From contig NZ_CP055153.1 in assembly GCF_014075995.1 (NCBI RefSeq), positions 868,001 through 932,000 on the forward strand: a stretch of 64,000 nt of DNA, written 5' to 3'. How positions within the stretch are numbered: the first letter of the stretch is position 1; the number at the start of each line of letters is the position of its first letter. Source of the stretch: Adhaeribacter radiodurans (GTDB taxonomy: Bacteria > Bacteroidota > Bacteroidia > Cytophagales > Hymenobacteraceae). The translations under genes and the position numbers were made by a program. Below are positions 1 to 64,000 of the stretch, in pieces. The notes below the pieces were generated by a model that did not search any database, was not told the DNA's origin, and saw nothing but the letters and a program-made list of their open reading frames with translations.

Positions 1-126
1 GTTAAATTTTTCCGGGTTTCGGACGAGAGCTTTAAAAGGAATGCCTTGCGCAAGGAGTTGGTTAACCAGGTATTTTCCGGCTTTACCAGTGCCGCCTAAT
101 ACGGCTATTTTTATTTTTGATTTCAT
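1..126 (-). CDS. NAD(P)-binding Rossmann protein, N-terminal fragment (window edge)
   Basis: Only the first 42 codons are present; the rest lies beyond the left edge. The reverse strand starts at the ATG at 126 and encodes a beta strand followed by the dinucleotide-binding motif GGTGKAGKYL and then ALVRNPEKF. This is the usual opening of NmrA-like / SDR-type NAD(P)H-binding reductases or epimerases, where the loop after the second strand carries an Arg that contacts NADP. The substrate cannot be told from this fragment. It lies downstream of the terminator at 309-343 and so probably has its own promoter. Confidence 0.75.
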   Translation of the reverse strand, partial: MKSKIKIAVLGGTGKAGKYLVNQLLAQGIPFKALVRNPEKFN

Positions 127-308
127 GATTGCTTTATAAAATAGTAAATACAAAACTGTTTCGGGCCTTTTAGAAGAAAAGTCCGAAGTGACCAGAACTA
201 TTATAGTTCCTGGACAGGGAGTACTATTTTATTAAGCTGTTTTAATAGAACAAATCTATATTATTAACCCTAGTTTCCAAATACAATCCAATAAAAGCTT
301 TCATAAAA

Positions 309-343
309 AAACAGCCAACCTGGTAATTGAAGGTTGGCTGTTT
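309..343 (-). terminator. Rho-independent terminator downstream of the 526-1371 gene
   Basis: An 11-12 bp perfect stem (AACAGCCAACC at 310-320 pairing with 332-342) has an 11-nt loop. On the reverse strand it is followed by a run of seven T. It lies 180 bp past the stop of the reverse-strand gene ending at 526 and separates it from the gene starting at 126. Confidence 0.8.
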
Positions 344-525
344 AGATATTTGAAAACTGCTTAATTTCTATTTTATTAATGCTTCAGTTTATAATATTAA
401 GTACCGAATAAAAATAAATCAATTTATAAGGTTATAATTTACACAATTACCTTATATAGGAGAAGATAAGAGGATATTAATCTTTGTCTAACATCCTGAT
501 AGTTGTGCTTTATTAAATTAGTGGA

Positions 526-1371
526 TTATGCTTTTAACTTTTGCAGGTAGTTAAAATTATGTTTTACACTTTCCATCGGATCGCCGGAATATTCTTCCTG
601 CTCAACAAAGTAGTATTTTAAACCCGATTTGTCGGCGTTCTGGAAAAGCTTGGCAATATCCAGGCTACCTTTTCCAAATTCGGTACTTACCGGCTCCTCC
701 TTCTTCATGTCTTTTAAATGCCACAACGGAAAGCGACGGGGATACCGGGTAAAATAGTCAATCGGATCGTGACCGGTAGCTACTACCCAGCCTAAATCTA
801 ATTCCCAGGTTACTAAATTTGGATCTGTTTCGGCTAATAGTAGGTCGTACAATACTTTGCCTTCTACTTTCTCAAACTCGTACTCGTGGTTGTGGTAACC
901 AAACTGGATTCCGGCTTTTTTACATTCTTCGCCGGCTTTATTAAATTGCTCAGCTATTTTTTGGTAATTACTAATAGTCTGGCCTTCAGTGGGCAACGAG
1001 GAACAAATTAAATATTGCTGACCCGTTTCGGCGGCATCGGCTACGGTTTTTTGCCAATCTTTATCCAGGTGCACGTGCCCGCTGCGTAGGTTCATGCCTA
1101 AGTCCTGAATAATTTTTTTAAATTCTTTAGGACCAAAGCCGTAGTAATTGCCTTTAGCACTACGAGCCGATTCTAACTCTTTATAGCCGATAGTGGCCAG
1201 TTTTTTAAGAGTGCCTTTTACGTCTGCTTCCAGTTCTTTCCGGACCGTGTATAACTGGATTCCGGCGTTTTTAGGCTTAGCCAGAGTGCCAGCATGGGTT
1301 AGAAAAGGAAGGGCAGTTGCTCCTAAAGCAACGGAGCCAGCTTGTTTCAAAAAATCCCGACGATTTATCAT
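526..1371 (-). CDS. Tat-exported sugar phosphate isomerase/epimerase-like TIM-barrel protein
   Basis: 281 aa. It begins MINRRDFLKQAG, a twin-arginine signal followed by an Ala/Leu-rich segment, so it is predicted to be exported folded. After the signal, residues about 35-280 have the AP-endonuclease-2-like TIM barrel of sugar isomerases: GIQLYTVR near the start, GYHNHEYEFE in the middle, WELDLGWV and WHLKDM further on. The His, Glu and Asp in these motifs usually bind the metal. Members isomerise or epimerise sugars, but the substrate is unknown here. The Tat-exported sugar oxidoreductase at 2845 is a likely functional relative but sits on the other strand. Confidence 0.85.
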   Translation of the reverse strand: MINRRDFLKQAGSVALGATALPFLTHAGTLAKPKNAGIQLYTVRKELEADVKGTLKKLATIGYKELESARSAKGNYYGFGPKEFKKIIQDLGMNLRSGHVHLDKDWQKTVADAAETGQQYLICSSLPTEGQTISNYQKIAEQFNKAGEECKKAGIQFGYHNHEYEFEKVEGKVLYDLLLAETDPNLVTWELDLGWVVATGHDPIDYFTRYPRRFPLWHLKDMKKEEPVSTEFGKGSLDIAKLFQNADKSGLKYYFVEQEEYSGDPMESVKHNFNYLQKLKA

Positions 1372-1699
1372 AAGTAATAGGTAAAGTAAATTTATGTTGG
1401 TAGATATAGATGCAATTGTTAAAGGTACAATAACCAGCCGATTGCTTTTACTTTATTAAAAGTAAATTTTTGTAAGTTACTAAAATTTTGGAGTATAGTT
1501 TAGCGAGATTTTGTTTGTATAATTTTTATAATAAATAACGGGAAGTCTTAATAATATTATAGCACTTGTGAATTATTATTGAAAATGTAAGAAATATTAA
1601 AAGTTTAAGAATGCTTACTGTTTAAATTACAATAAAAAAGGGTTAACTTCGATTGATTTTGTCAGCAACTGGCAGGTTATCAATGCCTTTTATTACAAC
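1372..1699. other. Divergent intergenic region
   Basis: 328 bp of AT-rich sequence between two divergently transcribed genes. It must hold both promoters, but I find no clear TTTG-N19-TAnnTTTG match on either strand and no coding remnant. Confidence 0.5.
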
Positions 1700-2740
1700 A
1701 TGAATTTACACAAAGTTATAACATCCGGCGCAGTAACCGTTTTCTTTTTGGTAGCTGCCGGGTTCACAAACAAACAATCTCCCGCAAATTCTACTATTCC
1801 TTCCTTTCAAGAAGATAAATTTGAGGCTTACCGCGAAACCATTCCAGGTACTAAGATTACCTTTGAGTTAGTACCTGTTAAAGGGGGCGAATTTATGATG
1901 GGTAGCCCAGCTACCGAAGCAAAACGCAAACCCGACGAAGGTCCGCAGCACAAAATAAAAATTGAGCCTTTCTGGATGGGTAAATACGAAGTAACCTGGG
2001 ATGAGTTTGAGATTTTTGTGTACAAAGAAATTGAAAAACAGTCCATGAACGCGTCTTCCATGGCTGCAACGGGTCCTTCTGATGCCGTATCGCGGCCTAG
2101 TCCGCCGTACCTGGATATGACATTTGGGATGGGGAAAAGCGGCTTCCCGGCCATTAACATGACCCAGTTTGGGGCACTTACCTATTGCAAATGGCTTACT
2201 GCTAAAACCGGCCATTTTTATCGTTTGCCCACCGAAGCGGAGTGGGAATACGCCTGCCGGGCCGGATCTACTACCGCGTATTCTTTCGGCGATGATCCTG
2301 CCGGATTAGAGGAATACGGTTGGAACTTTAACAACAGCAACGCCGGTACTAAAAAGGTAGGTAGTAAAAAGCCTAATGCCTGGGGATTATATGATATGCA
2401 CGGCAACGTAGCCGAGTGGACCCTGGACCAATACGATCCCAACTTTTACGCCCAATTTGCGAAAACAACAGCTACTAATCCTTGGTTAAAGCCAACTAAG
2501 TTATACGCCCATTCGCTCCGCGGCGGCTCCTGGGACGATGACCCGGATGCGCTTCGCAGTGCGGCCCGCCAGTTCTCGAAGCCCGTTTGGAAGCAACGCG
2601 ATCCGCAAATTCCGAAAAGCCAATGGTGGTTTACCGATGCCTCTTTTGTTGGTTTCCGGGTGGTAAGACCGGTTAAACAGCCCTCCGCCGAAGAAATAGC
2701 CAAGTACTGGTCAGAACCCATTAAAGATTATGGCTCCTGA
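1700..2740 (+). CDS. SUMF1 / formylglycine-generating-enzyme-fold protein, secreted
   Basis: 346 aa with an N-terminal hydrophobic signal segment (residues about 8-23). Residues about 55-325 are a SUMF1 fold: FMMGSPATE, then WMGKYEVTWDEF, FPAINMTQFGALTYCKWL, RLPTEAEWEYACRAG, GLYDMHGNVAEW, LRGGSWDDDPDALRSAAR and GFRVVRP. Genuine formylglycine-generating enzymes carry a Cys pair in the segment after GGS; here those positions are Asp-Asp-Asp-Pro. Sulfatase-activating activity is therefore unlikely, and a lectin-like or scaffold role is more plausible. It is co-directional with the oxidoreductase 104 bp downstream, as often seen in Bacteroidota sugar-processing neighbourhoods. Confidence 0.85.
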   Translation: MNLHKVITSGAVTVFFLVAAGFTNKQSPANSTIPSFQEDKFEAYRETIPGTKITFELVPVKGGEFMMGSPATEAKRKPDEGPQHKIKIEPFWMGKYEVTWDEFEIFVYKEIEKQSMNASSMAATGPSDAVSRPSPPYLDMTFGMGKSGFPAINMTQFGALTYCKWLTAKTGHFYRLPTEAEWEYACRAGSTTAYSFGDDPAGLEEYGWNFNNSNAGTKKVGSKKPNAWGLYDMHGNVAEWTLDQYDPNFYAQFAKTTATNPWLKPTKLYAHSLRGGSWDDDPDALRSAARQFSKPVWKQRDPQIPKSQWWFTDASFVGFRVVRPVKQPSAEEIAKYWSEPIKDYGS

Positions 2741-2844
2741 TTAGAGTATAGGTAAGATAAATATTGAATTTAACTATTTTACTTATAACTTATTACCATT
2801 TAATTAACTGAGTAAATTATTCATAACTATAAATAGCTACTACC

Positions 2845-4194
2845 ATGAGCGAAGAAAAAGACCTCAATACTACGTTTCCCCATCTTTCCCGGCGGGGTTT
2901 CTTTAAAGGCTCAGCGGCCCTTTTAGGGGGAGCGCTAATGAGTCAACTTCCGTTCGAAACCAATGCCTATGCCCGCTACGGTGCCGATGATACCATTAAA
3001 GTGGCGTTAATTGGTTGTGGAGGCCGGGGTACAGGTGCGGCCATTCAGGCATTGAGTACGCAAGGCAAAGTAAAGTTAGTAGCTATGGCCGATGCCTTCC
3101 GCGACCGCTTAGACGAAAGCTTTACCGCTATTTCTACTAAGTTTCCGGATAAAAGCCGGTTCGATGTTTCAGAAAAAAATAAGTTTGTGGGTTTTGATGC
3201 CTACAAAAAAGCAATTCCTTTAGCCGACGTAGTTATTCTGGCTACTCCTCCGGGTTTCCGTCCGATTCATTTCGAAGAAGCCGTGAATGCAGGCAAGCAC
3301 ATTTTCATGGAAAAACCAGTAGCTACCGATGCACCTGGAGTTCGGAAAGTATTAGCTGCTGCGGAAATAGCTAAAAAGAAAAATTTAAATGTGGTAGTAG
3401 GTTTACAGCGTCGTTACCAAAATGCCTACCTCGAAACCATTAAACGTATAAACGATGGCTCCATTGGTGATATAACCAGTGCCCAGGCCTATTGGCATAA
3501 TGCCGGCGTATGGGTACGTCCCCGGAAACCAGAACAAACTGAAATGGAATACCAAATGCGCAACTGGTATTACTTTAACTGGCTGTGCGGCGACCATATT
3601 TTAGAGCAACATATTCATAATATTGACGTAGTAAATTGGGTAAAAGATGGTTATCCGGTATCAGCTCAGGGGATGGGCGGACGCCAGGTTCGTAATGGTA
3701 AAGACCACGGCGAAATTTATGACCACCACTACGTAGAGTTTACTTACGCGGATGGTACCATCTTTAACAGCCAATGCCGCCACCAGCCTGGTACTATGAA
3801 CCGGGTAGAGGAAGTGTTTGTAGGAACAAAAGGACGTGCTACGCTCTCCGGCGATGGAAAAGGTATTGTTACTGACTTAAAAGGAGGTTCAATTTACAAC
3901 CACCGTTCTAAAAACGACCCGGATCCGTATCAAACCGAACACGACAAATTATTTGCAGCCATCCGGAGCGGTAACGTTATTAATAATGCCGAATATGGCG
4001 CAAAAAGCACCATGACCGCGATTTTAGGCCGCAATGCTACTTATTCTGGCCAGGTTATTAAATGGGATGATGCTTTAAATACCCAATTAAGCATTATGCC
4101 GGAAAAATTTGCCTGGGATGCCCCAACACCTACTAAACCAGATGCGAACGGAAATTACCCAATTCCAACTCCAGGTGTTACCCGCGTTATCTAA
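2845..4194 (+). CDS. Tat-exported Gfo/Idh/MocA family oxidoreductase
   Basis: 449 aa. RRGFFKGSAALLGG at residues 16-29 is a Tat signal. The Rossmann motif GCGGRGTG follows at about residue 58, and the family signature MEKPVATD lies at about residue 155, where the Lys is the usual catalytic residue. The C-terminal alpha/beta domain contains the EQHIHNIDVVNW segment typical of the secreted Bacteroidota subgroup. Such enzymes oxidise or reduce sugars with tightly bound NAD(P); some, such as the alpha-N-acetylgalactosaminidase subgroup, are glycosidases that use NAD. The substrate is not determinable here. A strong terminator follows at 4219-4251. Confidence 0.88.
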   Translation: MSEEKDLNTTFPHLSRRGFFKGSAALLGGALMSQLPFETNAYARYGADDTIKVALIGCGGRGTGAAIQALSTQGKVKLVAMADAFRDRLDESFTAISTKFPDKSRFDVSEKNKFVGFDAYKKAIPLADVVILATPPGFRPIHFEEAVNAGKHIFMEKPVATDAPGVRKVLAAAEIAKKKNLNVVVGLQRRYQNAYLETIKRINDGSIGDITSAQAYWHNAGVWVRPRKPEQTEMEYQMRNWYYFNWLCGDHILEQHIHNIDVVNWVKDGYPVSAQGMGGRQVRNGKDHGEIYDHHYVEFTYADGTIFNSQCRHQPGTMNRVEEVFVGTKGRATLSGDGKGIVTDLKGGSIYNHRSKNDPDPYQTEHDKLFAAIRSGNVINNAEYGAKSTMTAILGRNATYSGQVIKWDDALNTQLSIMPEKFAWDAPTPTKPDANGNYPIPTPGVTRVI

Positions 4195-4218
4195 GATTTA
4201 TTCTTATACTTCAAACAG

Positions 4219-4251
4219 AAAAGCCTTCCCTCATCCGGAAGGCTTTTTTTT
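4219..4251 (+). terminator. Rho-independent terminator of the 1700-4194 unit
   Basis: Perfect 11-bp stem (AAAAGCCTTCC / GGAAGGCTTTT) with a 7-nt loop and a T run, 25 bp after the oxidoreductase stop. Confidence 0.9.
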
Positions 4252-5061
4252 GCCAAAAGCTTTGCGCGCATATCCTTTTCACCGCAAAATAAACTGCCTG
4301 TGACAATAGAAAGATTATTCATCTTCGTAAGCATTACTACGCCTGTTAAATAAGTAAGAGCAAATAGCTAGTTTAAAGTAGAGAAACTCTATTTTTCGAG
4401 TTCTTGAGGAGGAAAATTTATAAAATTGTTTCCTCCTGAATAATTCAAATTTACTATTTGGATATTACTTGTTCTTCTAGCTAAATAATATTACCGCATA
4501 ATTAAAAGAACCTTCGATAGTTCAAGACCGGCAGGTTTACAAACAGAATAGTCGGAAATAGAAGTTTAAAACAGTTTTATTCTAACTTCCGTTCTCCTGT
4601 AATATCTAACTAATTTAGAGTGACTGCCGCAGTGTTTTCTAGAAAGTTATAATATGTAATCTCCCCTACTACCAACCATCCGTTCTTATTTTCTGCCGGT
4701 TCGTTCCTGCCAGGAGTACAAAAGTAAAAGAAGTATGTATTACTTGGTTACAGTTCAGGCAGGTTTTCGATATTCCTGTTTTCAGTACCTACTGGGTTAG
4801 CTTCTTTATATTATACTCTTGTTGTAATTAGTAAATACTACCTGGTATTACTCTATTTGGGAAACTGCTTATGGAGGAAACTTGCTCTTTACTGGAAAGT
4901 AGTTAGTAAAGAGACAAATGAAATGATAGATGATAAGTGGGGAAAAGCTCCGCTCCTAAGTTTAGGAGGAGTAGGGGTGGTTGTTTTCCTACTTAAAGCT
5001 GCGCGTGAAAATGAATGTTTATTTTTGTCCAGGTACTTAGTTTTGGAATTTACTTTAGATT
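4252..5061. other. Non-coding gap with small inverted repeats
   Basis: About 810 bp without a convincing gene. Two hairpins are visible: AGGAGGAAA (4407-4415) pairs with TTTCCTCCT (4429-4437), and CTCCTAA/TTAGGAG lies at 4953-4968. The second is about 100 bp past the end of the reverse-strand ATPase and might act as a weak terminator. A forward open frame at 4857-5117 overlaps the ATPase 3' end and shows no family features. Confidence 0.4.
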
Positions 5062-7740
5062 TTAAGCTGATTCTCTTTTACGGCGCTTTCGGTCTAAGGC
5101 AATTACAAAGAAAATGATACTTCCTGCCGCCAGCGAAATAAGTAAATCTTTGGCAGGTAAAGGCACCAGGCCAAAAAAGCTTTTCATAAAAGGAATGTAG
5201 ATAACCGCCACTTGCAATAAAATGGTACTAATAACTACCAAAGTCATTAAAGGATTAGTAAATAGTGAAAAAGGAGAGTACGCAAACGACCGCAGGGAAA
5301 TTGCCTGAAATACTTGAGCAAAACCTACTGTAGCAAAAATCATGGTTTGCCAGGTTAAATCATTTGGTTGTTGGGGATTGTAGTAAAATACAGCTAAGCC
5401 TAAAGTAATAGCCGCGATAACAATTCCGACAATACCTAATTGTAGAAAATCTCTTTTACTAAGCGCCCCTTTCTCCGGATTGCGAGGTGGCCGGTTCATA
5501 ATACCTTCTTCAGCGGGTTCTGTTCCCAACCCTAGGCCCAATAAACCATCCGTTAGCAGATTCAACCATAAAAGCTGCAAAGGCCGGAGGGCGATGGTCA
5601 TGCCGAAAAAAGGTGCCACCAGCATTATAATTACTTTCCCGATGTTACCGGCCAGGGAAAATTTAATAAACCGGCGCAGATTAGTAAATATTACCCTTCC
5701 TTCTTCTACCGCTGCCACAATAGTAGAGAAATTATCGTCTAGTAAAACCATATCGGCGGCTTCTTTGGCTACATCTGTGCCGGTTATACCCATAGCCACG
5801 CCAATGTCTGCTTTTTTTAAGGCGGGTGAGTCATTTACGCCATCGCCGGTCATAGCTACTACATGACCGGTTTTTTGCAGCGCCTCCACAATTTTTAACT
5901 TATCTTCCGGCGAAACCCGCGCGTAAACGGCAGTTTTAGCGGATAAGGTTTGCAGCTGATTTTCATTAATCTTTTGCAACATTTCTCCGGATACTGCTTC
6001 TGATTGAGAATTGAAATCTAAGGCAGTGGCAATAGCAGTAGCCGTTAAAGGATGGTCGCCTGTAATCATAACCGGCCGGATACCCGCAGCTTTACATTTG
6101 GCAACGGCCGATTTTACTTCTAACCGAGGTGGGTCAATCATGCCCATTAAACCAATAAAAGTCAGTTCTTTTTCCAGGTCAGTTGTATGAGCTTCGTCCA
6201 AGACCCGAAAGGCAAAACCTAAAACCCGGATTCCTTGCTGGGCTAAACGGGTATTGGCTTGTTTAACTCTTTTTTTCCACTCGTCCGTTAAAGGTACGCG
6301 GTTATTATTTACCCAGATAAATTCAGAAATATCTATAATCGAATCCGGCGCGCCTTTAGTAAATACTACCCGATCAGCCTTTTGCAAAAAGCTTAAACAG
6401 CCAGGTAAATTACCAACCGCCCGGTGAATAGTGGACATTTTTTTTCTAACGCTATCGAAGGGAATTTCATTAATCCGCGGAAATGTTTGATAGAGTTCTT
6501 GTTTGTATATATTTCTTTGAGCGCCGGCTACCAGCAAAGCAGTTTCGGTGGGGTCACCTAAAACTTTTTCTGAGTTGGGTTCATTACCATCTACTTCCAG
6601 CGTAGCATCATTGCACAAAACCGAAACAGCAAGGGTAAAATCGAGGGCAGTGGCAGTTTGTTGATTTACTATTTCTAAACCAGAATTCTTGAACTCAACC
6701 GTATTATCGGGTAAATCAACCACGGTTACGGTCATTTTATTTTGCGTAAGGGTACCGGTTTTATCGGAGCAGATTACGGTAACCGAACCGAGCGTTTCGA
6801 CGGCGGGCAATTTGCGGATGAGCGCATTATGTTTGAGCATTCTTTGGCCGCCAATAGCAAGAGTAATGGTTACTACTGCTGGTAATCCTTCCGGAATAAC
6901 GGCTACAGCTACGCTTACGGCGGTCAGGAACATTTCTGGCCAAGCTACGCCCTTTAATATGCCGGCCATAAAAATTATTAAGGCAGCTATAACTCCCACC
7001 AGAGCCAACAGTTTTCCTAATTTGTCTAGTTTTTCCTGCAACGGGGTTTTAGTGGTGGCAACGGCACTAATAAGATTGGCTATTTTCCCTAATTCTGTGG
7101 CCATTCCGGTAGCTACTGTAACGCCAATGCCTCGGCCGTAAGAAACAATAGTTCCCATGTAGGCCAGATTGGTGCGGTCGCCTAGGGGTAAGTTTTCTTT
7201 TACTATTGGTTTCGAAATTTTATCTACTGGCTCGGATTCTCCGGTTAAGGCTGCTTCTTGGATTTTCAGGTTAAAGGATTCCAGCAGGCGCAAATCGGCG
7301 GGAATAACATTTCCGGCTTCAAATTCTACTATATCTCCCGGAACCAATTCGGTGGCGGGTAGTTCTTTAACTACACCGTTGCGCCGTACTCTTACCGTTG
7401 GAACAACCAATTGATTAAGAGCCGCCATGGCATTTTCGGCTTGGTATTCCTGGAAAAAACCTAGTAAACCAAATAACAGAACAATGGCTAATATGGCTAC
7501 TGCTTCCGTAGTTTTACCCAGAAACAGGGAGAGCAAGGCCGCCGCTATTAATATTAGTACCATTACTTCGGTAAACTGCTGAAAAAGCATTTTTATAGGG
7601 CTTTTTCGCTTGCTATCCATTAGCTTATTTGCTCCGTATTGTTGCAAACGCAGACTTGCTTCTTCCTCCGAAATACCTTTGGCCGAAGAACGAAGCGTTG
7701 TTAAAAGCTCTTCGGTTGTACTAGCATACCAACTCTCCAT
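5062..7740 (-). CDS. Type II (SERCA/PacL-like) cation-transporting P-type ATPase
   Basis: 892 aa, full length. Order of parts: N-terminal cation-ATPase domain (1-45), TM1-2, actuator domain with TGES at 166-169, TM3-4 with VIPEGLP at 281-287, phosphorylation site CSDKTGT with Asp326, nucleotide-binding KGAPD, hinge [16 protein letters not shown], and six C-terminal membrane segments with NLLTDG in TM6. The PEGLP and N-x-x-TD motifs are those of calcium pumps. In TM5 the motif is GNIGK (Asn699, Lys702), where SERCA has NVGE. The Glu that forms calcium site I is thus Lys, so stoichiometry or ion may differ. It acts in the inner membrane. The gene appears monocistronic. Confidence 0.9.
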
Positions 7741-8158
7741 GGTAGAATCATTTAAAGAAAAGTGTAAGAAAATATTTTAGCTGAAATTGTATCGCTTATA
7801 ACTACTTTCTTTTCCTATATTGCCAAGTTAAGGTATATTATTTTCAATCAATTAAAAGGCAAGTTTAAAAATATAAGCCAGAGTGCGCTGTATGTTTTTA
7901 TTAATTTACTATATAATATTAAAGTAAATTGAGTTAGGCATGAGACTATTAACTATTCATGCAATACACAGGATAAACCCGATAAATTCTTTGCTATTCC
8001 TCCATTCATAATGCCGATAACCGGAACTACTCCGTATATCAAGCTACTATTGGAGGATATATGGAATAACTCCTTTTATCTGGTAGTTGGGCTTAATAAT
8101 AAAGCTGATGCAACCAATTAAAGAAAAAAGGGTCTTATTATAAAAGGCGCTCCAAATT
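7741..8158. other. Divergent intergenic region with a possible coding remnant
   Basis: 418 bp between the ATPase and a lipoprotein gene. From 7933 to 8121 one forward frame stays open for 62 codons; the part from the ATG at 8011 reads like protein (MPITGTTPYIKLLLEDIW, then FYLVVGLNNKADATN). No full-length start with context is seen. It could be a decayed gene end or chance. Confidence 0.25.
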
Positions 8159-8662
8159 ATGAAAAAGCTTATATTCTTAATAATACCCATTGTTTTCAAT
8201 TTATTATCATGCAAAAAAGACGATGGGGGAGTAGGTAAAAATGTTGAAATTTATTTACTCAAAAATTACCAAGTTATGCCAGGGAAGTGTCAGGTAAATC
8301 CCTTATCAAGTGTATTGCAAGACACAGCTACAGTTAAAAATCAGGACATTTTGCAATATTCAAAAACGGATTACCAATTTAAATTGTCGGACATTGCCAT
8401 CCAAAAGGTAAAAACGTTTAAGGATAAAACTCCATTTGCAGTGACAGTCGATAAGCAAGTGGTCTATTATGGTTTTTTTAAACCAAATTTTTCAAGTTCT
8501 TCTTGTGACAATTCGATTACAATGGATATAACTACAGCTACTGAAAATAAGATTTCAGTTAACCTCGGCTATCCTGGACCATTACAAGGTGTGACTATAG
8601 ATGATCAGCGTAATAATCCGAATTTAATAAGGGCTTTAAAAAACCAAGGGAAACTGAATTAG
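8159..8662 (+). CDS. Hypothetical lipoprotein, probably surface-exposed
   Basis: 167 aa. A short signal peptide ends in the lipobox LLSC (Cys20), followed directly by KKDDGG. A Lys followed by two acidic residues just after the lipid-carrying Cys matches the lipoprotein export signal described for Bacteroidota surface lipoproteins, so display on the outer face of the outer membrane is inferred. The mature part has two extra Cys (in GKCQVN and SSSCDNS) that could form a disulfide. No domain is recognised. It stands alone between oppositely oriented genes. Confidence 0.75.
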   Translation: MKKLIFLIIPIVFNLLSCKKDDGGVGKNVEIYLLKNYQVMPGKCQVNPLSSVLQDTATVKNQDILQYSKTDYQFKLSDIAIQKVKTFKDKTPFAVTVDKQVVYYGFFKPNFSSSSCDNSITMDITTATENKISVNLGYPGPLQGVTIDDQRNNPNLIRALKNQGKLN

Positions 8663-8964
8663 AAGGCTAGCAGCCAATATGGGTTTTGCAAAAATTTGTT
8701 TAAAATGTTTCCGGACTTTTTTATTTAACTACGTCCTATGTCGGGTTACCTAATATGCTTTCAATTCAACATATTTTCAAAACCTTACAGGTTGGTAAAT
8801 AAAGCTGATTTAATGATTTAATATTTATTTCAAATAGAAGTAGGTATTCATACTGTTTAATGTACAAAATTTAGCAATACCAAATAAGAATTCCTCAGCC
8901 CAACCACATCTAAAAACCAATAAACCGCTTTTTAGCCCAGTACGTAAGGAGTAAAAGTAGAACT
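8663..8964. other. Convergent intergenic region
   Basis: 302 bp between two converging genes. I see no clear terminator hairpin and no coding signal. Confidence 0.4.
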
Positions 8965-9687
8965 TTAACGAAGGTATTTTCTTTTTATCCTTACAATTTT
9001 GAACTTGATGTAATCGTAAATGAGCGCACCAGTCAATAAGCCAACAGCTATTAACAAGACTTTAACTCCAATCAATAAAAAACCATACCCTCCACTCACA
9101 CCTCCAAAGAAGAAAAAGAAGATAATGGTAAGTCGTAGTTTTATAGAGGAGTGAAGCTTTTTTTGCTGATCATTCCTTTTATAAAAGAAAAGTTGTGAGA
9201 GCTCGATACCTAAATCGGTAAAAAGCCCAGTTAAGTGTGTAGTTCTTACAATTGAATTTGATATTGATGTAACCAATGCATTTTGCAGCCCCATTGCAAA
9301 TAATAGCAAACAAGCAACGGTATTTACCTGAGCCCGAATTGTTGGCGTGGCAAGGAAAGCAACAAAGGACAGAATGAAAATTTCTAATCCAACAGGGATG
9401 GAGTTGATAAAGCGCTCATCCATTCTAGAAATAAGCTCTATCAGCAGATTGGAGCAAAAAGCACCGAGAAAAAAAGCGATGATGAAAAGTAAGTAAATAA
9501 TGCTCTGTTCAAAATTATTTCTAACCAGTTCGTCAGCAAAGAAGGCAAAATGCCCTGTTACGTTAGTGGTTAGTCTTTGCACAGCGAAAAGTCCGCTTAC
9601 ATTAACAATACCAGCAACAAAAGATAATAAAGACGCCAGTTTTAGGTTGTGAGTGAACGTTCTGCTCTTACCCCTGTGCCGAAACAT
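8965..9687 (-). CDS. YoaK/DUF1275 family membrane protein
   Basis: 240 aa with six or so hydrophobic segments. The family hallmarks are present: GIVNVSGLFAVQRLTTNVTGHF near the N-terminus and MGLQNALVTSISNSIVRTTHLTGLFTDLG in the middle. A basic tail KFKIVRIKRKYLR ends the protein on the likely cytoplasmic side. The family (UPF0700) is widespread in bacteria and of unknown function. The length is normal for the family. No operon partners. Confidence 0.85.
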   Translation of the reverse strand: MFRHRGKSRTFTHNLKLASLLSFVAGIVNVSGLFAVQRLTTNVTGHFAFFADELVRNNFEQSIIYLLFIIAFFLGAFCSNLLIELISRMDERFINSIPVGLEIFILSFVAFLATPTIRAQVNTVACLLLFAMGLQNALVTSISNSIVRTTHLTGLFTDLGIELSQLFFYKRNDQQKKLHSSIKLRLTIIFFFFFGGVSGGYGFLLIGVKVLLIAVGLLTGALIYDYIKFKIVRIKRKYLR

Positions 9688-10016
9688 ATTTCAATTTAAA
9701 GGCTAAATTTAAGAAACAAAGCTTATATGCCTAACAGTTGCTTACCAAAATAGCAGCTGAAAAATTATATAGAAACACTAACGCAAATATGGTGACTTTA
9801 GAGCATAAATAAGCAGCAATGCTGCCAATGCCGCTACTTCCGAAAGCAGTTTAAAGTTAAGCTAAGTAAAATAATAAGAATAAGACTGTTTAAGAACTTC
9901 CCGGTTTCTTACTGTTTGTATTCTAAAATAATAAAGAGTAGCAAAGGTCAATTCAATAGGAATTTGTTTCTAATATAATCTAAAATCAGAAATTTAGATC
10001 AAGAATCATCAATGAG
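9688..10016. other. Intergenic region without recognised content
   Basis: 329 bp between two reverse-strand genes. AT-rich, with no open frame or hairpin that I would defend. Confidence 0.4.
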
Positions 10017-10604
10017 CTAAGCCCATTGATGATCAGGAACAAATATTTTTTCCGTTTCCATTTTTTTGCTGGCCGTTAGCACTACAATGGCCAGCAAGCT
10101 CCAGGCAATGGCGGTGTAATAAGGTACAACTTCCATAATGGGAGCATCTCGCCCAACTATTGCCATGGTGAGCATGGTTAAAGGAAACCATAAACCCACC
10201 ACTAAAGGAACAAACCGTTGCCAGCCTAATAATACTTTGGCTTTTATTACCATAATTCCCACTACCAGCATAATAATATTACTAATTGGCCAGAACGAAT
10301 CGATTATAATAAACAAGGTAGATTTATCTTTTGGAAGGATAATTTGGTACACGTTGGAAATGTTGGCCAAAATAAGGGTACCCGAAATAATCCAAAGAAG
10401 CGCTTTACCAAAACGGCTAGTACCAGTAGCTTGCAGACGACGAAGAGCCACTATGCTTGCCATCCAGGCAGAAATGTAAGTAATTCCCCAAACACCCGTA
10501 AACCAGGAGTTTGATAAAGATGGATAGGTTTGTTCTAAGTGCATACCAATCAGGAGGGTAGGGGCACCCAGCAGGGCCAGTATCCCAAGCAATTTATTGT
10601 TCAT
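10017..10604 (-). CDS. Hypothetical multi-pass membrane protein
   Basis: 195 aa with about six predicted membrane helices (for example LLGILALLGAPTLLIGMHL, LLWIISGTLILANISNVY, NIIMLVVGIMVIKAKVLL, YYTAIAWSLLAIVVLT) and a short polar C-terminus. No conserved catalytic motif is visible and I do not recognise the family. It lies 218 bp downstream of the LytTR regulator on the same strand, so co-transcription is possible but not shown. The gap between them holds a heptad-repeat tract. Confidence 0.7.
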   Translation of the reverse strand: MNNKLLGILALLGAPTLLIGMHLEQTYPSLSNSWFTGVWGITYISAWMASIVALRRLQATGTSRFGKALLWIISGTLILANISNVYQIILPKDKSTLFIIIDSFWPISNIIMLVVGIMVIKAKVLLGWQRFVPLVVGLWFPLTMLTMAIVGRDAPIMEVVPYYTAIAWSLLAIVVLTASKKMETEKIFVPDHQWA

Positions 10605-10792
10605 GAGTTTTAATTTAATTTTTAGTGAGAGTCTTTAAAAAAGTAAAATTTTATTATTGGAGTAAGTGTATAAATGGAACAGGCAGCAAGTTTATGCCTG
10701 TAAGCACCTACGTCACAGTTTAGAGTTTTTAATTTTTAATCTAATTTATACTGATTAGTTAATGAGGTAAAGTAATAAGCTTTTAATCTGGT

Positions 10793-10827
10793 ACTTACAA
10801 CCTAAAACTTGCTGCTTGCAACCTAAG
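10793..10827. repeat. Heptad-periodic intergenic repeat (tract A)
   Basis: Five successive 7-mers read ACTTACA, ACCTAAA, ACTTGCT, GCTTGCA, ACCTAAG. The tract runs up to and into the stop codon of the LytTR regulator (stop at 10823-10825). On the reverse strand the unit resembles GTTnTAn, the form seen in tracts C and D. Confidence 0.6.
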
Positions 10828-11599
10828 CTCCGAGCCATTTTTTGAAATCAGGTGCCCGGTCGCGGCTCACGTACACGTCTTCGTTGGCCGTTGGCTTTAA
10901 TGCCAGTTTGTATTTGCCGTTAAAATGAACAAACACATCGCTAATTGCCCGGCGTTGTACTAAATACTGGCGGCTGGCCCGGAAAAATTTGGTGCTATCT
11001 ACTTGTTGTTCTACTTCTTCCAGAGGGTAATCCAAGGAAAAAAAGCGGCCATCGTGGGTTTTTAAAAAAGTGACCCGGTCTTCGCTGTAAAAATAGGCAA
11101 TGTCCGGGGTGCTGATAGAAATAAGGCGCTGACCCTGACGTACCAGAAAATGCTCGCGTTGCGGATGGCTGGCGGGAGCAGTAGTCCGGCGTAATTCCTG
11201 AAGCAATTCGTCCATGTTAAAGGGCTGTGGCTTACTGTATACCTGTTGTAACTGCTGAAACTTACGTAAGCTTTTTTGTAAATCTTCGCGCTGAATAGGT
11301 TTTAGTAAGTAATCAATGCTGTGCACTTTAAAAGCTTGTAAGGCAAATTCATCGTAAGCCGTGGTAAAAATTACCGGACAGGTTACCTCTACTTCCCCGA
11401 AAATTTCAAAGCTTTGCCCATCTACCAGTTCAATATCCATTAAAATTAAATCGGGCATAGGGTGAGTGCGCAAAAACTGCACACTTTCTTCGATGCTATC
11501 TGCCGGGCCGTTTATTTTGGCTTGCGGAACAATTTCACGTACCATTTCCAGCATGCGTTGGGCAGCTACGGTTTCATCTTCGATAATAAAAATTTTCAT
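10823..11599 (-). CDS. LytTR-family response regulator
   Basis: 258 aa. Residues 1-120 are a receiver domain with acidic pocket EDE (residues 7-9), phosphoacceptor Asp55 in LILMDIEL, and the Lys in YLLKP. Residues about 150-255 are a LytTR DNA-binding domain (FLVRQGQRLISISTPDIAYFY, FFRASRQYLVQRRAI). Phosphorylated LytTR regulators bind pairs of short direct repeats upstream of target promoters. The ATG at 11599 overlaps the stop of the upstream kinase gene by 4 bp (ATGA), so the two are translationally coupled and form a cognate pair. Confidence 0.93.
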   Translation of the reverse strand: MKIFIIEDETVAAQRMLEMVREIVPQAKINGPADSIEESVQFLRTHPMPDLILMDIELVDGQSFEIFGEVEVTCPVIFTTAYDEFALQAFKVHSIDYLLKPIQREDLQKSLRKFQQLQQVYSKPQPFNMDELLQELRRTTAPASHPQREHFLVRQGQRLISISTPDIAYFYSEDRVTFLKTHDGRFFSLDYPLEEVEQQVDSTKFFRASRQYLVQRRAISDVFVHFNGKYKLALKPTANEDVYVSRDRAPDFKKWLGA

Positions 11600-12675
11600 G
11601 CGGCTTCTGCTTTAATAAGAGGAACTTTTACGGTAAAAAAATCAACTTCTTTTAAAATAATAACTTCCGGTTGGTTCAGTATTTTGTACTTTGCCGCAAT
11701 GTTCGCCAGGCCCATGCCGTTAGAAGCAATTATTCCCCGTTTAGGCTGCAAATTATTTTGAATTACTAGCCATTCCCCGGCTTCCCCATGAATAGTAATG
11801 ATTAAAGGCTTCCGTGCTGAAATTTGATTATGCTTCATGGCATTTTCCAGGAGTATTTGCAAAGTAAGCGGCGGAATCAGGCAAGAGTGTAAATCTTCTT
11901 CTACTTCTACCCGCAGCGAAATACCTTCGCCGAACCGGGTCCGCAATAAAAAAAAGTAAGCTTGCGTAAATTGTAACTCTTGTACCAGGGCAATTAATTC
12001 TTTCTCGTTGCTTTGCAGTAAGTAGCGATACACCTGGGCCAGTTCGGCAATAAATTTTACGGCTTGGGCTTTGTCTTTTTCTACTAAAGCGGTTAAGGTA
12101 TTTAAACTATTAAATAAAAAATGCGGTTTCACCTGGTTTTTCAGCGATTCTAATTGTACCAGCAGGTTTATTTTTTTTAGCTCTTCGGCTTCTTGGGTAG
12201 CTTTTTTCCAGGCTTCCATATAAAATAGTAATTCGTAAAAAGCAGCTACCAGTACTCCGTATAAAAATGTATAGAACAACCCGTATAATATAAAAAGCGG
12301 ATTTGTTTTTTTCAGAGCTTGCAGTCCTTCGTGCATAATTAGTTGGGCGCTGTAAAAAACTCCGTTGGCTATAAACACGCCTAAAACTTCCAGGCTAAAC
12401 CGTTTAATAGAAAGTTGTAAAGCATAGCGCCGATGCGTGTAAAGCACTACTGCCCGGCTGGTTTCCCAGATTAGCAGCGATGCCAGCAAAATATTATCTA
12501 ACACCCCGGCCAGCGACAGCTTGCCTTCCGTACTAATGGTAACGGTCCCGAATAAGCTAAAGCGAAGCAGAGCCATTACTAAAATTCCTATCAGGCGAAC
12601 TCGGTAGCTATGAATAAGTTTCAACGGGTTGGGGCGGAGGGTTGGTTTATTACAAAATAAGGAGCTTATATTCAT
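11596..12675 (-). CDS. LytS-like sensor histidine kinase (His_kinase family)
   Basis: 359 aa. Residues 25-155 contain four membrane helices with no large extracellular domain, followed by a short coiled segment. The phosphoacceptor is His185 in LKNQVKPHFLFNSLNTL, the signature of the LytS/YehU kinase class. The ATP-binding domain follows, with LLENAMKHN (N box) and NGMGLANI (G box). It would sense a membrane or envelope state and phosphorylate the coupled LytTR regulator. The upstream gap at 12676-12774 shares an element with the upstream region of the next gene. Confidence 0.92.
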   Translation of the reverse strand: MNISSLFCNKPTLRPNPLKLIHSYRVRLIGILVMALLRFSLFGTVTISTEGKLSLAGVLDNILLASLLIWETSRAVVLYTHRRYALQLSIKRFSLEVLGVFIANGVFYSAQLIMHEGLQALKKTNPLFILYGLFYTFLYGVLVAAFYELLFYMEAWKKATQEAEELKKINLLVQLESLKNQVKPHFLFNSLNTLTALVEKDKAQAVKFIAELAQVYRYLLQSNEKELIALVQELQFTQAYFFLLRTRFGEGISLRVEVEEDLHSCLIPPLTLQILLENAMKHNQISARKPLIITIHGEAGEWLVIQNNLQPKRGIIASNGMGLANIAAKYKILNQPEVIILKEVDFFTVKVPLIKAEAA

Positions 12676-12720
12676 TCAGCAAATAACTAAACGGCTCACT
12701 TTGCTTATTTCGGGTTTCAC

Positions 12721-12734
12721 TCGTAGAAAAAGCT
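12721..12734. promoter_or_regulatory. Shared upstream element, copy 1 (kinase operon)
   Basis: TCGTAGAAAAAGCT lies 46-59 bp upstream of the kinase start. The same 14-mer occurs at 13476-13489 upstream of the lipoprotein gene. In both copies AGTTG and then GTAGGAG lie on the far side, and a GTGA-containing segment follows at the same 21-nt spacing on the promoter side. It is a candidate LytTR operator or activator site. Confidence 0.5.
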
Positions 12735-12774
12735 GCCTGAGTTGTATTTAAGTTGAGTAAAGTAGGAGAGAAAC

Positions 12775-13359
12775 CTACATTTTTTCCAGGTAAGAAATGC
12801 CGCCACTTTCGTTCGTTAACCGCAGTTCGGGTATGTTTCGGCTGCTGGTGCCTCGTTCGTAACCCGTATAAATTTTAGTGCGATTGGTTAATTCTTCCTG
12901 GCTGTATTCGTAATGACCATCGGTGCTGTTTGCGCTGGGGGCTGTGGTTTTTTCCCATTCTCCTTTTGCCCAAATTAAAGTCAGACTGCCATCGTCCCCC
13001 AATTTTACCCGGCCAGTTTCTTTAGAGGCTCCGTAAATACTATAATAGGTGCTGGGGCGGTTTTCGGTATACCAGTAACGTTCTATTTTGTTATCATCTT
13101 TAAACACGAGGGTTATAGCACCCGAAACACCCATTGCTTTCACAAACTGGCCTTGGTTCCAGGCGTTCGCCAGCGAAATAGTGGTAGTAGACCAACTGCC
13201 TTTTAACTCATCGGGCAAATCAGCACCGCCCGGATGCGGACCGTAGGCGGCACTATTTACTCCTTTTTCTTCTTCCGTTTCAAGTAATTCGCAACTGGAA
13301 AGGAAGAGCATAAATAAGCAACAAATAGGTAAAAGGGAAATTAAAAATAGCTTTTTCAT
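12775..13359 (-). CDS. Hypothetical lipoprotein, possible target of the LytTR system
   Basis: 194 aa. The signal peptide ends in the lipobox LSSC (Cys23), then ELLETEEEKG. The mature protein contains LKGSWSTTTISL followed by beta-rich segments (AITLVFKDDNKIERYWY, GSLTLIWAKGEW), which resembles a lipocalin-like opening, but I cannot assign a family with confidence. It sits just upstream of the kinase/regulator operon on the same strand and shares a 14-bp upstream element with it, so co-regulation is inferred. Confidence 0.75.
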   Translation of the reverse strand: MKKLFLISLLPICCLFMLFLSSCELLETEEEKGVNSAAYGPHPGGADLPDELKGSWSTTTISLANAWNQGQFVKAMGVSGAITLVFKDDNKIERYWYTENRPSTYYSIYGASKETGRVKLGDDGSLTLIWAKGEWEKTTAPSANSTDGHYEYSQEELTNRTKIYTGYERGTSSRNIPELRLTNESGGISYLEKM

Positions 13360-13475
13360 TTTCTTGATTTTTAATGTTTTAGGATAGCTTTTGGGTTGGT
13401 TTTGCTACAAAGTAATAGCGCCCCGTTTTACTAGTAAATAGTTAACTGATTCACTCTTCCAATTAAAAGTATCAG

Positions 13476-13489
13476 TCGTAGAAAAAGCT
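13476..13489. promoter_or_regulatory. Shared upstream element, copy 2 (lipoprotein gene)
   Basis: Exact 14-bp match to 12721-12734, here 117-130 bp upstream of the lipoprotein start, with AGTTG and GTAGGAG in the same order beyond it. Confidence 0.5.
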
Positions 13490-13585
13490 AGTTGAATCGT
13501 AGGAGGGAGGTAGTAAGAAAAAGCTAAATAAGCAGTAAGATGGAAAATTGTTTAACTAATGAAGTACGTGCAGGCACTAAAGAGA

Positions 13586-13635
13586 AAATCCTAAATTAAA
13601 AAGTGAGCCTGGCTGACTTTTTAATTTAGGATTCT
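13586..13635 (-). terminator. Terminator downstream of rocD
   Basis: Long AT-rich stem: AATCCTAAATTAAAAAGT (13588-13605) pairs with ACTTTTTAATTTAGGATT, loop of about 11 nt, about 100 bp past the rocD stop. Confidence 0.75.
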
Positions 13636-13735
13636 TAATCGGGCTGTTTACCTTAAACCGGCAGTTTTAAATTTCTTTGATTGCTTATTTTTTATCGTTA
13701 AAAAGGGAATGGTTATGAAGTAAAATCTTACCGCT

Positions 13736-14974
13736 TTAAAAATTCGTAATTGTTTTCTGAATAATATCGCAGCATTTGTGCAATTGTTCTTCTGTAATAA
13801 CCAGCGGTGGCGCAAACCGGATAATATCGCCGTGGGTAGGCTTTGCAAGTAAACCGTTTTCTTTTAACGCTAAACAAACATCCCAGGCCGTTCGCCCATC
13901 GAGACCAGGCTTGATAACAATAGCGTTGAGCAAACCTTTGCCACGCACGATTTGCACTACCTCCGGAAATTGATTTTGTAATTGGCGCATGCGTGTCCGG
14001 AAAATTTCTCCCAGTTTAAAAGCATTCTCGGTTAAGTTTTCTTCTTTTATTACTTCTAAAGCAGCCACTAACACCGCGCAAGCCAAAGGATTTCCTCCGT
14101 AAGTAGAACCATGCTGACCGGGTTTGATGCACAACATAATAACATCGTCGGCCAGAACAGCAGAAACTGGTAAAACGCCACCCGATAGGGCTTTACCTAA
14201 AATTAATATGTCCGGACGGATATTATCGTACTGCGAGGCCAGTAACTTACCAGTGCGGCCAATACCGGTTTGAATTTCGTCGGCGAGCAACAATACTTTA
14301 TATTTTTCGCAGAGTGCTTTGGCTTGGGTTAAATATCCCTCACTAGGTACGTAAACACCGGCTTCACCTTGAATGGGTTCTACTAAAAAACCGCATACGT
14401 GCGGATTTTGTAAGGCTTCTTCTAAAGCTTCCAAATCGTCGTAAGGCACTACTTTAAAGCCAGGCATAAATGGCCCGAAACCTCCCGTAGAATCCGGATC
14501 TGTAGAAAAAGAAATAATACCGGTAGTGCGGCCATGAAAATTATGATCTACCACTATAATCTCGGCTTGGTACTTCGGAATACCTTTTTCTTCGTAGCCC
14601 CACTTACGCGCTAGTTTTATGGCTGTTTCTACGGCTTCGGCCCCCGAGTTCATGAGTAAAGCTTTATCGTAGCCAAAATACTCGCAAATATATTTTTCGC
14701 ATTCGCCCAATTTGTCGTTGTAAAAAGCCCGTGAAGTAAGCGTAAGTACTTGGGCCTGATTTACTAAAGCCTGAATAATTTTGGGATGGCAATGGCCTTG
14801 GTTTACTGCACTATAAGCCGATAGAAAATCAAAATATTTTTTGCCTTCCAGGTCCCATAAATAAACTCCTTCACCCCGCGTTAACACTACCGGTAACGGG
14901 TGGTAATTGTGCGCTCCGTACTTCTCTTCAAGGTCTATAGCTTGTTGGCTGGAGGTAATGCTGGTAAAATTCAT
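13736..14974 (-). CDS. rocD: Ornithine--oxo-acid transaminase
   Basis: 412 aa, the full length of the family. It is a PLP-dependent class III aminotransferase that moves the delta-amino group of ornithine to 2-oxoglutarate, giving glutamate semialdehyde for proline or glutamate. Seen: the [14 protein letters not shown] start region, [31 protein letters not shown] with the PLP-binding Asp232, and Lys261 in ILGKALSGG. The opening [23 protein letters not shown] is typical of ornithine aminotransferase rather than acetylornithine aminotransferase. It is monocistronic, divergent from the DUF5522 gene. Confidence 0.93.
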
Positions 14975-15135
14975 GGCAGGAAAGTTTTAATTGATAAATT
15001 AGCTGTAGAAACAGCCATTACGTTTATTTTCTTCGGTTGAGTTAAAATTACTTAAAAGAGGTTGTTCTTCAAATACGGCTTTGTAACCCGAATGGTATAC
15101 TTTTGTTAAGTCAATAAAATTAAAATTTATTTCTT

Positions 15136-15291
15136 TTGAAACTAGATAAACTCCCGCCTTTGGAGCCCGGCGACTTTTATTTTAACGAGCAAGGCTTAAT
15201 GGTATTTACGGCGGCCTATCATTTAAAACGAGGCTATTGCTGTAAAAATGGCTGTAAACACTGCCCGTATGGCTTTAAGAAAAAATCTTAA
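15136..15291 (+). CDS. DUF5522 family cysteine-rich mini-protein (TTG start)
   Basis: 51 aa: starts LKLDKLPPLEPGDFYFNE (the first Leu codon TTG would be read as Met) and ends with GYCCKNGCKHCPYGFKKKS. The cluster CC-x3-C-x2-CPYGF is the hallmark of the DUF5522 family found across Bacteroidota and suggests metal binding; the function is unknown. An in-frame stop at 15121-15123 leaves TTG at 15136 as the only usable start before the conserved part. A promoter -7 element TACTTTTG lies at 15098-15105, although no well-spaced -33 element is seen. It is divergent from rocD and 191 bp ahead of rpmB. Confidence 0.8.
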   Translation: MKLDKLPPLEPGDFYFNEQGLMVFTAAYHLKRGYCCKNGCKHCPYGFKKKS

Positions 15292-15412
15292 TTAACGAGT
15301 AACCCAATCTTTGATTTAGTAAATTTATTGCTCCAAATACGTATTCTGGGCTTGGTTTTATTTACTATTTAATGGCCACCCGTAACCGATTTGAAAATTA
15401 TTTAGACGAGAG

Positions 15413-15443
15413 TTTGATTTTTAGGCGATTTTTCGGATATTTG
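15413..15443 (+). promoter_or_regulatory. rpmB promoter
   Basis: TTTG at 15413-15416, 19 bp, then GATATTTG at 15436-15443: close to the Bacteroidota sigma consensus TTTG-N19-TAnnTTTG and about 40 bp ahead of the start codon. Confidence 0.7.
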
Positions 15444-15482
15444 CGTCCCTTTAAGAATAAACTGATTTAGACAAAGATAGAA

Positions 15483-15722
15483 ATGGCCAGAGTTTGTGAT
15501 TTAACCGGAAAAAGACCACAGGTTGGTAATAACGTATCACACGCAAATAATAAAACAAAGCGTAAATTTTACCCCAATCTTCAGAAAAAGAAATTTTATG
15601 TACCGGAAGAAGATGCCTGGATTACTTTAAAAGTGTCTACTTCGGCTATCCGGACTATTAACAAAAATGGTATTTCTGCCGTGCTGAAGAAAGCAGTAGC
15701 AGACGGTTATATCGTTTACTAG
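15483..15722 (+). CDS. rpmB: 50S ribosomal protein L28
   Basis: 79 aa with the standard start [23 protein letters not shown], then [13 protein letters not shown] and a C-terminal helix. It is a structural component of the large ribosomal subunit. In many Bacteroidota rpmB lies directly before rpmG; here an aminopeptidase P gene and a reverse-strand glycosyltransferase separate them. The intergap to the next gene is only 11 bp, so the peptidase may be read from the rpmB promoter. Confidence 0.97.
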
Positions 15723-15733
15723 TATTTCTTTTT

Positions 15734-17167
15734 ATGGCGGCTATCCGGCTTTTCCTGCTTTTAGTAGGAATTAGTTTCGCCACCCGCTCCTTTGCGCAAA
15801 ACGAAGGTAATCCGGAGAAGCCATCCGATTTTTTAGATAAAGATTTTCACCGGCAACGGAGAGAGCTGCTAATTAAGCAATTACCAGCTAACTCCGTTGC
15901 TGTTTTTTTTGCCAATCCGGAGCGCAACCGCGCTAACGATGTAGATTATACTTACCACCAGGATCCGGACTTTTATTATCTCACGGGTTACCGCGAGCCT
16001 AATTCTGTTCTAATTCTGTTTGCACAGGAACAATCCATTGCCGGGAAGCCTACCCAGGAAGTTATTTTTATTCAGCCCCGCAACCCCAAGCAAGAACAAT
16101 GGAACGGAAAACGCCTCGGCGAAAAAGGAGTAGCCGAACAATTAGGCTTGCAAAGTATTTTACTTAATTCTGCTTTTGCAACTTTTAACCTAAATGCATC
16201 TGCTTTTACCGGTGGAATTTTAATAAAAGATATGCTGGATGCTATCAGCGATAATCCCCGCGACTCTGCTGATTTATTTAGTTTAGTGCAGCAGTTTAAG
16301 CAAAAAGTAAATTATCCGGGAAACGCAAAGGTAAATACTACTATAATACCCATTATTCTGGATAGAATGCGGGAGATTAAAACTCCCGAAGAATTAAATC
16401 TATTACGGAAAGCAATTGCTATTTCGGCGGTAGGGCAGCAGGAAGTAATGAAAGCCATGCAGCCTAATATGTCGGAAGCGGAAATTCAGGGATTGCACGA
16501 GTTTGTATATAAGAAATACGGCTCGGAGTACGAGGGCTACCCCTCTATTGTAGGTGCTGGTAATAATGCCTGTGTACTGCATTACATTGAAAACGATAAA
16601 CCTCAGGTAGGTACTAATTTAGTGTTAATGGATGTAGGAGCCGAGTACCACGGGTATACCGCCGATGTTACGCGTACTATTCCGGCCAATGGTAAATTTA
16701 CTCTGGAACAAAAGCAACTGTATCAATTAGTGTTTGAAGCCCAGCAAGCTGCTTTTGAACAATGTAAAGCAGGAAATCCGTTTAACGCCCCTCATCAAGC
16801 TGCTAAACGGATAATTGCTCAAGGACTGAAAAAACTGGGAATTATTAAAAAGGAAGCAGACGTGACCGCGTATTTCCCGCATGGTACTTCGCATTATTTG
16901 GGTTTAGATGTGCACGACCGGGGAGCTTACGGAAATTTGCAGGCGAACAGTGTTATTACCGTGGAACCAGGTATTTATATTCCGGAAGGAAGTCCTTGTT
17001 CGAAGAAGTGGTGGGGAATAGGTATTCGAATAGAAGATGATATTTTAATTTCGGAGAGAGAATGGGAAAATTTGTCGGTTGCGGCTCCGCGCAGCATTTC
17101 TGAAATAGAAGCACTAATGGCTCAGCCCAGTGCCTTAGATGATTTTGTACTGCCGGAATTAAAGTAA
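15734..17167 (+). CDS. Aminopeptidase P family (Xaa-Pro) metallopeptidase, secreted
   Basis: 477 aa. The signal peptide is residues 1-21, ending TRSFAQ. The N-terminal creatinase-like domain (about 35-200) includes FFANPERNRANDVDYTYHQDPDFYYLTGY, and the C-terminal pita-bread domain (about 220-460) carries the dinuclear metal ligands: Asp in LMDVGAEYHGYTADVTRT (two Asp), His in PHGTSHYLGLDVHD, Glu in VEPGIYIP and Glu in GIRIEDD. It removes N-terminal residues ahead of proline, here probably in the periplasm, for peptide use. It lies 11 bp after rpmB, on the same strand. Confidence 0.93.
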   Translation: MAAIRLFLLLVGISFATRSFAQNEGNPEKPSDFLDKDFHRQRRELLIKQLPANSVAVFFANPERNRANDVDYTYHQDPDFYYLTGYREPNSVLILFAQEQSIAGKPTQEVIFIQPRNPKQEQWNGKRLGEKGVAEQLGLQSILLNSAFATFNLNASAFTGGILIKDMLDAISDNPRDSADLFSLVQQFKQKVNYPGNAKVNTTIIPIILDRMREIKTPEELNLLRKAIAISAVGQQEVMKAMQPNMSEAEIQGLHEFVYKKYGSEYEGYPSIVGAGNNACVLHYIENDKPQVGTNLVLMDVGAEYHGYTADVTRTIPANGKFTLEQKQLYQLVFEAQQAAFEQCKAGNPFNAPHQAAKRIIAQGLKKLGIIKKEADVTAYFPHGTSHYLGLDVHDRGAYGNLQANSVITVEPGIYIPEGSPCSKKWWGIGIRIEDDILISEREWENLSVAAPRSISEIEALMAQPSALDDFVLPELK

Positions 17168-17210
17168 AATATTCAAAACCTGTAAAGATTATACCAGGCA
17201 GAAAAAAGCT

Positions 17211-17942
17211 TTAAACGCTACTTTCTTCACTTTGAGGATATTCTATTAAATAATCATAGTCTACTTTTTTTGTAGCAAAAGAACTAATTTGTTTGACTAT
17301 GTTTTTAAAACCCGCATAAAGTACAATATCCGTAAACATCTCAAATTCTTTTTTGTACCCTTCTACAATGCCTATTTTTTTTGCTTTATAGGTATTAGTG
17401 GCCGACCATGGCATCCAGCGTACATTACGTTTGTGTTTTTGCATGTACAGGTTAATGGCCAATTCTACCTGGTAGCGGTTTACTTCCTGATTCAGAATTT
17501 TAATCAAGTCTTTTTTCTTTACAATCCGCTCGCCGGAAAGCAAAATATCACCCCGATCGAACTTAACAAACCAGGGCGCATTAATCCGGCGCAGAATAAG
17601 CATATCCAGGTTGTAATGAGTAATTGCCCGGATAGCCTTTTCTACTTCCGATTTATTAATCGATTGTAAATCAGCATCCATCAGCAAAATGTTTTCATAT
17701 TTGGCGTGTTTTAAACCGTGCCGGATAGCAGCGGCTTTTCCTTGATTATAAGGTAACCTAATCAGTTTAACCTGCGGATAATATTGTTCAATTAAATCGG
17801 CGGTATCATCATCCGAACCATCATCTACGCAAATAATCTGAGCAATATTTTTGATTTCTGTAACTACTTCCAGTACCTGAAACACTCGGTATTCTTCATT
17901 ATAAAACGGGATAATGCACGTAGTCCGGATGTTTATTGGCAT
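17211..17942 (-). CDS. Family 2 glycosyltransferase
   Basis: 243 aa. It has a GT-A fold: CIIPFYNEE, then ICVDDGSDDDTADLI, LPYNQGKAAAIRHGL, and the DxD-like LLMDADLQS, typical of DPM1/polyprenyl-phosphate sugar transferases. There is no C-terminal membrane helix, so it is a soluble or peripheral enzyme. The donor and acceptor are unknown. It is convergent with the aminopeptidase gene (44 bp between ends) and divergent from rpmG, and interrupts the rpmB-rpmG order. Confidence 0.87.
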   Translation of the reverse strand: MPINIRTTCIIPFYNEEYRVFQVLEVVTEIKNIAQIICVDDGSDDDTADLIEQYYPQVKLIRLPYNQGKAAAIRHGLKHAKYENILLMDADLQSINKSEVEKAIRAITHYNLDMLILRRINAPWFVKFDRGDILLSGERIVKKKDLIKILNQEVNRYQVELAINLYMQKHKRNVRWMPWSATNTYKAKKIGIVEGYKKEFEMFTDIVLYAGFKNIVKQISSFATKKVDYDYLIEYPQSEESSV

Positions 17943-18446
17943 AAAAACTTTTAATGAACAGGTTTAGATTTAGGTTTAATAAAATACAGTCACTTCCGCT
18001 GATACCAAATACGTGTTTGCTGTAAAAAAGACTATTTTAAGTGCTGAAAGTTATATACAATTACGGATACCTTACTAATGTATTATTTAACTTCGTTTTT
18101 ATTTAAAACGAAGTTATCAGGTTTTTTATCATAATTAAGTTAAGTGGTTTTGTAAAAGGGTTATTATTTAAGCTCCAGTTACTCTAGGTTGCATAAATTT
18201 TGTGTACACAGCCCAATAAAATTTAGTTCTGATAACTCTAATCGGATTAAGGATAGCAGGGTTTTACGTTGTTGCTAGTAAGTGCAAGTAATTGATAGTG
18301 ATACGGATGACGAGTAGCAGAGTATTGAACTGAACGTATTAGTACGGATGTTGTCAATGAGGCAAAGAAAACTTTTATAGAAGGCTTGTTGTAATTTAAA
18401 TTTGAATTGACTATATTTGCAGTCCTAATTCAAAAATACAGTTGAG
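17943..18446. other. Divergent intergenic region with hairpin and rpmG promoter
   Basis: 504 bp. It contains a perfect 11-bp inverted repeat, AACTTCGTTTT / AAAACGAAGTT with a 5-nt loop (18089-18115), about 150 bp upstream of the glycosyltransferase start, and the rpmG promoter at 18389-18419. No gene is seen. Confidence 0.6.
18389..18419 (+). promoter_or_regulatory. rpmG promoter
   Basis: TTG at 18389-18391, 20 bp, then a perfect TATATTTG at 18412-18419, 28 bp before the rpmG start. Confidence 0.8.
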
Positions 18447-18629
18447 ATGGCTAAAAAAGGAAATCGAGTACAAGTAATAATGGAATGCACCGAGCAAAAA
18501 AACTCTGGCGTTCCGGGTACTTCCAGATATATCACTACTAAGAATCGTAAAAACACGCCGGAGCGGTTAGAATTGAAAAAATTCAACCCAAATCTGAAAA
18601 AAGTTACTGTACACAAAGAAATTAAATAA
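18447..18629 (+). CDS. rpmG: 50S ribosomal protein L33
   Basis: 60 aa, [17 protein letters not shown] followed by [21 protein letters not shown], the normal L33 signature. It lacks the CxxC zinc pairs seen in some L33 types (only one Cys), so it is the zinc-free form. It is first in a unit with the DUF4295 gene 2 bp downstream and then ftsY. Confidence 0.97.
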
Positions 18630-18631
18630 CC

Positions 18632-18787
18632 ATGGCTAAGAAAGTAGTTGCGACCCTTAAAACCTCCACTGGTAAGGATTGGGCAAAAGTTATCAAAGCA
18701 GTAAAATCACCAAAAACAGGAGCCTATACCTTTAGAGAAGAAATGGTACCTGTAGATAAAGTGCAGGAATATTTAGCAGCGAAATAA
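18632..18787 (+). CDS. DUF4295 family small basic protein
   Basis: 51 aa: MAKKVVATLKTSTGKDWAKV, then KSPKTGAYTFREEMVPVDKVQEYLAAK. This short lysine-rich protein occurs next to rpmG and ftsY throughout Bacteroidota and is thought to be ribosome-associated from its size, charge and context; its role is not established. The start ATG lies 2 bp after the L33 stop. A terminator hairpin follows at 18819-18846. Confidence 0.92.
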   Translation: MAKKVVATLKTSTGKDWAKVIKAVKSPKTGAYTFREEMVPVDKVQEYLAAK

Positions 18788-18818
18788 TTATAGTTTTCGC
18801 TCAAAATTAATACAAAGA

Positions 18819-18846
18819 AGTCCCACAGGAATTGTTGGGACTTTTT
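18819..18846 (+). terminator. Terminator after rpmG-DUF4295
   Basis: AGTCCCA (18819-18825) pairs with TGGGACT (18836-18842), followed by TTTT. It separates the ribosomal pair from ftsY at least partly. Confidence 0.75.
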
Positions 18847-19068
18847 CTGTTTATAGTCAGCAAACCAGCGATTTATAGTGTAGTGAAAGAAAATATTTAC
18901 TATTTCTTTTCAAACGACGAACGTACAGGCAGATTTAGTATTTAAGTTCTTCTAAAGAATTGAATTTTAAGTAAAAACTTTTTTCTTTATCTTTTATTAA
19001 ATACTGGTCAGATACAGCCAACTTTATAGTTACATTTCATTTATAATATTACAGAAGTAATTACCATT

Positions 19069-20025
19069 ATGGGACTTTTCGACTTCTTCAGTAAAGAAAA
19101 AAAGGAATCGCTGGATAAAGGTTTGGAAAAAACCAAAACCAGCTTTTTCGATCAGTTAAGCAAGGCTGTAGTTGGTAAATCTAAAGTAGACGAAGAAGTA
19201 CTGGATGATTTAGAAGATACGCTCGTGCACTCGGATGTAGGCGTACAAACTACTATTAAAATTATTAAGCGGATAGAAGACCGGGTAGCCCGAGATAAAT
19301 ATGTGAGCACCGCCGAACTCGACCGTATTCTACGGGAAGAAATTGCAGCTTTACTTGAAGAAAATAATTCTGGAAAAGTTACAGCTGAATTTGTTTTGCC
19401 CGCCAATATTAAGCCCTACGTTATTATGGTAGTAGGCGTAAATGGAGTGGGTAAAACTACTACCATTGGTAAACTAGCCGCTCAGTTTAACAAAGCGGGT
19501 AAAAAGGTGGTGTTAGGTGCCGCCGATACCTTCCGGGCAGCTGCCGTGGACCAATTAATTATCTGGGGCGAACGAGTTGGGGTGCCGGTTATATCGCATG
19601 GTATGAACACCGATCCCGCTTCGGTGGCTTTTGACGCCGTAAAAAAAGGCGTGGAGATGGAAGCGGACGTAGTAATTATTGATACTGCTGGTCGTTTGCA
19701 CAACAAAGTAGGTTTAATGAATGAGCTTACTAAGATAAAGCGGGTAATGCAGAAATTTATTGAACAAGCTCCGCACGAAGTGTTATTGGTTTTGGATGGT
19801 AGTACTGGTCAAAATGCCGTTATTCAGGCTCGCGAATTTACGAAAGCAACCGATGTTACCGCATTGGCCATTACCAAGCTAGACGGCACCGCTAAAGGGG
19901 GAGTAGTTATTGGTATTTCCGACGAATTTAAAATTCCGGTAAAATACATTGGAGTTGGCGAAAAGATTGATGATCTGCAGGTGTTTGACAAACACGAATT
20001 TGTTGATTCGCTTTTCTCGAAGTAA
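19069..20025 (+). CDS. ftsY: Signal recognition particle receptor FtsY
   Basis: 318 aa, with the short N-terminal part typical of Bacteroidota (no long acidic A domain). The N domain is residues 1-110 and the G domain follows, with GVNGVGKTTT at 123-132, DTFRAAAVDQL, DTAGRLHN, and TKLDGTAKGG. It is the GTPase receptor that docks ribosome-SRP complexes at the inner membrane translocon. A terminator directly follows. Confidence 0.97.
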   Translation: MGLFDFFSKEKKESLDKGLEKTKTSFFDQLSKAVVGKSKVDEEVLDDLEDTLVHSDVGVQTTIKIIKRIEDRVARDKYVSTAELDRILREEIAALLEENNSGKVTAEFVLPANIKPYVIMVVGVNGVGKTTTIGKLAAQFNKAGKKVVLGAADTFRAAAVDQLIIWGERVGVPVISHGMNTDPASVAFDAVKKGVEMEADVVIIDTAGRLHNKVGLMNELTKIKRVMQKFIEQAPHEVLLVLDGSTGQNAVIQAREFTKATDVTALAITKLDGTAKGGVVIGISDEFKIPVKYIGVGEKIDDLQVFDKHEFVDSLFSK

Positions 20026-20047
20026 AAAATTTAATAGAAATAAGAAG

Positions 20048-20083
20048 GAAACCCGGCAAATTTAAAAGTTGTCGGGTTTCTTG
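20048..20083 (+). terminator. ftsY terminator
   Basis: GAAACCCGGCAA pairs with TTGTCGGGTTTC (one G-T pair), then TTGTTTT; 23 bp after the ftsY stop. Confidence 0.8.
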
Positions 20084-20207
20084 TTTTAAGCCGGTAACAG
20101 AAATAAAGTGAACTACATTTACTCCTGATCAGAATTTACTTAAATCTTGATTATTTACTTATATTGGCTTTCAATTCTGTTATCTTCTCTTTTCATAAAG
20201 GCCAATT

Positions 20208-22202
20208 ATGAAATATTTATCCTGGAAATTTTTACTACTTACCGTTTTTGCTTTAGCCACTTCAATAGCTACCATAAGGGCGGATGTACGCTTACCCAAA
20301 CTGGTAAGCGATAATATGGTGCTGCAGCGAGACATGAAATTGCCCGTTTGGGGCTGGGCAGATACTGGCGAAAAAGTAACCGTGCAGTTTAAAGGCAAAT
20401 CTTACTCGGCACAACCCAACCCGGAAGGGAAGTGGCAAGTGAGTTTACCAGCAATGCCAGCCGGCGGACCTTACGATATGACTATCTCGGGTAAAAATAC
20501 TATTGTGGTAAAAAATATTCTGTTAGGCGATGTATGGCTGGGCTCCGGACAGTCTAATATGGAGTTTCAGAGTTCCTGGCTTAAATACACCGACGAGCAA
20601 CTCGGTGAGTCAGACTTTCCTAATATTCGCCTGTTTACCGTAGAAAATGATTTAAGCCCTGTACCACTGGCCGATGTTAAAAAGGCCGAATGGAAAATTT
20701 GTAATAAAGAAAATGCTTATAATTTTTCAGCGGTTGCTTTTTTCTTTGCCCGGGAATTACATCAGCAAGAGAAAGTGCCGGTAGGCGTAATTCTTACCTC
20801 TTGGGGTGGTACTATCATCGAAACCTGGATGAGCCCGGAGGCAGTTACTAAATTTCCGGAGTTAAAAAGCCAGATTGCCGGCATGAACCATTCACCTGAT
20901 TTTCTGGACAAAATTAAGCAGGAAAATGAAGCGCAAGTAAAAGACTGGTTAAAGAAAAATGATGCGTTGGATGAAGGCTATAAGAATGGCGTCGCCAGTT
21001 GGAAAAACCCCAGTGTAAACGCTACCGATTGGCAAGAAATTCAAGTGCCCGCCTTATGGGAAACTAGTGCCTTACCCGATTTTGATGGGATAGTCTGGTT
21101 ACGCAAAGAATTTTCTTTACCCGCTGATTTTAAGGCACAAGAGGTAAGTCTAAATTTAGGCCCCATCGACGATCTGGATCAAACATGGCTGAACGGCACG
21201 CTCGTAGGAGAAAGCAATCAATACAATATCGCCAGGAAATATTCTATAAAACCGGGAATCCTAAAGCCGGGCAAAAATGTGATAGTGGTGCGGGTAACCG
21301 ATACGGGCGGAGGAGGTGGTATCTACGGCAAACCCGAAGAATTATTTCTGACGGAGGCAAAAGCGGGTAGAATAGTGGATTTAAGTGGTTCCTGGCAATA
21401 CCGGGTGGGTAGTAATTTTAAAGAAAACAAAACAGGAGCGCCTCCATCTGTGGATGTGGGCCCTAATAGCCGCCCGACTTTATTGTATAATGCCATGATC
21501 AAACCGCTTATTCCTTATGCCATAAAGGGAATGATTTGGTACCAGGGCGAAAGTAATGCTGGGAAAGCTTACCGGTATCGTGATTTATTTCCGGCTATGA
21601 TTATGGATTGGCGGGCTAAGTGGGGACAAGGAAACTTTCCTTTCTTATTTGTGCAACTTGCTAATTTTATGAAAACAGAACCCGAGCCTGCTGAAAGCGA
21701 GTGGGCAGAACTACGCGAAGCTCAAACTAAAACCTTAGCTGTGCCCAATACGGCTATGGCGGTTATTATTGATATTGGCGAGGCAGAAGATATTCACCCG
21801 AAAAATAAGCAGGACGTAGGTAAATGTCTGGCATTAGCGGCCGAAAAGTTGGCCTATAACAAAAAAGTGACCTACAGTGGACCCTTGTACAAAAGCATGA
21901 AAGTAGAAGGAAATAGAATCCGGTTAACTTTTGACTATGCAGAGCCTGGACTCATGACTAAAAACGGAGCAACTTTAAAAGGTTTTTCTATTGCTGGCAC
22001 TGATCATAAATTTGTTTGGGCCGATGCTCAGATAGAAGGCAACACGGTTGTAGTATCATCCACTCAGGTGTTAGCTCCGGTAGCGGTCCGTTATGCTTGG
22101 GCGAATAATCCTGACCAGGCTAATCTTTATAATAAAGCCAATCTTCCGGCTTCTCCGTTCCGGACAGATAACTGGCCTGGATTAACAGCTAACAAAAAGT
22201 AA
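20208..22202 (+). CDS. Sialate O-acetylesterase family (SASA) carbohydrate esterase, secreted
   Basis: 664 aa with a signal peptide ending near residue 25 (ATIRADVRLPKL). An N-terminal beta domain (30-100) precedes the SGNH/SASA esterase with nucleophile Ser116 in GSGQSNMEF, GMIWYQGESNAG (block V-like), and the catalytic pair in DIHPKNKQDVG. A jelly-roll insert (about 270-400, FDGIVWLRKEFSLP and WLNGTLVGE) resembles a glycoside hydrolase family 2 sugar-binding domain. It removes acetyl groups from sialic acid or other sugars outside the cytoplasm. It splits the common ftsY-rimO adjacency. Confidence 0.88.
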   Translation: MKYLSWKFLLLTVFALATSIATIRADVRLPKLVSDNMVLQRDMKLPVWGWADTGEKVTVQFKGKSYSAQPNPEGKWQVSLPAMPAGGPYDMTISGKNTIVVKNILLGDVWLGSGQSNMEFQSSWLKYTDEQLGESDFPNIRLFTVENDLSPVPLADVKKAEWKICNKENAYNFSAVAFFFARELHQQEKVPVGVILTSWGGTIIETWMSPEAVTKFPELKSQIAGMNHSPDFLDKIKQENEAQVKDWLKKNDALDEGYKNGVASWKNPSVNATDWQEIQVPALWETSALPDFDGIVWLRKEFSLPADFKAQEVSLNLGPIDDLDQTWLNGTLVGESNQYNIARKYSIKPGILKPGKNVIVVRVTDTGGGGGIYGKPEELFLTEAKAGRIVDLSGSWQYRVGSNFKENKTGAPPSVDVGPNSRPTLLYNAMIKPLIPYAIKGMIWYQGESNAGKAYRYRDLFPAMIMDWRAKWGQGNFPFLFVQLANFMKTEPEPAESEWAELREAQTKTLAVPNTAMAVIIDIGEAEDIHPKNKQDVGKCLALAAEKLAYNKKVTYSGPLYKSMKVEGNRIRLTFDYAEPGLMTKNGATLKGFSIAGTDHKFVWADAQIEGNTVVVSSTQVLAPVAVRYAWANNPDQANLYNKANLPASPFRTDNWPGLTANKK

Positions 22203-22305
22203 AACTTTTTACCTTCCGTTTCCCATTTAATGGTATTTAGCTGCTGTTAGGTTCTATTACTGGAGTAAAAACAGATTGTATTTATTTAATTCGCTAAACA
22301 TGTTG

Positions 22306-22313
22306 TAACTTTG
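22306..22313 (+). promoter_or_regulatory. Putative rimO -7 element
   Basis: TAACTTTG fits TAnnTTTG, 77 bp before the rimO start. No well-spaced -33 TTTG is evident, so only the -7 half is supported. Confidence 0.45.
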
Positions 22314-22389
22314 CCCGCTATTTCGAAACGAACCATTCTATACAAAAGAAGGTTTTCGATTTAAATAATTAATATTTCATAATTACTCA

Positions 22390-23703
22390 GTGAAAGTAAG
22401 AACGTTAAAGAAAGATAAGGTAAACGTTATCACCTTGGGGTGTTCCAAAAACCTCGTGGATTCGGAAGTACTCATGGGCCAGTTGCGCAGCAATAGTTTT
22501 GCGGTTACCCACGAGTCCCAGAAAAACGACGCCAATATAATTATTATTAACACCTGCGGCTTTATTGACAATGCCAAGCAGGAATCTATTGATACTATTT
22601 TGCAATACGCCGACGAGAAAGAAGCCGGTAACATTGATAAATTATACGTAACGGGTTGCTTGTCGCAGCGCTACAAAGATTCCCTGGAAGCAGAAATTCC
22701 GCAGGTTGACGCGTATTTCGGTACTTTGGAAATGCCGCAGTTGCTTAAAACTTTAGAAGCCGATTATAAGCACGAACTAGTAGGCGAACGTTTACTAACT
22801 ACGCCTAAACATTACGCTTATTTTAAAATTGCTGAAGGTTGTAATCGTCCGTGTTCTTTCTGTGCAATTCCGCTTATGCGGGGCAAACACGTAGATCGTT
22901 CAATCGAAGATTTAGTAAAAGAAGCTAATCGGTTAGCGACGATGGGCACAAAAGAACTAATCTTAATTGCCCAGGATTTAACCTACTACGGTTTGCAGCA
23001 TTACGGGGAACGTAAGTTACCCGATTTATTACGGCACTTATCGGATGTGCCTGGCATTGATTGGATTCGCCTGCAATACGCCTATCCGTCGCAGTTTCCA
23101 ATGGAGGCATTGGACATAATGGCCGAACGCGAAAATATTTGTAAATACCTGGATATGCCGCTGCAGCATATTTCTGATAACATGCTTAAAACTATGCGGC
23201 GCGGAATTAGTAAACGCCGTACCATTGAGTTGGTGGATACTATTCGGCAGCGGGTACCCGATATTGCTTTACGAACTACTTTAATTGCTGGTCACCCCGG
23301 GGAAACGCAGCAAGATTTTGAAGAGCTATACAATTTTGTAGAGGAAAGCCGCTTCGATCGTTTGGGCATATTTACTTATTCGCACGAGGAGAACACCCAT
23401 TCGCACACGCTGGGCGATACCGTGCCGGATGAAGTAAAGCAAGAACGGGCCGATGCTATTATGGAATTACAACAAGGAATTTCCTTGGAACTGAATGAAA
23501 CCCGTATTGGTCAAACGTATAAAGTGTTATTTGATCGTAAAGAAAGTGGCTATTATGTAGGCCGCACCCAATACGACTCGCCGGAAGTAGACAACGAAGT
23601 ATTAGTGCCTGCTAGTAACCATTATGTAAGAATTGGAGAATTTGCCAACGTGCAAATTACCAGCAATACCGATTTTGATTTATACGGCGAAATAGTAGGT
23701 TAA
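22390..23703 (+). CDS. rimO: Ribosomal protein S12 methylthiotransferase RimO
   Basis: 437 aa, GTG start (MKVRTLKKDKVNVITLGCSKN). The MTTase domain has the cluster cysteines Cys18, Cys56 and Cys90. The radical-SAM motif CNRPCSFC gives Cys151, Cys155 and Cys158, and a C-terminal TRAM domain starts near residue 375. It adds a methylthio group to the conserved Asp of ribosomal protein S12 using two 4Fe-4S clusters. The gene stands alone with its own terminator at 23773-23829. Confidence 0.96.
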   Translation: MKVRTLKKDKVNVITLGCSKNLVDSEVLMGQLRSNSFAVTHESQKNDANIIIINTCGFIDNAKQESIDTILQYADEKEAGNIDKLYVTGCLSQRYKDSLEAEIPQVDAYFGTLEMPQLLKTLEADYKHELVGERLLTTPKHYAYFKIAEGCNRPCSFCAIPLMRGKHVDRSIEDLVKEANRLATMGTKELILIAQDLTYYGLQHYGERKLPDLLRHLSDVPGIDWIRLQYAYPSQFPMEALDIMAERENICKYLDMPLQHISDNMLKTMRRGISKRRTIELVDTIRQRVPDIALRTTLIAGHPGETQQDFEELYNFVEESRFDRLGIFTYSHEENTHSHTLGDTVPDEVKQERADAIMELQQGISLELNETRIGQTYKVLFDRKESGYYVGRTQYDSPEVDNEVLVPASNHYVRIGEFANVQITSNTDFDLYGEIVG

Positions 23704-23772
23704 ATTTACTTTTTAATTGCTGTCACTACTGTTTACAGGCTTTTAAACAAAATAGTATTCAATTTGAAATAG

Positions 23773-23829
23773 ATGTTCTTGAGAGTTTTAAGGCCAAGCT
23801 GCCTTCTATTTTCAAGAACATTCTTTTTG
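23773..23829 (+). terminator. rimO terminator
   Basis: ATGTTCTTGA (23773-23782) pairs with TCAAGAACAT (23812-23821) followed by TTCTTTTTG; an inner AAGG/CCTT helix lies in the loop. Confidence 0.75.
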
Positions 23830-24021
23830 TAGGAGCTTTATTGCTGCATAAAACACTGGTATTCGGTTAAAACTATTTCGGTAAAATACTGTTACTCTTC
23901 TTTCATTAAATCTTACCTGCATTAGAGTAAAATACGTTTTCCGATAAAATACCTATCAAACTAATAAAATAACATGTTACTTTGCGATGCGGCGCCAGCC
24001 GACCACCAAAAATGCTTTCGA

Positions 24022-25584
24022 ATGAAAATTTCGCAGATAGATTACAGTGCTACTCACTCTTTTTCACCGCTTGTAATTGATTATCTTCAGCAAAATAAAA
24101 ATTTAGCTCCTTTTTACCACCGTTTTCCTGCTCCCGAAAATTTTGAGCAACAAATTGCTGAAAAACAATTTTCTGCGAAGCAACGGGCCTTACTTTGTGA
24201 GGAATTAGAAAAGCAATTTGCTTTATTGCCCGACGTACATGCCAACGTTCGTAAAAATCTGGATTTGCTAAAGCAGCCTAATACCTTTACTATTACTACC
24301 GGGCATCAACTAAGTATTTTTACCGGGCCACTTTACTTTATTTACAAGATAATTACTGCCATTAAAACGGCGCATCAGCTAAAAGAACAATACCCCGATT
24401 ATAATTTCGTGCCGGTGTATTGGATGGCAAGTGAAGACCACGATTTCGCCGAAATCAATCATTTTACTTTGTTTAGTAAAGCCTACTCTTGGGAAACAGA
24501 TCAAAAAGGAGCGGTAGGACGTTTTAAAACCAATTCTATATTTTCTTTAATTGAATCTTTACCGGAAAATTTTCCCTTATTTGAGAAAGCCTATACGGAG
24601 TTTGATACTTTATCTGCCGCTACTCGTTTTCTGGCGCACGAACTATTTGGTGAGTTTGGCTTAATCAGCATTGATGCCGATGTACCCGCACTTAAAAAAG
24701 CTTTACAACCTGTTATAAAAAATGAGTTACTAGAGCAAATTACTTATAAATTGGTAAATGGCACTACCGAAAAATTAGCGGCGGCTGGCTATAAAACGCA
24801 AGTTACACCTCGTGAAATAAACTTATTTTATCTGGATAATGGTTTGCGCGAACGTCTGGTGAAAAAAGAAGAGCGTTATCAGGTATTAAATACTGATTTA
24901 TCTTTTACCCAGGAAGAAATTTTAGCCTTAGCCGAAGCACAACCCGAGAAATTTAGTCCTAATGTTATTTTGCGGCCGCTTTACGAAGAAATAATATTAC
25001 CTAACTTGTGTTATATTGGCGGCGGAGCCGAAGTGGCTTATTGGTTTCAATTAAAAGAAGTATTCGATTATTTTAAAGTACCTTTTCCGGTTTTAATGTT
25101 GCGCAATTCAGGATTATACATTGCTAAAAATTCTGCTAACCGCATGCACAAATTAAATCTACAAGCAGAAGATTTATTTCATGATTTGCCAAGCTTAAAG
25201 AAACAAGTAACTGCCACTTACCAGGATACAGAACTAAACCTGGAAGAAGAAAAAAAGCAGGTGGAATCCATTTTTGCGCAGATTGAAAAACTTGCCGTTT
25301 CTATTGATCCTACTTTATCAAAAACCGTTGCTGCTGAAGCGCAAAAAACGCACAACGCTTTAATGGTATTGGAAAAGAAAATTGTAAAAGCCAACGATTC
25401 TAAGTACGAAACCATTTACAATCAACTTACTTCTTTAAAAGATAAATTATTTCCTAACGGCACCCTGCAAGAGCGTGTAGATAATTTACTAACCTATCAA
25501 ACAAATAACCCAGAGTTTATTCGCCATTTATACGAGGCTTTTGAGCCATTTGCCGGTAAGTTTACTATTCTGGAAGAGGAGTAA
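24022..25584 (+). CDS. bshC: Bacillithiol biosynthesis cysteine-adding enzyme BshC
   Basis: 520 aa from the ATG at 24022. The frame is open back to 23974, but a -7-like TTACTTTG at 23977-23984 overlaps that ATG, and family members begin with MKI..I.YS.T..FS, so the downstream start is chosen. Seen: TITTGHQLSIFTGPLYFIYKI (core Rossmann signature), PVYWMASEDHDFAEINHF, and a C-terminal coiled coil (residues about 395-485). BshC adds cysteine to GlcN-malate in the last step of bacillithiol synthesis; bshA and bshB are not in this window. It overlaps the next gene by 1 bp (TAATG). Confidence 0.92.
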   Translation: MKISQIDYSATHSFSPLVIDYLQQNKNLAPFYHRFPAPENFEQQIAEKQFSAKQRALLCEELEKQFALLPDVHANVRKNLDLLKQPNTFTITTGHQLSIFTGPLYFIYKIITAIKTAHQLKEQYPDYNFVPVYWMASEDHDFAEINHFTLFSKAYSWETDQKGAVGRFKTNSIFSLIESLPENFPLFEKAYTEFDTLSAATRFLAHELFGEFGLISIDADVPALKKALQPVIKNELLEQITYKLVNGTTEKLAAAGYKTQVTPREINLFYLDNGLRERLVKKEERYQVLNTDLSFTQEEILALAEAQPEKFSPNVILRPLYEEIILPNLCYIGGGAEVAYWFQLKEVFDYFKVPFPVLMLRNSGLYIAKNSANRMHKLNLQAEDLFHDLPSLKKQVTATYQDTELNLEEEKKQVESIFAQIEKLAVSIDPTLSKTVAAEAQKTHNALMVLEKKIVKANDSKYETIYNQLTSLKDKLFPNGTLQERVDNLLTYQTNNPEFIRHLYEAFEPFAGKFTILEEE

Positions 25585-26168
25585 TGCTGAAAGCTACGCT
25601 TCGTCGGGAGTTTTTAAAAAAGCGAAAAGAATATTCTTTAGATGAGGTAAATAGCCGTAGTAAAATTATTTGCCGGAATTTTTTTGATTTTTATTTAGTA
25701 AATAATTTAAAAATTATTCATACTTTTTTACCCATTGTTTCCAGCAATGAGGTAAATACCTGGTTTATTATTGAGCACCTGCGAGTTAATTTCCCGGAAA
25801 TTAAGCTTTCGGTACCCTTAACCGACTTGCAGGCGCAAACACTTTCGCATTACTTACTTACTCCGGAAACAATACTGCTGCAAAATAAGTGGGGCATTCC
25901 GGAGCCCCAAAATGCCGAGCTGGTACCGGTTCAAAACATAGATATGGTTTTTGTTCCGCTACTTGCTTTTGATAAGCAAGGTCATCGGGTTGGTTACGGA
26001 AAAGGTTTTTACGATCGCTTTTTAGCCGAATGCCGGCCTGATACCATTACTATAGGATTATCGCTGGAGGAAGAACCTGTGCCTTTTATCTCAGATGTGC
26101 ATAATGAGGATATTACATTACAATTTGTTATCACTCCGGCAAGCATCTATCAATTTCCATTGAGTTAA
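25584..26168 (+). CDS. 5-formyltetrahydrofolate cyclo-ligase
   Basis: 194 aa, normal family length. It starts MLKATLRREFLKKRKEYSLDEVNSRS. The C-terminal half has MVFVPLLAFDKQGHRVGYGKGFYDRFL, the ATP/folate-binding signature, and TIGLSLEEEPVP. The enzyme converts 5-formyl-THF to 5,10-methenyl-THF with ATP. The stop-start overlap TAATG couples its translation to bshC. Confidence 0.94.
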   Translation: MLKATLRREFLKKRKEYSLDEVNSRSKIICRNFFDFYLVNNLKIIHTFLPIVSSNEVNTWFIIEHLRVNFPEIKLSVPLTDLQAQTLSHYLLTPETILLQNKWGIPEPQNAELVPVQNIDMVFVPLLAFDKQGHRVGYGKGFYDRFLAECRPDTITIGLSLEEEPVPFISDVHNEDITLQFVITPASIYQFPLS

Positions 26169-26505
26169 ATTAAGATATTTTCTTACCTCCGAAAACGGAA
26201 AGCCCTTATACCGTTGCTATTCACTTAACCTTACGGAAGCATTACTTTCACTAATAATTTAATTAGTGCTTGTTCCGGTTATTAAAAGTAAACTCAGCGG
26301 GAAAAAGTTAAATATAAATTTTCTAAGCTCGCAAATTGCACCTTGTTCTTTAATGTAAATAAAAGTATGCTTCCCAAAGCGTAGGCTAAACTTCTTGGCT
26401 ATTCTGGTTTGTTCGCCTACATATTATAATCTGCTGGTTACAATAACAGCTTAAATGTAATAAGAAGTTTAGGTGAAAATAAAATCTGAAATTTTACTTT
26501 TTAGC
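26169..26505. other. Convergent intergenic region with short repeats
   Basis: 337 bp between the cyclo-ligase and yidD. A 17-mer, AATAAGAAGTTTAGGTG, at 26459-26475 recurs on the other side of yidD at 26763-26779, and its core is inverted at 26387-26396. No gene seen. Confidence 0.5.
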
Positions 26506-26724
26506 TTAAGGAACAGGGTCATAACCACTGCTACCCCAAGGATGGCATTTGGCTAATCTTTTAATAGCAAGCCGGGTACCTCGTAATGGGCCATGCTTGC
26601 GTAAGGCCTGAGCCGCGTATTCGGAGCAGGTTGGAGTAAAGCGACAACTAGGCGGTTTTAAAGGAGATAGTATTTTTTGGTAAACCCAAACGAAAGCTAG
26701 TAATAGATATTGTAAAATTTTCAT
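26506..26724 (-). CDS. yidD: Membrane protein insertion efficiency factor YidD
   Basis: 72 aa. [27 protein letters not shown] is followed by [20 protein letters not shown] and [12 protein letters not shown]. The three conserved Cys/Pro motifs (PSCRF, PTCSEY, GYDPVP) define YidD (DUF37). It is a small amphipathic membrane-associated protein that helps YidC-mediated insertion. In many bacteria it lies with rnpA/yidC; here it is alone and flanked by a 17-bp direct repeat. Confidence 0.95.
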
Positions 26725-26936
26725 GGCGCGCGCATCTGCAAGCTAATTCTATTTTAACTAAAAATAAGAAGTTTAGGTGCGCAGATGAACCATGAATTTC
26801 TGACTGTTTTCATAAGTATTTAGCTAGAGCCACCTGAAAGATTGATTTAAAAGTAACAGTTGTTTTACTAAATCTGGAATAAACTTATTAAAGCACTTGA
26901 ATAAAAGGCTTTAGATAGCAATTTTTAAAATACTGC

Positions 26937-27758
26937 ATGGTTGTTTTTACTCGTTTTCTAATTTATACATTTTTTCTTTTTACTACCCTTACCAGCTTAG
27001 CCGCACACGAGCCTTTTCCCATAGGTGCCCGGGCGGCAGGTTTAGCTGGTGCGGCGGTTACTTTATCTGATGTTTGGTCTATCCGGAATAACGTAGCAGG
27101 AATAGCATCTTTAAAAAAGCCCGAAATAGGAATTTTTGCGGAGAACCGGTTTAATGTAGCCGCTTTTACCACTGTTGGTTTGCAGTTTGTCTGCCCGGTT
27201 AATAAAAAGGGTGGTTTTGGGATAGACTTATCTCGTTTTGGTGATCAGTGGTACAATGAGCAACGTTTAGGTATTGGTTTCGGACATCGGTTAGGTAATG
27301 TAAACATTGGTGTAAAAGCAGATATACTTCAGACTCACATAGAAGAAGTGGGAAGTAAGCGAGCAGTGGCTATTTCTCTGGGTGGTCAATCCGAGGTAAT
27401 TCCCCACTTAATTTTTGCGGCCTCAATTTTCAATATTAATCAAGCGAAACTCGCAGCCTATACAGATGAGCGCTTACCAACGGTTATGCGGGCCGGCTTA
27501 TCCTACCAGCCTATTTCTTCGGTGCTTTTAGTAACAGAAGCCGAAAAGCATTTAGAGTATCCGGTTAATGTGAAAGTAGGACTGGAATATAAATTAATTG
27601 CTAAACTTAACTTACGGGCCGGAATAAGTACTGCCACCGAACAATTTTCCTTTGGAACGGGCTTTCAGGCGAAGCAGCTACAATTCGATTATGCTTACGG
27701 CCGACAGAGCATCTTAGGTAACCTGCACCAATTAGCTATTGCGTATAAATGGAATTAG
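26937..27758 (+). CDS. PorV/PorQ-like outer-membrane beta-barrel protein
   Basis: 273 aa with a signal peptide (1-23). The mature N-terminus FPIGARAAGLAGAAVTLSDVWSIRNNVAGIA is the FadL/PorV-type opening in which the protein threads the barrel lumen. Alternating beta strands follow to the end. PorV-type proteins serve as shuttle or accessory parts of the type IX secretion system or its relatives, but this one is shorter and lacks other por genes nearby. It overlaps the next gene by 10 bp, so the two are a translationally coupled pair. Confidence 0.75.
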   Translation: MVVFTRFLIYTFFLFTTLTSLAAHEPFPIGARAAGLAGAAVTLSDVWSIRNNVAGIASLKKPEIGIFAENRFNVAAFTTVGLQFVCPVNKKGGFGIDLSRFGDQWYNEQRLGIGFGHRLGNVNIGVKADILQTHIEEVGSKRAVAISLGGQSEVIPHLIFAASIFNINQAKLAAYTDERLPTVMRAGLSYQPISSVLLVTEAEKHLEYPVNVKVGLEYKLIAKLNLRAGISTATEQFSFGTGFQAKQLQFDYAYGRQSILGNLHQLAIAYKWN

Positions 27759-29878
27759 GCAATAAAAAGTGGCTGGCCTCAGTGCTATTTACTTTTCTGG
27801 TAGTTAAAAGTTTTGTTACCTCTGCTCAAAATGTGGCTCGCCCCGCCCTGAACTTAGAATTATTTGCTCAGGAACTAATAGCGCAGCCCGATAATTCAGA
27901 TCTGATGTACGAAGATATTTACGAAAATCTTTTACAATACTATCAGCAGCCCATTAACCTTAATCAAACTACCCGCGAAGAACTGGAATCGCTGTTTATT
28001 TTGTCGCCGGCACAGGTAAATAGCTTCTTTGAATATAGGAGACAAAATAGCCCTTTAGTAAATCTTTACGAACTACAAGCCATCCCTGGGTTCGATGTGC
28101 CTACTATTTATAAGCTCTTGCCCTTTGTAGACGTTCCGGATGGTAGCCTGTTAACCCAATTAAAGCCACTCTGGTTGCGAATGCGCCAGGAACAAAACCA
28201 ATACTTCCTGGTTCGTTACGATCGTACGATGCAGCAGAAAAAAGGCTATTCGTTTGCAGATACCAGCAGTACCGGTAGAGTTGCCTCGCGTTATTCAGGA
28301 TCGCCGGATAAATATTTAATCCGGTACCGTAACAGTCATGCCCGGGATTATAGCGTAGGCTTTACCGCGGAAAAAGATGCCGGTGAGAAACTTATCTGGG
28401 ACCCGAATACCCAACGCTATGGTTTGGATTTTTACTCGGCGCATGTGCAGTTATACAATCAAGGTAAGTTTAAAGCTTTGGCATTGGGCGATTATCAGCT
28501 TCAGTTTGGCCAGGGACTTTTACTGGCTGGTGGCTTTAGTGTAGGAAAAGGTGCCGAAACCATTACTACGTTACGCCGAAGTAATTTGGGTATCCGGCCT
28601 TACACATCTGTTTTAGAAGCAGCATTTTTCCGGGGCGCCGCTTTTACTTATACCTGGCAGCAATGGGAACTAACAACATTTTATTCAAATAAAAAAGTAG
28701 ATGGCAATGTACAAAGTGCATTAGACACACTTGAAGCAGACTTCGGAACAGAAGAAAGTTCTTTTTCATCTATTCAGGCTACGGGTTTCCACCGAACGCT
28801 TACAGAAATTTCTTCGAAACATCAGGTAAAAGAGCAAGTAATAGGGAGTAATCTTTTGTTCCGGGCACCAAATCAGCCATTTACAATGGGCATAACGGCT
28901 TTACGCACTGTTTACAATGTGGCCATACAACCAATGTCCCGGGCTTATAATCAGTTTGAGTTTGCCGGACAACAACTTACCAATTTGGGTACTCATTATT
29001 CTTATAATTGGCAAAACTTAAATTTCTTTGGCGAAACAGCTTACTCGTCTTCTGGTGGTTGGGGAACCGTTAATGGCCTTTTAGCAAGTTTATCGGCTCG
29101 TCTGGAAGCCTCGGTGCTATACCGAAATTATAGCCGGCAGTTTCATTCCTTGCACGGAAATGCTTTTGGCGAAAGTACCCGGAATAATAATGAACAAGGA
29201 TGGTATTTCGGCTTAAAAGTAAAACCAACAACTCCGTGGGAAATTACTGCTTATTACGATGCCTTTGTTTTTCCGTGGCTTAAATATCGGGTAAATGCTC
29301 CTTCAAACGGAAATGAAAGTTTAGTAAGACTACAGTACCGACCAACTAAAACGACTTTGTTGTATGTTCAATTCCGGTCGGAAACCAAAGGCCGTAATGT
29401 TTCTTTACTTAACCAACAAATAGATTTTGTAAGCCAGGCTACCCGGAAAAATTATTTACTTTATCTGGATTATACTCCCAGCCCGAAAATCAATTTACGC
29501 TCCCGGATTCAGCATAGTACTTTTACATTAGCAGGTAAAACTACTCAAGGGTATTTTATGGCTCAGGATGTTAGTTTTAATCTAAAAAGATGGCAATTGA
29601 GTACCCGTTACGGTTTATTTGACACCGATGATTATGATAACCGGCAATATACCATTGAACGGGATGTATTATATGCCTTTTCGGTGCCAGCTCTAAGTGG
29701 GGTAGGAGCACATTATTATTTGGTAGCACAGTTTAAAGCTAATTCAAACCTCGATTTCTGGGTAAAATATTCTAACACGAATTACCGTCACCAGGCAACG
29801 ATTGGATCTGGTTTAGAAGAAATGAAAGGCCATATTAGAGAAGACATTCGGGTACAGGTCCGTTATGGCTTTAATTAA
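27749..29878 (+). CDS. Helix-hairpin-helix domain protein fused to an outer-membrane barrel
   Basis: 709 aa. Signal peptide 1-27. Residues 68-127 are two helix-hairpin-helix units like those of ComEA (INLNQTTREELESLF, then FFEYRRQNSPLVNLYELQAIPGF). The remaining 570 residues are rich in aromatic-ended beta strands, consistent with a large outer-membrane barrel (for example FKALALGDYQLQFGQGLLLAGG). ComEA-type HhH domains bind duplex DNA during natural uptake; here the domain would be periplasmic, ahead of the barrel. Function unproven. It forms a pair with the PorV-like gene. Confidence 0.8.
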   Translation: MELGNKKWLASVLFTFLVVKSFVTSAQNVARPALNLELFAQELIAQPDNSDLMYEDIYENLLQYYQQPINLNQTTREELESLFILSPAQVNSFFEYRRQNSPLVNLYELQAIPGFDVPTIYKLLPFVDVPDGSLLTQLKPLWLRMRQEQNQYFLVRYDRTMQQKKGYSFADTSSTGRVASRYSGSPDKYLIRYRNSHARDYSVGFTAEKDAGEKLIWDPNTQRYGLDFYSAHVQLYNQGKFKALALGDYQLQFGQGLLLAGGFSVGKGAETITTLRRSNLGIRPYTSVLEAAFFRGAAFTYTWQQWELTTFYSNKKVDGNVQSALDTLEADFGTEESSFSSIQATGFHRTLTEISSKHQVKEQVIGSNLLFRAPNQPFTMGITALRTVYNVAIQPMSRAYNQFEFAGQQLTNLGTHYSYNWQNLNFFGETAYSSSGGWGTVNGLLASLSARLEASVLYRNYSRQFHSLHGNAFGESTRNNNEQGWYFGLKVKPTTPWEITAYYDAFVFPWLKYRVNAPSNGNESLVRLQYRPTKTTLLYVQFRSETKGRNVSLLNQQIDFVSQATRKNYLLYLDYTPSPKINLRSRIQHSTFTLAGKTTQGYFMAQDVSFNLKRWQLSTRYGLFDTDDYDNRQYTIERDVLYAFSVPALSGVGAHYYLVAQFKANSNLDFWVKYSNTNYRHQATIGSGLEEMKGHIREDIRVQVRYGFN

Positions 29879-29974
29879 AGCTGTTTATTCAGGATGATTT
29901 TCAATAAAAATCTGCTACGTAAGTAATTCAGGAAAGGCACAAAAAGTAATTTTATTTACTAAAAGATCAAATAT

Positions 29975-30634
29975 CTAACCGGCCACAAACATATGAGCGG
30001 CTTCCGTGTGTTTGCATTTAAGGGCAATATCCATAGCAGTTTCTCCGCTACTCGTAGTGGCGTTAATATCTGCTTTATGTTCCAGTAAAAGCTTAATCAT
30101 ATCGGCATCGCCGTTTTGAGCAGCGGCATGCAAGGGAGTAAAACCGTGTTGCTGTTGGGTGTTTACCTCAGCGCCATTTTCCAATAAATAAGTTACTATT
30201 TCCAGACTGCGGGCCGCCACTGCCGAATGCAATGGTTGTACTTGCCAGTCGTTTTTAGATGCTTGATTAACGTTGGCCCCTTTTTCTATTAATAATTTTA
30301 CCGTATCGGCATGACCAAAAAAACTAGCTAAACCTAAAGGACTAAATCCGTCCGGCGAAGTAGAATTTATTAAATCAGCTTGGTTATTAAGTAATTCTTG
30401 AACACGTTCGTTTACCCCTAAAGCAGCCGCTTCAAAAATATCAAGTTCGTAGTTAGAATTGCTTAATATAACTTCCAACAAACGTGGATTGCGCTGGTAC
30501 GTAGCTAATAATACTAAAGGTATCTGATTATCGGTTTTAGCATAAATTAAATCCGGATCGGCCTTTAGCAATGATTGTACTTTGGCAATATCCCCGTTCT
30601 TTACGGCTTCCAGTATTTCAGTTTGGGTAGACAT
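29975..30634 (-). CDS. Ankyrin-repeat protein
   Basis: 219 aa, no signal peptide, so cytoplasmic. Six or so ankyrin repeats fill the protein; the clearest are SPDGFSPLGLASFFGHADTVKLLIEKGANVN, DWQVQPLHSAVAARSLEIVTYLLENGAEVN and HGFTPLHAAAQNGDADMIKLLLEHKADIN. Such domains bind other proteins; the partner is unknown. Bacterial single-domain ankyrin proteins sometimes pair with catalases, which are absent here. Confidence 0.9.
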   Translation of the reverse strand: MSTQTEILEAVKNGDIAKVQSLLKADPDLIYAKTDNQIPLVLLATYQRNPRLLEVILSNSNYELDIFEAAALGVNERVQELLNNQADLINSTSPDGFSPLGLASFFGHADTVKLLIEKGANVNQASKNDWQVQPLHSAVAARSLEIVTYLLENGAEVNTQQQHGFTPLHAAAQNGDADMIKLLLEHKADINATTSSGETAMDIALKCKHTEAAHMFVAG

Positions 30635-30720
30635 AGCTCAGTTGATAACTTACTTAAAGAACAATATACCGATTTTTGCTTTTAATAGTTTACTTATCTT
30701 AAACCTTGGGTACGGTATTA

Positions 30721-31062
30721 ATGATAACTAGCCTACTTACTTCTAAAGCCTTGATGTTAGAGCTTCCCGCCCGGCAAAAACTACCTATGGTTTGTCCTGA
30801 AATTCATTTGGTGGACTGCTTCTTTGACATACTGCGAGCTAAAACCAGTAACAAGATATCTACCGATAAAAATTTAGTAAAAGATTATTTAACCATCTTA
30901 AGCCGATATTACTACAACCAGATGCAAGGGATTATTTATCTACCTTTGTTTCTCTACCTAAGCGTATTACTTGTTAAATTGGTACTAAAAGAAAATAGAA
31001 AATATCTGTTTCGTGTACTCGTAACCAGAGGCTGGCATTTAGGTATAACTAAGAGCAAATAA
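30721..31062 (+). CDS. Doubtful ORF, hypothetical protein
   Basis: About 113 codons from the ATG at 30721 (a TTG lies 15 bp earlier). The C-terminal part has a hydrophobic stretch GIIYLPLFLYLSVLLVKLVL followed by basic residues. It resembles no family known to me and its codon pattern is less regular than that of neighbours. The stop at 31060-31062 lies at the base of a strong hairpin, which slightly favours a real or formerly real gene. It may equally be non-coding. Confidence 0.25.
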   Translation: MITSLLTSKALMLELPARQKLPMVCPEIHLVDCFFDILRAKTSNKISTDKNLVKDYLTILSRYYYNQMQGIIYLPLFLYLSVLLVKLVLKENRKYLFRVLVTRGWHLGITKSK

Positions 31063-31108
31063 AGGCTAACTTATTTTGAAACTAAATTTCAAAATAAGCT
31101 AGCCTTTA
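31061..31108. terminator. Long bidirectional hairpin terminator
   Basis: A 21-bp inverted repeat (AAAGGCTA-x-CTTATTTTGAAA against its complement, one mismatch) with a 5-nt loop, placed before the pirin gene. T-rich flanks are weak. Confidence 0.6.
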
Positions 31109-31157
31109 ATAAACGGCAAAATTCAAAATCTAAGAAAATTCCTTACCTAAATTCTGT

Positions 31158-32012
31158 ATGCGAACCATCAAAAAAATACATAAAGCTATTTCTGCTCCTA
31201 TTCACGATTTAATTACTTTTCGGGCTTTACCTACCAGCCAAATTGATTACCTGGATCCTTTTTTATTTTTAAATCATCACGGGCCGCAGGTATATCCGCC
31301 TTTTAACCGGGGGCTTCCTTTTGGGCCACATCCGCATCGTGGTTTCGAAACCCTTACTTTTGTTCTGGACGGTGATTTGGTGCACCGCGATACGGGTAGC
31401 GGTGAAAGTGTAATTCGGGCGGGCGGCATCCAGTGGATGACGGCGGGCCGAGGGCTAATTCACGCGGAAGTTTCGTCGGAAGAGTTTAAAGAACACGGAG
31501 GCAACGTAGAAGTTATTCAGCTTTGGTTTAATTTGCCAGCCAAACTTAAAATGACCGCTCCGCATTACGTTGGTTTGCAGCAGGCAGAAATTCCAGCTAT
31601 AACATTGGATGAAGGTAAAGTTACTATTCACGCTGTTTCCGGAGAATGGGCCGGTACCAAAGGATCTGTGCCCTCGCTTACAGATATTCAAATTGCCCGT
31701 TTAGAACTCCAGGTTGGGGGAACTTATACAGCACAAATTGCAGCAAGCCGGAATATTTTATGCTACGTGGTACGCGGTATAGTTAACATAAATGGCCAAA
31801 GTGCTACTACGCATAACTTAATACAATTTAACAACGATGGCAAAGAAATTCAACTGGAAGCTACCGAAAACACTACCCTTATTCTAGGCCACGGCGAACC
31901 TTACAATGAACCGGTTGTTGCCCAAGGACCATTCGTGATGAATACCCAAGCTGAAATTATGCAAGCCATGCGCGATTACCAAATGGGAAAAATGGGGGTT
32001 TGGGCAGAATAG
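31158..32012 (+). CDS. Pirin family protein
   Basis: 284 aa, full-length bicupin. Metal-binding His lie in FGPHPHRGFETLTFVLDG and in GLIHAEVSSEEF (His and Glu), all in the N-terminal cupin. The C-terminal cupin holds NEPVVAQGPFVMNTQAEIMQAMRDYQMGKMG, the typical pirin ending. Some pirins are quercetin dioxygenases or redox sensors; the role is not determinable. It appears monocistronic and is convergent with dinB. Confidence 0.93.
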   Translation: MRTIKKIHKAISAPIHDLITFRALPTSQIDYLDPFLFLNHHGPQVYPPFNRGLPFGPHPHRGFETLTFVLDGDLVHRDTGSGESVIRAGGIQWMTAGRGLIHAEVSSEEFKEHGGNVEVIQLWFNLPAKLKMTAPHYVGLQQAEIPAITLDEGKVTIHAVSGEWAGTKGSVPSLTDIQIARLELQVGGTYTAQIAASRNILCYVVRGIVNINGQSATTHNLIQFNNDGKEIQLEATENTTLILGHGEPYNEPVVAQGPFVMNTQAEIMQAMRDYQMGKMGVWAE

Positions 32013-32061
32013 TAAATTTTTAACAAACCTGCTTAAAAATCTCGTTGAGGCAGATTTTTTA

Positions 32062-33159
32062 CTAAAAATCAAAGGTAAGCTGGTAAGAAGCCGGCTGGTC
32101 GTGCGGATAAAGTAAATTAGAAACCGAGATACCTAATAAACGCACGGGGAACAGGGGTAGAGTTGGAGTACGCAGTAGTTCGCGGGCAATGGTAAAAATA
32201 GCATCGGTAGAGTTTAGGTAGCTGAGTAAAGTTTTGCTGCGGGTCTGGAGGGTAAAGTCAAAATACTTCAACTTTAAGGTAATGGTTTTGGCCGAAGTTT
32301 GCAGACGGGCCATGTCCTGGGCTACTTCTTGCGCCAGAAAATGCAAACGCTCCAGTAAGTCTTCTTCTTCAATTAAATCTACGTCAAAAGTGCGTTCAGA
32401 CCCAATGGATTTACGAATGCGATGCGGCTGCACCGGACGGTCGTCTTGCACGCGGGCAATGCGGTAATAGTAATGCCCGGTTTTGCCAAAATGCCGCACC
32501 AATTCTTCTTCGGAACGTTCCCGTAAATCGGCGCCAGTAGTAATGCCTAGTTGCTGCATTTTTGCTGCGGTTACTTTGCCTATGCCATGAAACTTATTAA
32601 TAGTTAAACTGGCTACTAAGGCCTCTGCTTTATCCGGTGTAACAAGGGTAAAACCATCGGGTTTGTTCATGTCGGAGGCAATTTTAGCTAGAAATTTATT
32701 AAAAGATACTCCGGCGGATGCAGTTAGACCAGTTTCGGCCAGAATGCTCGCTTTTATCTCTTTCGCAATTATACTAGCTGAAGGCATACCAATTTTATTT
32801 TCAGTTACATCGAGGTAAGCTTCGTCTAAAGAAAGGGGTTCTACCAGATCAGTATACCGGTAAAATATTTCGCGAATTTGGCGGGAGATGGCGCTGTATA
32901 CTTCAAACCGGGGTTTTACGAAAACTAATTGCGGGCACTTTTGGGCAGCTATGCGCGAGGCTAAGGCCGAATGAACGCCAAATTTGCGGGCTTCATAACT
33001 GGCTGCGGCTACCACTCCGCGCGCTCGGGAGCCTCCAACGGCAACTGGTTTTCCGCGTAGTTCCGGATGGTCGCGCTGCTCCACCGACGCATAAAAGGCA
33101 TCCATATCAATATGAATAATCTTCCGGATGGCAGAACTCAAATTTATAAGATTTAGCAA
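32062..33159 (-). CDS. dinB: DNA polymerase IV (Y-family translesion polymerase)
   Basis: 365 aa. Catalytic acidic residues are in IIHIDMDAFYASVEQRD and EPLSLDEAYLDVT. The steric-gate region follows, then the HhH thumb (FHGIGKVTAAKMQQLGI) and the little-finger domain. The last residues QLTFDF resemble the C-terminal clamp-binding peptide of Pol IV. It copies past damaged template bases. No LexA-type box is recognisable upstream, and recA is 6 kb away rather than adjacent. Confidence 0.95.
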   Translation of the reverse strand: MLNLINLSSAIRKIIHIDMDAFYASVEQRDHPELRGKPVAVGGSRARGVVAAASYEARKFGVHSALASRIAAQKCPQLVFVKPRFEVYSAISRQIREIFYRYTDLVEPLSLDEAYLDVTENKIGMPSASIIAKEIKASILAETGLTASAGVSFNKFLAKIASDMNKPDGFTLVTPDKAEALVASLTINKFHGIGKVTAAKMQQLGITTGADLRERSEEELVRHFGKTGHYYYRIARVQDDRPVQPHRIRKSIGSERTFDVDLIEEEDLLERLHFLAQEVAQDMARLQTSAKTITLKLKYFDFTLQTRSKTLLSYLNSTDAIFTIARELLRTPTLPLFPVRLLGISVSNLLYPHDQPASYQLTFDF

Positions 33160-33605
33160 AATTGAATAAGTAAATATAAGTTACAATCCCGTGGCAAAAA
33201 GAATTTCAACAAAGTTTTGTGGTAACCAGACTAACCTATTATTAATTATTTACACCTAAAACTTATAACAGAAGCAACTAAAAAGAATGCGCTGAAATCT
33301 ATAAGGTAAACTTTAAAACAAAGTAAAAATCAGGCTTTTTTGAGAAGGGCTTACTAATAAAAACTTTTAAGAAAAGAGACATAAGTATCATGGTATTAGC
33401 TGGTAGATTTTTGTGTTTAAGTAATAGAATGTCTATGCCTTTTTACTACCTGTCCAACATCAAATATTAAAATTAATTTGGTCCGCTTACTTAATCAGCA
33501 AATAATACCAGCAATTTATAAATCCTCAACTTATAAGAACTTTCCTTTGTTGCTCGTTTTCTTTCGCAAAAGTGTTGTTACTTTGTGCACCAAACCATCT
33601 CCGGA
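33160..33605. other. Divergent intergenic region with heptad tract
   Basis: About 446 bp between dinB and the MutS-like gene. It contains heptad tract B (33377-33432) and a -7-like TTACTTTG at 33578-33585. No coding signal. Confidence 0.6.
33377..33432. repeat. Heptad-periodic intergenic repeat (tract B)
   Basis: Eight 7-mers: AGACATA, AGTATCA, TGGTATT, AGCTGGT, AGATTTT, TGTGTTT, AAGTAAT, AGAATGT. The opening GAGACATAAGTAT is identical to the opening of tract D near 37559. Confidence 0.6.
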
Positions 33606-35414
33606 ATGATACAACCATCACCCCCCGAAATTTTTAGAAATTTAGCCGAAGAAAATACTCTACAAGAACTAAATTATAAAAAAAAGTGCAGCCAGGTTGG
33701 CTGGTTACGCCTGGCAATTTTTGTTGCCGGAGTAAGCAGTGTGGTTTATTTTTTCCGGCAAGATTTAAATTCCGCCGCCTGGGTTGGGTTGTTTTTATTT
33801 TACATTGTATTTATTGTTATAATGCGTTGGCACCAGCGCTTACGGTATAAACAATACCATCATGCCTTTTTAAAACGCATTAACAGCGAAGAGTTAGATC
33901 GTTTGCAGGGCAAATTAACTTCTTTTGATACCGGCGAACGCTACGCTAATCCACAGCATTTATATACTTCCGACCTGGATATTTTTGGAAAACATTCTTT
34001 GTTTCAATTACTAAATCGGGCCGTTACTGCTATCGGGAAAGATAAGCTGGCAAGCTGGCTGCAAACACCAGCTAAAACTACCGTAATCCGAGAACGGCAA
34101 GAAGCAGTGGCCGAGTTAGCTCCCCAACTAGCGTGGCGACAAGAACTACAAGCCAAAGCCATGCACTATAAACAAGAAAGGCAAGATTCTTCGCCGTTCT
34201 TCGAGTGGCTGCACGCACCCGATTTTTATAAAAATAAACTCTGGCTGAAAATTTTAATTTTTGTTTTACCGGTATTTACCCTAGGAGCTATTCTAGCGTG
34301 GTGGCTGGATGCAATACCTACTTATTCGCCGGTGGTTGGCTTAATGATATGCCAGTATGTGTTAAACGTACGTTACGCCGTTTTCCGGGAGCAATACTAC
34401 GAGAAAAGCAGCGGCATGTACGAAATACTTAAAAGTTATACGGCATTGCTTACGCACATCGAAGCACATTCTTTTAAAGCCAAAAAATTGCTGGAACTGC
34501 AACAACAACTACATATTAAACAGAAAACTGCATCTAATTATTTAAACGAACTCGCCTCTATTATTGAATACATATCGGCCCGCCTAAATGTGTACATGAA
34601 TTTATTGTTGAACAGTACTTTAATGTGGGATTACTTCTGGATGTACCGGCTCGAGAATTGGAAAAAGAACATGGCTACCAACCTTGATCCCGTTTTACAA
34701 GTGGTGGCCGAAACGGAAACCCTTACGAGTTTAGCCGCTTTTCAATATGCAAATCCTTCGTATACGCATCCTGTTTTAAGTGAGCAATTATTTGAGGTAC
34801 AAGCCGAGGCCTTGGGTCACCCGCTTATTTTTGTAACTAACCGGATTACCAATAGTTTTGCGATGACGGGTGCAGGGCAAACGCTAATTATTACAGGTTC
34901 TAACATGTCGGGTAAAAGTACTTTCCTGCGCACGGTTGCGATTAACCTGGTACTAGCCTTTGCCGGATCGGCCGTTTGTGCCCGGCGGTTACGGGCGTAC
35001 CCGGCGCAGGTGTATACCGCTATGCGCACCGAAGATAACCTGGCTGAAAGCACTTCGTCGTTTTACGCTGAACTGAAACGGTTGAAAATGCTGATTGATT
35101 TAAGTGTTACCGGCACCCCGGTTTACTATTTTCTGGATGAAATTCTAAAAGGAACCAACTCTCACGACCGGCACCTGGGAGCGCAAGCACTTATCCGGCA
35201 ATTGCACCAACAAAATGCCTCGGGTTTGGTTTCGACCCACGATTTAGAATTAGGAAATATGGAAGAGGAAAACCCTGACTACATTCAAAATTATTCGTTT
35301 AACAGTACCATTGAAGACGATAAAATTCTGTTCGATTATAAGTTGCATCCTGGGGTGTGTAATAGCTTTAATGCCAGTAAGCTGATGCAGCAAATGGGCA
35401 TTCATATGGAGTAA
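33606..35414 (+). CDS. Membrane-anchored MutS-like ATPase (MutS domain V)
   Basis: 602 aa from the ATG at 33606; the frame opens at a GTG at 33585, but a -7-like TTACTTTG (33578-33585) ends on it. Two membrane helices lie near residues 30-75 and two more near 215-260. A helical lever/clamp-like region follows, then the ABC-type ATPase: Walker A GSNMSGKST (about 430-438), the signature region, Walker B YFLDEILKGTNSHDR and the H-loop VSTHDLELG. The mismatch-binding domain I of MutS is missing. This membrane-bound subgroup is annotated as MutS-related but its role is unknown. Confidence 0.88.
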   Translation: MIQPSPPEIFRNLAEENTLQELNYKKKCSQVGWLRLAIFVAGVSSVVYFFRQDLNSAAWVGLFLFYIVFIVIMRWHQRLRYKQYHHAFLKRINSEELDRLQGKLTSFDTGERYANPQHLYTSDLDIFGKHSLFQLLNRAVTAIGKDKLASWLQTPAKTTVIRERQEAVAELAPQLAWRQELQAKAMHYKQERQDSSPFFEWLHAPDFYKNKLWLKILIFVLPVFTLGAILAWWLDAIPTYSPVVGLMICQYVLNVRYAVFREQYYEKSSGMYEILKSYTALLTHIEAHSFKAKKLLELQQQLHIKQKTASNYLNELASIIEYISARLNVYMNLLLNSTLMWDYFWMYRLENWKKNMATNLDPVLQVVAETETLTSLAAFQYANPSYTHPVLSEQLFEVQAEALGHPLIFVTNRITNSFAMTGAGQTLIITGSNMSGKSTFLRTVAINLVLAFAGSAVCARRLRAYPAQVYTAMRTEDNLAESTSSFYAELKRLKMLIDLSVTGTPVYYFLDEILKGTNSHDRHLGAQALIRQLHQQNASGLVSTHDLELGNMEEENPDYIQNYSFNSTIEDDKILFDYKLHPGVCNSFNASKLMQQMGIHME

Positions 35415-35494
35415 TTTTAAAATTAAAATTAAGTAAGGATGCTTTTTTTGTTCGGATTGCGGACTCCTTACTCATGAATTTCAAATTATAAAGT

Positions 35495-36055
35495 ATGGCT
35501 AAAATAATATTTTTACTGGCAATTAAATTACTGTTAAGTAGTTTCATGTGCTTTAGCCAAACCACGGATTCGATTCAGATTTTATCTTCGGAAAAAATAA
35601 ACCCAAAGGAAGTAAAGTATTTTATGGTGTTAGATAAGCCTGGTAAAGTGAGCCGGATTCGTTTTTACACCGGCAATAAAATTACTTTTAAGCTAACCGG
35701 CGAAAAACAACGTTATTCCGATCAAATTACTAATATTAAAAAGCATTCTATAGTTATGTGGGATACTGAAATTCCACTGCGGGATATACGAAAAATAAAA
35801 TTAGCAAATACCAGTACTGTTTCTTCGGGCCTTCAGTTTCTGGGCCGATTGCTAAAAAACGGGGGATTATTTTTCTCGGTTATAGGTGCCGGAAATTACC
35901 TTTTAGATAAAGAACCTGGTGATAATACTCTTACTTTTTTAAAATATACGGCTGGCGCTTTTATTGCCGGACAGTTGCTTACCCGTACCAGTCGTAGCCG
36001 AACTTACAAGATAAACGAAAATCACCGGTTAAAAACAATTGAGCAGTTTTGGTAA
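35495..36055 (+). CDS. Hypothetical secreted/membrane protein
   Basis: 186 aa. A signal peptide (1-21) is followed by a beta-rich stretch (KYFMVLDKPGKVSRIRFYTG), then a hydrophobic Gly/Ala-rich pair of segments (GGLFFSVIGAGNYLL, FLKYTAGAFIAGQLL) and a basic tail. I do not recognise the family. It is the first of three co-directional uncharacterised genes, separated from the next by heptad tract C. Confidence 0.7.
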   Translation: MAKIIFLLAIKLLLSSFMCFSQTTDSIQILSSEKINPKEVKYFMVLDKPGKVSRIRFYTGNKITFKLTGEKQRYSDQITNIKKHSIVMWDTEIPLRDIRKIKLANTSTVSSGLQFLGRLLKNGGLFFSVIGAGNYLLDKEPGDNTLTFLKYTAGAFIAGQLLTRTSRSRTYKINENHRLKTIEQFW

Positions 36056-36064
36056 AATTAAAAA

Positions 36065-36155
36065 GTTGTAAGTTTTAGATTTTACGTTCATTCTCAATTG
36101 TATCATTTAAATTAAAAACGTATAACGTAGTACGTTTAACGTAAAACTAACCACT
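36065..36155. repeat. Heptad-periodic intergenic repeat (tract C)
   Basis: Thirteen consecutive 7-mers in one phase, starting GTTGTAA, GTTTTAG, ATTTTAC, GTTCATT and ending AAAAACG, TATAACG, TAGTACG, TTTAACG, TAAAACT. The left and right ends are partly complementary (TTTTACGTT against AACGTAAAA), so the tract can fold back. It begins 10 bp after a stop codon. Confidence 0.65.
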
Positions 36156-36173
36156 TATTCACACAAGATTAAA

Positions 36174-36416
36174 ATGCGCGTAGTTGCTGAAATACCTCAT
36201 GCAGCAGTTAAAATAACTGTTTTTGCCTGGAACGGAAAATTCCTGATTAAGCTCGAAAGAGGGCCTTATGAACAAACGTATAAAATTAGCGAAACGGATG
36301 TATTGGGTGATGAAGGTTTAAAACATATTTTAGACGAAACTTTTATTAACGAAGCCGTTGAATTGTTTGGGCAAATGCACCAAAACTTAATGGCCGCCCA
36401 GGAGCGGGCAGATTAG
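36174..36416 (+). CDS. Conserved-looking small hypothetical protein
   Basis: 80 aa: MRVVAEIPHAAVKITVFAWNGKF, then EQTYKISETDVLGDEGLKHILDETFINEAVELFGQMHQNLM. A small beta sheet followed by helices is expected; no signal peptide, so cytoplasmic. The regular composition and good codon phase argue for a real gene. I recall similar short proteins in Cytophagales but cannot name a family. Its role is unknown. Confidence 0.75.
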   Translation: MRVVAEIPHAAVKITVFAWNGKFLIKLERGPYEQTYKISETDVLGDEGLKHILDETFINEAVELFGQMHQNLMAAQERAD

Positions 36417-36417
36417 A

Positions 36418-36484
36418 AAATCGCTTTTAAGTAGATTATGTAGCTCTAAACAGTTTTTTAACTGTAATAGCTAAAAAACGATTT
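36418..36484. repeat. Nested inverted repeat
   Basis: AAATCG (36418-36423) pairs with CGATTT (36479-36484); inside, TAGCT pairs with AGCTA and ACAGTT pairs with AACTGT across TTTT. The whole gap between two genes can fold as one interrupted hairpin. It could be an attenuator or terminator. Confidence 0.5.
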
Positions 36485-36499
36485 GAGATTTAAAAAAGC

Positions 36500-37549
36500 A
36501 TGGATAACGAAAATTCCACAATTCGGTCGCTGAACGAACTTAAAACATTATACGATTCGGGCGCAATTACTGCGGAAGAATACGACGCACTTAAAAAACG
36601 CATTATTTTTGGATCTTCCACTCCCGAAGAACCCAAACCTATCCCCGAACCAGCGCCAATTATGTCTTCTTCGCCAGAAGCGGTTAATCCTATTGAAACC
36701 AGAATAATATATCCTACCGGACCCGCAACTCCTGAGCCACCTATAGCGGAGCCACCGGTGGTTGAGCAAAATTTTTATAATGAAGAAGAATCGCCGATGG
36801 GAGTAAGACCTGCTCCCAAAAAAGATTGGCTGTTAATTTCTCTAGCTGTGTTGGGCGCTTTGTTATTATTGGGTTTGCTGGCCTATCAGTTTTTTAACAA
36901 GCCTCAATCCGAACGTTTAACCAGTAAATCGGGCCCAGATACCGAAGAAATAATACCTGATGCTTCGCAAGAAGAATCACCAGGCGATTCAACCGAAATT
37001 CTTTCCAACCGCTCCGATCGAATTCCAGTAGCGGGTTCTGATAGTACAACTACAACTTCCTCTGCTTCTACACCGGAAACAACTAGCGAAACAATTACCA
37101 CTCCTGACGAAACAGTTAATACAGCAACCGCCGGGTTACTCACCGATAAAACTGAAGTTATCCGGAAAGCACAGGAGAAATTAAACGCTTATTACGCTGA
37201 TATTCAGGAGGCACCTTTTGAAGCAGCTAATTACTTTGCTCCCCAGGTAGAACGGTATTATACCTTATCGAACACCACGCCGGCAGCTATCAACGTAAAT
37301 ATTAATACTTACCACTTCCCGGAGTTTTTAAATGGGCAAAGCAGTATTCAGGCAGGTTCTATGGAAGTAGTAAGTATGGGTAACAACAGCTACGAACTAA
37401 CTTATCTGGAAAACGGTTCGGCGTTTCGTAAATCTAAAAATCAAAAGCAGGAAACTAAGGCCGCCGTCCGCGTCCGCTTTAACCCGGACTTTAAAATTAC
37501 TTACTTCCGCCAGGAACAATTGTTAGAGAATCGATTTATAACGGAGTAG
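36500..37549 (+). CDS. SHOCT-domain membrane protein of unknown function
   Basis: 349 aa. Residues 8-35 (SLNELKTLYDSGAITAEEYDALKKRI) form a SHOCT motif, here N-terminal and cytoplasmic. A Pro/Glu-rich linker (40-105) leads to one membrane helix (WLLISLAVLGALLLLGLLAYQFF, about 112-134). The outer part has a Ser/Thr-rich linker and a folded C-terminal domain (about 230-349, KLNAYYADIQEAPFEAANYFAPQVERYY). The C-terminal domain resembles NTF2-like pockets, but this is weak. Possibly a sensor of envelope state. Tract D begins right after its stop. Confidence 0.75.
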   Translation: MDNENSTIRSLNELKTLYDSGAITAEEYDALKKRIIFGSSTPEEPKPIPEPAPIMSSSPEAVNPIETRIIYPTGPATPEPPIAEPPVVEQNFYNEEESPMGVRPAPKKDWLLISLAVLGALLLLGLLAYQFFNKPQSERLTSKSGPDTEEIIPDASQEESPGDSTEILSNRSDRIPVAGSDSTTTTSSASTPETTSETITTPDETVNTATAGLLTDKTEVIRKAQEKLNAYYADIQEAPFEAANYFAPQVERYYTLSNTTPAAINVNINTYHFPEFLNGQSSIQAGSMEVVSMGNNSYELTYLENGSAFRKSKNQKQETKAAVRVRFNPDFKITYFRQEQLLENRFITE

Positions 37550-37551
37550 TA

Positions 37552-37635
37552 AGTATCGAGACATAAGTATAAAGATTTTAGACACAAGATAAAAGACAGT
37601 TGTAAGTAGCAGGTTCTAAGTTCTACGTTCACTAT
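37552..37635. repeat. Heptad-periodic intergenic repeat (tract D)
   Basis: Twelve 7-mers in one phase starting 2 bp after a stop codon: AGTATCG, AGACATA, AGTATAA, AGATTTT, AGACACA, AGATAAA, AGACAGT, TGTAAGT, AGCAGGT, TCTAAGT, TCTACGT, TCACTAT. The clearest of the tracts. Confidence 0.75.
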
Positions 37636-37739
37636 GCTTTTTTACTTTATTGCTTACGAGAATTTAAGATTGATTTTTCTAACCAATTTTTATAAAAGAA
37701 TTATTTGGTTATCTTAATTGTTTAGGCAAAACAGTAGCA

Positions 37740-38040
37740 AAGAACAAATGACACCAGCTTGGCTGTTGAGGGCCTTCTAAGGTTCCGGTTCTGCGTAGCA
37801 GAATTCCGACGTCAGTAGGAAAGGAAGCTTAGACCCTCCCGAAAGAGCCAAACGAGGCCCGCCGGCCACGAGGTAAACTCAGCCGGTTCAAATAAGTTAG
37901 CACCTGAGCCTGGAGACGGGAACCGGCTCCAAAGAATAACAATAAAAAGAGTTACAGAAGCACATTCACCAGTCAGGAGACTGGCTCTTGTCAAAAAGGC
38001 ACCAGTGTCGCTGCGCTAAACACTGGCGCCAGTATAAGTT
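37740..38040. ncRNA. GC-rich structured intergenic element, candidate ncRNA or repeat
   Basis: This part of a 526-bp convergent gap is markedly richer in G+C than the rest of the intergenic DNA. Hairpins seen: TTCTGC-GTA-GCAGAA (37789-37803), AGCCGGTTC (37881-37889) with GAACCGGCT (37920-37928), CCAGTC-AGGA-GACTGG (37969-37984), CCAGTG with CACTGG (38002-38026), and the palindrome ACTGGCGCCAGT (38022-38033). Open frames are short and featureless. It could be a structured RNA, a dispersed element or paired terminators for the two converging genes. Confidence 0.35.
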
Positions 38041-38075
38041 TAATAGAGATAGAACCAGCTCCAAAAATTTAAAAA

Positions 38076-39209
38076 TTACTGCTTTACCTTACTAACAAAC
38101 AAATCGGTGTTGTAGTGCAGGTAAAAACTATTCGAAAACTCAAATCTAGGATTTTGAAAATCATAAATCGGCTCGAAACGTACAGTCAAAAACAAGTTGT
38201 CTAATAACTTAACATCGGTTAGTACGCGTAGAATTAGTAATTTTCGGTCTGGTTCCAGATACCCCGGATGCAGGAACGAGGTTGTTGCCGACTGAAATAA
38301 ACGTCCGCCTTTTTCGGCTACGTAATTTTGCCCGTGCCAGTAGCTCAGCATAATATTTGCCAGTTTGGTTTGCACGCCTGCATTTAAATACAAGCCGTGG
38401 CCTTGCTCAAACGCTAATTGCGGTACATTCGAAAATTCTTTATTTACCACGTAGTAATTTTTAGTATACAAACTCTGCCAGAAACGGGTATGTAGCTTTT
38501 TTTCCAGGTTAAAGCCGGTAGCGCCGTTAAAAACGGTAAGTAAAGGCAAATCGCTAGAGTCAATCTGGCCGCCTTTGTGCTGAGCGGTAAATTGCAAGGG
38601 TAAGCCTAATCGCCAGCCACTATCTGTTTGCCATAAAGTATGTTCCAGAGTTAGGCCACCGGCAATTTCTTCCCGGAACGGATCGCGCGGGTAAATCATG
38701 CGCTCCCAGTCTATATAAGCATCTAATTTCGTGCGTTCGCGGGTTAACAAGAATTGCACCCCAGTTTCGAGGTTATCATTAATTACTTTTTCAAAATTAT
38801 AGAGTGGTTCAATGTAGCCGTGGTTCAGGTTTCCTTCCAGGTTCCCAAACAGCAAAGCGTAATTTTTCTTTTGAACTTTCAAAGTAAAGGTGGGTCGTAC
38901 CTGCGTGAAACGGTTATTTCCGAAATCTTGCCAAAGAAAAACCCCTCCTTCCAAGCGCACAAATTCTGCCGGAAAATAAACCAGCTTAGGATTGAAGTGA
39001 TATCCAAAGAGAGTGTACCCATCGGCAATATCATTAAAATATTCGTTGTTGCGCGTAAACCCAAAAGCATTCAGGCCAATCCTGAAATTTTGGTTATATT
39101 CTGGCTTCACCGCCAACCGGTATTCCAGCGCCGAATTATTTAATTGGGCGTGTACCTGGCTGATAATCAATAGACTGAAAAGAATAGAAAAAAACGGGTA
39201 TTTACACAT
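38076..39209 (-). CDS. Hypothetical outer-membrane beta-barrel protein
   Basis: 377 aa. Signal peptide 1-21 (ISQVHAQ). The mature protein is a series of beta strands with aromatic ends (GLNAFGFTRNNEYF, LVYFPAEFVRLEGGVFLWQDFG, RLGLPLQFTAQHKGG) and ends in FYLHYNTDLFVSKVKQ. It is probably a porin-like or anchoring barrel in the outer membrane. I cannot assign a family or substrate. It is convergent with the SHOCT gene and divergent from recA. Confidence 0.75.
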   Translation of the reverse strand: MCKYPFFSILFSLLIISQVHAQLNNSALEYRLAVKPEYNQNFRIGLNAFGFTRNNEYFNDIADGYTLFGYHFNPKLVYFPAEFVRLEGGVFLWQDFGNNRFTQVRPTFTLKVQKKNYALLFGNLEGNLNHGYIEPLYNFEKVINDNLETGVQFLLTRERTKLDAYIDWERMIYPRDPFREEIAGGLTLEHTLWQTDSGWRLGLPLQFTAQHKGGQIDSSDLPLLTVFNGATGFNLEKKLHTRFWQSLYTKNYYVVNKEFSNVPQLAFEQGHGLYLNAGVQTKLANIMLSYWHGQNYVAEKGGRLFQSATTSFLHPGYLEPDRKLLILRVLTDVKLLDNLFLTVRFEPIYDFQNPRFEFSNSFYLHYNTDLFVSKVKQ

Positions 39210-39369
39210 AAAATAGTGCAGGTAAATGGCACAAAAAGTACCGGTTATCTGTTTAATTTATACCTTCCTGATAGCGAAAAACAGGGTGACTTACCCTCTA
39301 AAATGCTTGCAAGTTGGCGCAAAAAATTGTAATTTCACCTAAAAATAAGCAATTATTAAAACCACTAAC

Positions 39370-40404
39370 ATGAGTGCAAACAACGAAAAATTAAAAGCTC
39401 TCCAGTTAACCATGGACAAACTCGACAAGACCTTCGGTAAAGGTACTGTTATGAGATTGAGCGATAATAAAGTAGAAGATATTCCGGCTATCTCCACAGG
39501 CTCCCTTGGACTGGATATTGCTTTAGGAATCGGGGGCTTGCCCCGGGGCCGCGTTGTAGAGATATACGGTCCGGAATCGTCCGGTAAAACAACCTTAACC
39601 TTACACTGCATTGCCGAAGCGCAAAAAAGAGGTGGATTAGCCGCTTTTATTGATGCCGAACATGCTTTCGACCGGGCCTATGCCGAGAAATTGGGTATTG
39701 ATACTACTAATTTACTAATTTCGCAGCCCGATAATGGAGAACAAGCCTTGGAAATTGCCGACCATTTAATTTCTTCTGGTGCTATTGATATTATTGTTAT
39801 CGACTCCGTTGCGGCATTAGTGCCAAAAGGCGAGTTGGAAGGCGATATGGGCGATAGCAAAATGGGTTTACAAGCCCGTTTAATGAGCCAGGCCCTCCGG
39901 AAATTAACCGGCACCATTAACAAAACTGGTTGCTGCTGTATTTTTATTAACCAGCTGCGCGAAAAAATTGGTGTTATGTTCGGTAACCCTGAAACTACTA
40001 CCGGTGGTAACGCGCTAAAGTTCTACGCTTCGGTACGTTTAGACATCCGTCGTATTGGCCAAATTAAAGAAGGTGCCGATAATGTAACTGGTAACCGTAC
40101 TAAAGTGAAAGTAGTAAAAAATAAAGTAGCGCCTCCGTTTAAGGTAGTAGAGTTTGATATTATGTACGGCGAGGGAATTTCTAAAGTGGGCGAAATCCTG
40201 GACTTAGGCGTAGAGTTAAGCATTATTCAAAAGTCTGGTTCTTGGTTCTCGTACAACGGCGAAAAATTAGGCCAGGGTCGCGATGCTGTAAAGAATTTAC
40301 TGCTCGATAACGAAGGTTTAATGGAAGAAATTGAAACGAAAATCCGGAATATGATAAAAGGTGAGCCTGAAAAAGTAGCCGCCGCCATGTTGGGAGATGA
40401 ATAG
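39370..40404 (+). CDS. recA: Recombinase RecA
   Basis: 344 aa. Walker [11 protein letters not shown], Walker [13 protein letters not shown], the L1 loop ([22 protein letters not shown], with MAW-type residues), the L2 region [24 protein letters not shown], and the C-terminal domain. It forms filaments on single-stranded DNA, drives strand exchange and triggers LexA-type cleavage where present. No SOS-like palindrome is evident upstream. A strong terminator follows. Confidence 0.98.
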
Positions 40405-40424
40405 TAAATTTTAATTTTAAAACG

Positions 40425-40453
40425 AAAAGGTGCCTATTTTGGCACCTTTTTTT
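40425..40453 (+). terminator. recA terminator
   Basis: AAAAGGTGCC (40425-40434) pairs with GGCACCTTTT (40441-40450), 6-nt loop, T run; 20 bp after the stop. Confidence 0.9.
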
Positions 40454-40568
40454 ATGAATTTAAGTATTGTAAACCAATACGTATAAGCAAAATTCGTTAT
40501 ACATTTACTTGTAGTCTATAAAAATGCTAAATAAGTAACTGCTACAAGTACATTTTATTCCGGCTTTT

Positions 40569-41366
40569 ATGAACAAAATATACTTGGCTGTCATCATAGT
40601 ATTCGTGATTATATCTGGCTTCATAATACAACAACCCCTCGATTATCCGGCAGAGCGACCAAGTTTTACTACCGGTGAAACCTTAAAATACAAAGTACAT
40701 TATGGCTTAATTAATGCTGCCGAAGCAGAAATAGAAATTGCACCAGAAATTCATAGGGTAAACGATCGGCCTTGCTACAGAGCCAATGTATTTGGCAAAA
40801 CAGTTGGCTCTTTCGATTTTTTTATTCGTATTCGCGATACCTGGCGGTCCTATATTGATACCAGCTTAATTATACCCCAAAAGTATCACCGGAACGTGGA
40901 GGAGGGTAGGTACCGGAAAAAAGAGAACGTAACCTTTAATCATAAAGATCATACGGCACTCGTAGAAACAAAGCAAACCTTAAACTTAAAAGTGCCAGAT
41001 AAGGTGCAAGATGTAGTGAGTGGCTTTTATTATTTGCGTACATTAAACTTTGACCGATACCGGGTAGGCGATGTTATCCGGATTAAAGGATATTTTTACA
41101 AGAAAGTGTACGACATGCAAGTGATTTATAAAGGCCGCGAAAACGTTGAAACCAAAGCAGGCTCTTTTAGGGCCTTTAAACTAGTACCCAGAATGCCCAG
41201 TACAGATTTGTTTGCCGGAGAAAATTCAGTAAGCATTTATTTATCAGATGATAAAAATAAAATTCCGGTTTTAATTAAAGCCGACTTACTCGTTGGGGCA
41301 GTAAAAGTAGATTTATACGAATACAGAGGCTTAAAATACCGGTTAAATACGGCCGGTAACCAATAA
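40569..41366 (+). CDS. DUF3108 domain-containing protein
   Basis: 265 aa with an N-terminal hydrophobic segment (residues 5-21), probably an uncleaved anchor or signal. The body begins FTTGETLKYKVHYGLINAAEAEIEI, the signature of DUF3108, then SFDFFIRIRDTWRSYID and a beta-rich remainder. The family is predicted to be periplasmic with a lipocalin-like or LolA-like barrel; the function is unknown. It lies alone between recA and the two-component pair. Confidence 0.88.
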   Translation: MNKIYLAVIIVFVIISGFIIQQPLDYPAERPSFTTGETLKYKVHYGLINAAEAEIEIAPEIHRVNDRPCYRANVFGKTVGSFDFFIRIRDTWRSYIDTSLIIPQKYHRNVEEGRYRKKENVTFNHKDHTALVETKQTLNLKVPDKVQDVVSGFYYLRTLNFDRYRVGDVIRIKGYFYKKVYDMQVIYKGRENVETKAGSFRAFKLVPRMPSTDLFAGENSVSIYLSDDKNKIPVLIKADLLVGAVKVDLYEYRGLKYRLNTAGNQ

Positions 41367-41451
41367 GAAAGTAAGCATACGCACCTCTTTATTGTTAATT
41401 TCTACAAAGTTTTGAGCCTTTTCACAGAAAAAAGGTAAGTACTTCGCTGGG

Positions 41452-41484
41452 TTGTACTAAAATTAGCGAATTCCTTTATCTTTG
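41452..41484 (+). promoter_or_regulatory. Promoter of the PhoB/PhoR-type operon
   Basis: TTG at 41452-41454, 22 bp, perfect -7 element TATCTTTG at 41477-41484; 90 bp before the start codon. Confidence 0.65.
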
Positions 41485-41573
41485 CTTCGAAATCAGAGAC
41501 TACCTGTTTTAAATAGTAAATTTATTCTCACCGCTTACTTGTTAACACAACCACATACTTAACCAATAAAGAC

Positions 41574-42266
41574 GTGCAGAATACAAATCAGTACAAAATT
41601 ATGGTAGTTGACGACGATCCGGATATTACCGAGTTGTTGCAATACAATTTAGCTAAAGAAGGCTACGAAGTTGCCAGTGCCGAGAACGGAAAAGAGGCCT
41701 TAGATACCGCCGCTAAATTTAACCCCGATATTATTTTGATGGATGTGATGATGCCAGTAATGGATGGCATTACCGCCTGTCGGCATTTGCGAGAAAAGCC
41801 GGAATTTCGGGATACGTATATTTTATTTTTAACGGCCCGATCCGAGGAATTTTCGGAAATAGCTGCTTTTGACGCTGGCGCTAATGATTTTATTACGAAA
41901 CCCATTAAGCCTCGAGCTTTATTAAGCCGTTTGGCCGCTCATGTACGGCGCGATAACCAGCAAACCAGCGACGATCATCAGGTAATAGAAATAGGTGACA
42001 TTCGCATTGACCGGACTAGTTTTTCGGTTTTTAAAGGCGAGGAAAGAATTACCTTACCTAAAAAAGAATTTGAGCTACTATCGTTTTTGGCGGCCACTCC
42101 CAATAAAGTATTTAACCGCGAAGAACTCCTGAATAACGTATGGGGCACCGACGTTTACGTTATTGCCCGCACCGTAGATGTTCACATCCGGAAAGTACGC
42201 GAAAAAATCGGCGAAGAGCACATTAAAACAATAAAAGGCGTCGGTTACAAGTTTAACACCGATTAA
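41574..42266 (+). CDS. OmpR/PhoB-family response regulator
   Basis: 230 aa, GTG start. The receiver domain has acidic residues VVDDDPD, phosphoacceptor Asp57 in IILMDVMMP, and the Lys in FITKPIKP. The C-terminal winged helix (about 130-228) carries LPKKEFELLSFLAATPNKVFNREELLNNVWG and the recognition helix TVDVHIRKVREKIG. The gene is 5 bp ahead of its kinase. In Bacteroidota this type is often called PhoB-like, but no phosphate transport genes are nearby, so the signal is unassigned. Confidence 0.94.
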   Translation: MQNTNQYKIMVVDDDPDITELLQYNLAKEGYEVASAENGKEALDTAAKFNPDIILMDVMMPVMDGITACRHLREKPEFRDTYILFLTARSEEFSEIAAFDAGANDFITKPIKPRALLSRLAAHVRRDNQQTSDDHQVIEIGDIRIDRTSFSVFKGEERITLPKKEFELLSFLAATPNKVFNREELLNNVWGTDVYVIARTVDVHIRKVREKIGEEHIKTIKGVGYKFNTD

Positions 42267-42271
42267 AGTAT

Positions 42272-43324
42272 ATGGGCATTTCTTCCCGCACTATTGCTCT
42301 CTTAATTTCGGGAGCGGTATCACTGGTTATTGTAGCGGGCTTACTCTTTGGCCCTTATCTGCCGTTTCGGGTGCGGGTGCTAACCTTGGCCATTGCTTTT
42401 TCGGCTTGCTTTTTACTAATTTATTTTTCTTTTGAGATATTAATCTTTAAAGAAATTAATAATATCTACGCCGGCCTAGAGCACATTAAGCGTAAAGAAT
42501 TCCGGAAAATGAGCAATAAGTTTTTATTTCGGCCTGATCCGTTAAAGCGGATTAAGGATGAAATATTATTTATGGCCGAACAGAAACAAAAGGAAATAGA
42601 CGAGCTAAAGCGGCTGCAAGTACTCCGCCGGGAATTTTTAGCCGATGTTTCGCACGAGCTAAAAACGCCCATTTTCGCGGCTCAAGGGTTTATTCATACC
42701 TTGTTAGATGGGGCAATGGATGATGAAGCAGTACGGGATAAATTTTTAAAGAAAGCAGCAAAAAGTTTAGATGGCCTGGATGCCCTGGTACAAGATTTAA
42801 TTAGTATTTCGCAGCTTGAAAAAGGAGTAGTGAAAATGAATAAGCATGCCATGGACATGCTTTCGCTATGTCACGAAGTTTTTGATGAGCTAAATGCTAA
42901 AGCGCAAACCCGAAATATTAACCTGCACCTGCAACACAACGGGCACGAGCAAATAATGGTTTACGCCGACCGTACTCGCATAAAACAAGTTTTAATAAAT
43001 TTGATTGACAATGCTATAAAATACGGGAGCGAGCACGGCAATATTTGGGTAGCCTTGCTCGACGGAAAACGTAAAGTATTAGTTACCGTTGCCGACGATG
43101 GCCCTGGAATTGGCAAAGAACACCAACCCCGTATTTTTGAACGCTTCTACCGCATTGATAAAAGTCGTTCGCGCGATAGTGGTGGTTCTGGCTTAGGTTT
43201 AGCTATTTCAAAGCACATCATAGAAGCGCATCGATCAACCATTTTTATTAGCAGCGAATTAGGTAAAGGTACTTCGCTGCGGTTTAAATTATCAAAACCT
43301 AAAGTAAAACAACCTGTAACGTAG
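42272..43324 (+). CDS. PhoR-like sensor histidine kinase
   Basis: 350 aa. Two membrane helices (residues 8-30 and 34-60) lie close together with no periplasmic domain, so the kinase probably senses the membrane or a partner protein. The HAMP-like segment leads to the dimerisation domain with His128 in FLADVSHELKTPIFAAQGF. The ATPase domain has NLIDNAIKYGSEHG, DDGPGIG, FYRIDKSRSRDSGGSGLGLAI. Cognate to the regulator 5 bp upstream. Confidence 0.94.
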   Translation: MGISSRTIALLISGAVSLVIVAGLLFGPYLPFRVRVLTLAIAFSACFLLIYFSFEILIFKEINNIYAGLEHIKRKEFRKMSNKFLFRPDPLKRIKDEILFMAEQKQKEIDELKRLQVLRREFLADVSHELKTPIFAAQGFIHTLLDGAMDDEAVRDKFLKKAAKSLDGLDALVQDLISISQLEKGVVKMNKHAMDMLSLCHEVFDELNAKAQTRNINLHLQHNGHEQIMVYADRTRIKQVLINLIDNAIKYGSEHGNIWVALLDGKRKVLVTVADDGPGIGKEHQPRIFERFYRIDKSRSRDSGGSGLGLAISKHIIEAHRSTIFISSELGKGTSLRFKLSKPKVKQPVT

Positions 43325-43397
43325 GTAAAATTCTAACTACGTTATAGGTTAACTAAAAACTGCTTTACCATTTTACTTTTTTAGATTAACCTAATAC

Positions 43398-43430
43398 TTC
43401 TTACCAAAATCTGCGTAGCAGAGGTAAACT
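43398..43430. repeat. Second copy of a 13-bp palindromic unit
   Basis: TCTGCGTAGCAGA at 43410-43422 is identical to 37790-37802 in the GC-rich gap. It lies just before the pseudouridine synthase gene. Confidence 0.5.
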
Positions 43431-43465
43431 TATTTTAGCCTCCTGGCTGATCAGCATAATTTTTT

Positions 43466-44179
43466 ATGAAATATCCGATTTTTGAAGATTTAATATTATT
43501 TGAGAACAACGATTATATTGTTATTAATAAACCACCCTTTTTAGCAACTCTCGAAGACCGGGCTTTGCACACTACCAATGTTTTAAAACTGGCCCGCCAA
43601 TACTTTACGGATGTACAAGTTTGCCACCGACTGGATAAAGAAACATCTGGTGCTTTAGCATTAGCTAAAAATAATGAAGCTTACCGGCATTTATCCATGC
43701 AGTTTGAGCACCGGGAGGTAGCTAAATTGTACCACGCAATTGTTTGGGGAGTACACCAGTTCGAGGAAAAGTTAGTAGACCGGTCTATTCAGCCCGGTTT
43801 AAAAGGTACCGCTAAATTAGCGTATAAAGGCAAACCCTCCGAAACGTATTTTACTACTCTCGAAAAATATCCTAAGCACACGCTTGTTGCTTGTAAACCC
43901 GTAACCGGGCGAATGCACCAAATCCGGCTTCATTTAGCGTATTTAAATGCCCCTATTGTTAGCGACTTGCTTTATGGTGGGGCGCACGTTTATTTATCTG
44001 ACCTGAAAAGAAAATTTAATTTAAGCAAAGATACTGAAGAACAGCCATTTATTAAGCGATTTGCTTTGCATTCCACCAAATTAGGATTTACTTTATTAAA
44101 TGGCGAATCAACCGAAATAATAGCCCCTTACCCGAAGGATTTTCAGGTACTGGTTAAAATGTTACAGCAATATTCCTGA
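43466..44179 (+). CDS. RluA-family pseudouridine synthase
   Basis: 237 aa. No N-terminal S4 domain. The catalytic Asp57 lies in VCHRLDKETSGALALAKN, the RluA motif II, followed by LYHAIVWG and VTGRMHQIRLHLAYLNAPIVSDLLYGG (motif III). It isomerises uridine to pseudouridine in rRNA or tRNA; the exact site cannot be predicted. It is similar in size to RluA/TruC-like enzymes. Convergent with the CheC-like gene (24 bp). Confidence 0.93.
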   Translation: MKYPIFEDLILFENNDYIVINKPPFLATLEDRALHTTNVLKLARQYFTDVQVCHRLDKETSGALALAKNNEAYRHLSMQFEHREVAKLYHAIVWGVHQFEEKLVDRSIQPGLKGTAKLAYKGKPSETYFTTLEKYPKHTLVACKPVTGRMHQIRLHLAYLNAPIVSDLLYGGAHVYLSDLKRKFNLSKDTEEQPFIKRFALHSTKLGFTLLNGESTEIIAPYPKDFQVLVKMLQQYS

Positions 44180-44203
44180 TTAACGGTTAAAACCTATAAT
44201 TAC

Positions 44204-44839
44204 CTAATCTTTGTCTTGCAACAATTTAAAATCGTAAAGATTGGTTTGGCGAAGAATATGTAACAACTTGGAAACAGAATTAGCGTGAAATACAATAAGT
44301 AACGGCAACTCTAATGGATTTACCAGCTTTTGAAACTGTGTTTTAATGGCTATTACAAATGGTTGATGCGCTGGTAGATCTTCTAAAATGTAAGAAATAG
44401 GTAGCTGCTCGTTTTCAAATAATGCCTCCGGAGAACCAGCCTGTAGCTTAAGCTGGAGCAGATGGTGCAATTCATCTACAATAGCCTGCGTAATAATATT
44501 GCTGATAGTGAGCAATAAAGTTTCTTTACTTTTAATATTTATCTGTGAACTATTATTTAAGCAAGCCTCAGCCAGCTTTTCTACTTGATCCTCAGAAAAA
44601 AGTAAAAAAGTTTTACCGTTTAGCTCCCCCTCAATTTCCGAACGAATAATTTGATATTCGTCTTCAAATTCATCAATTACATCCGGCAAAACGCGGGGTT
44701 CAATAATTTTTACTTCTGGAACAGCTAATAACACCGCTTTACGAGAAAAATCAGCAAAAGAATCTGCCGCACGAGCTAAACTGATGTTAATAATCTCTCT
44801 TAAAACATCTTTTTCCAGTTCATTAATTACAATATACAT
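44204..44839 (-). CDS. CheC-like phosphatase-family protein, single intact site
   Basis: 211 aa. CheC/CheX/FliY phosphatases act on CheY-P with the motif D/S-x3-E-x2-N-x22-P. Here Asp11, Glu15, Asn18 and Pro41 fit the motif exactly (EKDVLREIINIS ... AVP). The second, symmetry-related site (TLLLTISN, residues 107-114) has lost the acidic residue (Thr111) and keeps Asn114. No chemotaxis gene is in the window. It may dephosphorylate a response regulator, but substrate and activity are unproven. Confidence 0.75.
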   Translation of the reverse strand: MYIVINELEKDVLREIINISLARAADSFADFSRKAVLLAVPEVKIIEPRVLPDVIDEFEDEYQIIRSEIEGELNGKTFLLFSEDQVEKLAEACLNNSSQINIKSKETLLLTISNIITQAIVDELHHLLQLKLQAGSPEALFENEQLPISYILEDLPAHQPFVIAIKTQFQKLVNPLELPLLIVFHANSVSKLLHILRQTNLYDFKLLQDKD

Positions 44840-45104
44840 TACGCAGTTAATTCAAAAAGACTGCTCCTATTTAAACAGTTGCAAGTAATACGTAAAAATC
44901 GCTGGAAAGTTAACCTGTATTCTTTCAGGTTATAAAAAGAGTAGGTATTTGTACGGATATACCTAATATTTCAGTACGGAGCTTTTTTTAATAAATAGTT
45001 ACTATAATGGATTAACTTAAACCTGAATAAGGTACTGTTAATTAGCAGTAACATAAAAGAATAAACAGAGTAATCCTGTTATCTACAGATAAATAGCAAT
45101 TTAG

Positions 45105-45136
45105 TTTGCAATTGCAAACTAATGCTTCTATCTTTG
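45105..45136 (+). promoter_or_regulatory. rplM operon promoter with palindrome
   Basis: TTTG at 45105-45108, 20 bp, perfect -7 TATCTTTG at 45129-45136. The -33 box is the left end of a 14-bp perfect palindrome TTTGCAATTGCAAA (45105-45118). Transcription would begin near 45143. Confidence 0.8.
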
Positions 45137-45196
45137 TGCTCATTTTCTGAAAACAGAAGAACAAATTTACATCTAAATCGCTTTAAAAGCACACAA

Positions 45197-45643
45197 ATGG
45201 ATCATTTAAGTTATAAGACGCTATCAGTTAATAAAGCGACCGCTAACAAAGGTTGGGTAGTGATAGACGCCGGAGACGCCACCCTAGGCCGCGTTTGCAG
45301 CCAGGTAGCCAACATTTTAAGAGGCAAGAACAAGCCTTCCTTTACTCCCAATGCCGACTGTGGCGACAACGTTATTGTTGTAAATGCAGCCAATTTACGG
45401 GTAACTGGTAAAAAATTAGACAACAAAGTTTATGTAACGCACTCAGGTTATCCGGGTGGCCAGAAACAAACCACTGTGCGCGAGTTAAAAGCAAAGACTC
45501 CTGCTAAAGTAGTAGAAAGAGCAGTGCGTGGTATGTTGCCTAGAACCCGTTTAGGCCGGGAGCAATTCCGTAACCTGTTCGTGTACGATGGCGCTGAGCA
45601 TCCACATGAAGCCCAGCAACCAAAACAAGTAAAAATATCTTAA
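45197..45643 (+). CDS. rplM: 50S ribosomal protein L13
   Basis: 148 aa from the ATG at 45197: MDHLSYKTLSVNKATANKGWVVIDAGDATLGRV, then GDNVIVVNAANLRVTGKK and RAVRGMLPRTRLGREQFRNL. The frame is open to 45122, but that start lies upstream of the transcription start inferred from the -7 box at 45129-45136 and would add 25 residues absent from L13. First gene of the L13-S9-S2-EF-Ts group. Confidence 0.97.
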   Translation: MDHLSYKTLSVNKATANKGWVVIDAGDATLGRVCSQVANILRGKNKPSFTPNADCGDNVIVVNAANLRVTGKKLDNKVYVTHSGYPGGQKQTTVRELKAKTPAKVVERAVRGMLPRTRLGREQFRNLFVYDGAEHPHEAQQPKQVKIS

Positions 45644-45657
45644 CTAAATACTAATTA

Positions 45658-46044
45658 ATGGAAGTTCTCAATACATCTGGTAGAAGAAAAACCTCGGTGG
45701 CTCGTGTATATATCACGGCCGGGCAAGGGAATATCACTATTAACGATAGAGATATAAAAGCGTACTTTCCGAGTGAAGTACTGCAAACCATCGTGAATCA
45801 GCCGTTTCAAACGCTGAATCAAGTAGGTAAATACGACGTAAAAGCCAACGTAAAAGGTGGCGGTGTAAGCGGCCAGGCCGAAGCAATTCGTTTAGCTATT
45901 GCTAAAGCATTAGTTTCAGAAAGTGCCGATAACCGTCCGGGATTGAAGAAAGAAGGATTTCTTACCCGTGACCCTCGCATGGTGGAACGGAAGAAATTTG
46001 GTAAAAGAAAAGCCAGACGCTCGTTCCAGTTCTCTAAACGTTAA
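45658..46044 (+). CDS. rpsI: 30S ribosomal protein S9
   Basis: 128 aa; MEVLNTSGRRKTSVARVYITAGQGNI and the invariant C-terminal tail KKFGKRKARRSFQFSKR that reaches the P-site tRNA. It lies 14 bp after rplM, the standard pairing. Confidence 0.98.
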   Translation: MEVLNTSGRRKTSVARVYITAGQGNITINDRDIKAYFPSEVLQTIVNQPFQTLNQVGKYDVKANVKGGGVSGQAEAIRLAIAKALVSESADNRPGLKKEGFLTRDPRMVERKKFGKRKARRSFQFSKR

Positions 46045-46062
46045 TCTAAAAGGTGTATCAAA

Positions 46063-46824
46063 ATGGCAAGTGTTAATTATAAAGAATTATTGGATGCAGG
46101 TGTGCACTTTGGCCACCTTACCCGTAAATGGGATCCGAAAATGGCTCCGTATATCTTCATGGAGAAGAACGGTATCCATATTATTGACTTAAATAAAACC
46201 ATAGTTTCGTTAGATGAGGCAGCGGCAGCTATTCGCCAAATTGCTAAATCTGGTCGTAAAATTATGTTCGTTGCTACCAAAAAGCAAGCTCAGGATATTG
46301 TAGCAGAAGAAGCAAAACGCCTGAAAATGCCTTACGTAACCGATCGTTGGTTAGGTGGTATGTTAACCAATTTTGCAACAGTACGCAAGTCTTTGAAAAA
46401 AATGTCGACCATCGATAAAATGATCAAAGATAACGTGTCTTATGCGAACTTGGCAAAACGCGAACGCTTAATGGTATCACGTGAGCGCGAAAAATTAGGC
46501 CGGGTTTTAGGTGGTATTGCTGATTTATCTCGTCTGCCAGCAGCTTTGTTTGTTGTAGATGTTAAACGCGAACACATCGCGATTAAAGAAGCTCAAAAAT
46601 TAAATTTACCAATCTTTGCGATTGTGGATACTAACTCTAACCCAGAATTAGTTGATTTCCCGATCCCAGCTAACGATGATGCGTCCAAATCTATTTCCCT
46701 GATTGTGGGAGTAATTGGTAAAGCCATCGAAGAAGGTTTATCAGAAAGAAAAGTAGATAAAGAAGAAACAGAAAGAAAACGTTCGGAAGAAGAAGGCGTT
46801 GCTGAAAAAGTTGCGGCTGAATAA
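46063..46824 (+). CDS. rpsB: 30S ribosomal protein S2
   Basis: 253 aa. Signatures: [61 protein letters not shown] and [13 protein letters not shown]. The tail is rich in Lys/Glu as in related species. It is 18 bp after rpsI, and a terminator follows before tsf. Confidence 0.98.
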
Positions 46825-46849
46825 TTTATCTTTCTAAAATGCCCTAGCA

Positions 46850-46892
46850 AACTGAACATCGGATAACCAACTCTGATGTTCAGTTTTTTTTA
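46850..46892 (+). terminator. Terminator/attenuator between rpsB and tsf
   Basis: AACTGAACATC (46850-46860) pairs with GATGTTCAGTT (46875-46885), then a T run. Transcription of tsf may therefore be partly independent or attenuated. Confidence 0.8.
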
Positions 46893-46943
46893 ATCCATAT
46901 ACAGATGTTGGAAGCAGTAATTAAGAATTTATACCAGTATAAG

Positions 46944-46985
46944 CTTCTAACTTTTAACCAATAACTTTTAACTCATAACTAAATA
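46944..46985. repeat. Heptad-periodic intergenic repeat (tract E)
   Basis: Six 7-mers: CTTCTAA, CTTTTAA, CCAATAA, CTTTTAA, CTCATAA, CTAAATA, ending 5 bp before the tsf start codon, so it occupies the translation initiation region. Confidence 0.65.
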
Positions 46986-46990
46986 AAAGA

Positions 46991-47824
46991 ATGGCTATTA
47001 CAGCACAAGACGTTAACAGACTTCGTCAGGAAACCGGAGCAGGTATGATGGACTGCAAAAAAGCACTTACCGAAGCAAACGGTGATTTTGAAGCAGCTAA
47101 AGATATTTTACGTAAAGCCGGACAGAAAATTGCCAGTAAGCGTGCTGACAATGTTACTTCTGAAGGCGTTGTTCTAACGCAAGTAAGTGCCGACGGGACC
47201 ACTGGTAAAGTTATCGCTTTTGCCTGCGAAACTGAACCGGTATCTAAAGTGGCTGATTTCCAGAATTTAGCAAAATCAATATTGGAAGCAGCTGTAACCA
47301 CTAATGCTTCAACAAAAGAAGAATTATTAGCTACTTCACAGGCTGATGGCCGTTCGCTGCAAGAGCATATTACCGACCTGATGGGTAAAATTGGAGAAAA
47401 ACTGGACGTAGTGACTTATGAGACAGTTGTAGCTGATAAAGTAGTAGCGTACAATCACTCTAATGGTAAATTAGGGGTATTGGTAGGCTTAAAAAATACG
47501 AATGGCACTGATGTAACAGAAGTAGGTAAAGACGTTGCTATGCAAATTGCCGCCATGAAGCCAGTAGCTTTAGATAAAGACGGAGTAGATGCGGCAACAG
47601 TTGCCCGCGAAATTGAAATTGGTAAAGAGCAAGCTCGCGCCGAAGGTAAGCCAGAGGCGATGCTGGAAAAAATTGCCATGGGTAAACTGAATAAGTTTTA
47701 CAAAGATAATACTCTTTTAAACCAGGAATTTGTGAAAGATTCGTCTTTAACAATTGCTCAGTTATTAGATAAAACCAGCAAAGGTTTAACCGTAAGTGAA
47801 TTTAAGCGGGTGGCCATTGGTTAA
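46991..47824 (+). CDS. tsf: Elongation factor Ts
   Basis: 277 aa. It begins MAITAQDVNRLRQETGAGMMDCKKALTEANGD (UBA-like and TDVNDF-type region), then the core domain with IAFACETEPVSK. It is the GDP-GTP exchange factor of EF-Tu. The 5' end directly follows a heptad tract, and a strong terminator lies 25 bp after the stop. Confidence 0.97.
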   Translation: MAITAQDVNRLRQETGAGMMDCKKALTEANGDFEAAKDILRKAGQKIASKRADNVTSEGVVLTQVSADGTTGKVIAFACETEPVSKVADFQNLAKSILEAAVTTNASTKEELLATSQADGRSLQEHITDLMGKIGEKLDVVTYETVVADKVVAYNHSNGKLGVLVGLKNTNGTDVTEVGKDVAMQIAAMKPVALDKDGVDAATVAREIEIGKEQARAEGKPEAMLEKIAMGKLNKFYKDNTLLNQEFVKDSSLTIAQLLDKTSKGLTVSEFKRVAIG

Positions 47825-47848
47825 TTGATTTATATTTTGTTCAACAAA

Positions 47849-47886
47849 CAAAAGCCAACTGAATTTTCAGTTGGCTTTTGTTTTTC
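47849..47886 (+). terminator. tsf terminator
   Basis: 15-bp perfect stem CAAAAGCCAACTGAA / TTCAGTTGGCTTTTG with a tiny loop, then TTTTT. Confidence 0.92.
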
Positions 47887-47903
47887 AGGTGAATACTTAC
47901 TTT

Positions 47904-48491
47904 TTATTCTGGTTTGTTATACAAATTTTGATAGTTGCTTAGGGTCATCCCGTAATAATAGACATCAACCAAACCAGTTTTTTCATCGGAACGAAAATCT
48001 TGCCGCAGTAACCCTTCGCGCATAAAACCACAGCGCTCGGCCAAGCGATAGCTTCGTGCATTCTGAACCGGCATTTTAATAAATACCTTATTTAGGCCTA
48101 TTGTTTCGAAACCAAAAACAGTAATAGCGCGCAATGCTTCCGAAGCGTACCCCTTCCCTTCCGCAGCTGCGTCGAGGTAATAACCAATCTCTCCTTTAGG
48201 TACTCTTTTTTCTAAGTTTTTAAGAGCAATATCGCCAATGTATTGGTTGGTATCTAACAGCCAGATGCCAAATTCAAAAACTTTTTTAAATTGCCAATCG
48301 GTACTCATTTGCCGGACAAAATATTCAGCATTTTTCAGTTTTTTATTCATTTCTACTCGCCCCGGAAAAGCCAGTGATAACCGGGACTGGTTTGTGATAA
48401 GCAGAGTTAGAAAGTCAGGAGCATCGGAGTCTTGATAGCGGCGAAGCAATAAACGATTTGTACGTAGCTCAGTAGGAATAACTGGATTCAT
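47904..48491 (-). CDS. RimJ/RimL-type GNAT acetyltransferase
   Basis: 195 aa. It starts MNPVIPTELRTNRLLLRRYQDSDAPDFLTLL, the RimJ/RimL opening, with IGYYLDAAAEGKGYASEALRAI holding the acetyl-CoA P-loop (a variant of Q/R-x-x-G-x-G/A) and NARSYRLAERCGFMREG near the end. It would acetylate a protein N-terminus or small amine from acetyl-CoA. The substrate is unknown. Convergent with tsf. Confidence 0.9.
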   Translation of the reverse strand: MNPVIPTELRTNRLLLRRYQDSDAPDFLTLLITNQSRLSLAFPGRVEMNKKLKNAEYFVRQMSTDWQFKKVFEFGIWLLDTNQYIGDIALKNLEKRVPKGEIGYYLDAAAEGKGYASEALRAITVFGFETIGLNKVFIKMPVQNARSYRLAERCGFMREGLLRQDFRSDEKTGLVDVYYYGMTLSNYQNLYNKPE

Positions 48492-48570
48492 GTAAAAGCC
48501 GGGGAAGATAAGTTATCTTAAATACTATTTACGAAACAAGTAGCAGGAGTTAACCTACAATACTAGCCAT

Positions 48571-48617
48571 AAAAAAAGCCTAAGCTCAGTTTGTTCATCA
48601 ACTGCGCTTAGGCTTTT
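48571..48617 (-). terminator. Terminator downstream of the 48636-49070 gene
   Basis: AAAAGCCTAAGC with GCTTAGGCTTTT, flanked by seven A on the plus strand (T run on the minus strand). Confidence 0.8.
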
Positions 48618-48635
48618 CTTTTACGGTAAACCGTG

Positions 48636-49070
48636 TTATCCTTGTTGTAAATGCGGGTATTTATATTGCAAAGGACTGCCAAGTTGTTGTTGGGTAAACA
48701 TTACAGTAAGCGTGCGGGCTATTTCATTAATATACTCTAACCGGCGAATAAGTAATTCTTTCGTAAGTATTGTACCTTCCGGGGTTTTCATATATGATTT
48801 TTTGTCATTCAGGATTTTAACCATTGCCTCAGAAATGCTTTGACTATGTTGCATATATTGTTCCCGGAAATTGAATAAAGTTTGCAGGTCGTTGCCGGAA
48901 ACTGAGAAATGTTCGCCAGCCGTGTTTAAGATTTCGCAAAGGCGGGTTACTTCTAACGGTATAACCGACTCAAAGGGGGTGCGGCTAATATCTACTTTGT
49001 TGGTTTCCAAAATAGAAAGAATCGTATTTAAATTTTCTTCGAAACGGGCAAATAAAGCGGATGCTTCCAT
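48636..49070 (-). CDS. Hypothetical helical protein
   Basis: 144 aa, no signal peptide or membrane helix. Predicted mainly helical with heptad-like hydrophobics (FARFEENLNTILSILETNKVDI; EQYMQHSQSISEAMVKILND; RRLEYINEIARTLTVMF). I do not recognise the family. It is monocistronic, with its own terminator. Confidence 0.7.
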   Translation of the reverse strand: MEASALFARFEENLNTILSILETNKVDISRTPFESVIPLEVTRLCEILNTAGEHFSVSGNDLQTLFNFREQYMQHSQSISEAMVKILNDKKSYMKTPEGTILTKELLIRRLEYINEIARTLTVMFTQQQLGSPLQYKYPHLQQG

Positions 49071-49311
49071 AGAATTAAAGCTACTTCTGTCTTTGATAAA
49101 TTAATTAAGTAAAATTACAGAATTGAGTAAAGGAAACCTTATTAATTTTAACTTACTGCGAATAAGATTTTAAAGTTTAGATTTAATAGTTGCCCAACTG
49201 TTTGAGCAAAGCATTTTTATAAAAAATTTATTAATTGAAGAGATCTTATTTTGATGAACTTACTTTATTAAAACTCTATAAAAGGTTAGATATCAAGGCA
49301 TAACTTAATAA

Positions 49312-50064
49312 TTATTTTAGAATTCTTCCTAAGCGCATAAAAATTGGGAAGGTAGCGGTTTTTCGAGTATTTTCTGGCCAATATGTTTCCAGGGAGCTCA
49401 ACAATTCTTTAATAGGATTGGAGTTATTCACTTTTTGGTATTTTTGAATGCTGGACCAGGTATTTAAATACCCACCCAATTCGGTTAAAGTAAAGTCTTG
49501 TTTAATAGCAAAGTGTTCCTCAACTGCTATTTCCGGAAACTCAAATGGTATAGTTTGATAAGCTTCGTCGATGTAATGTCGTTCAGTATCCCAGTATGGG
49601 CCGGTTACATCGCGGTAGAAATGAGAAATTAAAGGATTAACCTTATCCTCGAACTGCAATAATCCATAACCCCATACCGCAAGCAAGCCATTCGGTCGGC
49701 TTACCCGAGTTACTTCCTGATAAAAGGCCTTAAAATCGAACCAATGAATAGCTTGAGCTACCGTAATTAAATCAAATGAATCATTACTGAAGTTAGTTTG
49801 CTCCGCCCGGCAAATTTGGTACGTTATATTGCTACTAGGTTCTGCCTGGTCTAATTGCGATTGACTAATATCGGTAGCAGTTACAGTCGTAAAATGCTTG
49901 GCTAATTCTGTAGGTACTTGTCCGTTTCCCGTACCGCAGTCCCAGGCATGATCTTTATCTTTTACTTCTTGCAAAATACGCTGATAAAGAGCTTTCGGAT
50001 AAGTTGGCCTAAAACGTTTATATTCTTTTGCCTGGTTTGAAAATAAATTTTTGGCTTGTTTCAT
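49312..50064 (-). CDS. Class I SAM-dependent methyltransferase
   Basis: 250 aa from the ATG at 50064 (a longer start at 50091 adds nine residues that look untranslated). The SAM-binding motif is AWDCGTGNGQVPTELA, then VTATDISQSQLDQA (Asp of motif II) and DLITVAQAIHWFDFKAF. The C-terminal part carries WSSIQKYQK, typical of the Methyltransf_11 / small-molecule group (yeast Crg1/Tam-like). The substrate is unknown. Confidence 0.88.
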   Translation of the reverse strand: MKQAKNLFSNQAKEYKRFRPTYPKALYQRILQEVKDKDHAWDCGTGNGQVPTELAKHFTTVTATDISQSQLDQAEPSSNITYQICRAEQTNFSNDSFDLITVAQAIHWFDFKAFYQEVTRVSRPNGLLAVWGYGLLQFEDKVNPLISHFYRDVTGPYWDTERHYIDEAYQTIPFEFPEIAVEEHFAIKQDFTLTELGGYLNTWSSIQKYQKVNNSNPIKELLSSLETYWPENTRKTATFPIFMRLGRILK

Positions 50065-50205
50065 AGTGATTCGGCAATGATTATAGAGCAAAAGAGCTTA
50101 AGTAAATCAGAGTATGCCTATTTATAGAATTAGTATCAGAACTATTTAATCGCAGAGATAATCTTAAAAGGTAATAAGGTTATTCTGTAACATGGAACAG
50201 AGAAT

Positions 50206-50245
50206 AAAAAAAGAAAGCCCGACTTATTTGCCGAGCTTTCTTTAA
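50206..50245 (-). terminator. Terminator after the moxR-like gene
   Basis: AAAGAAAGC..CG pairs imperfectly with CG.GCTTTCTTT; runs of A on the plus strand form the T tract on the reverse strand. Confidence 0.7.
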
Positions 50246-50263
50246 AATAACTTTAAAACAACT

Positions 50264-51229
50264 TTACAACAAATCTTTAATAATTTTTTCTACTGTAATT
50301 CCTTCCGCTTCGGCTTTAAAGTTGCGAACAATACGATGGCGAAGAATAGGTAAGGCTACCGCTTGAACGTCTTCAATGTCGGGAGAATATTTGCCATTGA
50401 GCAAAGCATTACACTTAGCCCCCACAATTAAATGCTGCGACGCCCGTGGACCCGCTCCCCACTCTAAGTATTGCGACGCTTGTGCAGCGCCCATAGTTGT
50501 ATTAGGTCGGGTTTGATGAACCAACTTAACCGCATATTCTATTACATTATCTACTACCGGCACCCGACGTACCAGGTGCTGAAAAGCTGTAATTTCATCG
50601 GCGTGCAAGATGGTAGGTAGCCGGTAACTAACATCTGAAGTAGTGTTTTTAACAATTTGTAATTCTGAATCGAAACTAGGGTAATCGAGCAAAATATTAA
50701 ACATAAACCTGTCGAGCTGCGCTTCGGGTAGGGGATAGGTACCTTCCTGCTCAATCGGGTTTTGCGTTGCTAACACAAAAAATGGACGGTTTAACTCATA
50801 CTTCTGACCCGCTACTGTTACCGAATATTCCTGCATTGATTCTAGTAATGCAGCCTGCGTTTTAGGTGGAGTACGGTTTATTTCGTCGGCCAGAATGATG
50901 TTGGCAAAAATAGGCCCTTTTACAAACTGGAAGTTCCGGCTCTGATCCATAGTTTCGGAACCTACAATATCCGAAGGCATCAGGTCGGGCGTAAACTGAA
51001 TACGGTTAAAAGATAAATCCAGCGAGGAAGCAATTGTTTGAATAAGTAAAGTTTTAGCTAAACCGGGTACCCCAACCAACAAACAATGGCCCTGACTAAA
51101 GACAGCAGTTAATACCAGCCGTACTACTTCATCCTGACCAATAATTACTTTTGAAATTTCGCGGGTTAAATTTTTATAAGCTTGGGCCAAAGCATCGGCC
51201 GCTTCTTTATCGGAAGAAAATTGCTTCAT
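50264..51229 (-). CDS. MoxR-family AAA+ ATPase
   Basis: 321 aa. Walker A GVPGLAKT at 53-60, Walker B IILADEINRTPPKTQAALLESMQEYSV, sensor ATQNPIEQEGTYPLPEAQLDRF, and the C-terminal lid. MoxR ATPases act as chaperones that load cofactors or assemble complexes, usually with a DUF58/VWA partner; none is adjacent. Instead it is 8 bp downstream of the SurA-like gene, so probably co-transcribed with it. Confidence 0.93.
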   Translation of the reverse strand: MKQFSSDKEAADALAQAYKNLTREISKVIIGQDEVVRLVLTAVFSQGHCLLVGVPGLAKTLLIQTIASSLDLSFNRIQFTPDLMPSDIVGSETMDQSRNFQFVKGPIFANIILADEINRTPPKTQAALLESMQEYSVTVAGQKYELNRPFFVLATQNPIEQEGTYPLPEAQLDRFMFNILLDYPSFDSELQIVKNTTSDVSYRLPTILHADEITAFQHLVRRVPVVDNVIEYAVKLVHQTRPNTTMGAAQASQYLEWGAGPRASQHLIVGAKCNALLNGKYSPDIEDVQAVALPILRHRIVRNFKAEAEGITVEKIIKDLL

Positions 51230-51237
51230 GAAGAACG

Positions 51238-52614
51238 TCAGTTGTTTATCGATTGCAAAATGTTACACGCATCAAACTCTGGATCAATATCAATAAATAC
51301 AGTGCTTTTGTTTTTATTGAACCAGGTATTAAGCGCATTTTGCCGTTTTTCGTTTAAGGTAGCCGCTGCTATTTTCTGATAATCGTCTTTTAAGTTGGCT
51401 TGGTGCGGCGGCATATTCGATTTTAGATAAAGGATACGCATTGCTTGTTTACCATCTTCGGTACGATAAGGCAGCGGTTTGGTTATACTACCTACTTTCA
51501 TGGTATCAATGGTAAAGAAAATACCTGGGTCTACTTTATCTAAAGGAATATAGGTACTGCCATCCTGCGGATTAGCTAATAAGCCACCGTTGTTTTTAGT
51601 AGGTGTATCATCCGAAATATCCTTAGCAGCTTTGGCAAAGGATATGCTGTCTGCCATAATACGCTTCCGGATTTTTTCCAGGTCTTGCGCGGTTTGTTCC
51701 ATATCTACATCGGTGGAGGTAGGTTTTAACAAAATATGGCGGGTATTATACTGTTCGCCGCGGCGCTCGATTAATTGAATCAGGTGAAAGCCAAACTGCG
51801 ACTCTACTACCTCGGATAACTGACCAGGCTCTAGCTTTAAGGATGCGGCTTCGTATTCGGGTACTAATTCTTTTTTCTTAAAAAAACCTAAGTTACCCCC
51901 ATCCTTGGCCGATACCGGGTCTTCGGAAAATTCTTTGGCTAAAGTCGCAAAGTCTTCGCCGTTCTGAATGCGTTTTTTTATTTCTTCCAGCCGGGCACGT
52001 ACTTTTTCTTTCTCTTTCTTATCAATTTGGGCTAGTTTTACAATTTGGCCAATTTCTACTTCAGTAGAGAAATAAGGTAAACTGTCTTTTGGAATTTTAC
52101 TGAAGTATTTTTTTACTTCGTTAGGCGTAACCGTCATTTTTTCGGTAAGCTCGGCCTGCATTTTTTGCAAGGTCAACTGGTCTTTAACCTGGCGGCGTAA
52201 ATCGTCTTTCAGCTGGCGAAGACTTTTGTTGTAGTATTCTTCTAACTTTTCTTCACTGCCAATTTGTTGCACAAAATAGGCCATCCGGCGGTCTAATTCG
52301 CTGTTTACCTGATCTTCTTCCACAACTACAGAGTCAATTTCGGCCCGGGCCAGCATCAGGCTGTTCATGAGCAGGGAGCGCAAAACGTTACAGCGTAAAT
52401 CTGGAGTCATGGATTGACCTTCGCTGGCTACCTGAGCCAAAGCTGTTTCGAGCTCCGAGCGTAAAATAATCTGATTATCTACTTTTACAATTATACCATC
52501 AATGGGTTTGGAAGTGCGTTGCTGTGCCTGCACGGAAAACCCCAGTAATAAGCACAGAAAAAAAGCGGGTAATAGCCGACTTAAAGAAATGTTTTTAAAA
52601 GTAATATATTTCAT
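51238..52614 (-). CDS. SurA-like periplasmic peptidyl-prolyl isomerase
   Basis: 458 aa from the ATG at 52614 (an open frame extends to 52710, but a minus-strand -7 element TACCTTTG at 52708-52715 lies at that upstream start). Signal peptide ends QAQ near residue 31. An N-terminal SurA chaperone domain (GIIVKVDNQIILRSELETALAQ) is followed by two parvulin domains (VEIGQIVKLAQIDKK... GNLGFFKKKELVPEYEAA and YNTRHILLKPTSTDVD... GGLLANPQDG). It would chaperone outer-membrane proteins through the periplasm. Confidence 0.9.
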   Translation of the reverse strand: MKYITFKNISLSRLLPAFFLCLLLGFSVQAQQRTSKPIDGIIVKVDNQIILRSELETALAQVASEGQSMTPDLRCNVLRSLLMNSLMLARAEIDSVVVEEDQVNSELDRRMAYFVQQIGSEEKLEEYYNKSLRQLKDDLRRQVKDQLTLQKMQAELTEKMTVTPNEVKKYFSKIPKDSLPYFSTEVEIGQIVKLAQIDKKEKEKVRARLEEIKKRIQNGEDFATLAKEFSEDPVSAKDGGNLGFFKKKELVPEYEAASLKLEPGQLSEVVESQFGFHLIQLIERRGEQYNTRHILLKPTSTDVDMEQTAQDLEKIRKRIMADSISFAKAAKDISDDTPTKNNGGLLANPQDGSTYIPLDKVDPGIFFTIDTMKVGSITKPLPYRTEDGKQAMRILYLKSNMPPHQANLKDDYQKIAAATLNEKRQNALNTWFNKNKSTVFIDIDPEFDACNILQSINN

Positions 52615-52707
52615 GAATGAATAGATGTTAAATCTAATACGGGCGTTGCCTGCAAAAACGCTAACGTACAAGTTATTAATAAATTTTATGTACAGAAGCG
52701 TTTCGTA

Positions 52708-52715
52708 CAAAGGTA
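52708..52715 (-). promoter_or_regulatory. Putative -7 element of the surA-moxR unit
   Basis: Reverse-strand TACCTTTG fits TAnnTTTG. A CAAA (TTTG on the reverse strand) lies 14 bp further upstream, short of the ideal 19. Confidence 0.45.
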
Positions 52716-52733
52716 CGGGAATTAATGCACAAA

Positions 52734-52766
52734 ATAAAAGCGCTAACCGGTTTGGTGCGCTTTTAT
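52734..52766 (-). terminator. Terminator of the PPIase lipoprotein gene
   Basis: ATAAAAGCGC (52734-52743) pairs with GCGCTTTTAT (52757-52766); T-rich on the reverse strand. Confidence 0.75.
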
Positions 52767-52786
52767 CTGGTTAGAGTTTTAGAAAA

Positions 52787-55081
52787 TTATTTTTGAGTAA
52801 GCTTCTGTACTTCAGCCTGATTAACCTGTACCGGATACTTTTGGCGCAACTCTTTTAACCATTCTTTTTCCAGGTAAGCCTGGTAGTCAGAAGTAGCAAT
52901 TCCGCGCACCTCGTTCAGGCTTTTATAACCAGGTGGTAATATTTGATTTATTTTAATAAACACAGCCCGGCCATCTTTCTCCAGGTTGTAAGTACCTTCC
53001 TTCCAGGTGATTTCATCTAAAATTTTGTTTTCTCCTTTTTGGAAGCGTTTATTCTGAACCTGAACGGCTAACGGGTTTGCTGCATTCAGCGTTTCTTCAA
53101 TGCCTTTTAAGTCACTGGTAAATAAGGTAAAGGATACATTCCGGTTAGCAGCACTTACCGTTTTAGGCTTATTAGTGGTAGCGGTAATCCGATTAACAGG
53201 TACTCCTTTTTCTTTAAGAAAAGCTGCTACCTGCTGGGCGCGCCGATTAGCCAAATTCGCGTTTTTGCCACTGCTTTCTTTTGAATCGGCGTTTCCGGTG
53301 AGAGTAACACTGAGCAAAGGATCACCTAATAAACGGTCAGAAAGAGCCGTTAGTTGCTCTTTGGTTTCTGGAGTAAAGGTGTCTTTTCCTGCTCCAAACA
53401 AGATTGGTTCCGGACGCGATTTTACTAATTCGTATTTACCTGTAGTGAGCATTTGCTGCGCTTGCGCTAAAATATCCTTATTGGCCGCACTTATCACAAT
53501 GGCATCGGCCCGGGTATCCCACTTATAGTTTTCCTTATTTTGCTCAAAAAAGGCTTGTAGCCCCACCGTATCCTGAATGGCTTTAGACCACACTTTTTCG
53601 TCCATGAGCTGAAAAAGTAAAATTCCATCGCGGTACTCATTTACCAGCATTTTGTAGTCCACGTATTTCGATTCCAGGTGCTCCCGTTCGTAGTTTAGGA
53701 GACTGGTTGTTACATAATTATCATAGAGTACGTTCATCGCGTGCCCGGGAGAGGCATTGGCAATAGGTTTCTGATTTTTCTGGGCGTAAGTAAAAAAGTC
53801 TTTTACGGTGTATTGCCGATCTTGCAAAGTGAAAAGCGACTGATTAACTTCTTTTGCTTCTTTATCCGAAGCGGTATATTGCCAGGTGCCACCGGTTAAA
53901 GCATCGGTAGCTTTACTAAGAGCAAAATCTTTGGCTGCTTTTACCTCCTGAAAATTGTTTTCTTGTTTTATGCGTTTCAGAAAAGCAGTTTTATTTAATT
54001 CGGAACGGGAATCCTTAGCTACTTTGCTGCGCAGGTACGATTCCATTTCTTCAAAGGCGGGCAAGCTGCGGCGCTCTATTAATTTAATAATATGCCAGCC
54101 ATAAGGGGTTTGTACGGGTTTAGAAATATCACCCACGGTAGTTAGTTTAAACGCTGCCTCTTCAAAAGAAGGTAGCATACGGCCGGTACCAAACCAAGGT
54201 AGTTCACCACCATTCGTGGACGAACTTGCATCTTCGGAGAATTGAGCCGTTATTTTATCCCAGTTTTCTTTTCGGGTGAGGCGGTTATAAATAGCATCAA
54301 TTTTTTTCTTAGCTACCACGGAGTCCGCTTTGGGAATACCGGGAGTAGCGCGAACCATAATATGGGCTACTTTTATTTCTCCTTGAGCCGGACGAACATC
54401 ATTTACTTTTATTAAGTGATACCCAAACCGGGTCCGGACAGGCATGGAAAGTTGTCCTTTCAATGTATTGTAGGCAGCTTTTTCAAACGGATACAACATT
54501 TGCAAGGCTGTAAAATAACCCAGATTTCCGCTGTTTTCTTTAGCAGAGGGATCATCGGATTGTGAGCGGGCCAAAGTATTAAAATCTTCGCCGGCCTCAA
54601 TGCGGCGGCGGAGTTCCAATGTTTTATTATAAGCCGCCAAGGTGTCTTTAGGATCGGCATCTGGCGCTACGTTCACCAGAATATGCGAAGCATTTACTTC
54701 TTGCTTCATCCGGTCGTATGCTTCCTTTACCAATTGGTCGGTTACATTTTTTTCGGTAAGATAAGGCTGGGCGAGTTGTTCTTTGTAGCCTTCTAGTTCT
54801 TTCCGGAAAGCAGTAGTAGTATCTAAGCCTCGTTTTTCTGCCTCGGTAACTTTTAATTTAAAATTAGTATACAGTTCCAGATATTCCTGAACGCTGCCTT
54901 TTGCGGCGGCATTATCTGGCTGACTGTTGTTTTTATTGTAAACGTAGTTAAACTCGGTGGTAGTTACCGGTTTACCAGCTACAGTAAAAAGTACCGGTTC
55001 TTTGTTTTCCGGGGTTTTAGAGGCATTACATCCGGTAAGTAATAAAAGCGTACCACCAACAAGGAAAAGGCTTCTGTGCAT
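52787..55081 (-). CDS. Multidomain parvulin-type PPIase lipoprotein with an OmpA-like segment
   Basis: 764 aa from the ATG at 55081; the upstream start at 55138 would bury the signal peptide. Lipobox LTGC (Cys19). Two parvulin domains: VNASHILVNVAPDADPKDTL...GNLGYFTALQMLYPFEKAA, and IKVAHIMVRATPGIPKADSV...GELPWFGTGRMLPSFEEAAF. Near residues about 570-650 an OmpA-like segment appears (SVTLTGNADSKESS, then NANLANRRAQQVAAFLKEKGV). An SurA-like C-terminus ends in EKEWLKELRQKYPVQVNQ. It is anchored in the envelope, possibly peptidoglycan-linked, and folds secreted or outer-membrane proteins. Confidence 0.87.
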   Translation of the reverse strand: MHRSLFLVGGTLLLLTGCNASKTPENKEPVLFTVAGKPVTTTEFNYVYNKNNSQPDNAAAKGSVQEYLELYTNFKLKVTEAEKRGLDTTTAFRKELEGYKEQLAQPYLTEKNVTDQLVKEAYDRMKQEVNASHILVNVAPDADPKDTLAAYNKTLELRRRIEAGEDFNTLARSQSDDPSAKENSGNLGYFTALQMLYPFEKAAYNTLKGQLSMPVRTRFGYHLIKVNDVRPAQGEIKVAHIMVRATPGIPKADSVVAKKKIDAIYNRLTRKENWDKITAQFSEDASSSTNGGELPWFGTGRMLPSFEEAAFKLTTVGDISKPVQTPYGWHIIKLIERRSLPAFEEMESYLRSKVAKDSRSELNKTAFLKRIKQENNFQEVKAAKDFALSKATDALTGGTWQYTASDKEAKEVNQSLFTLQDRQYTVKDFFTYAQKNQKPIANASPGHAMNVLYDNYVTTSLLNYEREHLESKYVDYKMLVNEYRDGILLFQLMDEKVWSKAIQDTVGLQAFFEQNKENYKWDTRADAIVISAANKDILAQAQQMLTTGKYELVKSRPEPILFGAGKDTFTPETKEQLTALSDRLLGDPLLSVTLTGNADSKESSGKNANLANRRAQQVAAFLKEKGVPVNRITATTNKPKTVSAANRNVSFTLFTSDLKGIEETLNAANPLAVQVQNKRFQKGENKILDEITWKEGTYNLEKDGRAVFIKINQILPPGYKSLNEVRGIATSDYQAYLEKEWLKELRQKYPVQVNQAEVQKLTQK

Positions 55082-55367
55082 ATAATTTAAAAACAAACGA
55101 CTAGTGCTATGGTGCTGATAGAGTAAAATTAACGACAAGCAATTTACGAATTTTTAATCGCGGAATAACATGCATGTACAAGATTGCACGGATTTTTAGC
55201 CAAAACGATGCCGTATTGTTTTTTGGTATATAAGAAAGATACTTTATTTAAGAAAATGAAGAATAAAGTAAATCTAACCAGCAGTTGTTAGAACAAGGTT
55301 AATCAGAAAAATAGTAGGTATTTACTTTACAAATACATTAATTAAAAAGATCATCACATAATAATTA

Positions 55368-55808
55368 TTAGTATAAAACCTGATTAGATTTTATTGAGTT
55401 AGCAAGGTTTTTATAAAGTCTACTGTAGTTGGTTCCATTGTTGGAAACAAACTCGACTTTATCCATTATATGATGAACTAAAAACATTCCTAATCCGCCC
55501 TTTATTCCGTCTCTAATTTTTTCTTCAACATTTGGGGGTAAATATTTAGCAGGATTGTAGGAAACTCCCTGATCAGTAAACTCAAATAAGAGATTACTTC
55601 TTTTACTGGAAATAGTTAATTCAATGAATTTACTACTGTCTTTTTTGTTAGCGTGGATGATTAAGTTGGCACTTATTTCATCCACCGCTAACACAATATC
55701 CTCCTTTACTTGTTCATTAAGAGCATAGGCGCTTAAGAAATCCCGGACGAAGTCCCGGACTCTTTGCAAATTGTCTACGTCACAGCTAATCCGAATGGAG
55801 TTATTCAT
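55368..55808 (-). CDS. RsbW-like serine kinase / anti-sigma-type ATP-binding protein
   Basis: 146 aa from the ATG at 55808. GHKL ATPase fold: the N box VKEDIVLAVDEISANLIIHANKKDS, then FTDQGVSYNPAKYLPP (G1-like), and GGLGMFLVHHIMDKVEF (G2). Such proteins phosphorylate a STAS protein and bind a sigma factor or other target. The ATG overlaps the STAS stop by 8 bp (ATGAATAA), so the two are coupled. No sigma factor gene is nearby. Confidence 0.88.
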   Translation of the reverse strand: MNNSIRISCDVDNLQRVRDFVRDFLSAYALNEQVKEDIVLAVDEISANLIIHANKKDSSKFIELTISSKRSNLLFEFTDQGVSYNPAKYLPPNVEEKIRDGIKGGLGMFLVHHIMDKVEFVSNNGTNYSRLYKNLANSIKSNQVLY

Positions 55809-56145
55809 TAGCAATCGTCATAGCTTCATCGTAAGAGGAGACTATCGTCATCAGCAAGTCTAACCCCAGAATTTCGAAAACGTTTTTAACCTTATCCTGC
55901 ATGTTAAAAAAGATAAGTTTAATCTGTGCATCTTCGAAACGTTGCAGGTGCGAAATAAACACACCTAAGCCTGCTGATGAGATATAGTTAAGCCGATCAC
56001 AATCCACCAGAATTTTTTTAAACAGCATAATTTCTGGTTTAGATAATTCTTCATCCAGCAAAACAGAGGAGCTGGCGTCTAGCTCACCATTTAAGTGAAT
56101 GGTAAACGTCTGGTCTTTGATTTCGTGTGTTATTTTCATCGCCAT
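55801..56145 (-). CDS. STAS-domain anti-anti-sigma-like protein
   Basis: 114 aa. STAS fold with the regulated Ser57 in LNYISSAGLGVFISHLQRF, where phosphorylation by the RsbW-like kinase normally blocks binding. IEFE and phosphatase-type neighbours fit partner switching. The start is 8 bp after the SpoIIE-type phosphatase stop. A second in-frame ATG at 56139 is possible. Confidence 0.92.
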   Translation of the reverse strand: MAMKITHEIKDQTFTIHLNGELDASSSVLLDEELSKPEIMLFKKILVDCDRLNYISSAGLGVFISHLQRFEDAQIKLIFFNMQDKVKNVFEILGLDLLMTIVSSYDEAMTIANE

Positions 56146-56153
56146 TTATTACG

Positions 56154-58214
56154 TCACAAGATTAAATTTGGTTGATCATTTCTGAACTTAATCACAATGA
56201 GAGTTTGGTCGTCGTGGATGTATTCTCCGCTAAAATTATTTAAATCGTTGATAATAGCCGCTTTAATATCATCTGCTTCCAGGTGATATGTAGTACTAAG
56301 CATTTCCCGCAAGCGGTCTTCCCCGTATTCGTCTTGGCTGGAACTACGGGCTTCTACAATACCATCGGTGTAAATAATCATTACGTCGCCAGGGTTATAA
56401 TCGTAGTGCATGTTATGGATGCGCTTACCATACGATTTATCCCGGATAATACCTAATCCCAAACCTTCGGTATTAAAGTAAAACGTTTCTTCGGTCATGG
56501 AGTTGTAGTATAACGTATGGCAATGACCTGCCCGGGCAAAAAAGAAACCTTTTAATTTATAATCAATAATATACAGAGCAGCAGTAATAAACGATGTACG
56601 TTCGAGGCAATGCGTAAGCGCATTATTTGCCTTTTGCATAAATTCTACGGGTTGCAAATCATCTTGCATCAAACCATGGAAAATGCCTTTCATTTGGGCC
56701 ATGTGAAAAGCTGCCGTGATTCCTTTACCCGATACATCGCCGATAATGATAGCAATACGGCTTTCGCTTACCTGCAAAAAATCGTAAAAGTCACCGCCTA
56801 CTTCTTTGGCGGCCTGGCTAAAGCAACTGATTTCGAACCAGCTATCGCTCGGGAAAGTTTTCGGGATTAAGCTTTCTTGCACCGAAGAAGCAATTTTTAA
56901 TTCTTCCTTATATCGTTCGTTTTGCAGCGACTCGGCTACTAAGCGCAAATTTTCGATTGTAAGTATAGTTTGGCTGGTAAAAGTACGAATAACACTGAGG
57001 GTTTCCCGATCGAAGCCTTGTTCTACATCTTTTAGTAAATACAAAGTAGCATAAGCGCGTTTCTGCGAGCGTAGGGGTATCACATTCAGCGAACGCCAAG
57101 GAAGATTAAGAGACTTAAAGCTCGTATTTTGATCAAGATTATTGTTTACATACTCTACCGTAGACACCTGGTATTGATCCAGAATTTGCCGGATTTGCTT
57201 TACTTCTTCCAGATCAATATTTTCAGCTTCAATCAGGGACAGGGTACCCGTATCATCTTGCACCTCCAACCAGGCAGCATCCGCGTTAGAAGCTTTAATG
57301 GCACTACCGAACATTAGTTTGTATACCTGCGGCTCATCTTCGCCCTGCTGAATGGACTGGCTTAAACGCTGTAAATTAAGTAAATCTTCGCGCTTTTGTT
57401 CGAATACCGAAGAAGTGGGTAAATTAAAAATAGCTACTAACAGCGAAGCCACGGTGTACATCCCCACAAAGGTGCAGGTAAGCACCAAAAAAGGGTCTTC
57501 AAAAAGATTGCCCGTTAACTGCTGCTCAGGCGAAAAGTAAGTAAAAATATTATAGAAAATAACTAAACTTAGAACAATGCCAATTAGCAAAAAAATAGAT
57601 CGCCATTTTTTTGTAGCCGTTAAATAAGCTACCCACCGTAAATGAATACACAGGAAAAGAGTGTATAGTAAAAATAGCCCGACGAGCGGTACAAAACTTT
57701 GTAAGTTTAACTGGAAAAAATTGCTAAGCAGAGTAGCATAAATTACGATTTCAAACCATTGCCACTCGTATTGCAAAGCCCGGGTTTTCTGGAACAAAAT
57801 CATGTTGCGCCAGATGTAAAAGGCTTTACCTAAAAAGTAAATAAGAAAAGCAAAATTTATATAATAAATGGTGCCCAGCAAAATAGAATGATCGCCGGAA
57901 GTACGGCTTGCATAGTGGAAGTAGCCAAAATAAAGAAGCGCACTAACGTAGGCCGTGGTTCCCGCCCGCAGAAACAGTCTCCATAAATATCCAATAAAAT
58001 CGGTGCCTCGATAGGTATCTACGGATACTCGCTGGGTTAAGAAAGAAAACGCAATAAAGCTAACTTTAAAAATTCGGCCTAGTAAAGGAGCATTCGCCGC
58101 AAAAACTTCCGGATAGGAACCATGATTAGCAAACAAAGCATTAATAAGCAACAAAAACCAGCTAACTAGGGCGGTTACAGTATATAACCTTTTGTAATTA
58201 ATGGAATAAGGCAT
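56154..58214 (-). CDS. Membrane-bound SpoIIE-type PP2C phosphatase with GAF domain
   Basis: 686 aa. Residues 10-270 hold about eight membrane helices, residues 290-440 resemble a GAF sensor (SAIKASNADAAWLEVQDDTGTLSL), and residues 455-680 form a PP2C-SIG phosphatase with the metal-binding Asp in EVGGDFYDF, IIGDVSGKGI and MIIYTDGIVEAR. It would dephosphorylate the STAS protein in response to a membrane or small-molecule signal. It is the first gene of the SpoIIE-STAS-RsbW operon. The promoter lies at 58267-58297. Confidence 0.92.
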   Translation of the reverse strand: MPYSINYKRLYTVTALVSWFLLLINALFANHGSYPEVFAANAPLLGRIFKVSFIAFSFLTQRVSVDTYRGTDFIGYLWRLFLRAGTTAYVSALLYFGYFHYASRTSGDHSILLGTIYYINFAFLIYFLGKAFYIWRNMILFQKTRALQYEWQWFEIVIYATLLSNFFQLNLQSFVPLVGLFLLYTLFLCIHLRWVAYLTATKKWRSIFLLIGIVLSLVIFYNIFTYFSPEQQLTGNLFEDPFLVLTCTFVGMYTVASLLVAIFNLPTSSVFEQKREDLLNLQRLSQSIQQGEDEPQVYKLMFGSAIKASNADAAWLEVQDDTGTLSLIEAENIDLEEVKQIRQILDQYQVSTVEYVNNNLDQNTSFKSLNLPWRSLNVIPLRSQKRAYATLYLLKDVEQGFDRETLSVIRTFTSQTILTIENLRLVAESLQNERYKEELKIASSVQESLIPKTFPSDSWFEISCFSQAAKEVGGDFYDFLQVSESRIAIIIGDVSGKGITAAFHMAQMKGIFHGLMQDDLQPVEFMQKANNALTHCLERTSFITAALYIIDYKLKGFFFARAGHCHTLYYNSMTEETFYFNTEGLGLGIIRDKSYGKRIHNMHYDYNPGDVMIIYTDGIVEARSSSQDEYGEDRLREMLSTTYHLEADDIKAAIINDLNNFSGEYIHDDQTLIVIKFRNDQPNLIL

Positions 58215-58266
58215 AAAGGATATGGCTGGTTACTGCAAACTCAATTAAAGAGGCTACCAAACGATT

Positions 58267-58297
58267 CAAATATAAGTTTTACTAAATAAGATTCAAA
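58267..58297 (-). promoter_or_regulatory. Promoter of the SpoIIE/STAS/RsbW operon
   Basis: On the reverse strand TTTG (58294-58297), exactly 19 bp, then TATATTTG (58267-58274): a full match to the Bacteroidota consensus. Leader of about 45 nt. Confidence 0.85.
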
Positions 58298-58387
58298 CTT
58301 CTAACAAAATTAGCCTAAAAAAGCTTCTAAGTTTAAACGCATCATAAATTTTAAAGCTATTTAAAATGGGTACAAAGTTTTGAACAC

Positions 58388-58436
58388 AAAAGAGTCCCAA
58401 TTTTAAACTGGTTATTTTAAAATTGGGACTCTTTTG
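58388..58436 (-). terminator. guaB terminator
   Basis: Near-perfect 18-bp stem AAAGAGTCCCAATTTTAA with its complement, T run on both sides; 120 bp past the guaB stop. Confidence 0.88.
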
Positions 58437-58523
58437 CACGTAGCTATCAGGCACCAGATAAATAAAGAATGAAGTGCCTTAATTCAGTTTTTTAGAAGCT
58501 TATTACCAAAGCATTAAGATTAT

Positions 58524-58558
58524 AACAATGAACAACTAGGAACAATCAACTAATCATT
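58524..58558. repeat. Possible heptad-periodic repeat (tract F)
   Basis: AACAATG, AACAACT, AGGAACA, ATCAACT, AATCATT directly abutting the guaB stop codon. The period is less regular than in tracts C and D. Confidence 0.35.
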
Positions 58559-60026
58559 AACGGGTATAATTAGGAGCTTCTTTGGTAATTTGTACATCGT
58601 GCGGATGGCTTTCGCGCAAACCAGCAGCTGATATTTTTACCATTTTGGCTTCTTTTAAACGGGCAATATCCGAAGCACCGCAATAACCCATACCCGCCCG
58701 CAAGCCACCTACCATTTGGTAAATTACTTCGGCTACTGAGCCTTTAAAAGGCACCCGGCCCACAATTCCTTCCGGTACTAACTTCTTTACGTCGTCTTCA
58801 GCATCCTGAAAATACCGGTCTTTCGAACCTTCTTCCATAGCTTCGATAGAACCCATGCCGCGGTACGTTTTAAATTTACGGCCTTCGTAAATAACCATTT
58901 CGCCGGGTGCCTCATCGGAACCGGCAAGTAAGGACCCGATCATTACGGTACTGGCCCCGCCAGCAATGGCTTTTACTACGTCGCCGGAGAATTTAATGCC
59001 ACCATCGGCAATTACAGGTATTCCGGTACCTTCCAAGCCTCGTACTGCTTCTATTACCGCCGAAAGTTGGGGTACGCCAATACCAGCAATTATGCGGGTA
59101 GTACAGATACTACCCGGTCCAACTCCCACTTTTACAGCATCTGCTCCGGCATTGGCCAAAGCTTTAGCCCCTTCGGCAGTAGCTACGTTGCCCGCAATCA
59201 AATCAAGCTTAGGGAAATGTTTTTTTATTTCTTTAACCGCATCCAGTACTCCTTTTGAATGGCCATGAGCCGTGTCCACGCTAATAACATCTACCCCAGC
59301 CTCGGCCAAAGCAGCTACCCGGGTTAATACATCGGGAGTTACCCCAACAGCAGCCCCTACCCGTAAACGGCCAAATTCGTCTTTACAAGCGTTCGGGCGG
59401 TTTTTCTTTTTCAGGATATCTTTATACGTAATTAAGCCAATCAGCTTGCCACTGTCATCCACTACGGGCAATTTTTCAATGCGGTATTGGTGTAAAATAT
59501 CTTCAGCTTTTGCTAAATCAATACCTTTTTCGGCTGTAATCAGGTTTTCTTTCGTCATTACCTCCGATACTTTTAGTGTGGTGTCTTTCTGAAAACGCAA
59601 ATCACGATTAGTAATAATACCGGTTAGTTTACCATTCCCATTTGTTACCGGAATACCGCCAATTTTAAATTCTTTCATAATCCGGAAAGCATCGGCCAGC
59701 GTAGTGTTCTCGTCCAGAGTTACTGGATCCATGATCATGCCGCTCTCCGAGCGCTTTACTTTGCGCACTTGTTCGGCTTGCTGTTTCACCGACATGTTTT
59801 TATGAATCATACCAATTCCGCCTTCCTGAGCCATGGCAATGGCCATATCTGCTTCGGTAACTGTATCCATTGCAGCCGAAACAAAAGGAATATTTAACCG
59901 AATGTTGCGGGTCAGGAGAGTAGTGGTCTGGCAGTTTTTAGGTAAAACTTCGGAATAAGCGGGGAGCAAAAGCACATCGTCGTAGGTGAGTGCTTCAAAA
60001 AGTACTTTAGATGAAGAAGAGAACAT
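58557..60026 (-). CDS. guaB: Inosine-5'-monophosphate dehydrogenase
   Basis: 489 aa. TIM barrel with N-terminal [19 protein letters not shown], a pair of CBS domains inserted at about 98-205, and the catalytic Cys308 in [20 protein letters not shown]. The flap and C-terminal residues [19 protein letters not shown] follow. It converts IMP to XMP using NAD, the first committed step to GMP. CBS domains bind adenine/guanine nucleotides for feedback. Confidence 0.97.
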
Positions 60027-60406
60027 TGCAAATACGTTAGGGTTCCTATTTGCAGCGTAAAGTTACGATAAATATAGTTAGAATGTAAAGAATTAGTAAA
60101 TAAAATAAAATTTATCTAAATGAAGCAGATTTCTTTAGAATGGGTTTTTAAAATAAATGCAGAAACAAAGTAGTTTAAAAACGAAATACGAGTAAGTTAG
60201 AATACTCGTTCTATCCAAATTGTTTAATTAGGTTTTATACCTGCGTGAGCGACTTGTTTCTTAATCAATAAAGAACAACTTCTTATGGGTAAAGCGATTT
60301 TCTTGAATAGTTTTTGCGTTTATTTTTTCGGTTTCTGAAACTGCCTTACGCTTCTTAGAGTAAATGTTGGTAAGTACTGTTTGTGTTTAACTTTAAATAT
60401 ACCAAT
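60027..60406. other. Divergent intergenic region
   Basis: 380 bp between guaB and a small forward gene. A near-consensus TAACTTTA lies at 60388-60395 with TTGG 18 bp upstream, which may serve the small gene. No other gene is seen. Confidence 0.45.
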
Positions 60407-60604
60407 ATGCTCACTACTGTTGTTATAATAGCCGTGGTTATTGCCATAATTATTGGCGTAATAACCGTGAAAAATAAAGCCAAGAGCGATCCTAATTACC
60501 GGTCTAGCTCTGCCCGCCCCGATGCACCTCCTGGTTACAATGCCCGATCCGATGATCCAGCTGTGCGGGGAACTGGCAGAGACCAAAACGAAAGTAGCAG
60601 TTAA
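60407..60604 (+). CDS. Small single-pass membrane protein
   Basis: 65 aa from the ATG at 60407 (the frame opens at a GTG at 60383). A hydrophobic helix TTVVIIAVVIAIIIGVITV lies at residues 3-21, then a basic KNKAK stop-transfer and a hydrophilic, Ser/Pro/Arg-rich disordered tail. Small proteins like this are common in Bacteroidota, with unknown roles. A longer reverse open frame (60320-60682) covers the same DNA but has no family features. Confidence 0.55.
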   Translation: MLTTVVIIAVVIAIIIGVITVKNKAKSDPNYRSSSARPDAPPGYNARSDDPAVRGTGRDQNESSS

Positions 60605-60948
60605 AATAATGTAAAGCTTTAACAGGTGCACTGCGAGTAAAATGTAGCCGAATAATCTAAAATTGCTGCTTTCGTGTTTCAACTTTGGAAAAGATGTAAC
60701 TGTCTTAAGCTGTTGTTTAGGGACACCTGAATATTATTTGCTTTGAGGATTTAGGTTAACAGGAGCAGAATTAAATTAAGTAACAGCGATTTGCTTTAAA
60801 TAGTAAATTTCTGATAATTACTTAAACTTTTACTTATTTGCTATAAATAGAAAACTTCTTTAAGATAGTTTTTTAGTTCGATAATTATATCAAAACCTAA
60901 TATTTTTGCGTAGGGGAAAATATAATCGAATTGGAGAAATCAAAGATA
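60605..60948. other. Intergenic region with a promoter-like element
   Basis: 344 bp. A TATTTTTG at 60901-60908 with TTCG 20 bp upstream is a plausible promoter for the next small gene. No coding signal. Confidence 0.45.
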
Positions 60949-61185
60949 ATGAAAGTTTCTGCTTCTGATAAAGTATACCAAGACATACGGGAAAAACTGC
61001 AAGCTACTTTTAGAAAGTACAGCTATATTCCAGAAGTGTCTGATTGCGATAAAGCTTGTCAAGAAATTAAAGAAGAGGGAAACTCCAAAGACGAACAAAC
61101 CCAATACTTATTAGATACAGTAATGTGTTTGCTACAAAGTGTACCCAATTCGCCGTTTGTGGAAGAGTTGTTTAATAATTTTTGA
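60949..61185 (+). CDS. Hypothetical small protein
   Basis: 78 aa from the ATG at 60949 (an in-frame TTG lies at 60931). Polar, helical protein with three Cys (VSDCDKACQEIKEEG and DTVMCLLQSVPNSPF). No signal peptide, so cytoplasmic. I do not recognise the family. It is translationally coupled to a 44-aa frame starting in its stop codon. Confidence 0.6.
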   Translation: MKVSASDKVYQDIREKLQATFRKYSYIPEVSDCDKACQEIKEEGNSKDEQTQYLLDTVMCLLQSVPNSPFVEELFNNF

Positions 61186-61316
61186 AAGATTACATTTATT
61201 TTGTTAATCCAGACCACGTGTACCATTTGGCGGAATATTATTTAACCGACGATTTTATTTTAAAACATAAAAGCGAGTGGCATCAGGACCGAACTCCTAA
61301 GATTCGCTACATTTAA
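61182..61316 (+). CDS. Possible coupled mini-protein (TTG start)
   Basis: 44 aa: KDYIYFVNPDHVYHLAEYYL then DDFILKHKSEWHQDRTPKIRYI, from the TTG at 61182-61184 that overlaps the upstream stop TGA (TTTGA). Codon composition and residue mix look like real protein. It could be a separate coupled gene or the tail of a frame-shifted longer protein. I know of no family. Confidence 0.4.
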   Translation: MKDYIYFVNPDHVYHLAEYYLTDDFILKHKSEWHQDRTPKIRYI

Positions 61317-61420
61317 AATAAAAGTAATCCGGAAAAGCTTTCTATAAATGGACAGAGGAATACTGTAATAAAAATTTAACCTTTCGGGTTATTAAATCAA
61401 AAATTAGGGAATGGATGAGG

Positions 61421-61636
61421 TTAAGGACGGGTGTTAATAATCCGAAAGGCTTCGGCCCGGGTTATTTCGCGTTCGAAAAGAATGTAATCTTCTTTGTCAA
61501 CCATTAATAACTTAAACCGTTCACGCGCATCATAAAAAATTACCATGGTCATATCTTCGTAAGCCCTGCTAAAAATTTTACGTGCTTTGCATGTTAAACT
61601 ATATAGTTCTAGTTTCAAGTTATTCCAACGATTCAT
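61421..61636 (-). CDS. Small hypothetical protein
   Basis: 71 aa: MNRWNNLKLELYSLTCKARKIF, then MTMVIFYDARERFKLLMVDKEDYILFEREITRAEAFRIINTRP. Probably a small alpha/beta cytoplasmic protein. No family recognised. A lone reverse-strand gene. Confidence 0.6.
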   Translation of the reverse strand: MNRWNNLKLELYSLTCKARKIFSRAYEDMTMVIFYDARERFKLLMVDKEDYILFEREITRAEAFRIINTRP

Positions 61637-61931
61637 AGCAACCTAAAGCCGCAGCTTACCCACTTCTTTCTATTTTACTTTTAAATATACTTGGTTTTAA
61701 AGTAAAAAGTTATGTAAATATTTCTGGGTTAAATTGCTTATTTAGATATATTTTAAAGTGGTATTTTATATTTTTACAATATAGTACTCGATTTTAAAAT
61801 AAACTTTGTATTTCAAATTAATTTAAATTTTAGAAAAGTTAATATTCAAATCATAAACATTTAGCGTTTTAAAAACGGTTAATGATAGTATTCTAAAATT
61901 TTACAGAATGTTAAATTAAGCGATACTTACT

Positions 61932-63242
61932 TTATAAAATATCATCCCGTTTATCTTCCGTTACTTTAAGAAGTACTATCTCAATGTTCCGCTGTGATTT
62001 TTCGAGCACTTTAAACTCATACTCATTAAATATAGCGGTGTCGCCTACTTCGGGAATAGCACCGTAAATAACGTTAATTAAACCACCTACGGTCTCGTAA
62101 TCTTCGCCTTCGGGTAAAGGATAGGGTAGAAAATCGTTCGCATCCAGGATAGAAGCGGCTGTGCTTACCCGGTATTCAAAATCGTTAATTTTTTCTACTA
62201 CCGGAATCTCTTCATCATATTCGTCTTGAATTTCGCCCACCAATTCTTCCATAATATCTTCCATGGTAACTAAACCCGAAACGCCGCCAAACTCATCCGA
62301 AACAATAGCCATATGCATGTGGGTGCGCTGAAAATGTTGGAGCAGCCGATGGATTTTTTTAGTTTCCGGCACAAAATACGGTGGGCGCATTAATTTAGTA
62401 AGATCAATGGCTTCGCCCCGCCTAATAATTACAAGCAAATCTTTGACGTACAACACGCCCACAATATTGTCAATGGTTTCTTTAAAAACCGGAATGCGGG
62501 AATACCCCTCAGTAAAAACCATGTCCAGTATTTTTTCTTCCGGAGAGTCAATATCCAAGGCAGCCAGTTTGGTGCGCGGTACCATAATCTGTTTTACCAT
62601 GCGGTCATTAAACTGAAACACATTGTCCATTAGTTCGTGTTGCGAGTCCTGGATGGCGCCGCTTTCCTTGCTTTGCTCAAACAATAACCGTAACTCTTCG
62701 GAAGAGTGAACTTCGGAACCATGCATGGGCGTAATACCAAATGCCCGCAAAATCATGTTAGAAAAGCCGTTTAAAAACCAGATGGCTGGCCACGAAATAA
62801 TGTAAAAAACACGCAACGGTACTGAAACTGCCAAACTGGTAGCCTCGGAACGCTGAATAGCCAACGATTTTGGCGCTAATTCCCCGAAAACAATGTGCAG
62901 AATAGTAATAACGGCAAACGCAATCGGAATGGCAATGCTATGCGCCAGGGCTTCGTCGCCTTGAAAACCGGCCCAAAGCATAATGTTAATAACAATGCTG
63001 GCTACTACTTTTTCGCCAATCCAACCTAAGCCCAAACTCGCCAGGGTTATACCTAACTGAGTAGCTGATAAGTAAGCATCAAGGTTATTAACCATATTTA
63101 GCGCCACCTTAGCTAAAGCATTGCCGGTTTGGGCACGCAACTCCATTTGGGAAGCCCGTACTTTAACAATAGCAAACTCGGCGGCAACAAAAAAACCATT
63201 AAGTAAAACTAAAAAAATAGTAAGCAGAACATCAGCTATCAT
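61932..63242 (-). CDS. CNNM/CorC-type membrane protein (hemolysin-like)
   Basis: 436 aa. The N-terminal DUF21/CNNM domain holds four membrane segments (ADVLLTIFLVLLNGFFVAAEFAIVKVRASQ at the start). A CBS pair follows (MVKQIMVPRTKLAALDIDSP... and DLTKLMRPPYFVPETKKIHRLLQHFQ), then the CorC_HlyC domain at the C-terminus (about 355-430). Relatives are linked to magnesium/cobalt efflux or, in gliding relatives, GldE. Which applies here is unclear. A consensus promoter lies at 63287-63316. Confidence 0.9.
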   Translation of the reverse strand: MIADVLLTIFLVLLNGFFVAAEFAIVKVRASQMELRAQTGNALAKVALNMVNNLDAYLSATQLGITLASLGLGWIGEKVVASIVINIMLWAGFQGDEALAHSIAIPIAFAVITILHIVFGELAPKSLAIQRSEATSLAVSVPLRVFYIISWPAIWFLNGFSNMILRAFGITPMHGSEVHSSEELRLLFEQSKESGAIQDSQHELMDNVFQFNDRMVKQIMVPRTKLAALDIDSPEEKILDMVFTEGYSRIPVFKETIDNIVGVLYVKDLLVIIRRGEAIDLTKLMRPPYFVPETKKIHRLLQHFQRTHMHMAIVSDEFGGVSGLVTMEDIMEELVGEIQDEYDEEIPVVEKINDFEYRVSTAASILDANDFLPYPLPEGEDYETVGGLINVIYGAIPEVGDTAIFNEYEFKVLEKSQRNIEIVLLKVTEDKRDDIL

Positions 63243-63286
63243 AGTCGGGCAGCGGAACCGCGAAGGCGGCTTGGTACAATATAATT

Positions 63287-63316
63287 CAAATATACAGGTC
63301 TGGCAGAAGTTTCAAA
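63287..63316 (-). promoter_or_regulatory. Promoter of the CNNM-type gene
   Basis: Reverse-strand TTTG (63313-63316), 18 bp, TATATTTG (63287-63294); 45 bp upstream of the start. Confidence 0.8.
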
Positions 63317-63442
63317 GTAAATAAAAATACTTCTACGTGTAATTGCTTCTGAAGATGTAACTAGTTAAGGCTTTATTTAATCGTATTTATCTGATAACTC
63401 TCCTGAATACCCCACAACTCTTAAAAAATATACCGGCTAATA

Positions 63443-64000
63443 TTAATAACGTAAATCAGGTTGGTCATAAACCAAAGGAATGGTGTTATCGGCCGGTTTT
63501 TGAGTTGGGTCGCAATGATAACCTAAAATATTAAACTGAGCCTGATAAGGTATTAAATCGGTGTAAAAGGCGTGGCCTTTGTTGGTTGAATCAAAAGAAA
63601 TGTCGTGGTAAACCTGGGTAGGTAGAGAAGGTAACGTGCTTAAATGATTAAATAAAAAATTACAATCGCGTAAATCCCCGGAATACACCAGGCGCTCACC
63701 TGCTTCTTCAAAAATAAAACTGAACGTTTGAAAGCCTTCGGAATGGCGGTTAAATGTATCGAGGTAAAATAATCCCGGAATTTCGGTGGTAGGTTTAAAT
63801 TCGGCGTATTTTTCAACGTCTTTCAACTGAATATTCAAAAAGCTTTTGATTTGGTCCCGGAAAGTTTCGGTCTGGTACAAAATTACCAGCTTGCGGCCAT
63901 TGGCGTAAAAACAAGAATGCAGCAAAATATTAGCCAGGCTACCGCAATGGTCGTTGTGCAAATGCGTGAGTAAAATGTAATCTATTTTCCAGAAGTCCAG
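63443..64000 (-). CDS. Metallo-beta-lactamase-fold hydrolase, 5'-truncated at the window edge
   Basis: 185 residues visible; the N-terminus lies beyond the right edge (the frame continues to base 64000 as LDFWKIDYILL). The metal motif HLHNDHCGSL is present, then GERLVYSGDLRDCNFL with the metal-bridging Asp, and a final GYHCDP. Members hydrolyse phosphodiesters, lactones or thioesters. The substrate is unknown. Confidence 0.85.
   Translation of the reverse strand: MDFWKIDYILLTHLHNDHCGSLANILLHSCFYANGRKLVILYQTETFRDQIKSFLNIQLKDVEKYAEFKPTTEIPGLFYLDTFNRHSEGFQTFSFIFEEAGERLVYSGDLRDCNFLFNHLSTLPSLPTQVYHDISFDSTNKGHAFYTDLIPYQAQFNILGYHCDPTQKPADNTIPLVYDQPDLRY

Follow-up and report, generated by a model that had tools for sequence, protein, structure and literature searches.

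Intergenic DNA of Adhaeribacter radiodurans carries degenerate tandem repeats whose 7-bp period is specific and recurs across many gaps. The repeats lie at gene edges with their G-richer strand directed away from the gene, often as inverted pairs, and the explanation we favor, with roughly an even chance of being correct, is that they are heptanucleotide slippage arrays whose second arms arose in the DNA itself, through fold-back or a switch of template, and which are tolerated in spacer DNA.

Period-7 arrays in the window and the genome

The window comprises 64,000 nt of A. radiodurans (GCF_014075995.1, NZ_CP055153.1, positions 868,001 to 932,000, forward strand) and has no match in Rfam at gathering scores. 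The top period-7 score of each gap was compared with those of 1,000 dinucleotide shuffles of the same gap. A sequence-only reading had proposed a family of arrays in at least five gaps, and probably a sixth (A to F). Four of these hold, with no shuffle reaching the observed score (A, 11.3; C, 13.5; D, 13.0; E, 14.1), whereas F is marginal (6.6, equaled by 45 of 1,000 shuffles) and B is nonsignificant (5.2, with its peak elsewhere in the gap; equaled by 205 of 1,000). Within the tracts as that reading delimited them, lag-7 identity is 0.54 for A, 0.55 for C, 0.52 for D, and 0.66 for E; it is 0.57 for F, where a different lag reaches 0.61, and 0.37 for B, where the remaining lags reach up to 0.35. 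The period had been called strict, which overstates it: some gaps have 8-bp units or mixtures of 7 and 8, although 8-bp units make up a minority of arrays. Likewise, C and D, described as single runs of 13 and 12 units, each resolve into two arrays. The features are as follows (strand denotes the outward, G-richer strand):

Tract A, 10788 to 10822, minus strand: five heptads that end directly at the stop codon of gene 10823-11599 (minus strand); score 11.3 (0/1,000 shuffles).
Tract B, 33368 to 33493 (approximate extent), plus strand: one copy of a dispersed family of ~130 bp (AAGAGACATAAGTAT ... TTACTTA); heptad array nonsignificant.
Gap C, left arm, 36061 to 36088, plus strand: AGTTNTA-type units starting 5 bp past the stop of gene 35495-36055; score 6.2, weak alone.
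Gap C, right arm, 36109 to 36157, minus strand: AACGTAN-type units ending ~15 bp upstream of the start of gene 36174-36416; strong, score 14.0.
Tract D, first array, 37550 to 37598, plus strand: starts immediately past the stop codon of gene 36500-37549, in a convergent gap; score 13.0 (0/1,000).
Tract D, second array, 37603 to 37630, plus strand: AGTTCTA-type units; score 8.9.
Gap E, possible left arm, 46903 to 46930, plus strand: past the terminator-like hairpin of rpsB; score 4.5, nonsignificant here.
Tract E, right arm, 46948 to 46982, minus strand: AACTTTT/AACTCAT units ending 8 bp upstream of the tsf start codon (46991); score 14.1 (0/1,000).
Tract F, 58526 to 58553, minus strand: marginal heptads next to the stop codon of gene 58557-60026, itself on the minus strand (45/1,000).

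On its own, the window gives a weak signal (lag-7 z of 2.6, not above lags 3 and 4). Genome-wide, raised values are likewise seen at lags 3, 4, 6, and 10. Autocorrelation at lag 7 had been suggested as a check on recurrence elsewhere in the genome, and it bears the proposal out: across 800 kb of this genome, the 158 kb that are intergenic give a pooled z of 10.1 at lag 7 and of 6.2 at lag 14. In a column model that scores the period, 17 of 491 sampled gaps of this genome reach a score of at least 12 at period 7, versus 0.3 in shuffles and 1 to 3 gaps at periods 5 to 6 and 8 to 13.

Orthologous gaps differ in what they retain. Those of tract A score 1.1 and 2.5 in samples G005 and G006, and tract A is therefore not shared; those of tract F score 1.5 to 5.6 in six genomes. 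For gap C, arrays occur in G005 (11.6), G006 (17.4), and G003 (33.7), with left arms of the same style in G003 and G006, and are missing from the orthologous gaps of G001, G002, and G004. Tract D scores 9.6 in G005, 5.7 in G006, and 4.6 in G003. Tract E, between rpsB and tsf, persists in four of the five genus genomes compared: its orthologous gap scores 17.9 in G005, 29.1 in G001, 18.0 in G002, 6.2 in G004, and 20.3 in Hymenobacter daecheongensis (L008), with no array in two Rufibacter (1.4 and 1.9) or in L021 (3.5). Clear AGATNNT units occupy the left-arm site of gap E in G005 and G001.

Gene edges, polarity, and inverted arms

Layout was analyzed in 15 Cytophagales sample groups, picked after the data had been looked at, which together contain 207 tracts in 1,501 gaps. 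Sets with little or no period-7 excess were left out (G011, G012, G027, G029, G030, G032, G034, G037, and the Cyclobacteriaceae, Sphingobacteriia/Chitinophagia, and Flavobacteriia sets), as was locus L014, whose array is at the end of a contig; L208, of 4.6 kb, did not enter the analysis, and gaps truncated by locus ends were dropped from counts. Genes were called by a greedy longest-ORF caller (at least 90 aa in most runs), so gene starts are approximate. Arms within one gap, and tracts detected at both periods, are nonindependent observations.

Of the 207 tracts, 125 are no more than 15 bp from a gene edge, against 46.9 expected, and in 97 of 119 nontied cases the G-richer strand leads away from the gene. 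This polarity is pronounced in A. radiodurans itself (14:2), G006 (18:1), and G003 (9:0) and weaker in G005 (21:10) and G001/2/4 (3:3); at start edges, the gene caller may contribute to it, as may a GC skew that is generally directed outward and amounts to 0.15 at tract-free starts. The arrays had been tied to stop codons, which they do abut, but the tie is incomplete: arrays also border start codons, where the polarity is mirrored, and they come in inverted pairs. Many gaps hold two matching inverted arms, facing like the arms of a hairpin, and arm matching within the gap reaches the 5% level in 24 of 84 gaps. The layout is present in convergent gaps and is mirrored on both strands, while divergent gaps hold only 30 of the 207 tracts, though 275 of the 1,501 gaps are divergent. 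Edge tracts comprise several word families, such that words vary while edge position, polarity, and inverted pairing stay constant. GGG is rare (9 of 125 edge tracts), no edge tract among the 125 has a three-tetrad G-quadruplex motif, and four have a two-tetrad one. The signal is not uniform: 100 kb taken from a Runella plasmid have two period-7 tracts in 46 gaps, neither at an edge.

Candidate origins of the arrays

Among the possibilities raised by the sequence-only reading (RNA elements, replication slippage, or mobile spacers), slippage is the best-supported generator, because close relatives differ by a whole number of units at a single array: at one stop-codon edge, G002 and G001 are separated by a 28-bp alignment gap, either a gain or a loss, corresponding to four AACAACC units, flush with the stop. 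A second array differs by 24 bp between the same samples, which is not a multiple of 7. Simulations agree with slippage as well. Differences are spread over the seven columns in a manner that fits serial duplication with mutation (unevenness of 8.9, versus 8.6 to 9.4 in serial-duplication simulations and 6.5 to 7.1 under independent mutation). Column-specific constraint was rejected. An initial test had pointed to it, with p < 0.05 in 70 of 128 tracts, but that test was inflated, as one variant unit counts twice, giving a pair of lag-7 mismatches within a single column, and serial duplication suffices in simulations. Growth would thus proceed by slippage favoring steps of 7 and sometimes 8 nt, and the inverted arms suggest that the second arm may be a product of DNA-level fold-back or template switching; the finished arrays would then be tolerated in spacer DNA. 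The idea of polymerase-footprint slippage for heptads is credited to Mrazek 2007 in passages of PMC4679880 and PMC4692102. By itself, slippage predicts neither the outward-G polarity, nor the exact abutment on gene edges, nor a second arm that matches the first. In some orthologous gaps, arrays persist across species while their units change (of 40 orthologous pairs bearing a tract, 16 have one in both members), which could also reflect function.

Were the arrays functional RNA hairpins, their arms would pair in the transcript and influence where it terminates, how stable the mRNA is, or how accessible the next start codon is. Arm matching and the persistence of the rpsB-tsf array are in keeping with this, as are strong predicted stems in some gaps (z of -11.3 for L196 17896-17986, and -0.5 to -11.9 across 13 gaps hand-chosen from well-matched ones). 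However, sense-strand mismatches between arms show no preference for G.U over A.C (103:94 in co-directional gaps, interval 0.45 to 0.59; 40:30 in convergent and 11:10 in divergent gaps), which points to the DNA rather than the RNA level and leaves the proposed RNA roles unsupported; the layout also extends to convergent gaps, mirrored on both strands, and the two arms of gap E differ in words. We consider RNA hairpins unlikely. A promoter between the arms was rejected as well: of 17 co-directional gaps with both arms, one has TAnnTTTG on its sense strand, versus 179 of 745 tract-free gaps.

It is rather doubtful that the arrays are DNA sites for a protein or structure (a nucleoid protein, gyrase or topoisomerase, or a cruciform) that insulates neighboring genes, with orientation under selection. 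The constancy of position, polarity, and pairing across changing words would suit such sites, as would the same layout in Xanthomonas and Nostoc, described in part of PMC4692102; yet column variation is explicable without selection, and words that differ between gaps are difficult to reconcile with a sequence-specific binder.

MITE-like or REP-like mobile spacers inserted in gaps are improbable for A, C, D, and E: although inverted ends resemble terminal repeats, the heptad arrays seem to have only short words in common and span gaps from stop to start, and, at gap 43325-43465, no target duplication is visible by eye in the array-bearing counterpart in G001 and G002. Tract B, by contrast, is a dispersed repeat, with 11 genome matches including B itself; the other copies are 68 to 82% identical, several are partial, and four were aligned. 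A conserved core among copies, a feature of REP and MITE elements, has so far been evident for B only. The 13-mer GAGACATAAGTAT, noted early on as common to B and D, indeed recurs, with five genome copies versus none for the reversed control; in B, it is part of the ~130-bp family.

A more remote prospect is that break healing left the arrays as scars: when a spacer suffered a double-strand break, both 3' ends would have been cut back as far as the coding edge, extended outward with G/T-richer heptads by a slipping or telomerase-like polymerase, and then joined. If true, flush edges, two-sided outward-G polarity, and an inverted pair built from one word would all arise together, and a layout common to Xanthomonas, Nostoc, and Cytophagales despite different words would be accounted for; near-perfect stems with differing units would require an additional copying step.

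Least credible is selection for stops in all three frames past each gene (7 being coprime with 3): stop-edge tracts have 3.61 stops per 42 nt versus 2.94 at tract-free edges (all frames, 0.35 versus 0.24), but arrays such as GGTTGTT lack stops, and the opposite strand of these tracts performs equally (3.47 stops; all frames, 0.44), which leaves polarity unexplained and led us to reject stops as its driver.

Relation to known heptads

The cyanobacterial comparison drawn by the sequence-only reading is apt. Cyanobacterial short tandemly repeated repetitive (STRR) heptamers are degenerate heptads, reportedly treated by Vioque in 1997. A stretch of 350 kb from a Trichormus plasmid has 12 period-7 tracts in 192 gaps, versus 2 to 8 at the other periods tested, and one gap with facing arrays; its tracts are degenerate heptads like those described here but, in this small sample, lack outward-G polarity (one out-G, four out-C). 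Integron attC sites, which lie beside an integron integrase, have an AAC-type core site 5' and a GTT-type core site 3'; these were rejected since the arms here are reversed (GTT-type 5', AAC-type 3').

That reading knew of no description for this lineage, but the phylum is not blank: TAACTGA direct repeats are reported from Beggiatoaceae, some Cyanobacteria, and five Bacteroidetes (PMC4679880). In the Beggiatoaceae genome, according to the same paper, they are mostly forward-oriented upstream of start codons, with one inverted pair. Both systems consist of intergenic heptads near coding starts, but TAACTGA is one fixed word essentially devoid of inverted pairs, whereas here inverted pairs are common and words many. 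TAACTGA-like units appear in one G001 array; the tracts of the window have different words, and different words also predominate in the edge tracts. In Bacillus, tandem repeats of constant size and variable sequence have units of 52 or 20 to 21 nt (PMC8161180, in part), similar in their fixed length and variable sequence and different in unit length.

The closest description found is that of the GGGAATC and GGGGA(C/T)T heptads of Xanthomonas and Nostoc. As set out in part of PMC4692102, these have variable positions, are mostly intergenic, lie 0 to 50 bp from ORFs, and place their G strand on the coding strand past stops and on the noncoding strand upstream of starts; inverted pairs number 70 in Xcc and 75 in Xac, the same gene pairs are mostly involved in two species while length and sequence differ, and heptads are underrepresented between divergent ORFs. 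The Cytophagales arrays share the 7-bp unit with conserved and variable positions, proximity to ORF ends, the outward G strand, and inverted pairs. They differ in having many words with almost no GGG, instead of one G-run word able to form G-quadruplexes, in having some 8-bp units, and in belonging to another phylum.

A third unrelated group, with G-poor words, therefore has the same polar layout of inverted heptads at gene edges. Given the lack of three-tetrad motifs in its edge tracts, G-quadruplexes, a possible basis of the heptads' role under discussion for Xanthomonas and Nostoc, cannot be the common cause of this layout across Xanthomonas, Nostoc, and Cytophagales. Why bacteria favor 7-bp repeats directed away from genes becomes testable in array-rich genomes, where close relatives differing at single arrays provide material for testing both the 7-bp preference and the polarity.

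Heptad arrays in the source genome

The window lies at 868001-932000 on a 6.8-Mb contig of a 6.94-Mb genome. Gaps for period analysis were the spaces between our own ORF calls, and both dinucleotide shuffles and neighboring periods (the latter an internal control) served as controls. In the intergenic DNA (158 kb) of an 800-kb portion of the source genome, lag-7 identity was 0.2931, versus 0.2813 when shuffled (z 10.1), and exceeded lags 6 and 8; lag 14 was likewise raised (z 6.2), and lags 3, 4, 6, and 10 were also above shuffles (z 14.9, 12.7, 7.5, and 6.5). The window taken alone gave a weak lag-7 excess (z 2.6). Periods are better separated by a column model that tolerates degenerate units: at a score of ≥12, of 491 gaps, which include those of the window, 17 were called for period 7 (0.3 when shuffled), 6 for period 14, and 1 to 3 for each of periods 5 to 6 and 8 to 13. 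At ≥10, the period-7 count was 27 of 491 (864 kb; 1.7 when shuffled), which suggests, by proportion, ~200 such gaps genome-wide.

The sequence-only reading had proposed 7-bp-period tracts in at least five gaps and probably a sixth (A to F). An excess over shuffled DNA and recurrence elsewhere in the genome are borne out, and the observation holds for four of the six tracts, where it understated their structure: gaps A, C, D, and E each exceeded 1000 of 1000 shuffles, F was marginal, and period 7 in B was without support against 1000 shuffles.

Tract B is instead a dispersed family with some AGATNTT-like heptads and no simple array. Its region matches 11 places in the source genome at an E value of ≤0.001, itself among them; the other matches are 68 to 82% identical, and several are partial. 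Four aligned copies have ~130 bp in common, from AAGAGACATAAGTAT to TTACTTA, and the family is possibly a small mobile element. The 13-mer reported as common to B and D is real, with 5 copies in the genome. The copy in the window is as follows:

33365-33500, B-family copy, starting AAGAGACATAAGTAT and ending TTACTTA

Other structures were seen as well. A G+C-rich stretch at 37750-37930 (GGGCCTTCTAAGGTTCC ... GAGCCAAACGAGGCCCGCCGGCC), conserved in the orthologous gap D of the congeners G005 and G003, apparently recurs in the source genome (locus L089 near 8677 and L125 near 9605); it has no Rfam match in a search of the window and is a candidate dispersed palindrome family or RNA. Gap F holds a long terminator-like hairpin (58360-58440) whose stem varies in sequence among the source genome, G005, G003, and G006 and, by eye, appears paired in each. 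Another terminator-like hairpin, 3′ of rpsB (46860-46900; CTGAACATC ... GATGTTCAG, then a T-run), is kept, by eye, in five genomes of the genus and two Rufibacter loci. In a gap of G010, a very long near-perfect hairpin (L196, 10465-10689; GTCATGCTGAGCGCAGTCGAAGCATC ..., z −11.9) looks like another dispersed palindrome, without a heptad basis.

Spread among genomes

The genus is represented by seven further genomes. Samples of related genomes were compared at a score of ≥10. In the congener G006, period 7 occurs in 25 of 220 gaps, versus 0 to 6 for other periods (period 14 apart), and it also leads in G003 (10/140), G005 (5/43), G001/2/4 (6/75), G008, G009, G026, G038, and the named loci of Hymenobacter (7/34) and Rufibacter (4/25; RecA of Rufibacter sediminis is 91% identical to that of the source genome). 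No such lead is seen in G011, G012, the Cyclobacteriaceae set (1/51), Sphingobacteriia/Chitinophagia (4/143), or Flavobacteriia (5/420), and isolated strong arrays occur even in sets without a lead (e.g., L068, L069, and L075). Escherichia coli K-12 has zero period-7 tracts (150 kb, 74 gaps), and a Runella plasmid has two, neither at an edge (100 kb, 46 gaps). In the source genome, the pattern AACTTNNAACTTNNAACTT is matched 8 times, at 7 places (reversed control, 0); it is present in 14 of 39 genomes, including the source and six of the seven further members of the genus; the reversed pattern has 0 matches within the genus, 8 in G026, and 1 each in G028 and G033.

Edge position and polarity

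Among 1501 gaps from 15 Cytophagales groups (score of ≥9), 125 of 207 period-7 tracts are 15 bp or less from a gene edge, versus 46.9 by chance; the proximity to stop codons seen in the window extends to starts as well. Periods 5, 6, 9, 10, and 11 give 24 to 45 tracts apiece and at most a slight excess at edges (observed/expected, 2/3.1, 8/4.5, 8/6.6, 5/3.5, and 5/2.4), and a lesser signal accompanies it at period 8 (63 tracts, of which 24 are edge tracts, versus 12.2 expected). Over 64 stop edges chosen for an adjoining tract, lag-7 identity rises no more than ~6 bp from the stop codon and drops past 35 to 40 bp, so that arrays typically have five to six units and barely reach into the gene.

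Read outward from the gene, most non-tied period-7 edge tracts have more G than C (59 of 72 at stops, 38 of 47 at starts), as do 19/19 and 4/5 period-8 edge tracts, respectively. Convergent gaps, which involve no start codon, favor outward G by 13 to 4 (period 7) and 9 to 0 (period 8). Polarity is strong in the source genome (14:2), G006 (18:1), and G003 (9:0), less marked in G005 (21:10), and not seen in G001/2/4 (3:3). Tracts >50 bp from an edge have none (23 with outward G versus 24 with outward C, in a set of 169 tracts). Since tract-free edges in the genus have outward GC skews of 0.15 at starts and 0.02 at stops, the polarity at stops is particular to tracts, and that at starts is in part general. 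Stop codons do not account for the polarity.

Inverted arms, turnover, and known heptad systems

Many arrays face an inverted partner. In 24 of 84 edge-tract gaps (4.2 expected), the match between the left part and the reverse-complemented right part surpassed that of 95% of cross-gap pairings. Arm scores of ≥14 were found in 6/17 gaps with tracts versus 21/219 tract-free gaps below 100 bp, 28/48 versus 41/387 at 100 to 199 bp, and 19/53 versus 139/676 in longer gaps. Where both edges carry tracts (n = 18), median heptad profile agreement was 0.948, versus 0.679 for same-genome non-mates; 9 of 18 exceeded 95% of non-mates, and 17 exceeded 80%. Some gaps form near-perfect stems despite differing units along each arm (L196, 17896-17986, z −11.3). 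Outward words belong to a few dialects, ATTAGAA/GTTGCAA-like in 64 of 125 edge tracts, AGATGTT/AGTTGTT-like in 38, TAGTCCA-like in 16 (13 from G005), and TTAARGC-like in 4. Stems kept as RNA would predict more G·U than A·C among sense-strand mismatched pairs; the counts (103 versus 94 in 42 co-directional, 40 versus 30 in 12 convergent, and 11 versus 10 in 4 divergent gaps) argue for a DNA-level process.

Replication slippage, one option of the sequence-only reading, fares best: the account with the most support, at about an even chance of being right, is slippage of 7-bp units plus an inverted partner. The column unevenness of variation fits serial duplication plus mutation better than independent mutation, and one stop-codon edge has six tandem units in G002 versus one to two in the closely related G001, a 28-bp alignment gap that may be either gain or loss. 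A second array differs between these genomes by 24 bp, which is no multiple of 7. Among 186 orthologous gap pairs, in which individual gaps are counted in several pairs, tracts occur in both species in 16, in one in 24, and in neither in 146. Gap C arrays are kept with differing units in the source genome, G005, G006, and G003 and are absent from G001, G002, and G004. The array of gap E (rpsB-tsf) is kept in the source genome, G005, G001, G002, and Hymenobacter daecheongensis, is weak in G004 (6.2), and is absent from two Rufibacter. Tract A is without counterpart in both orthologous gaps found, and gap 43325-43465 has arrays, spanning stop to start, in G001 and G002 only.

The nearest description found concerns the GGGAATC and GGGGA(C/T)T heptads of Xanthomonas and Nostoc, which are alike in the length of the unit, the placement at edges, the rule for strands, their inverted pairs (of which Nostoc has few), and their behavior across species; G-quadruplex roles are discussed there, and a function was not found (PMC4692102). 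The three-tetrad quadruplex motif occurs in 0 of 125 edge tracts here, so any cause common to both must be other than a quadruplex. TAACTGA repeats have been reported from five Bacteroidetes (PMC4679880); beyond that report, no description of such Cytophagales arrays was found in a search that covered few subscription journals. Mrazek et al. (2007) is cited in both papers for heptad abundance and the polymerase-slippage idea (PMC4692102, PMC4679880). A 95-bp gap on Trichormus variabilis plasmid A (L272, 43073-43143) holds two facing arrays, CAGGAGT-type and complement, the two-arm plan seen here, in a cyanobacterium. The polarity and the flush edges, neither of which follows from slippage alone, are the features that would surprise a specialist.
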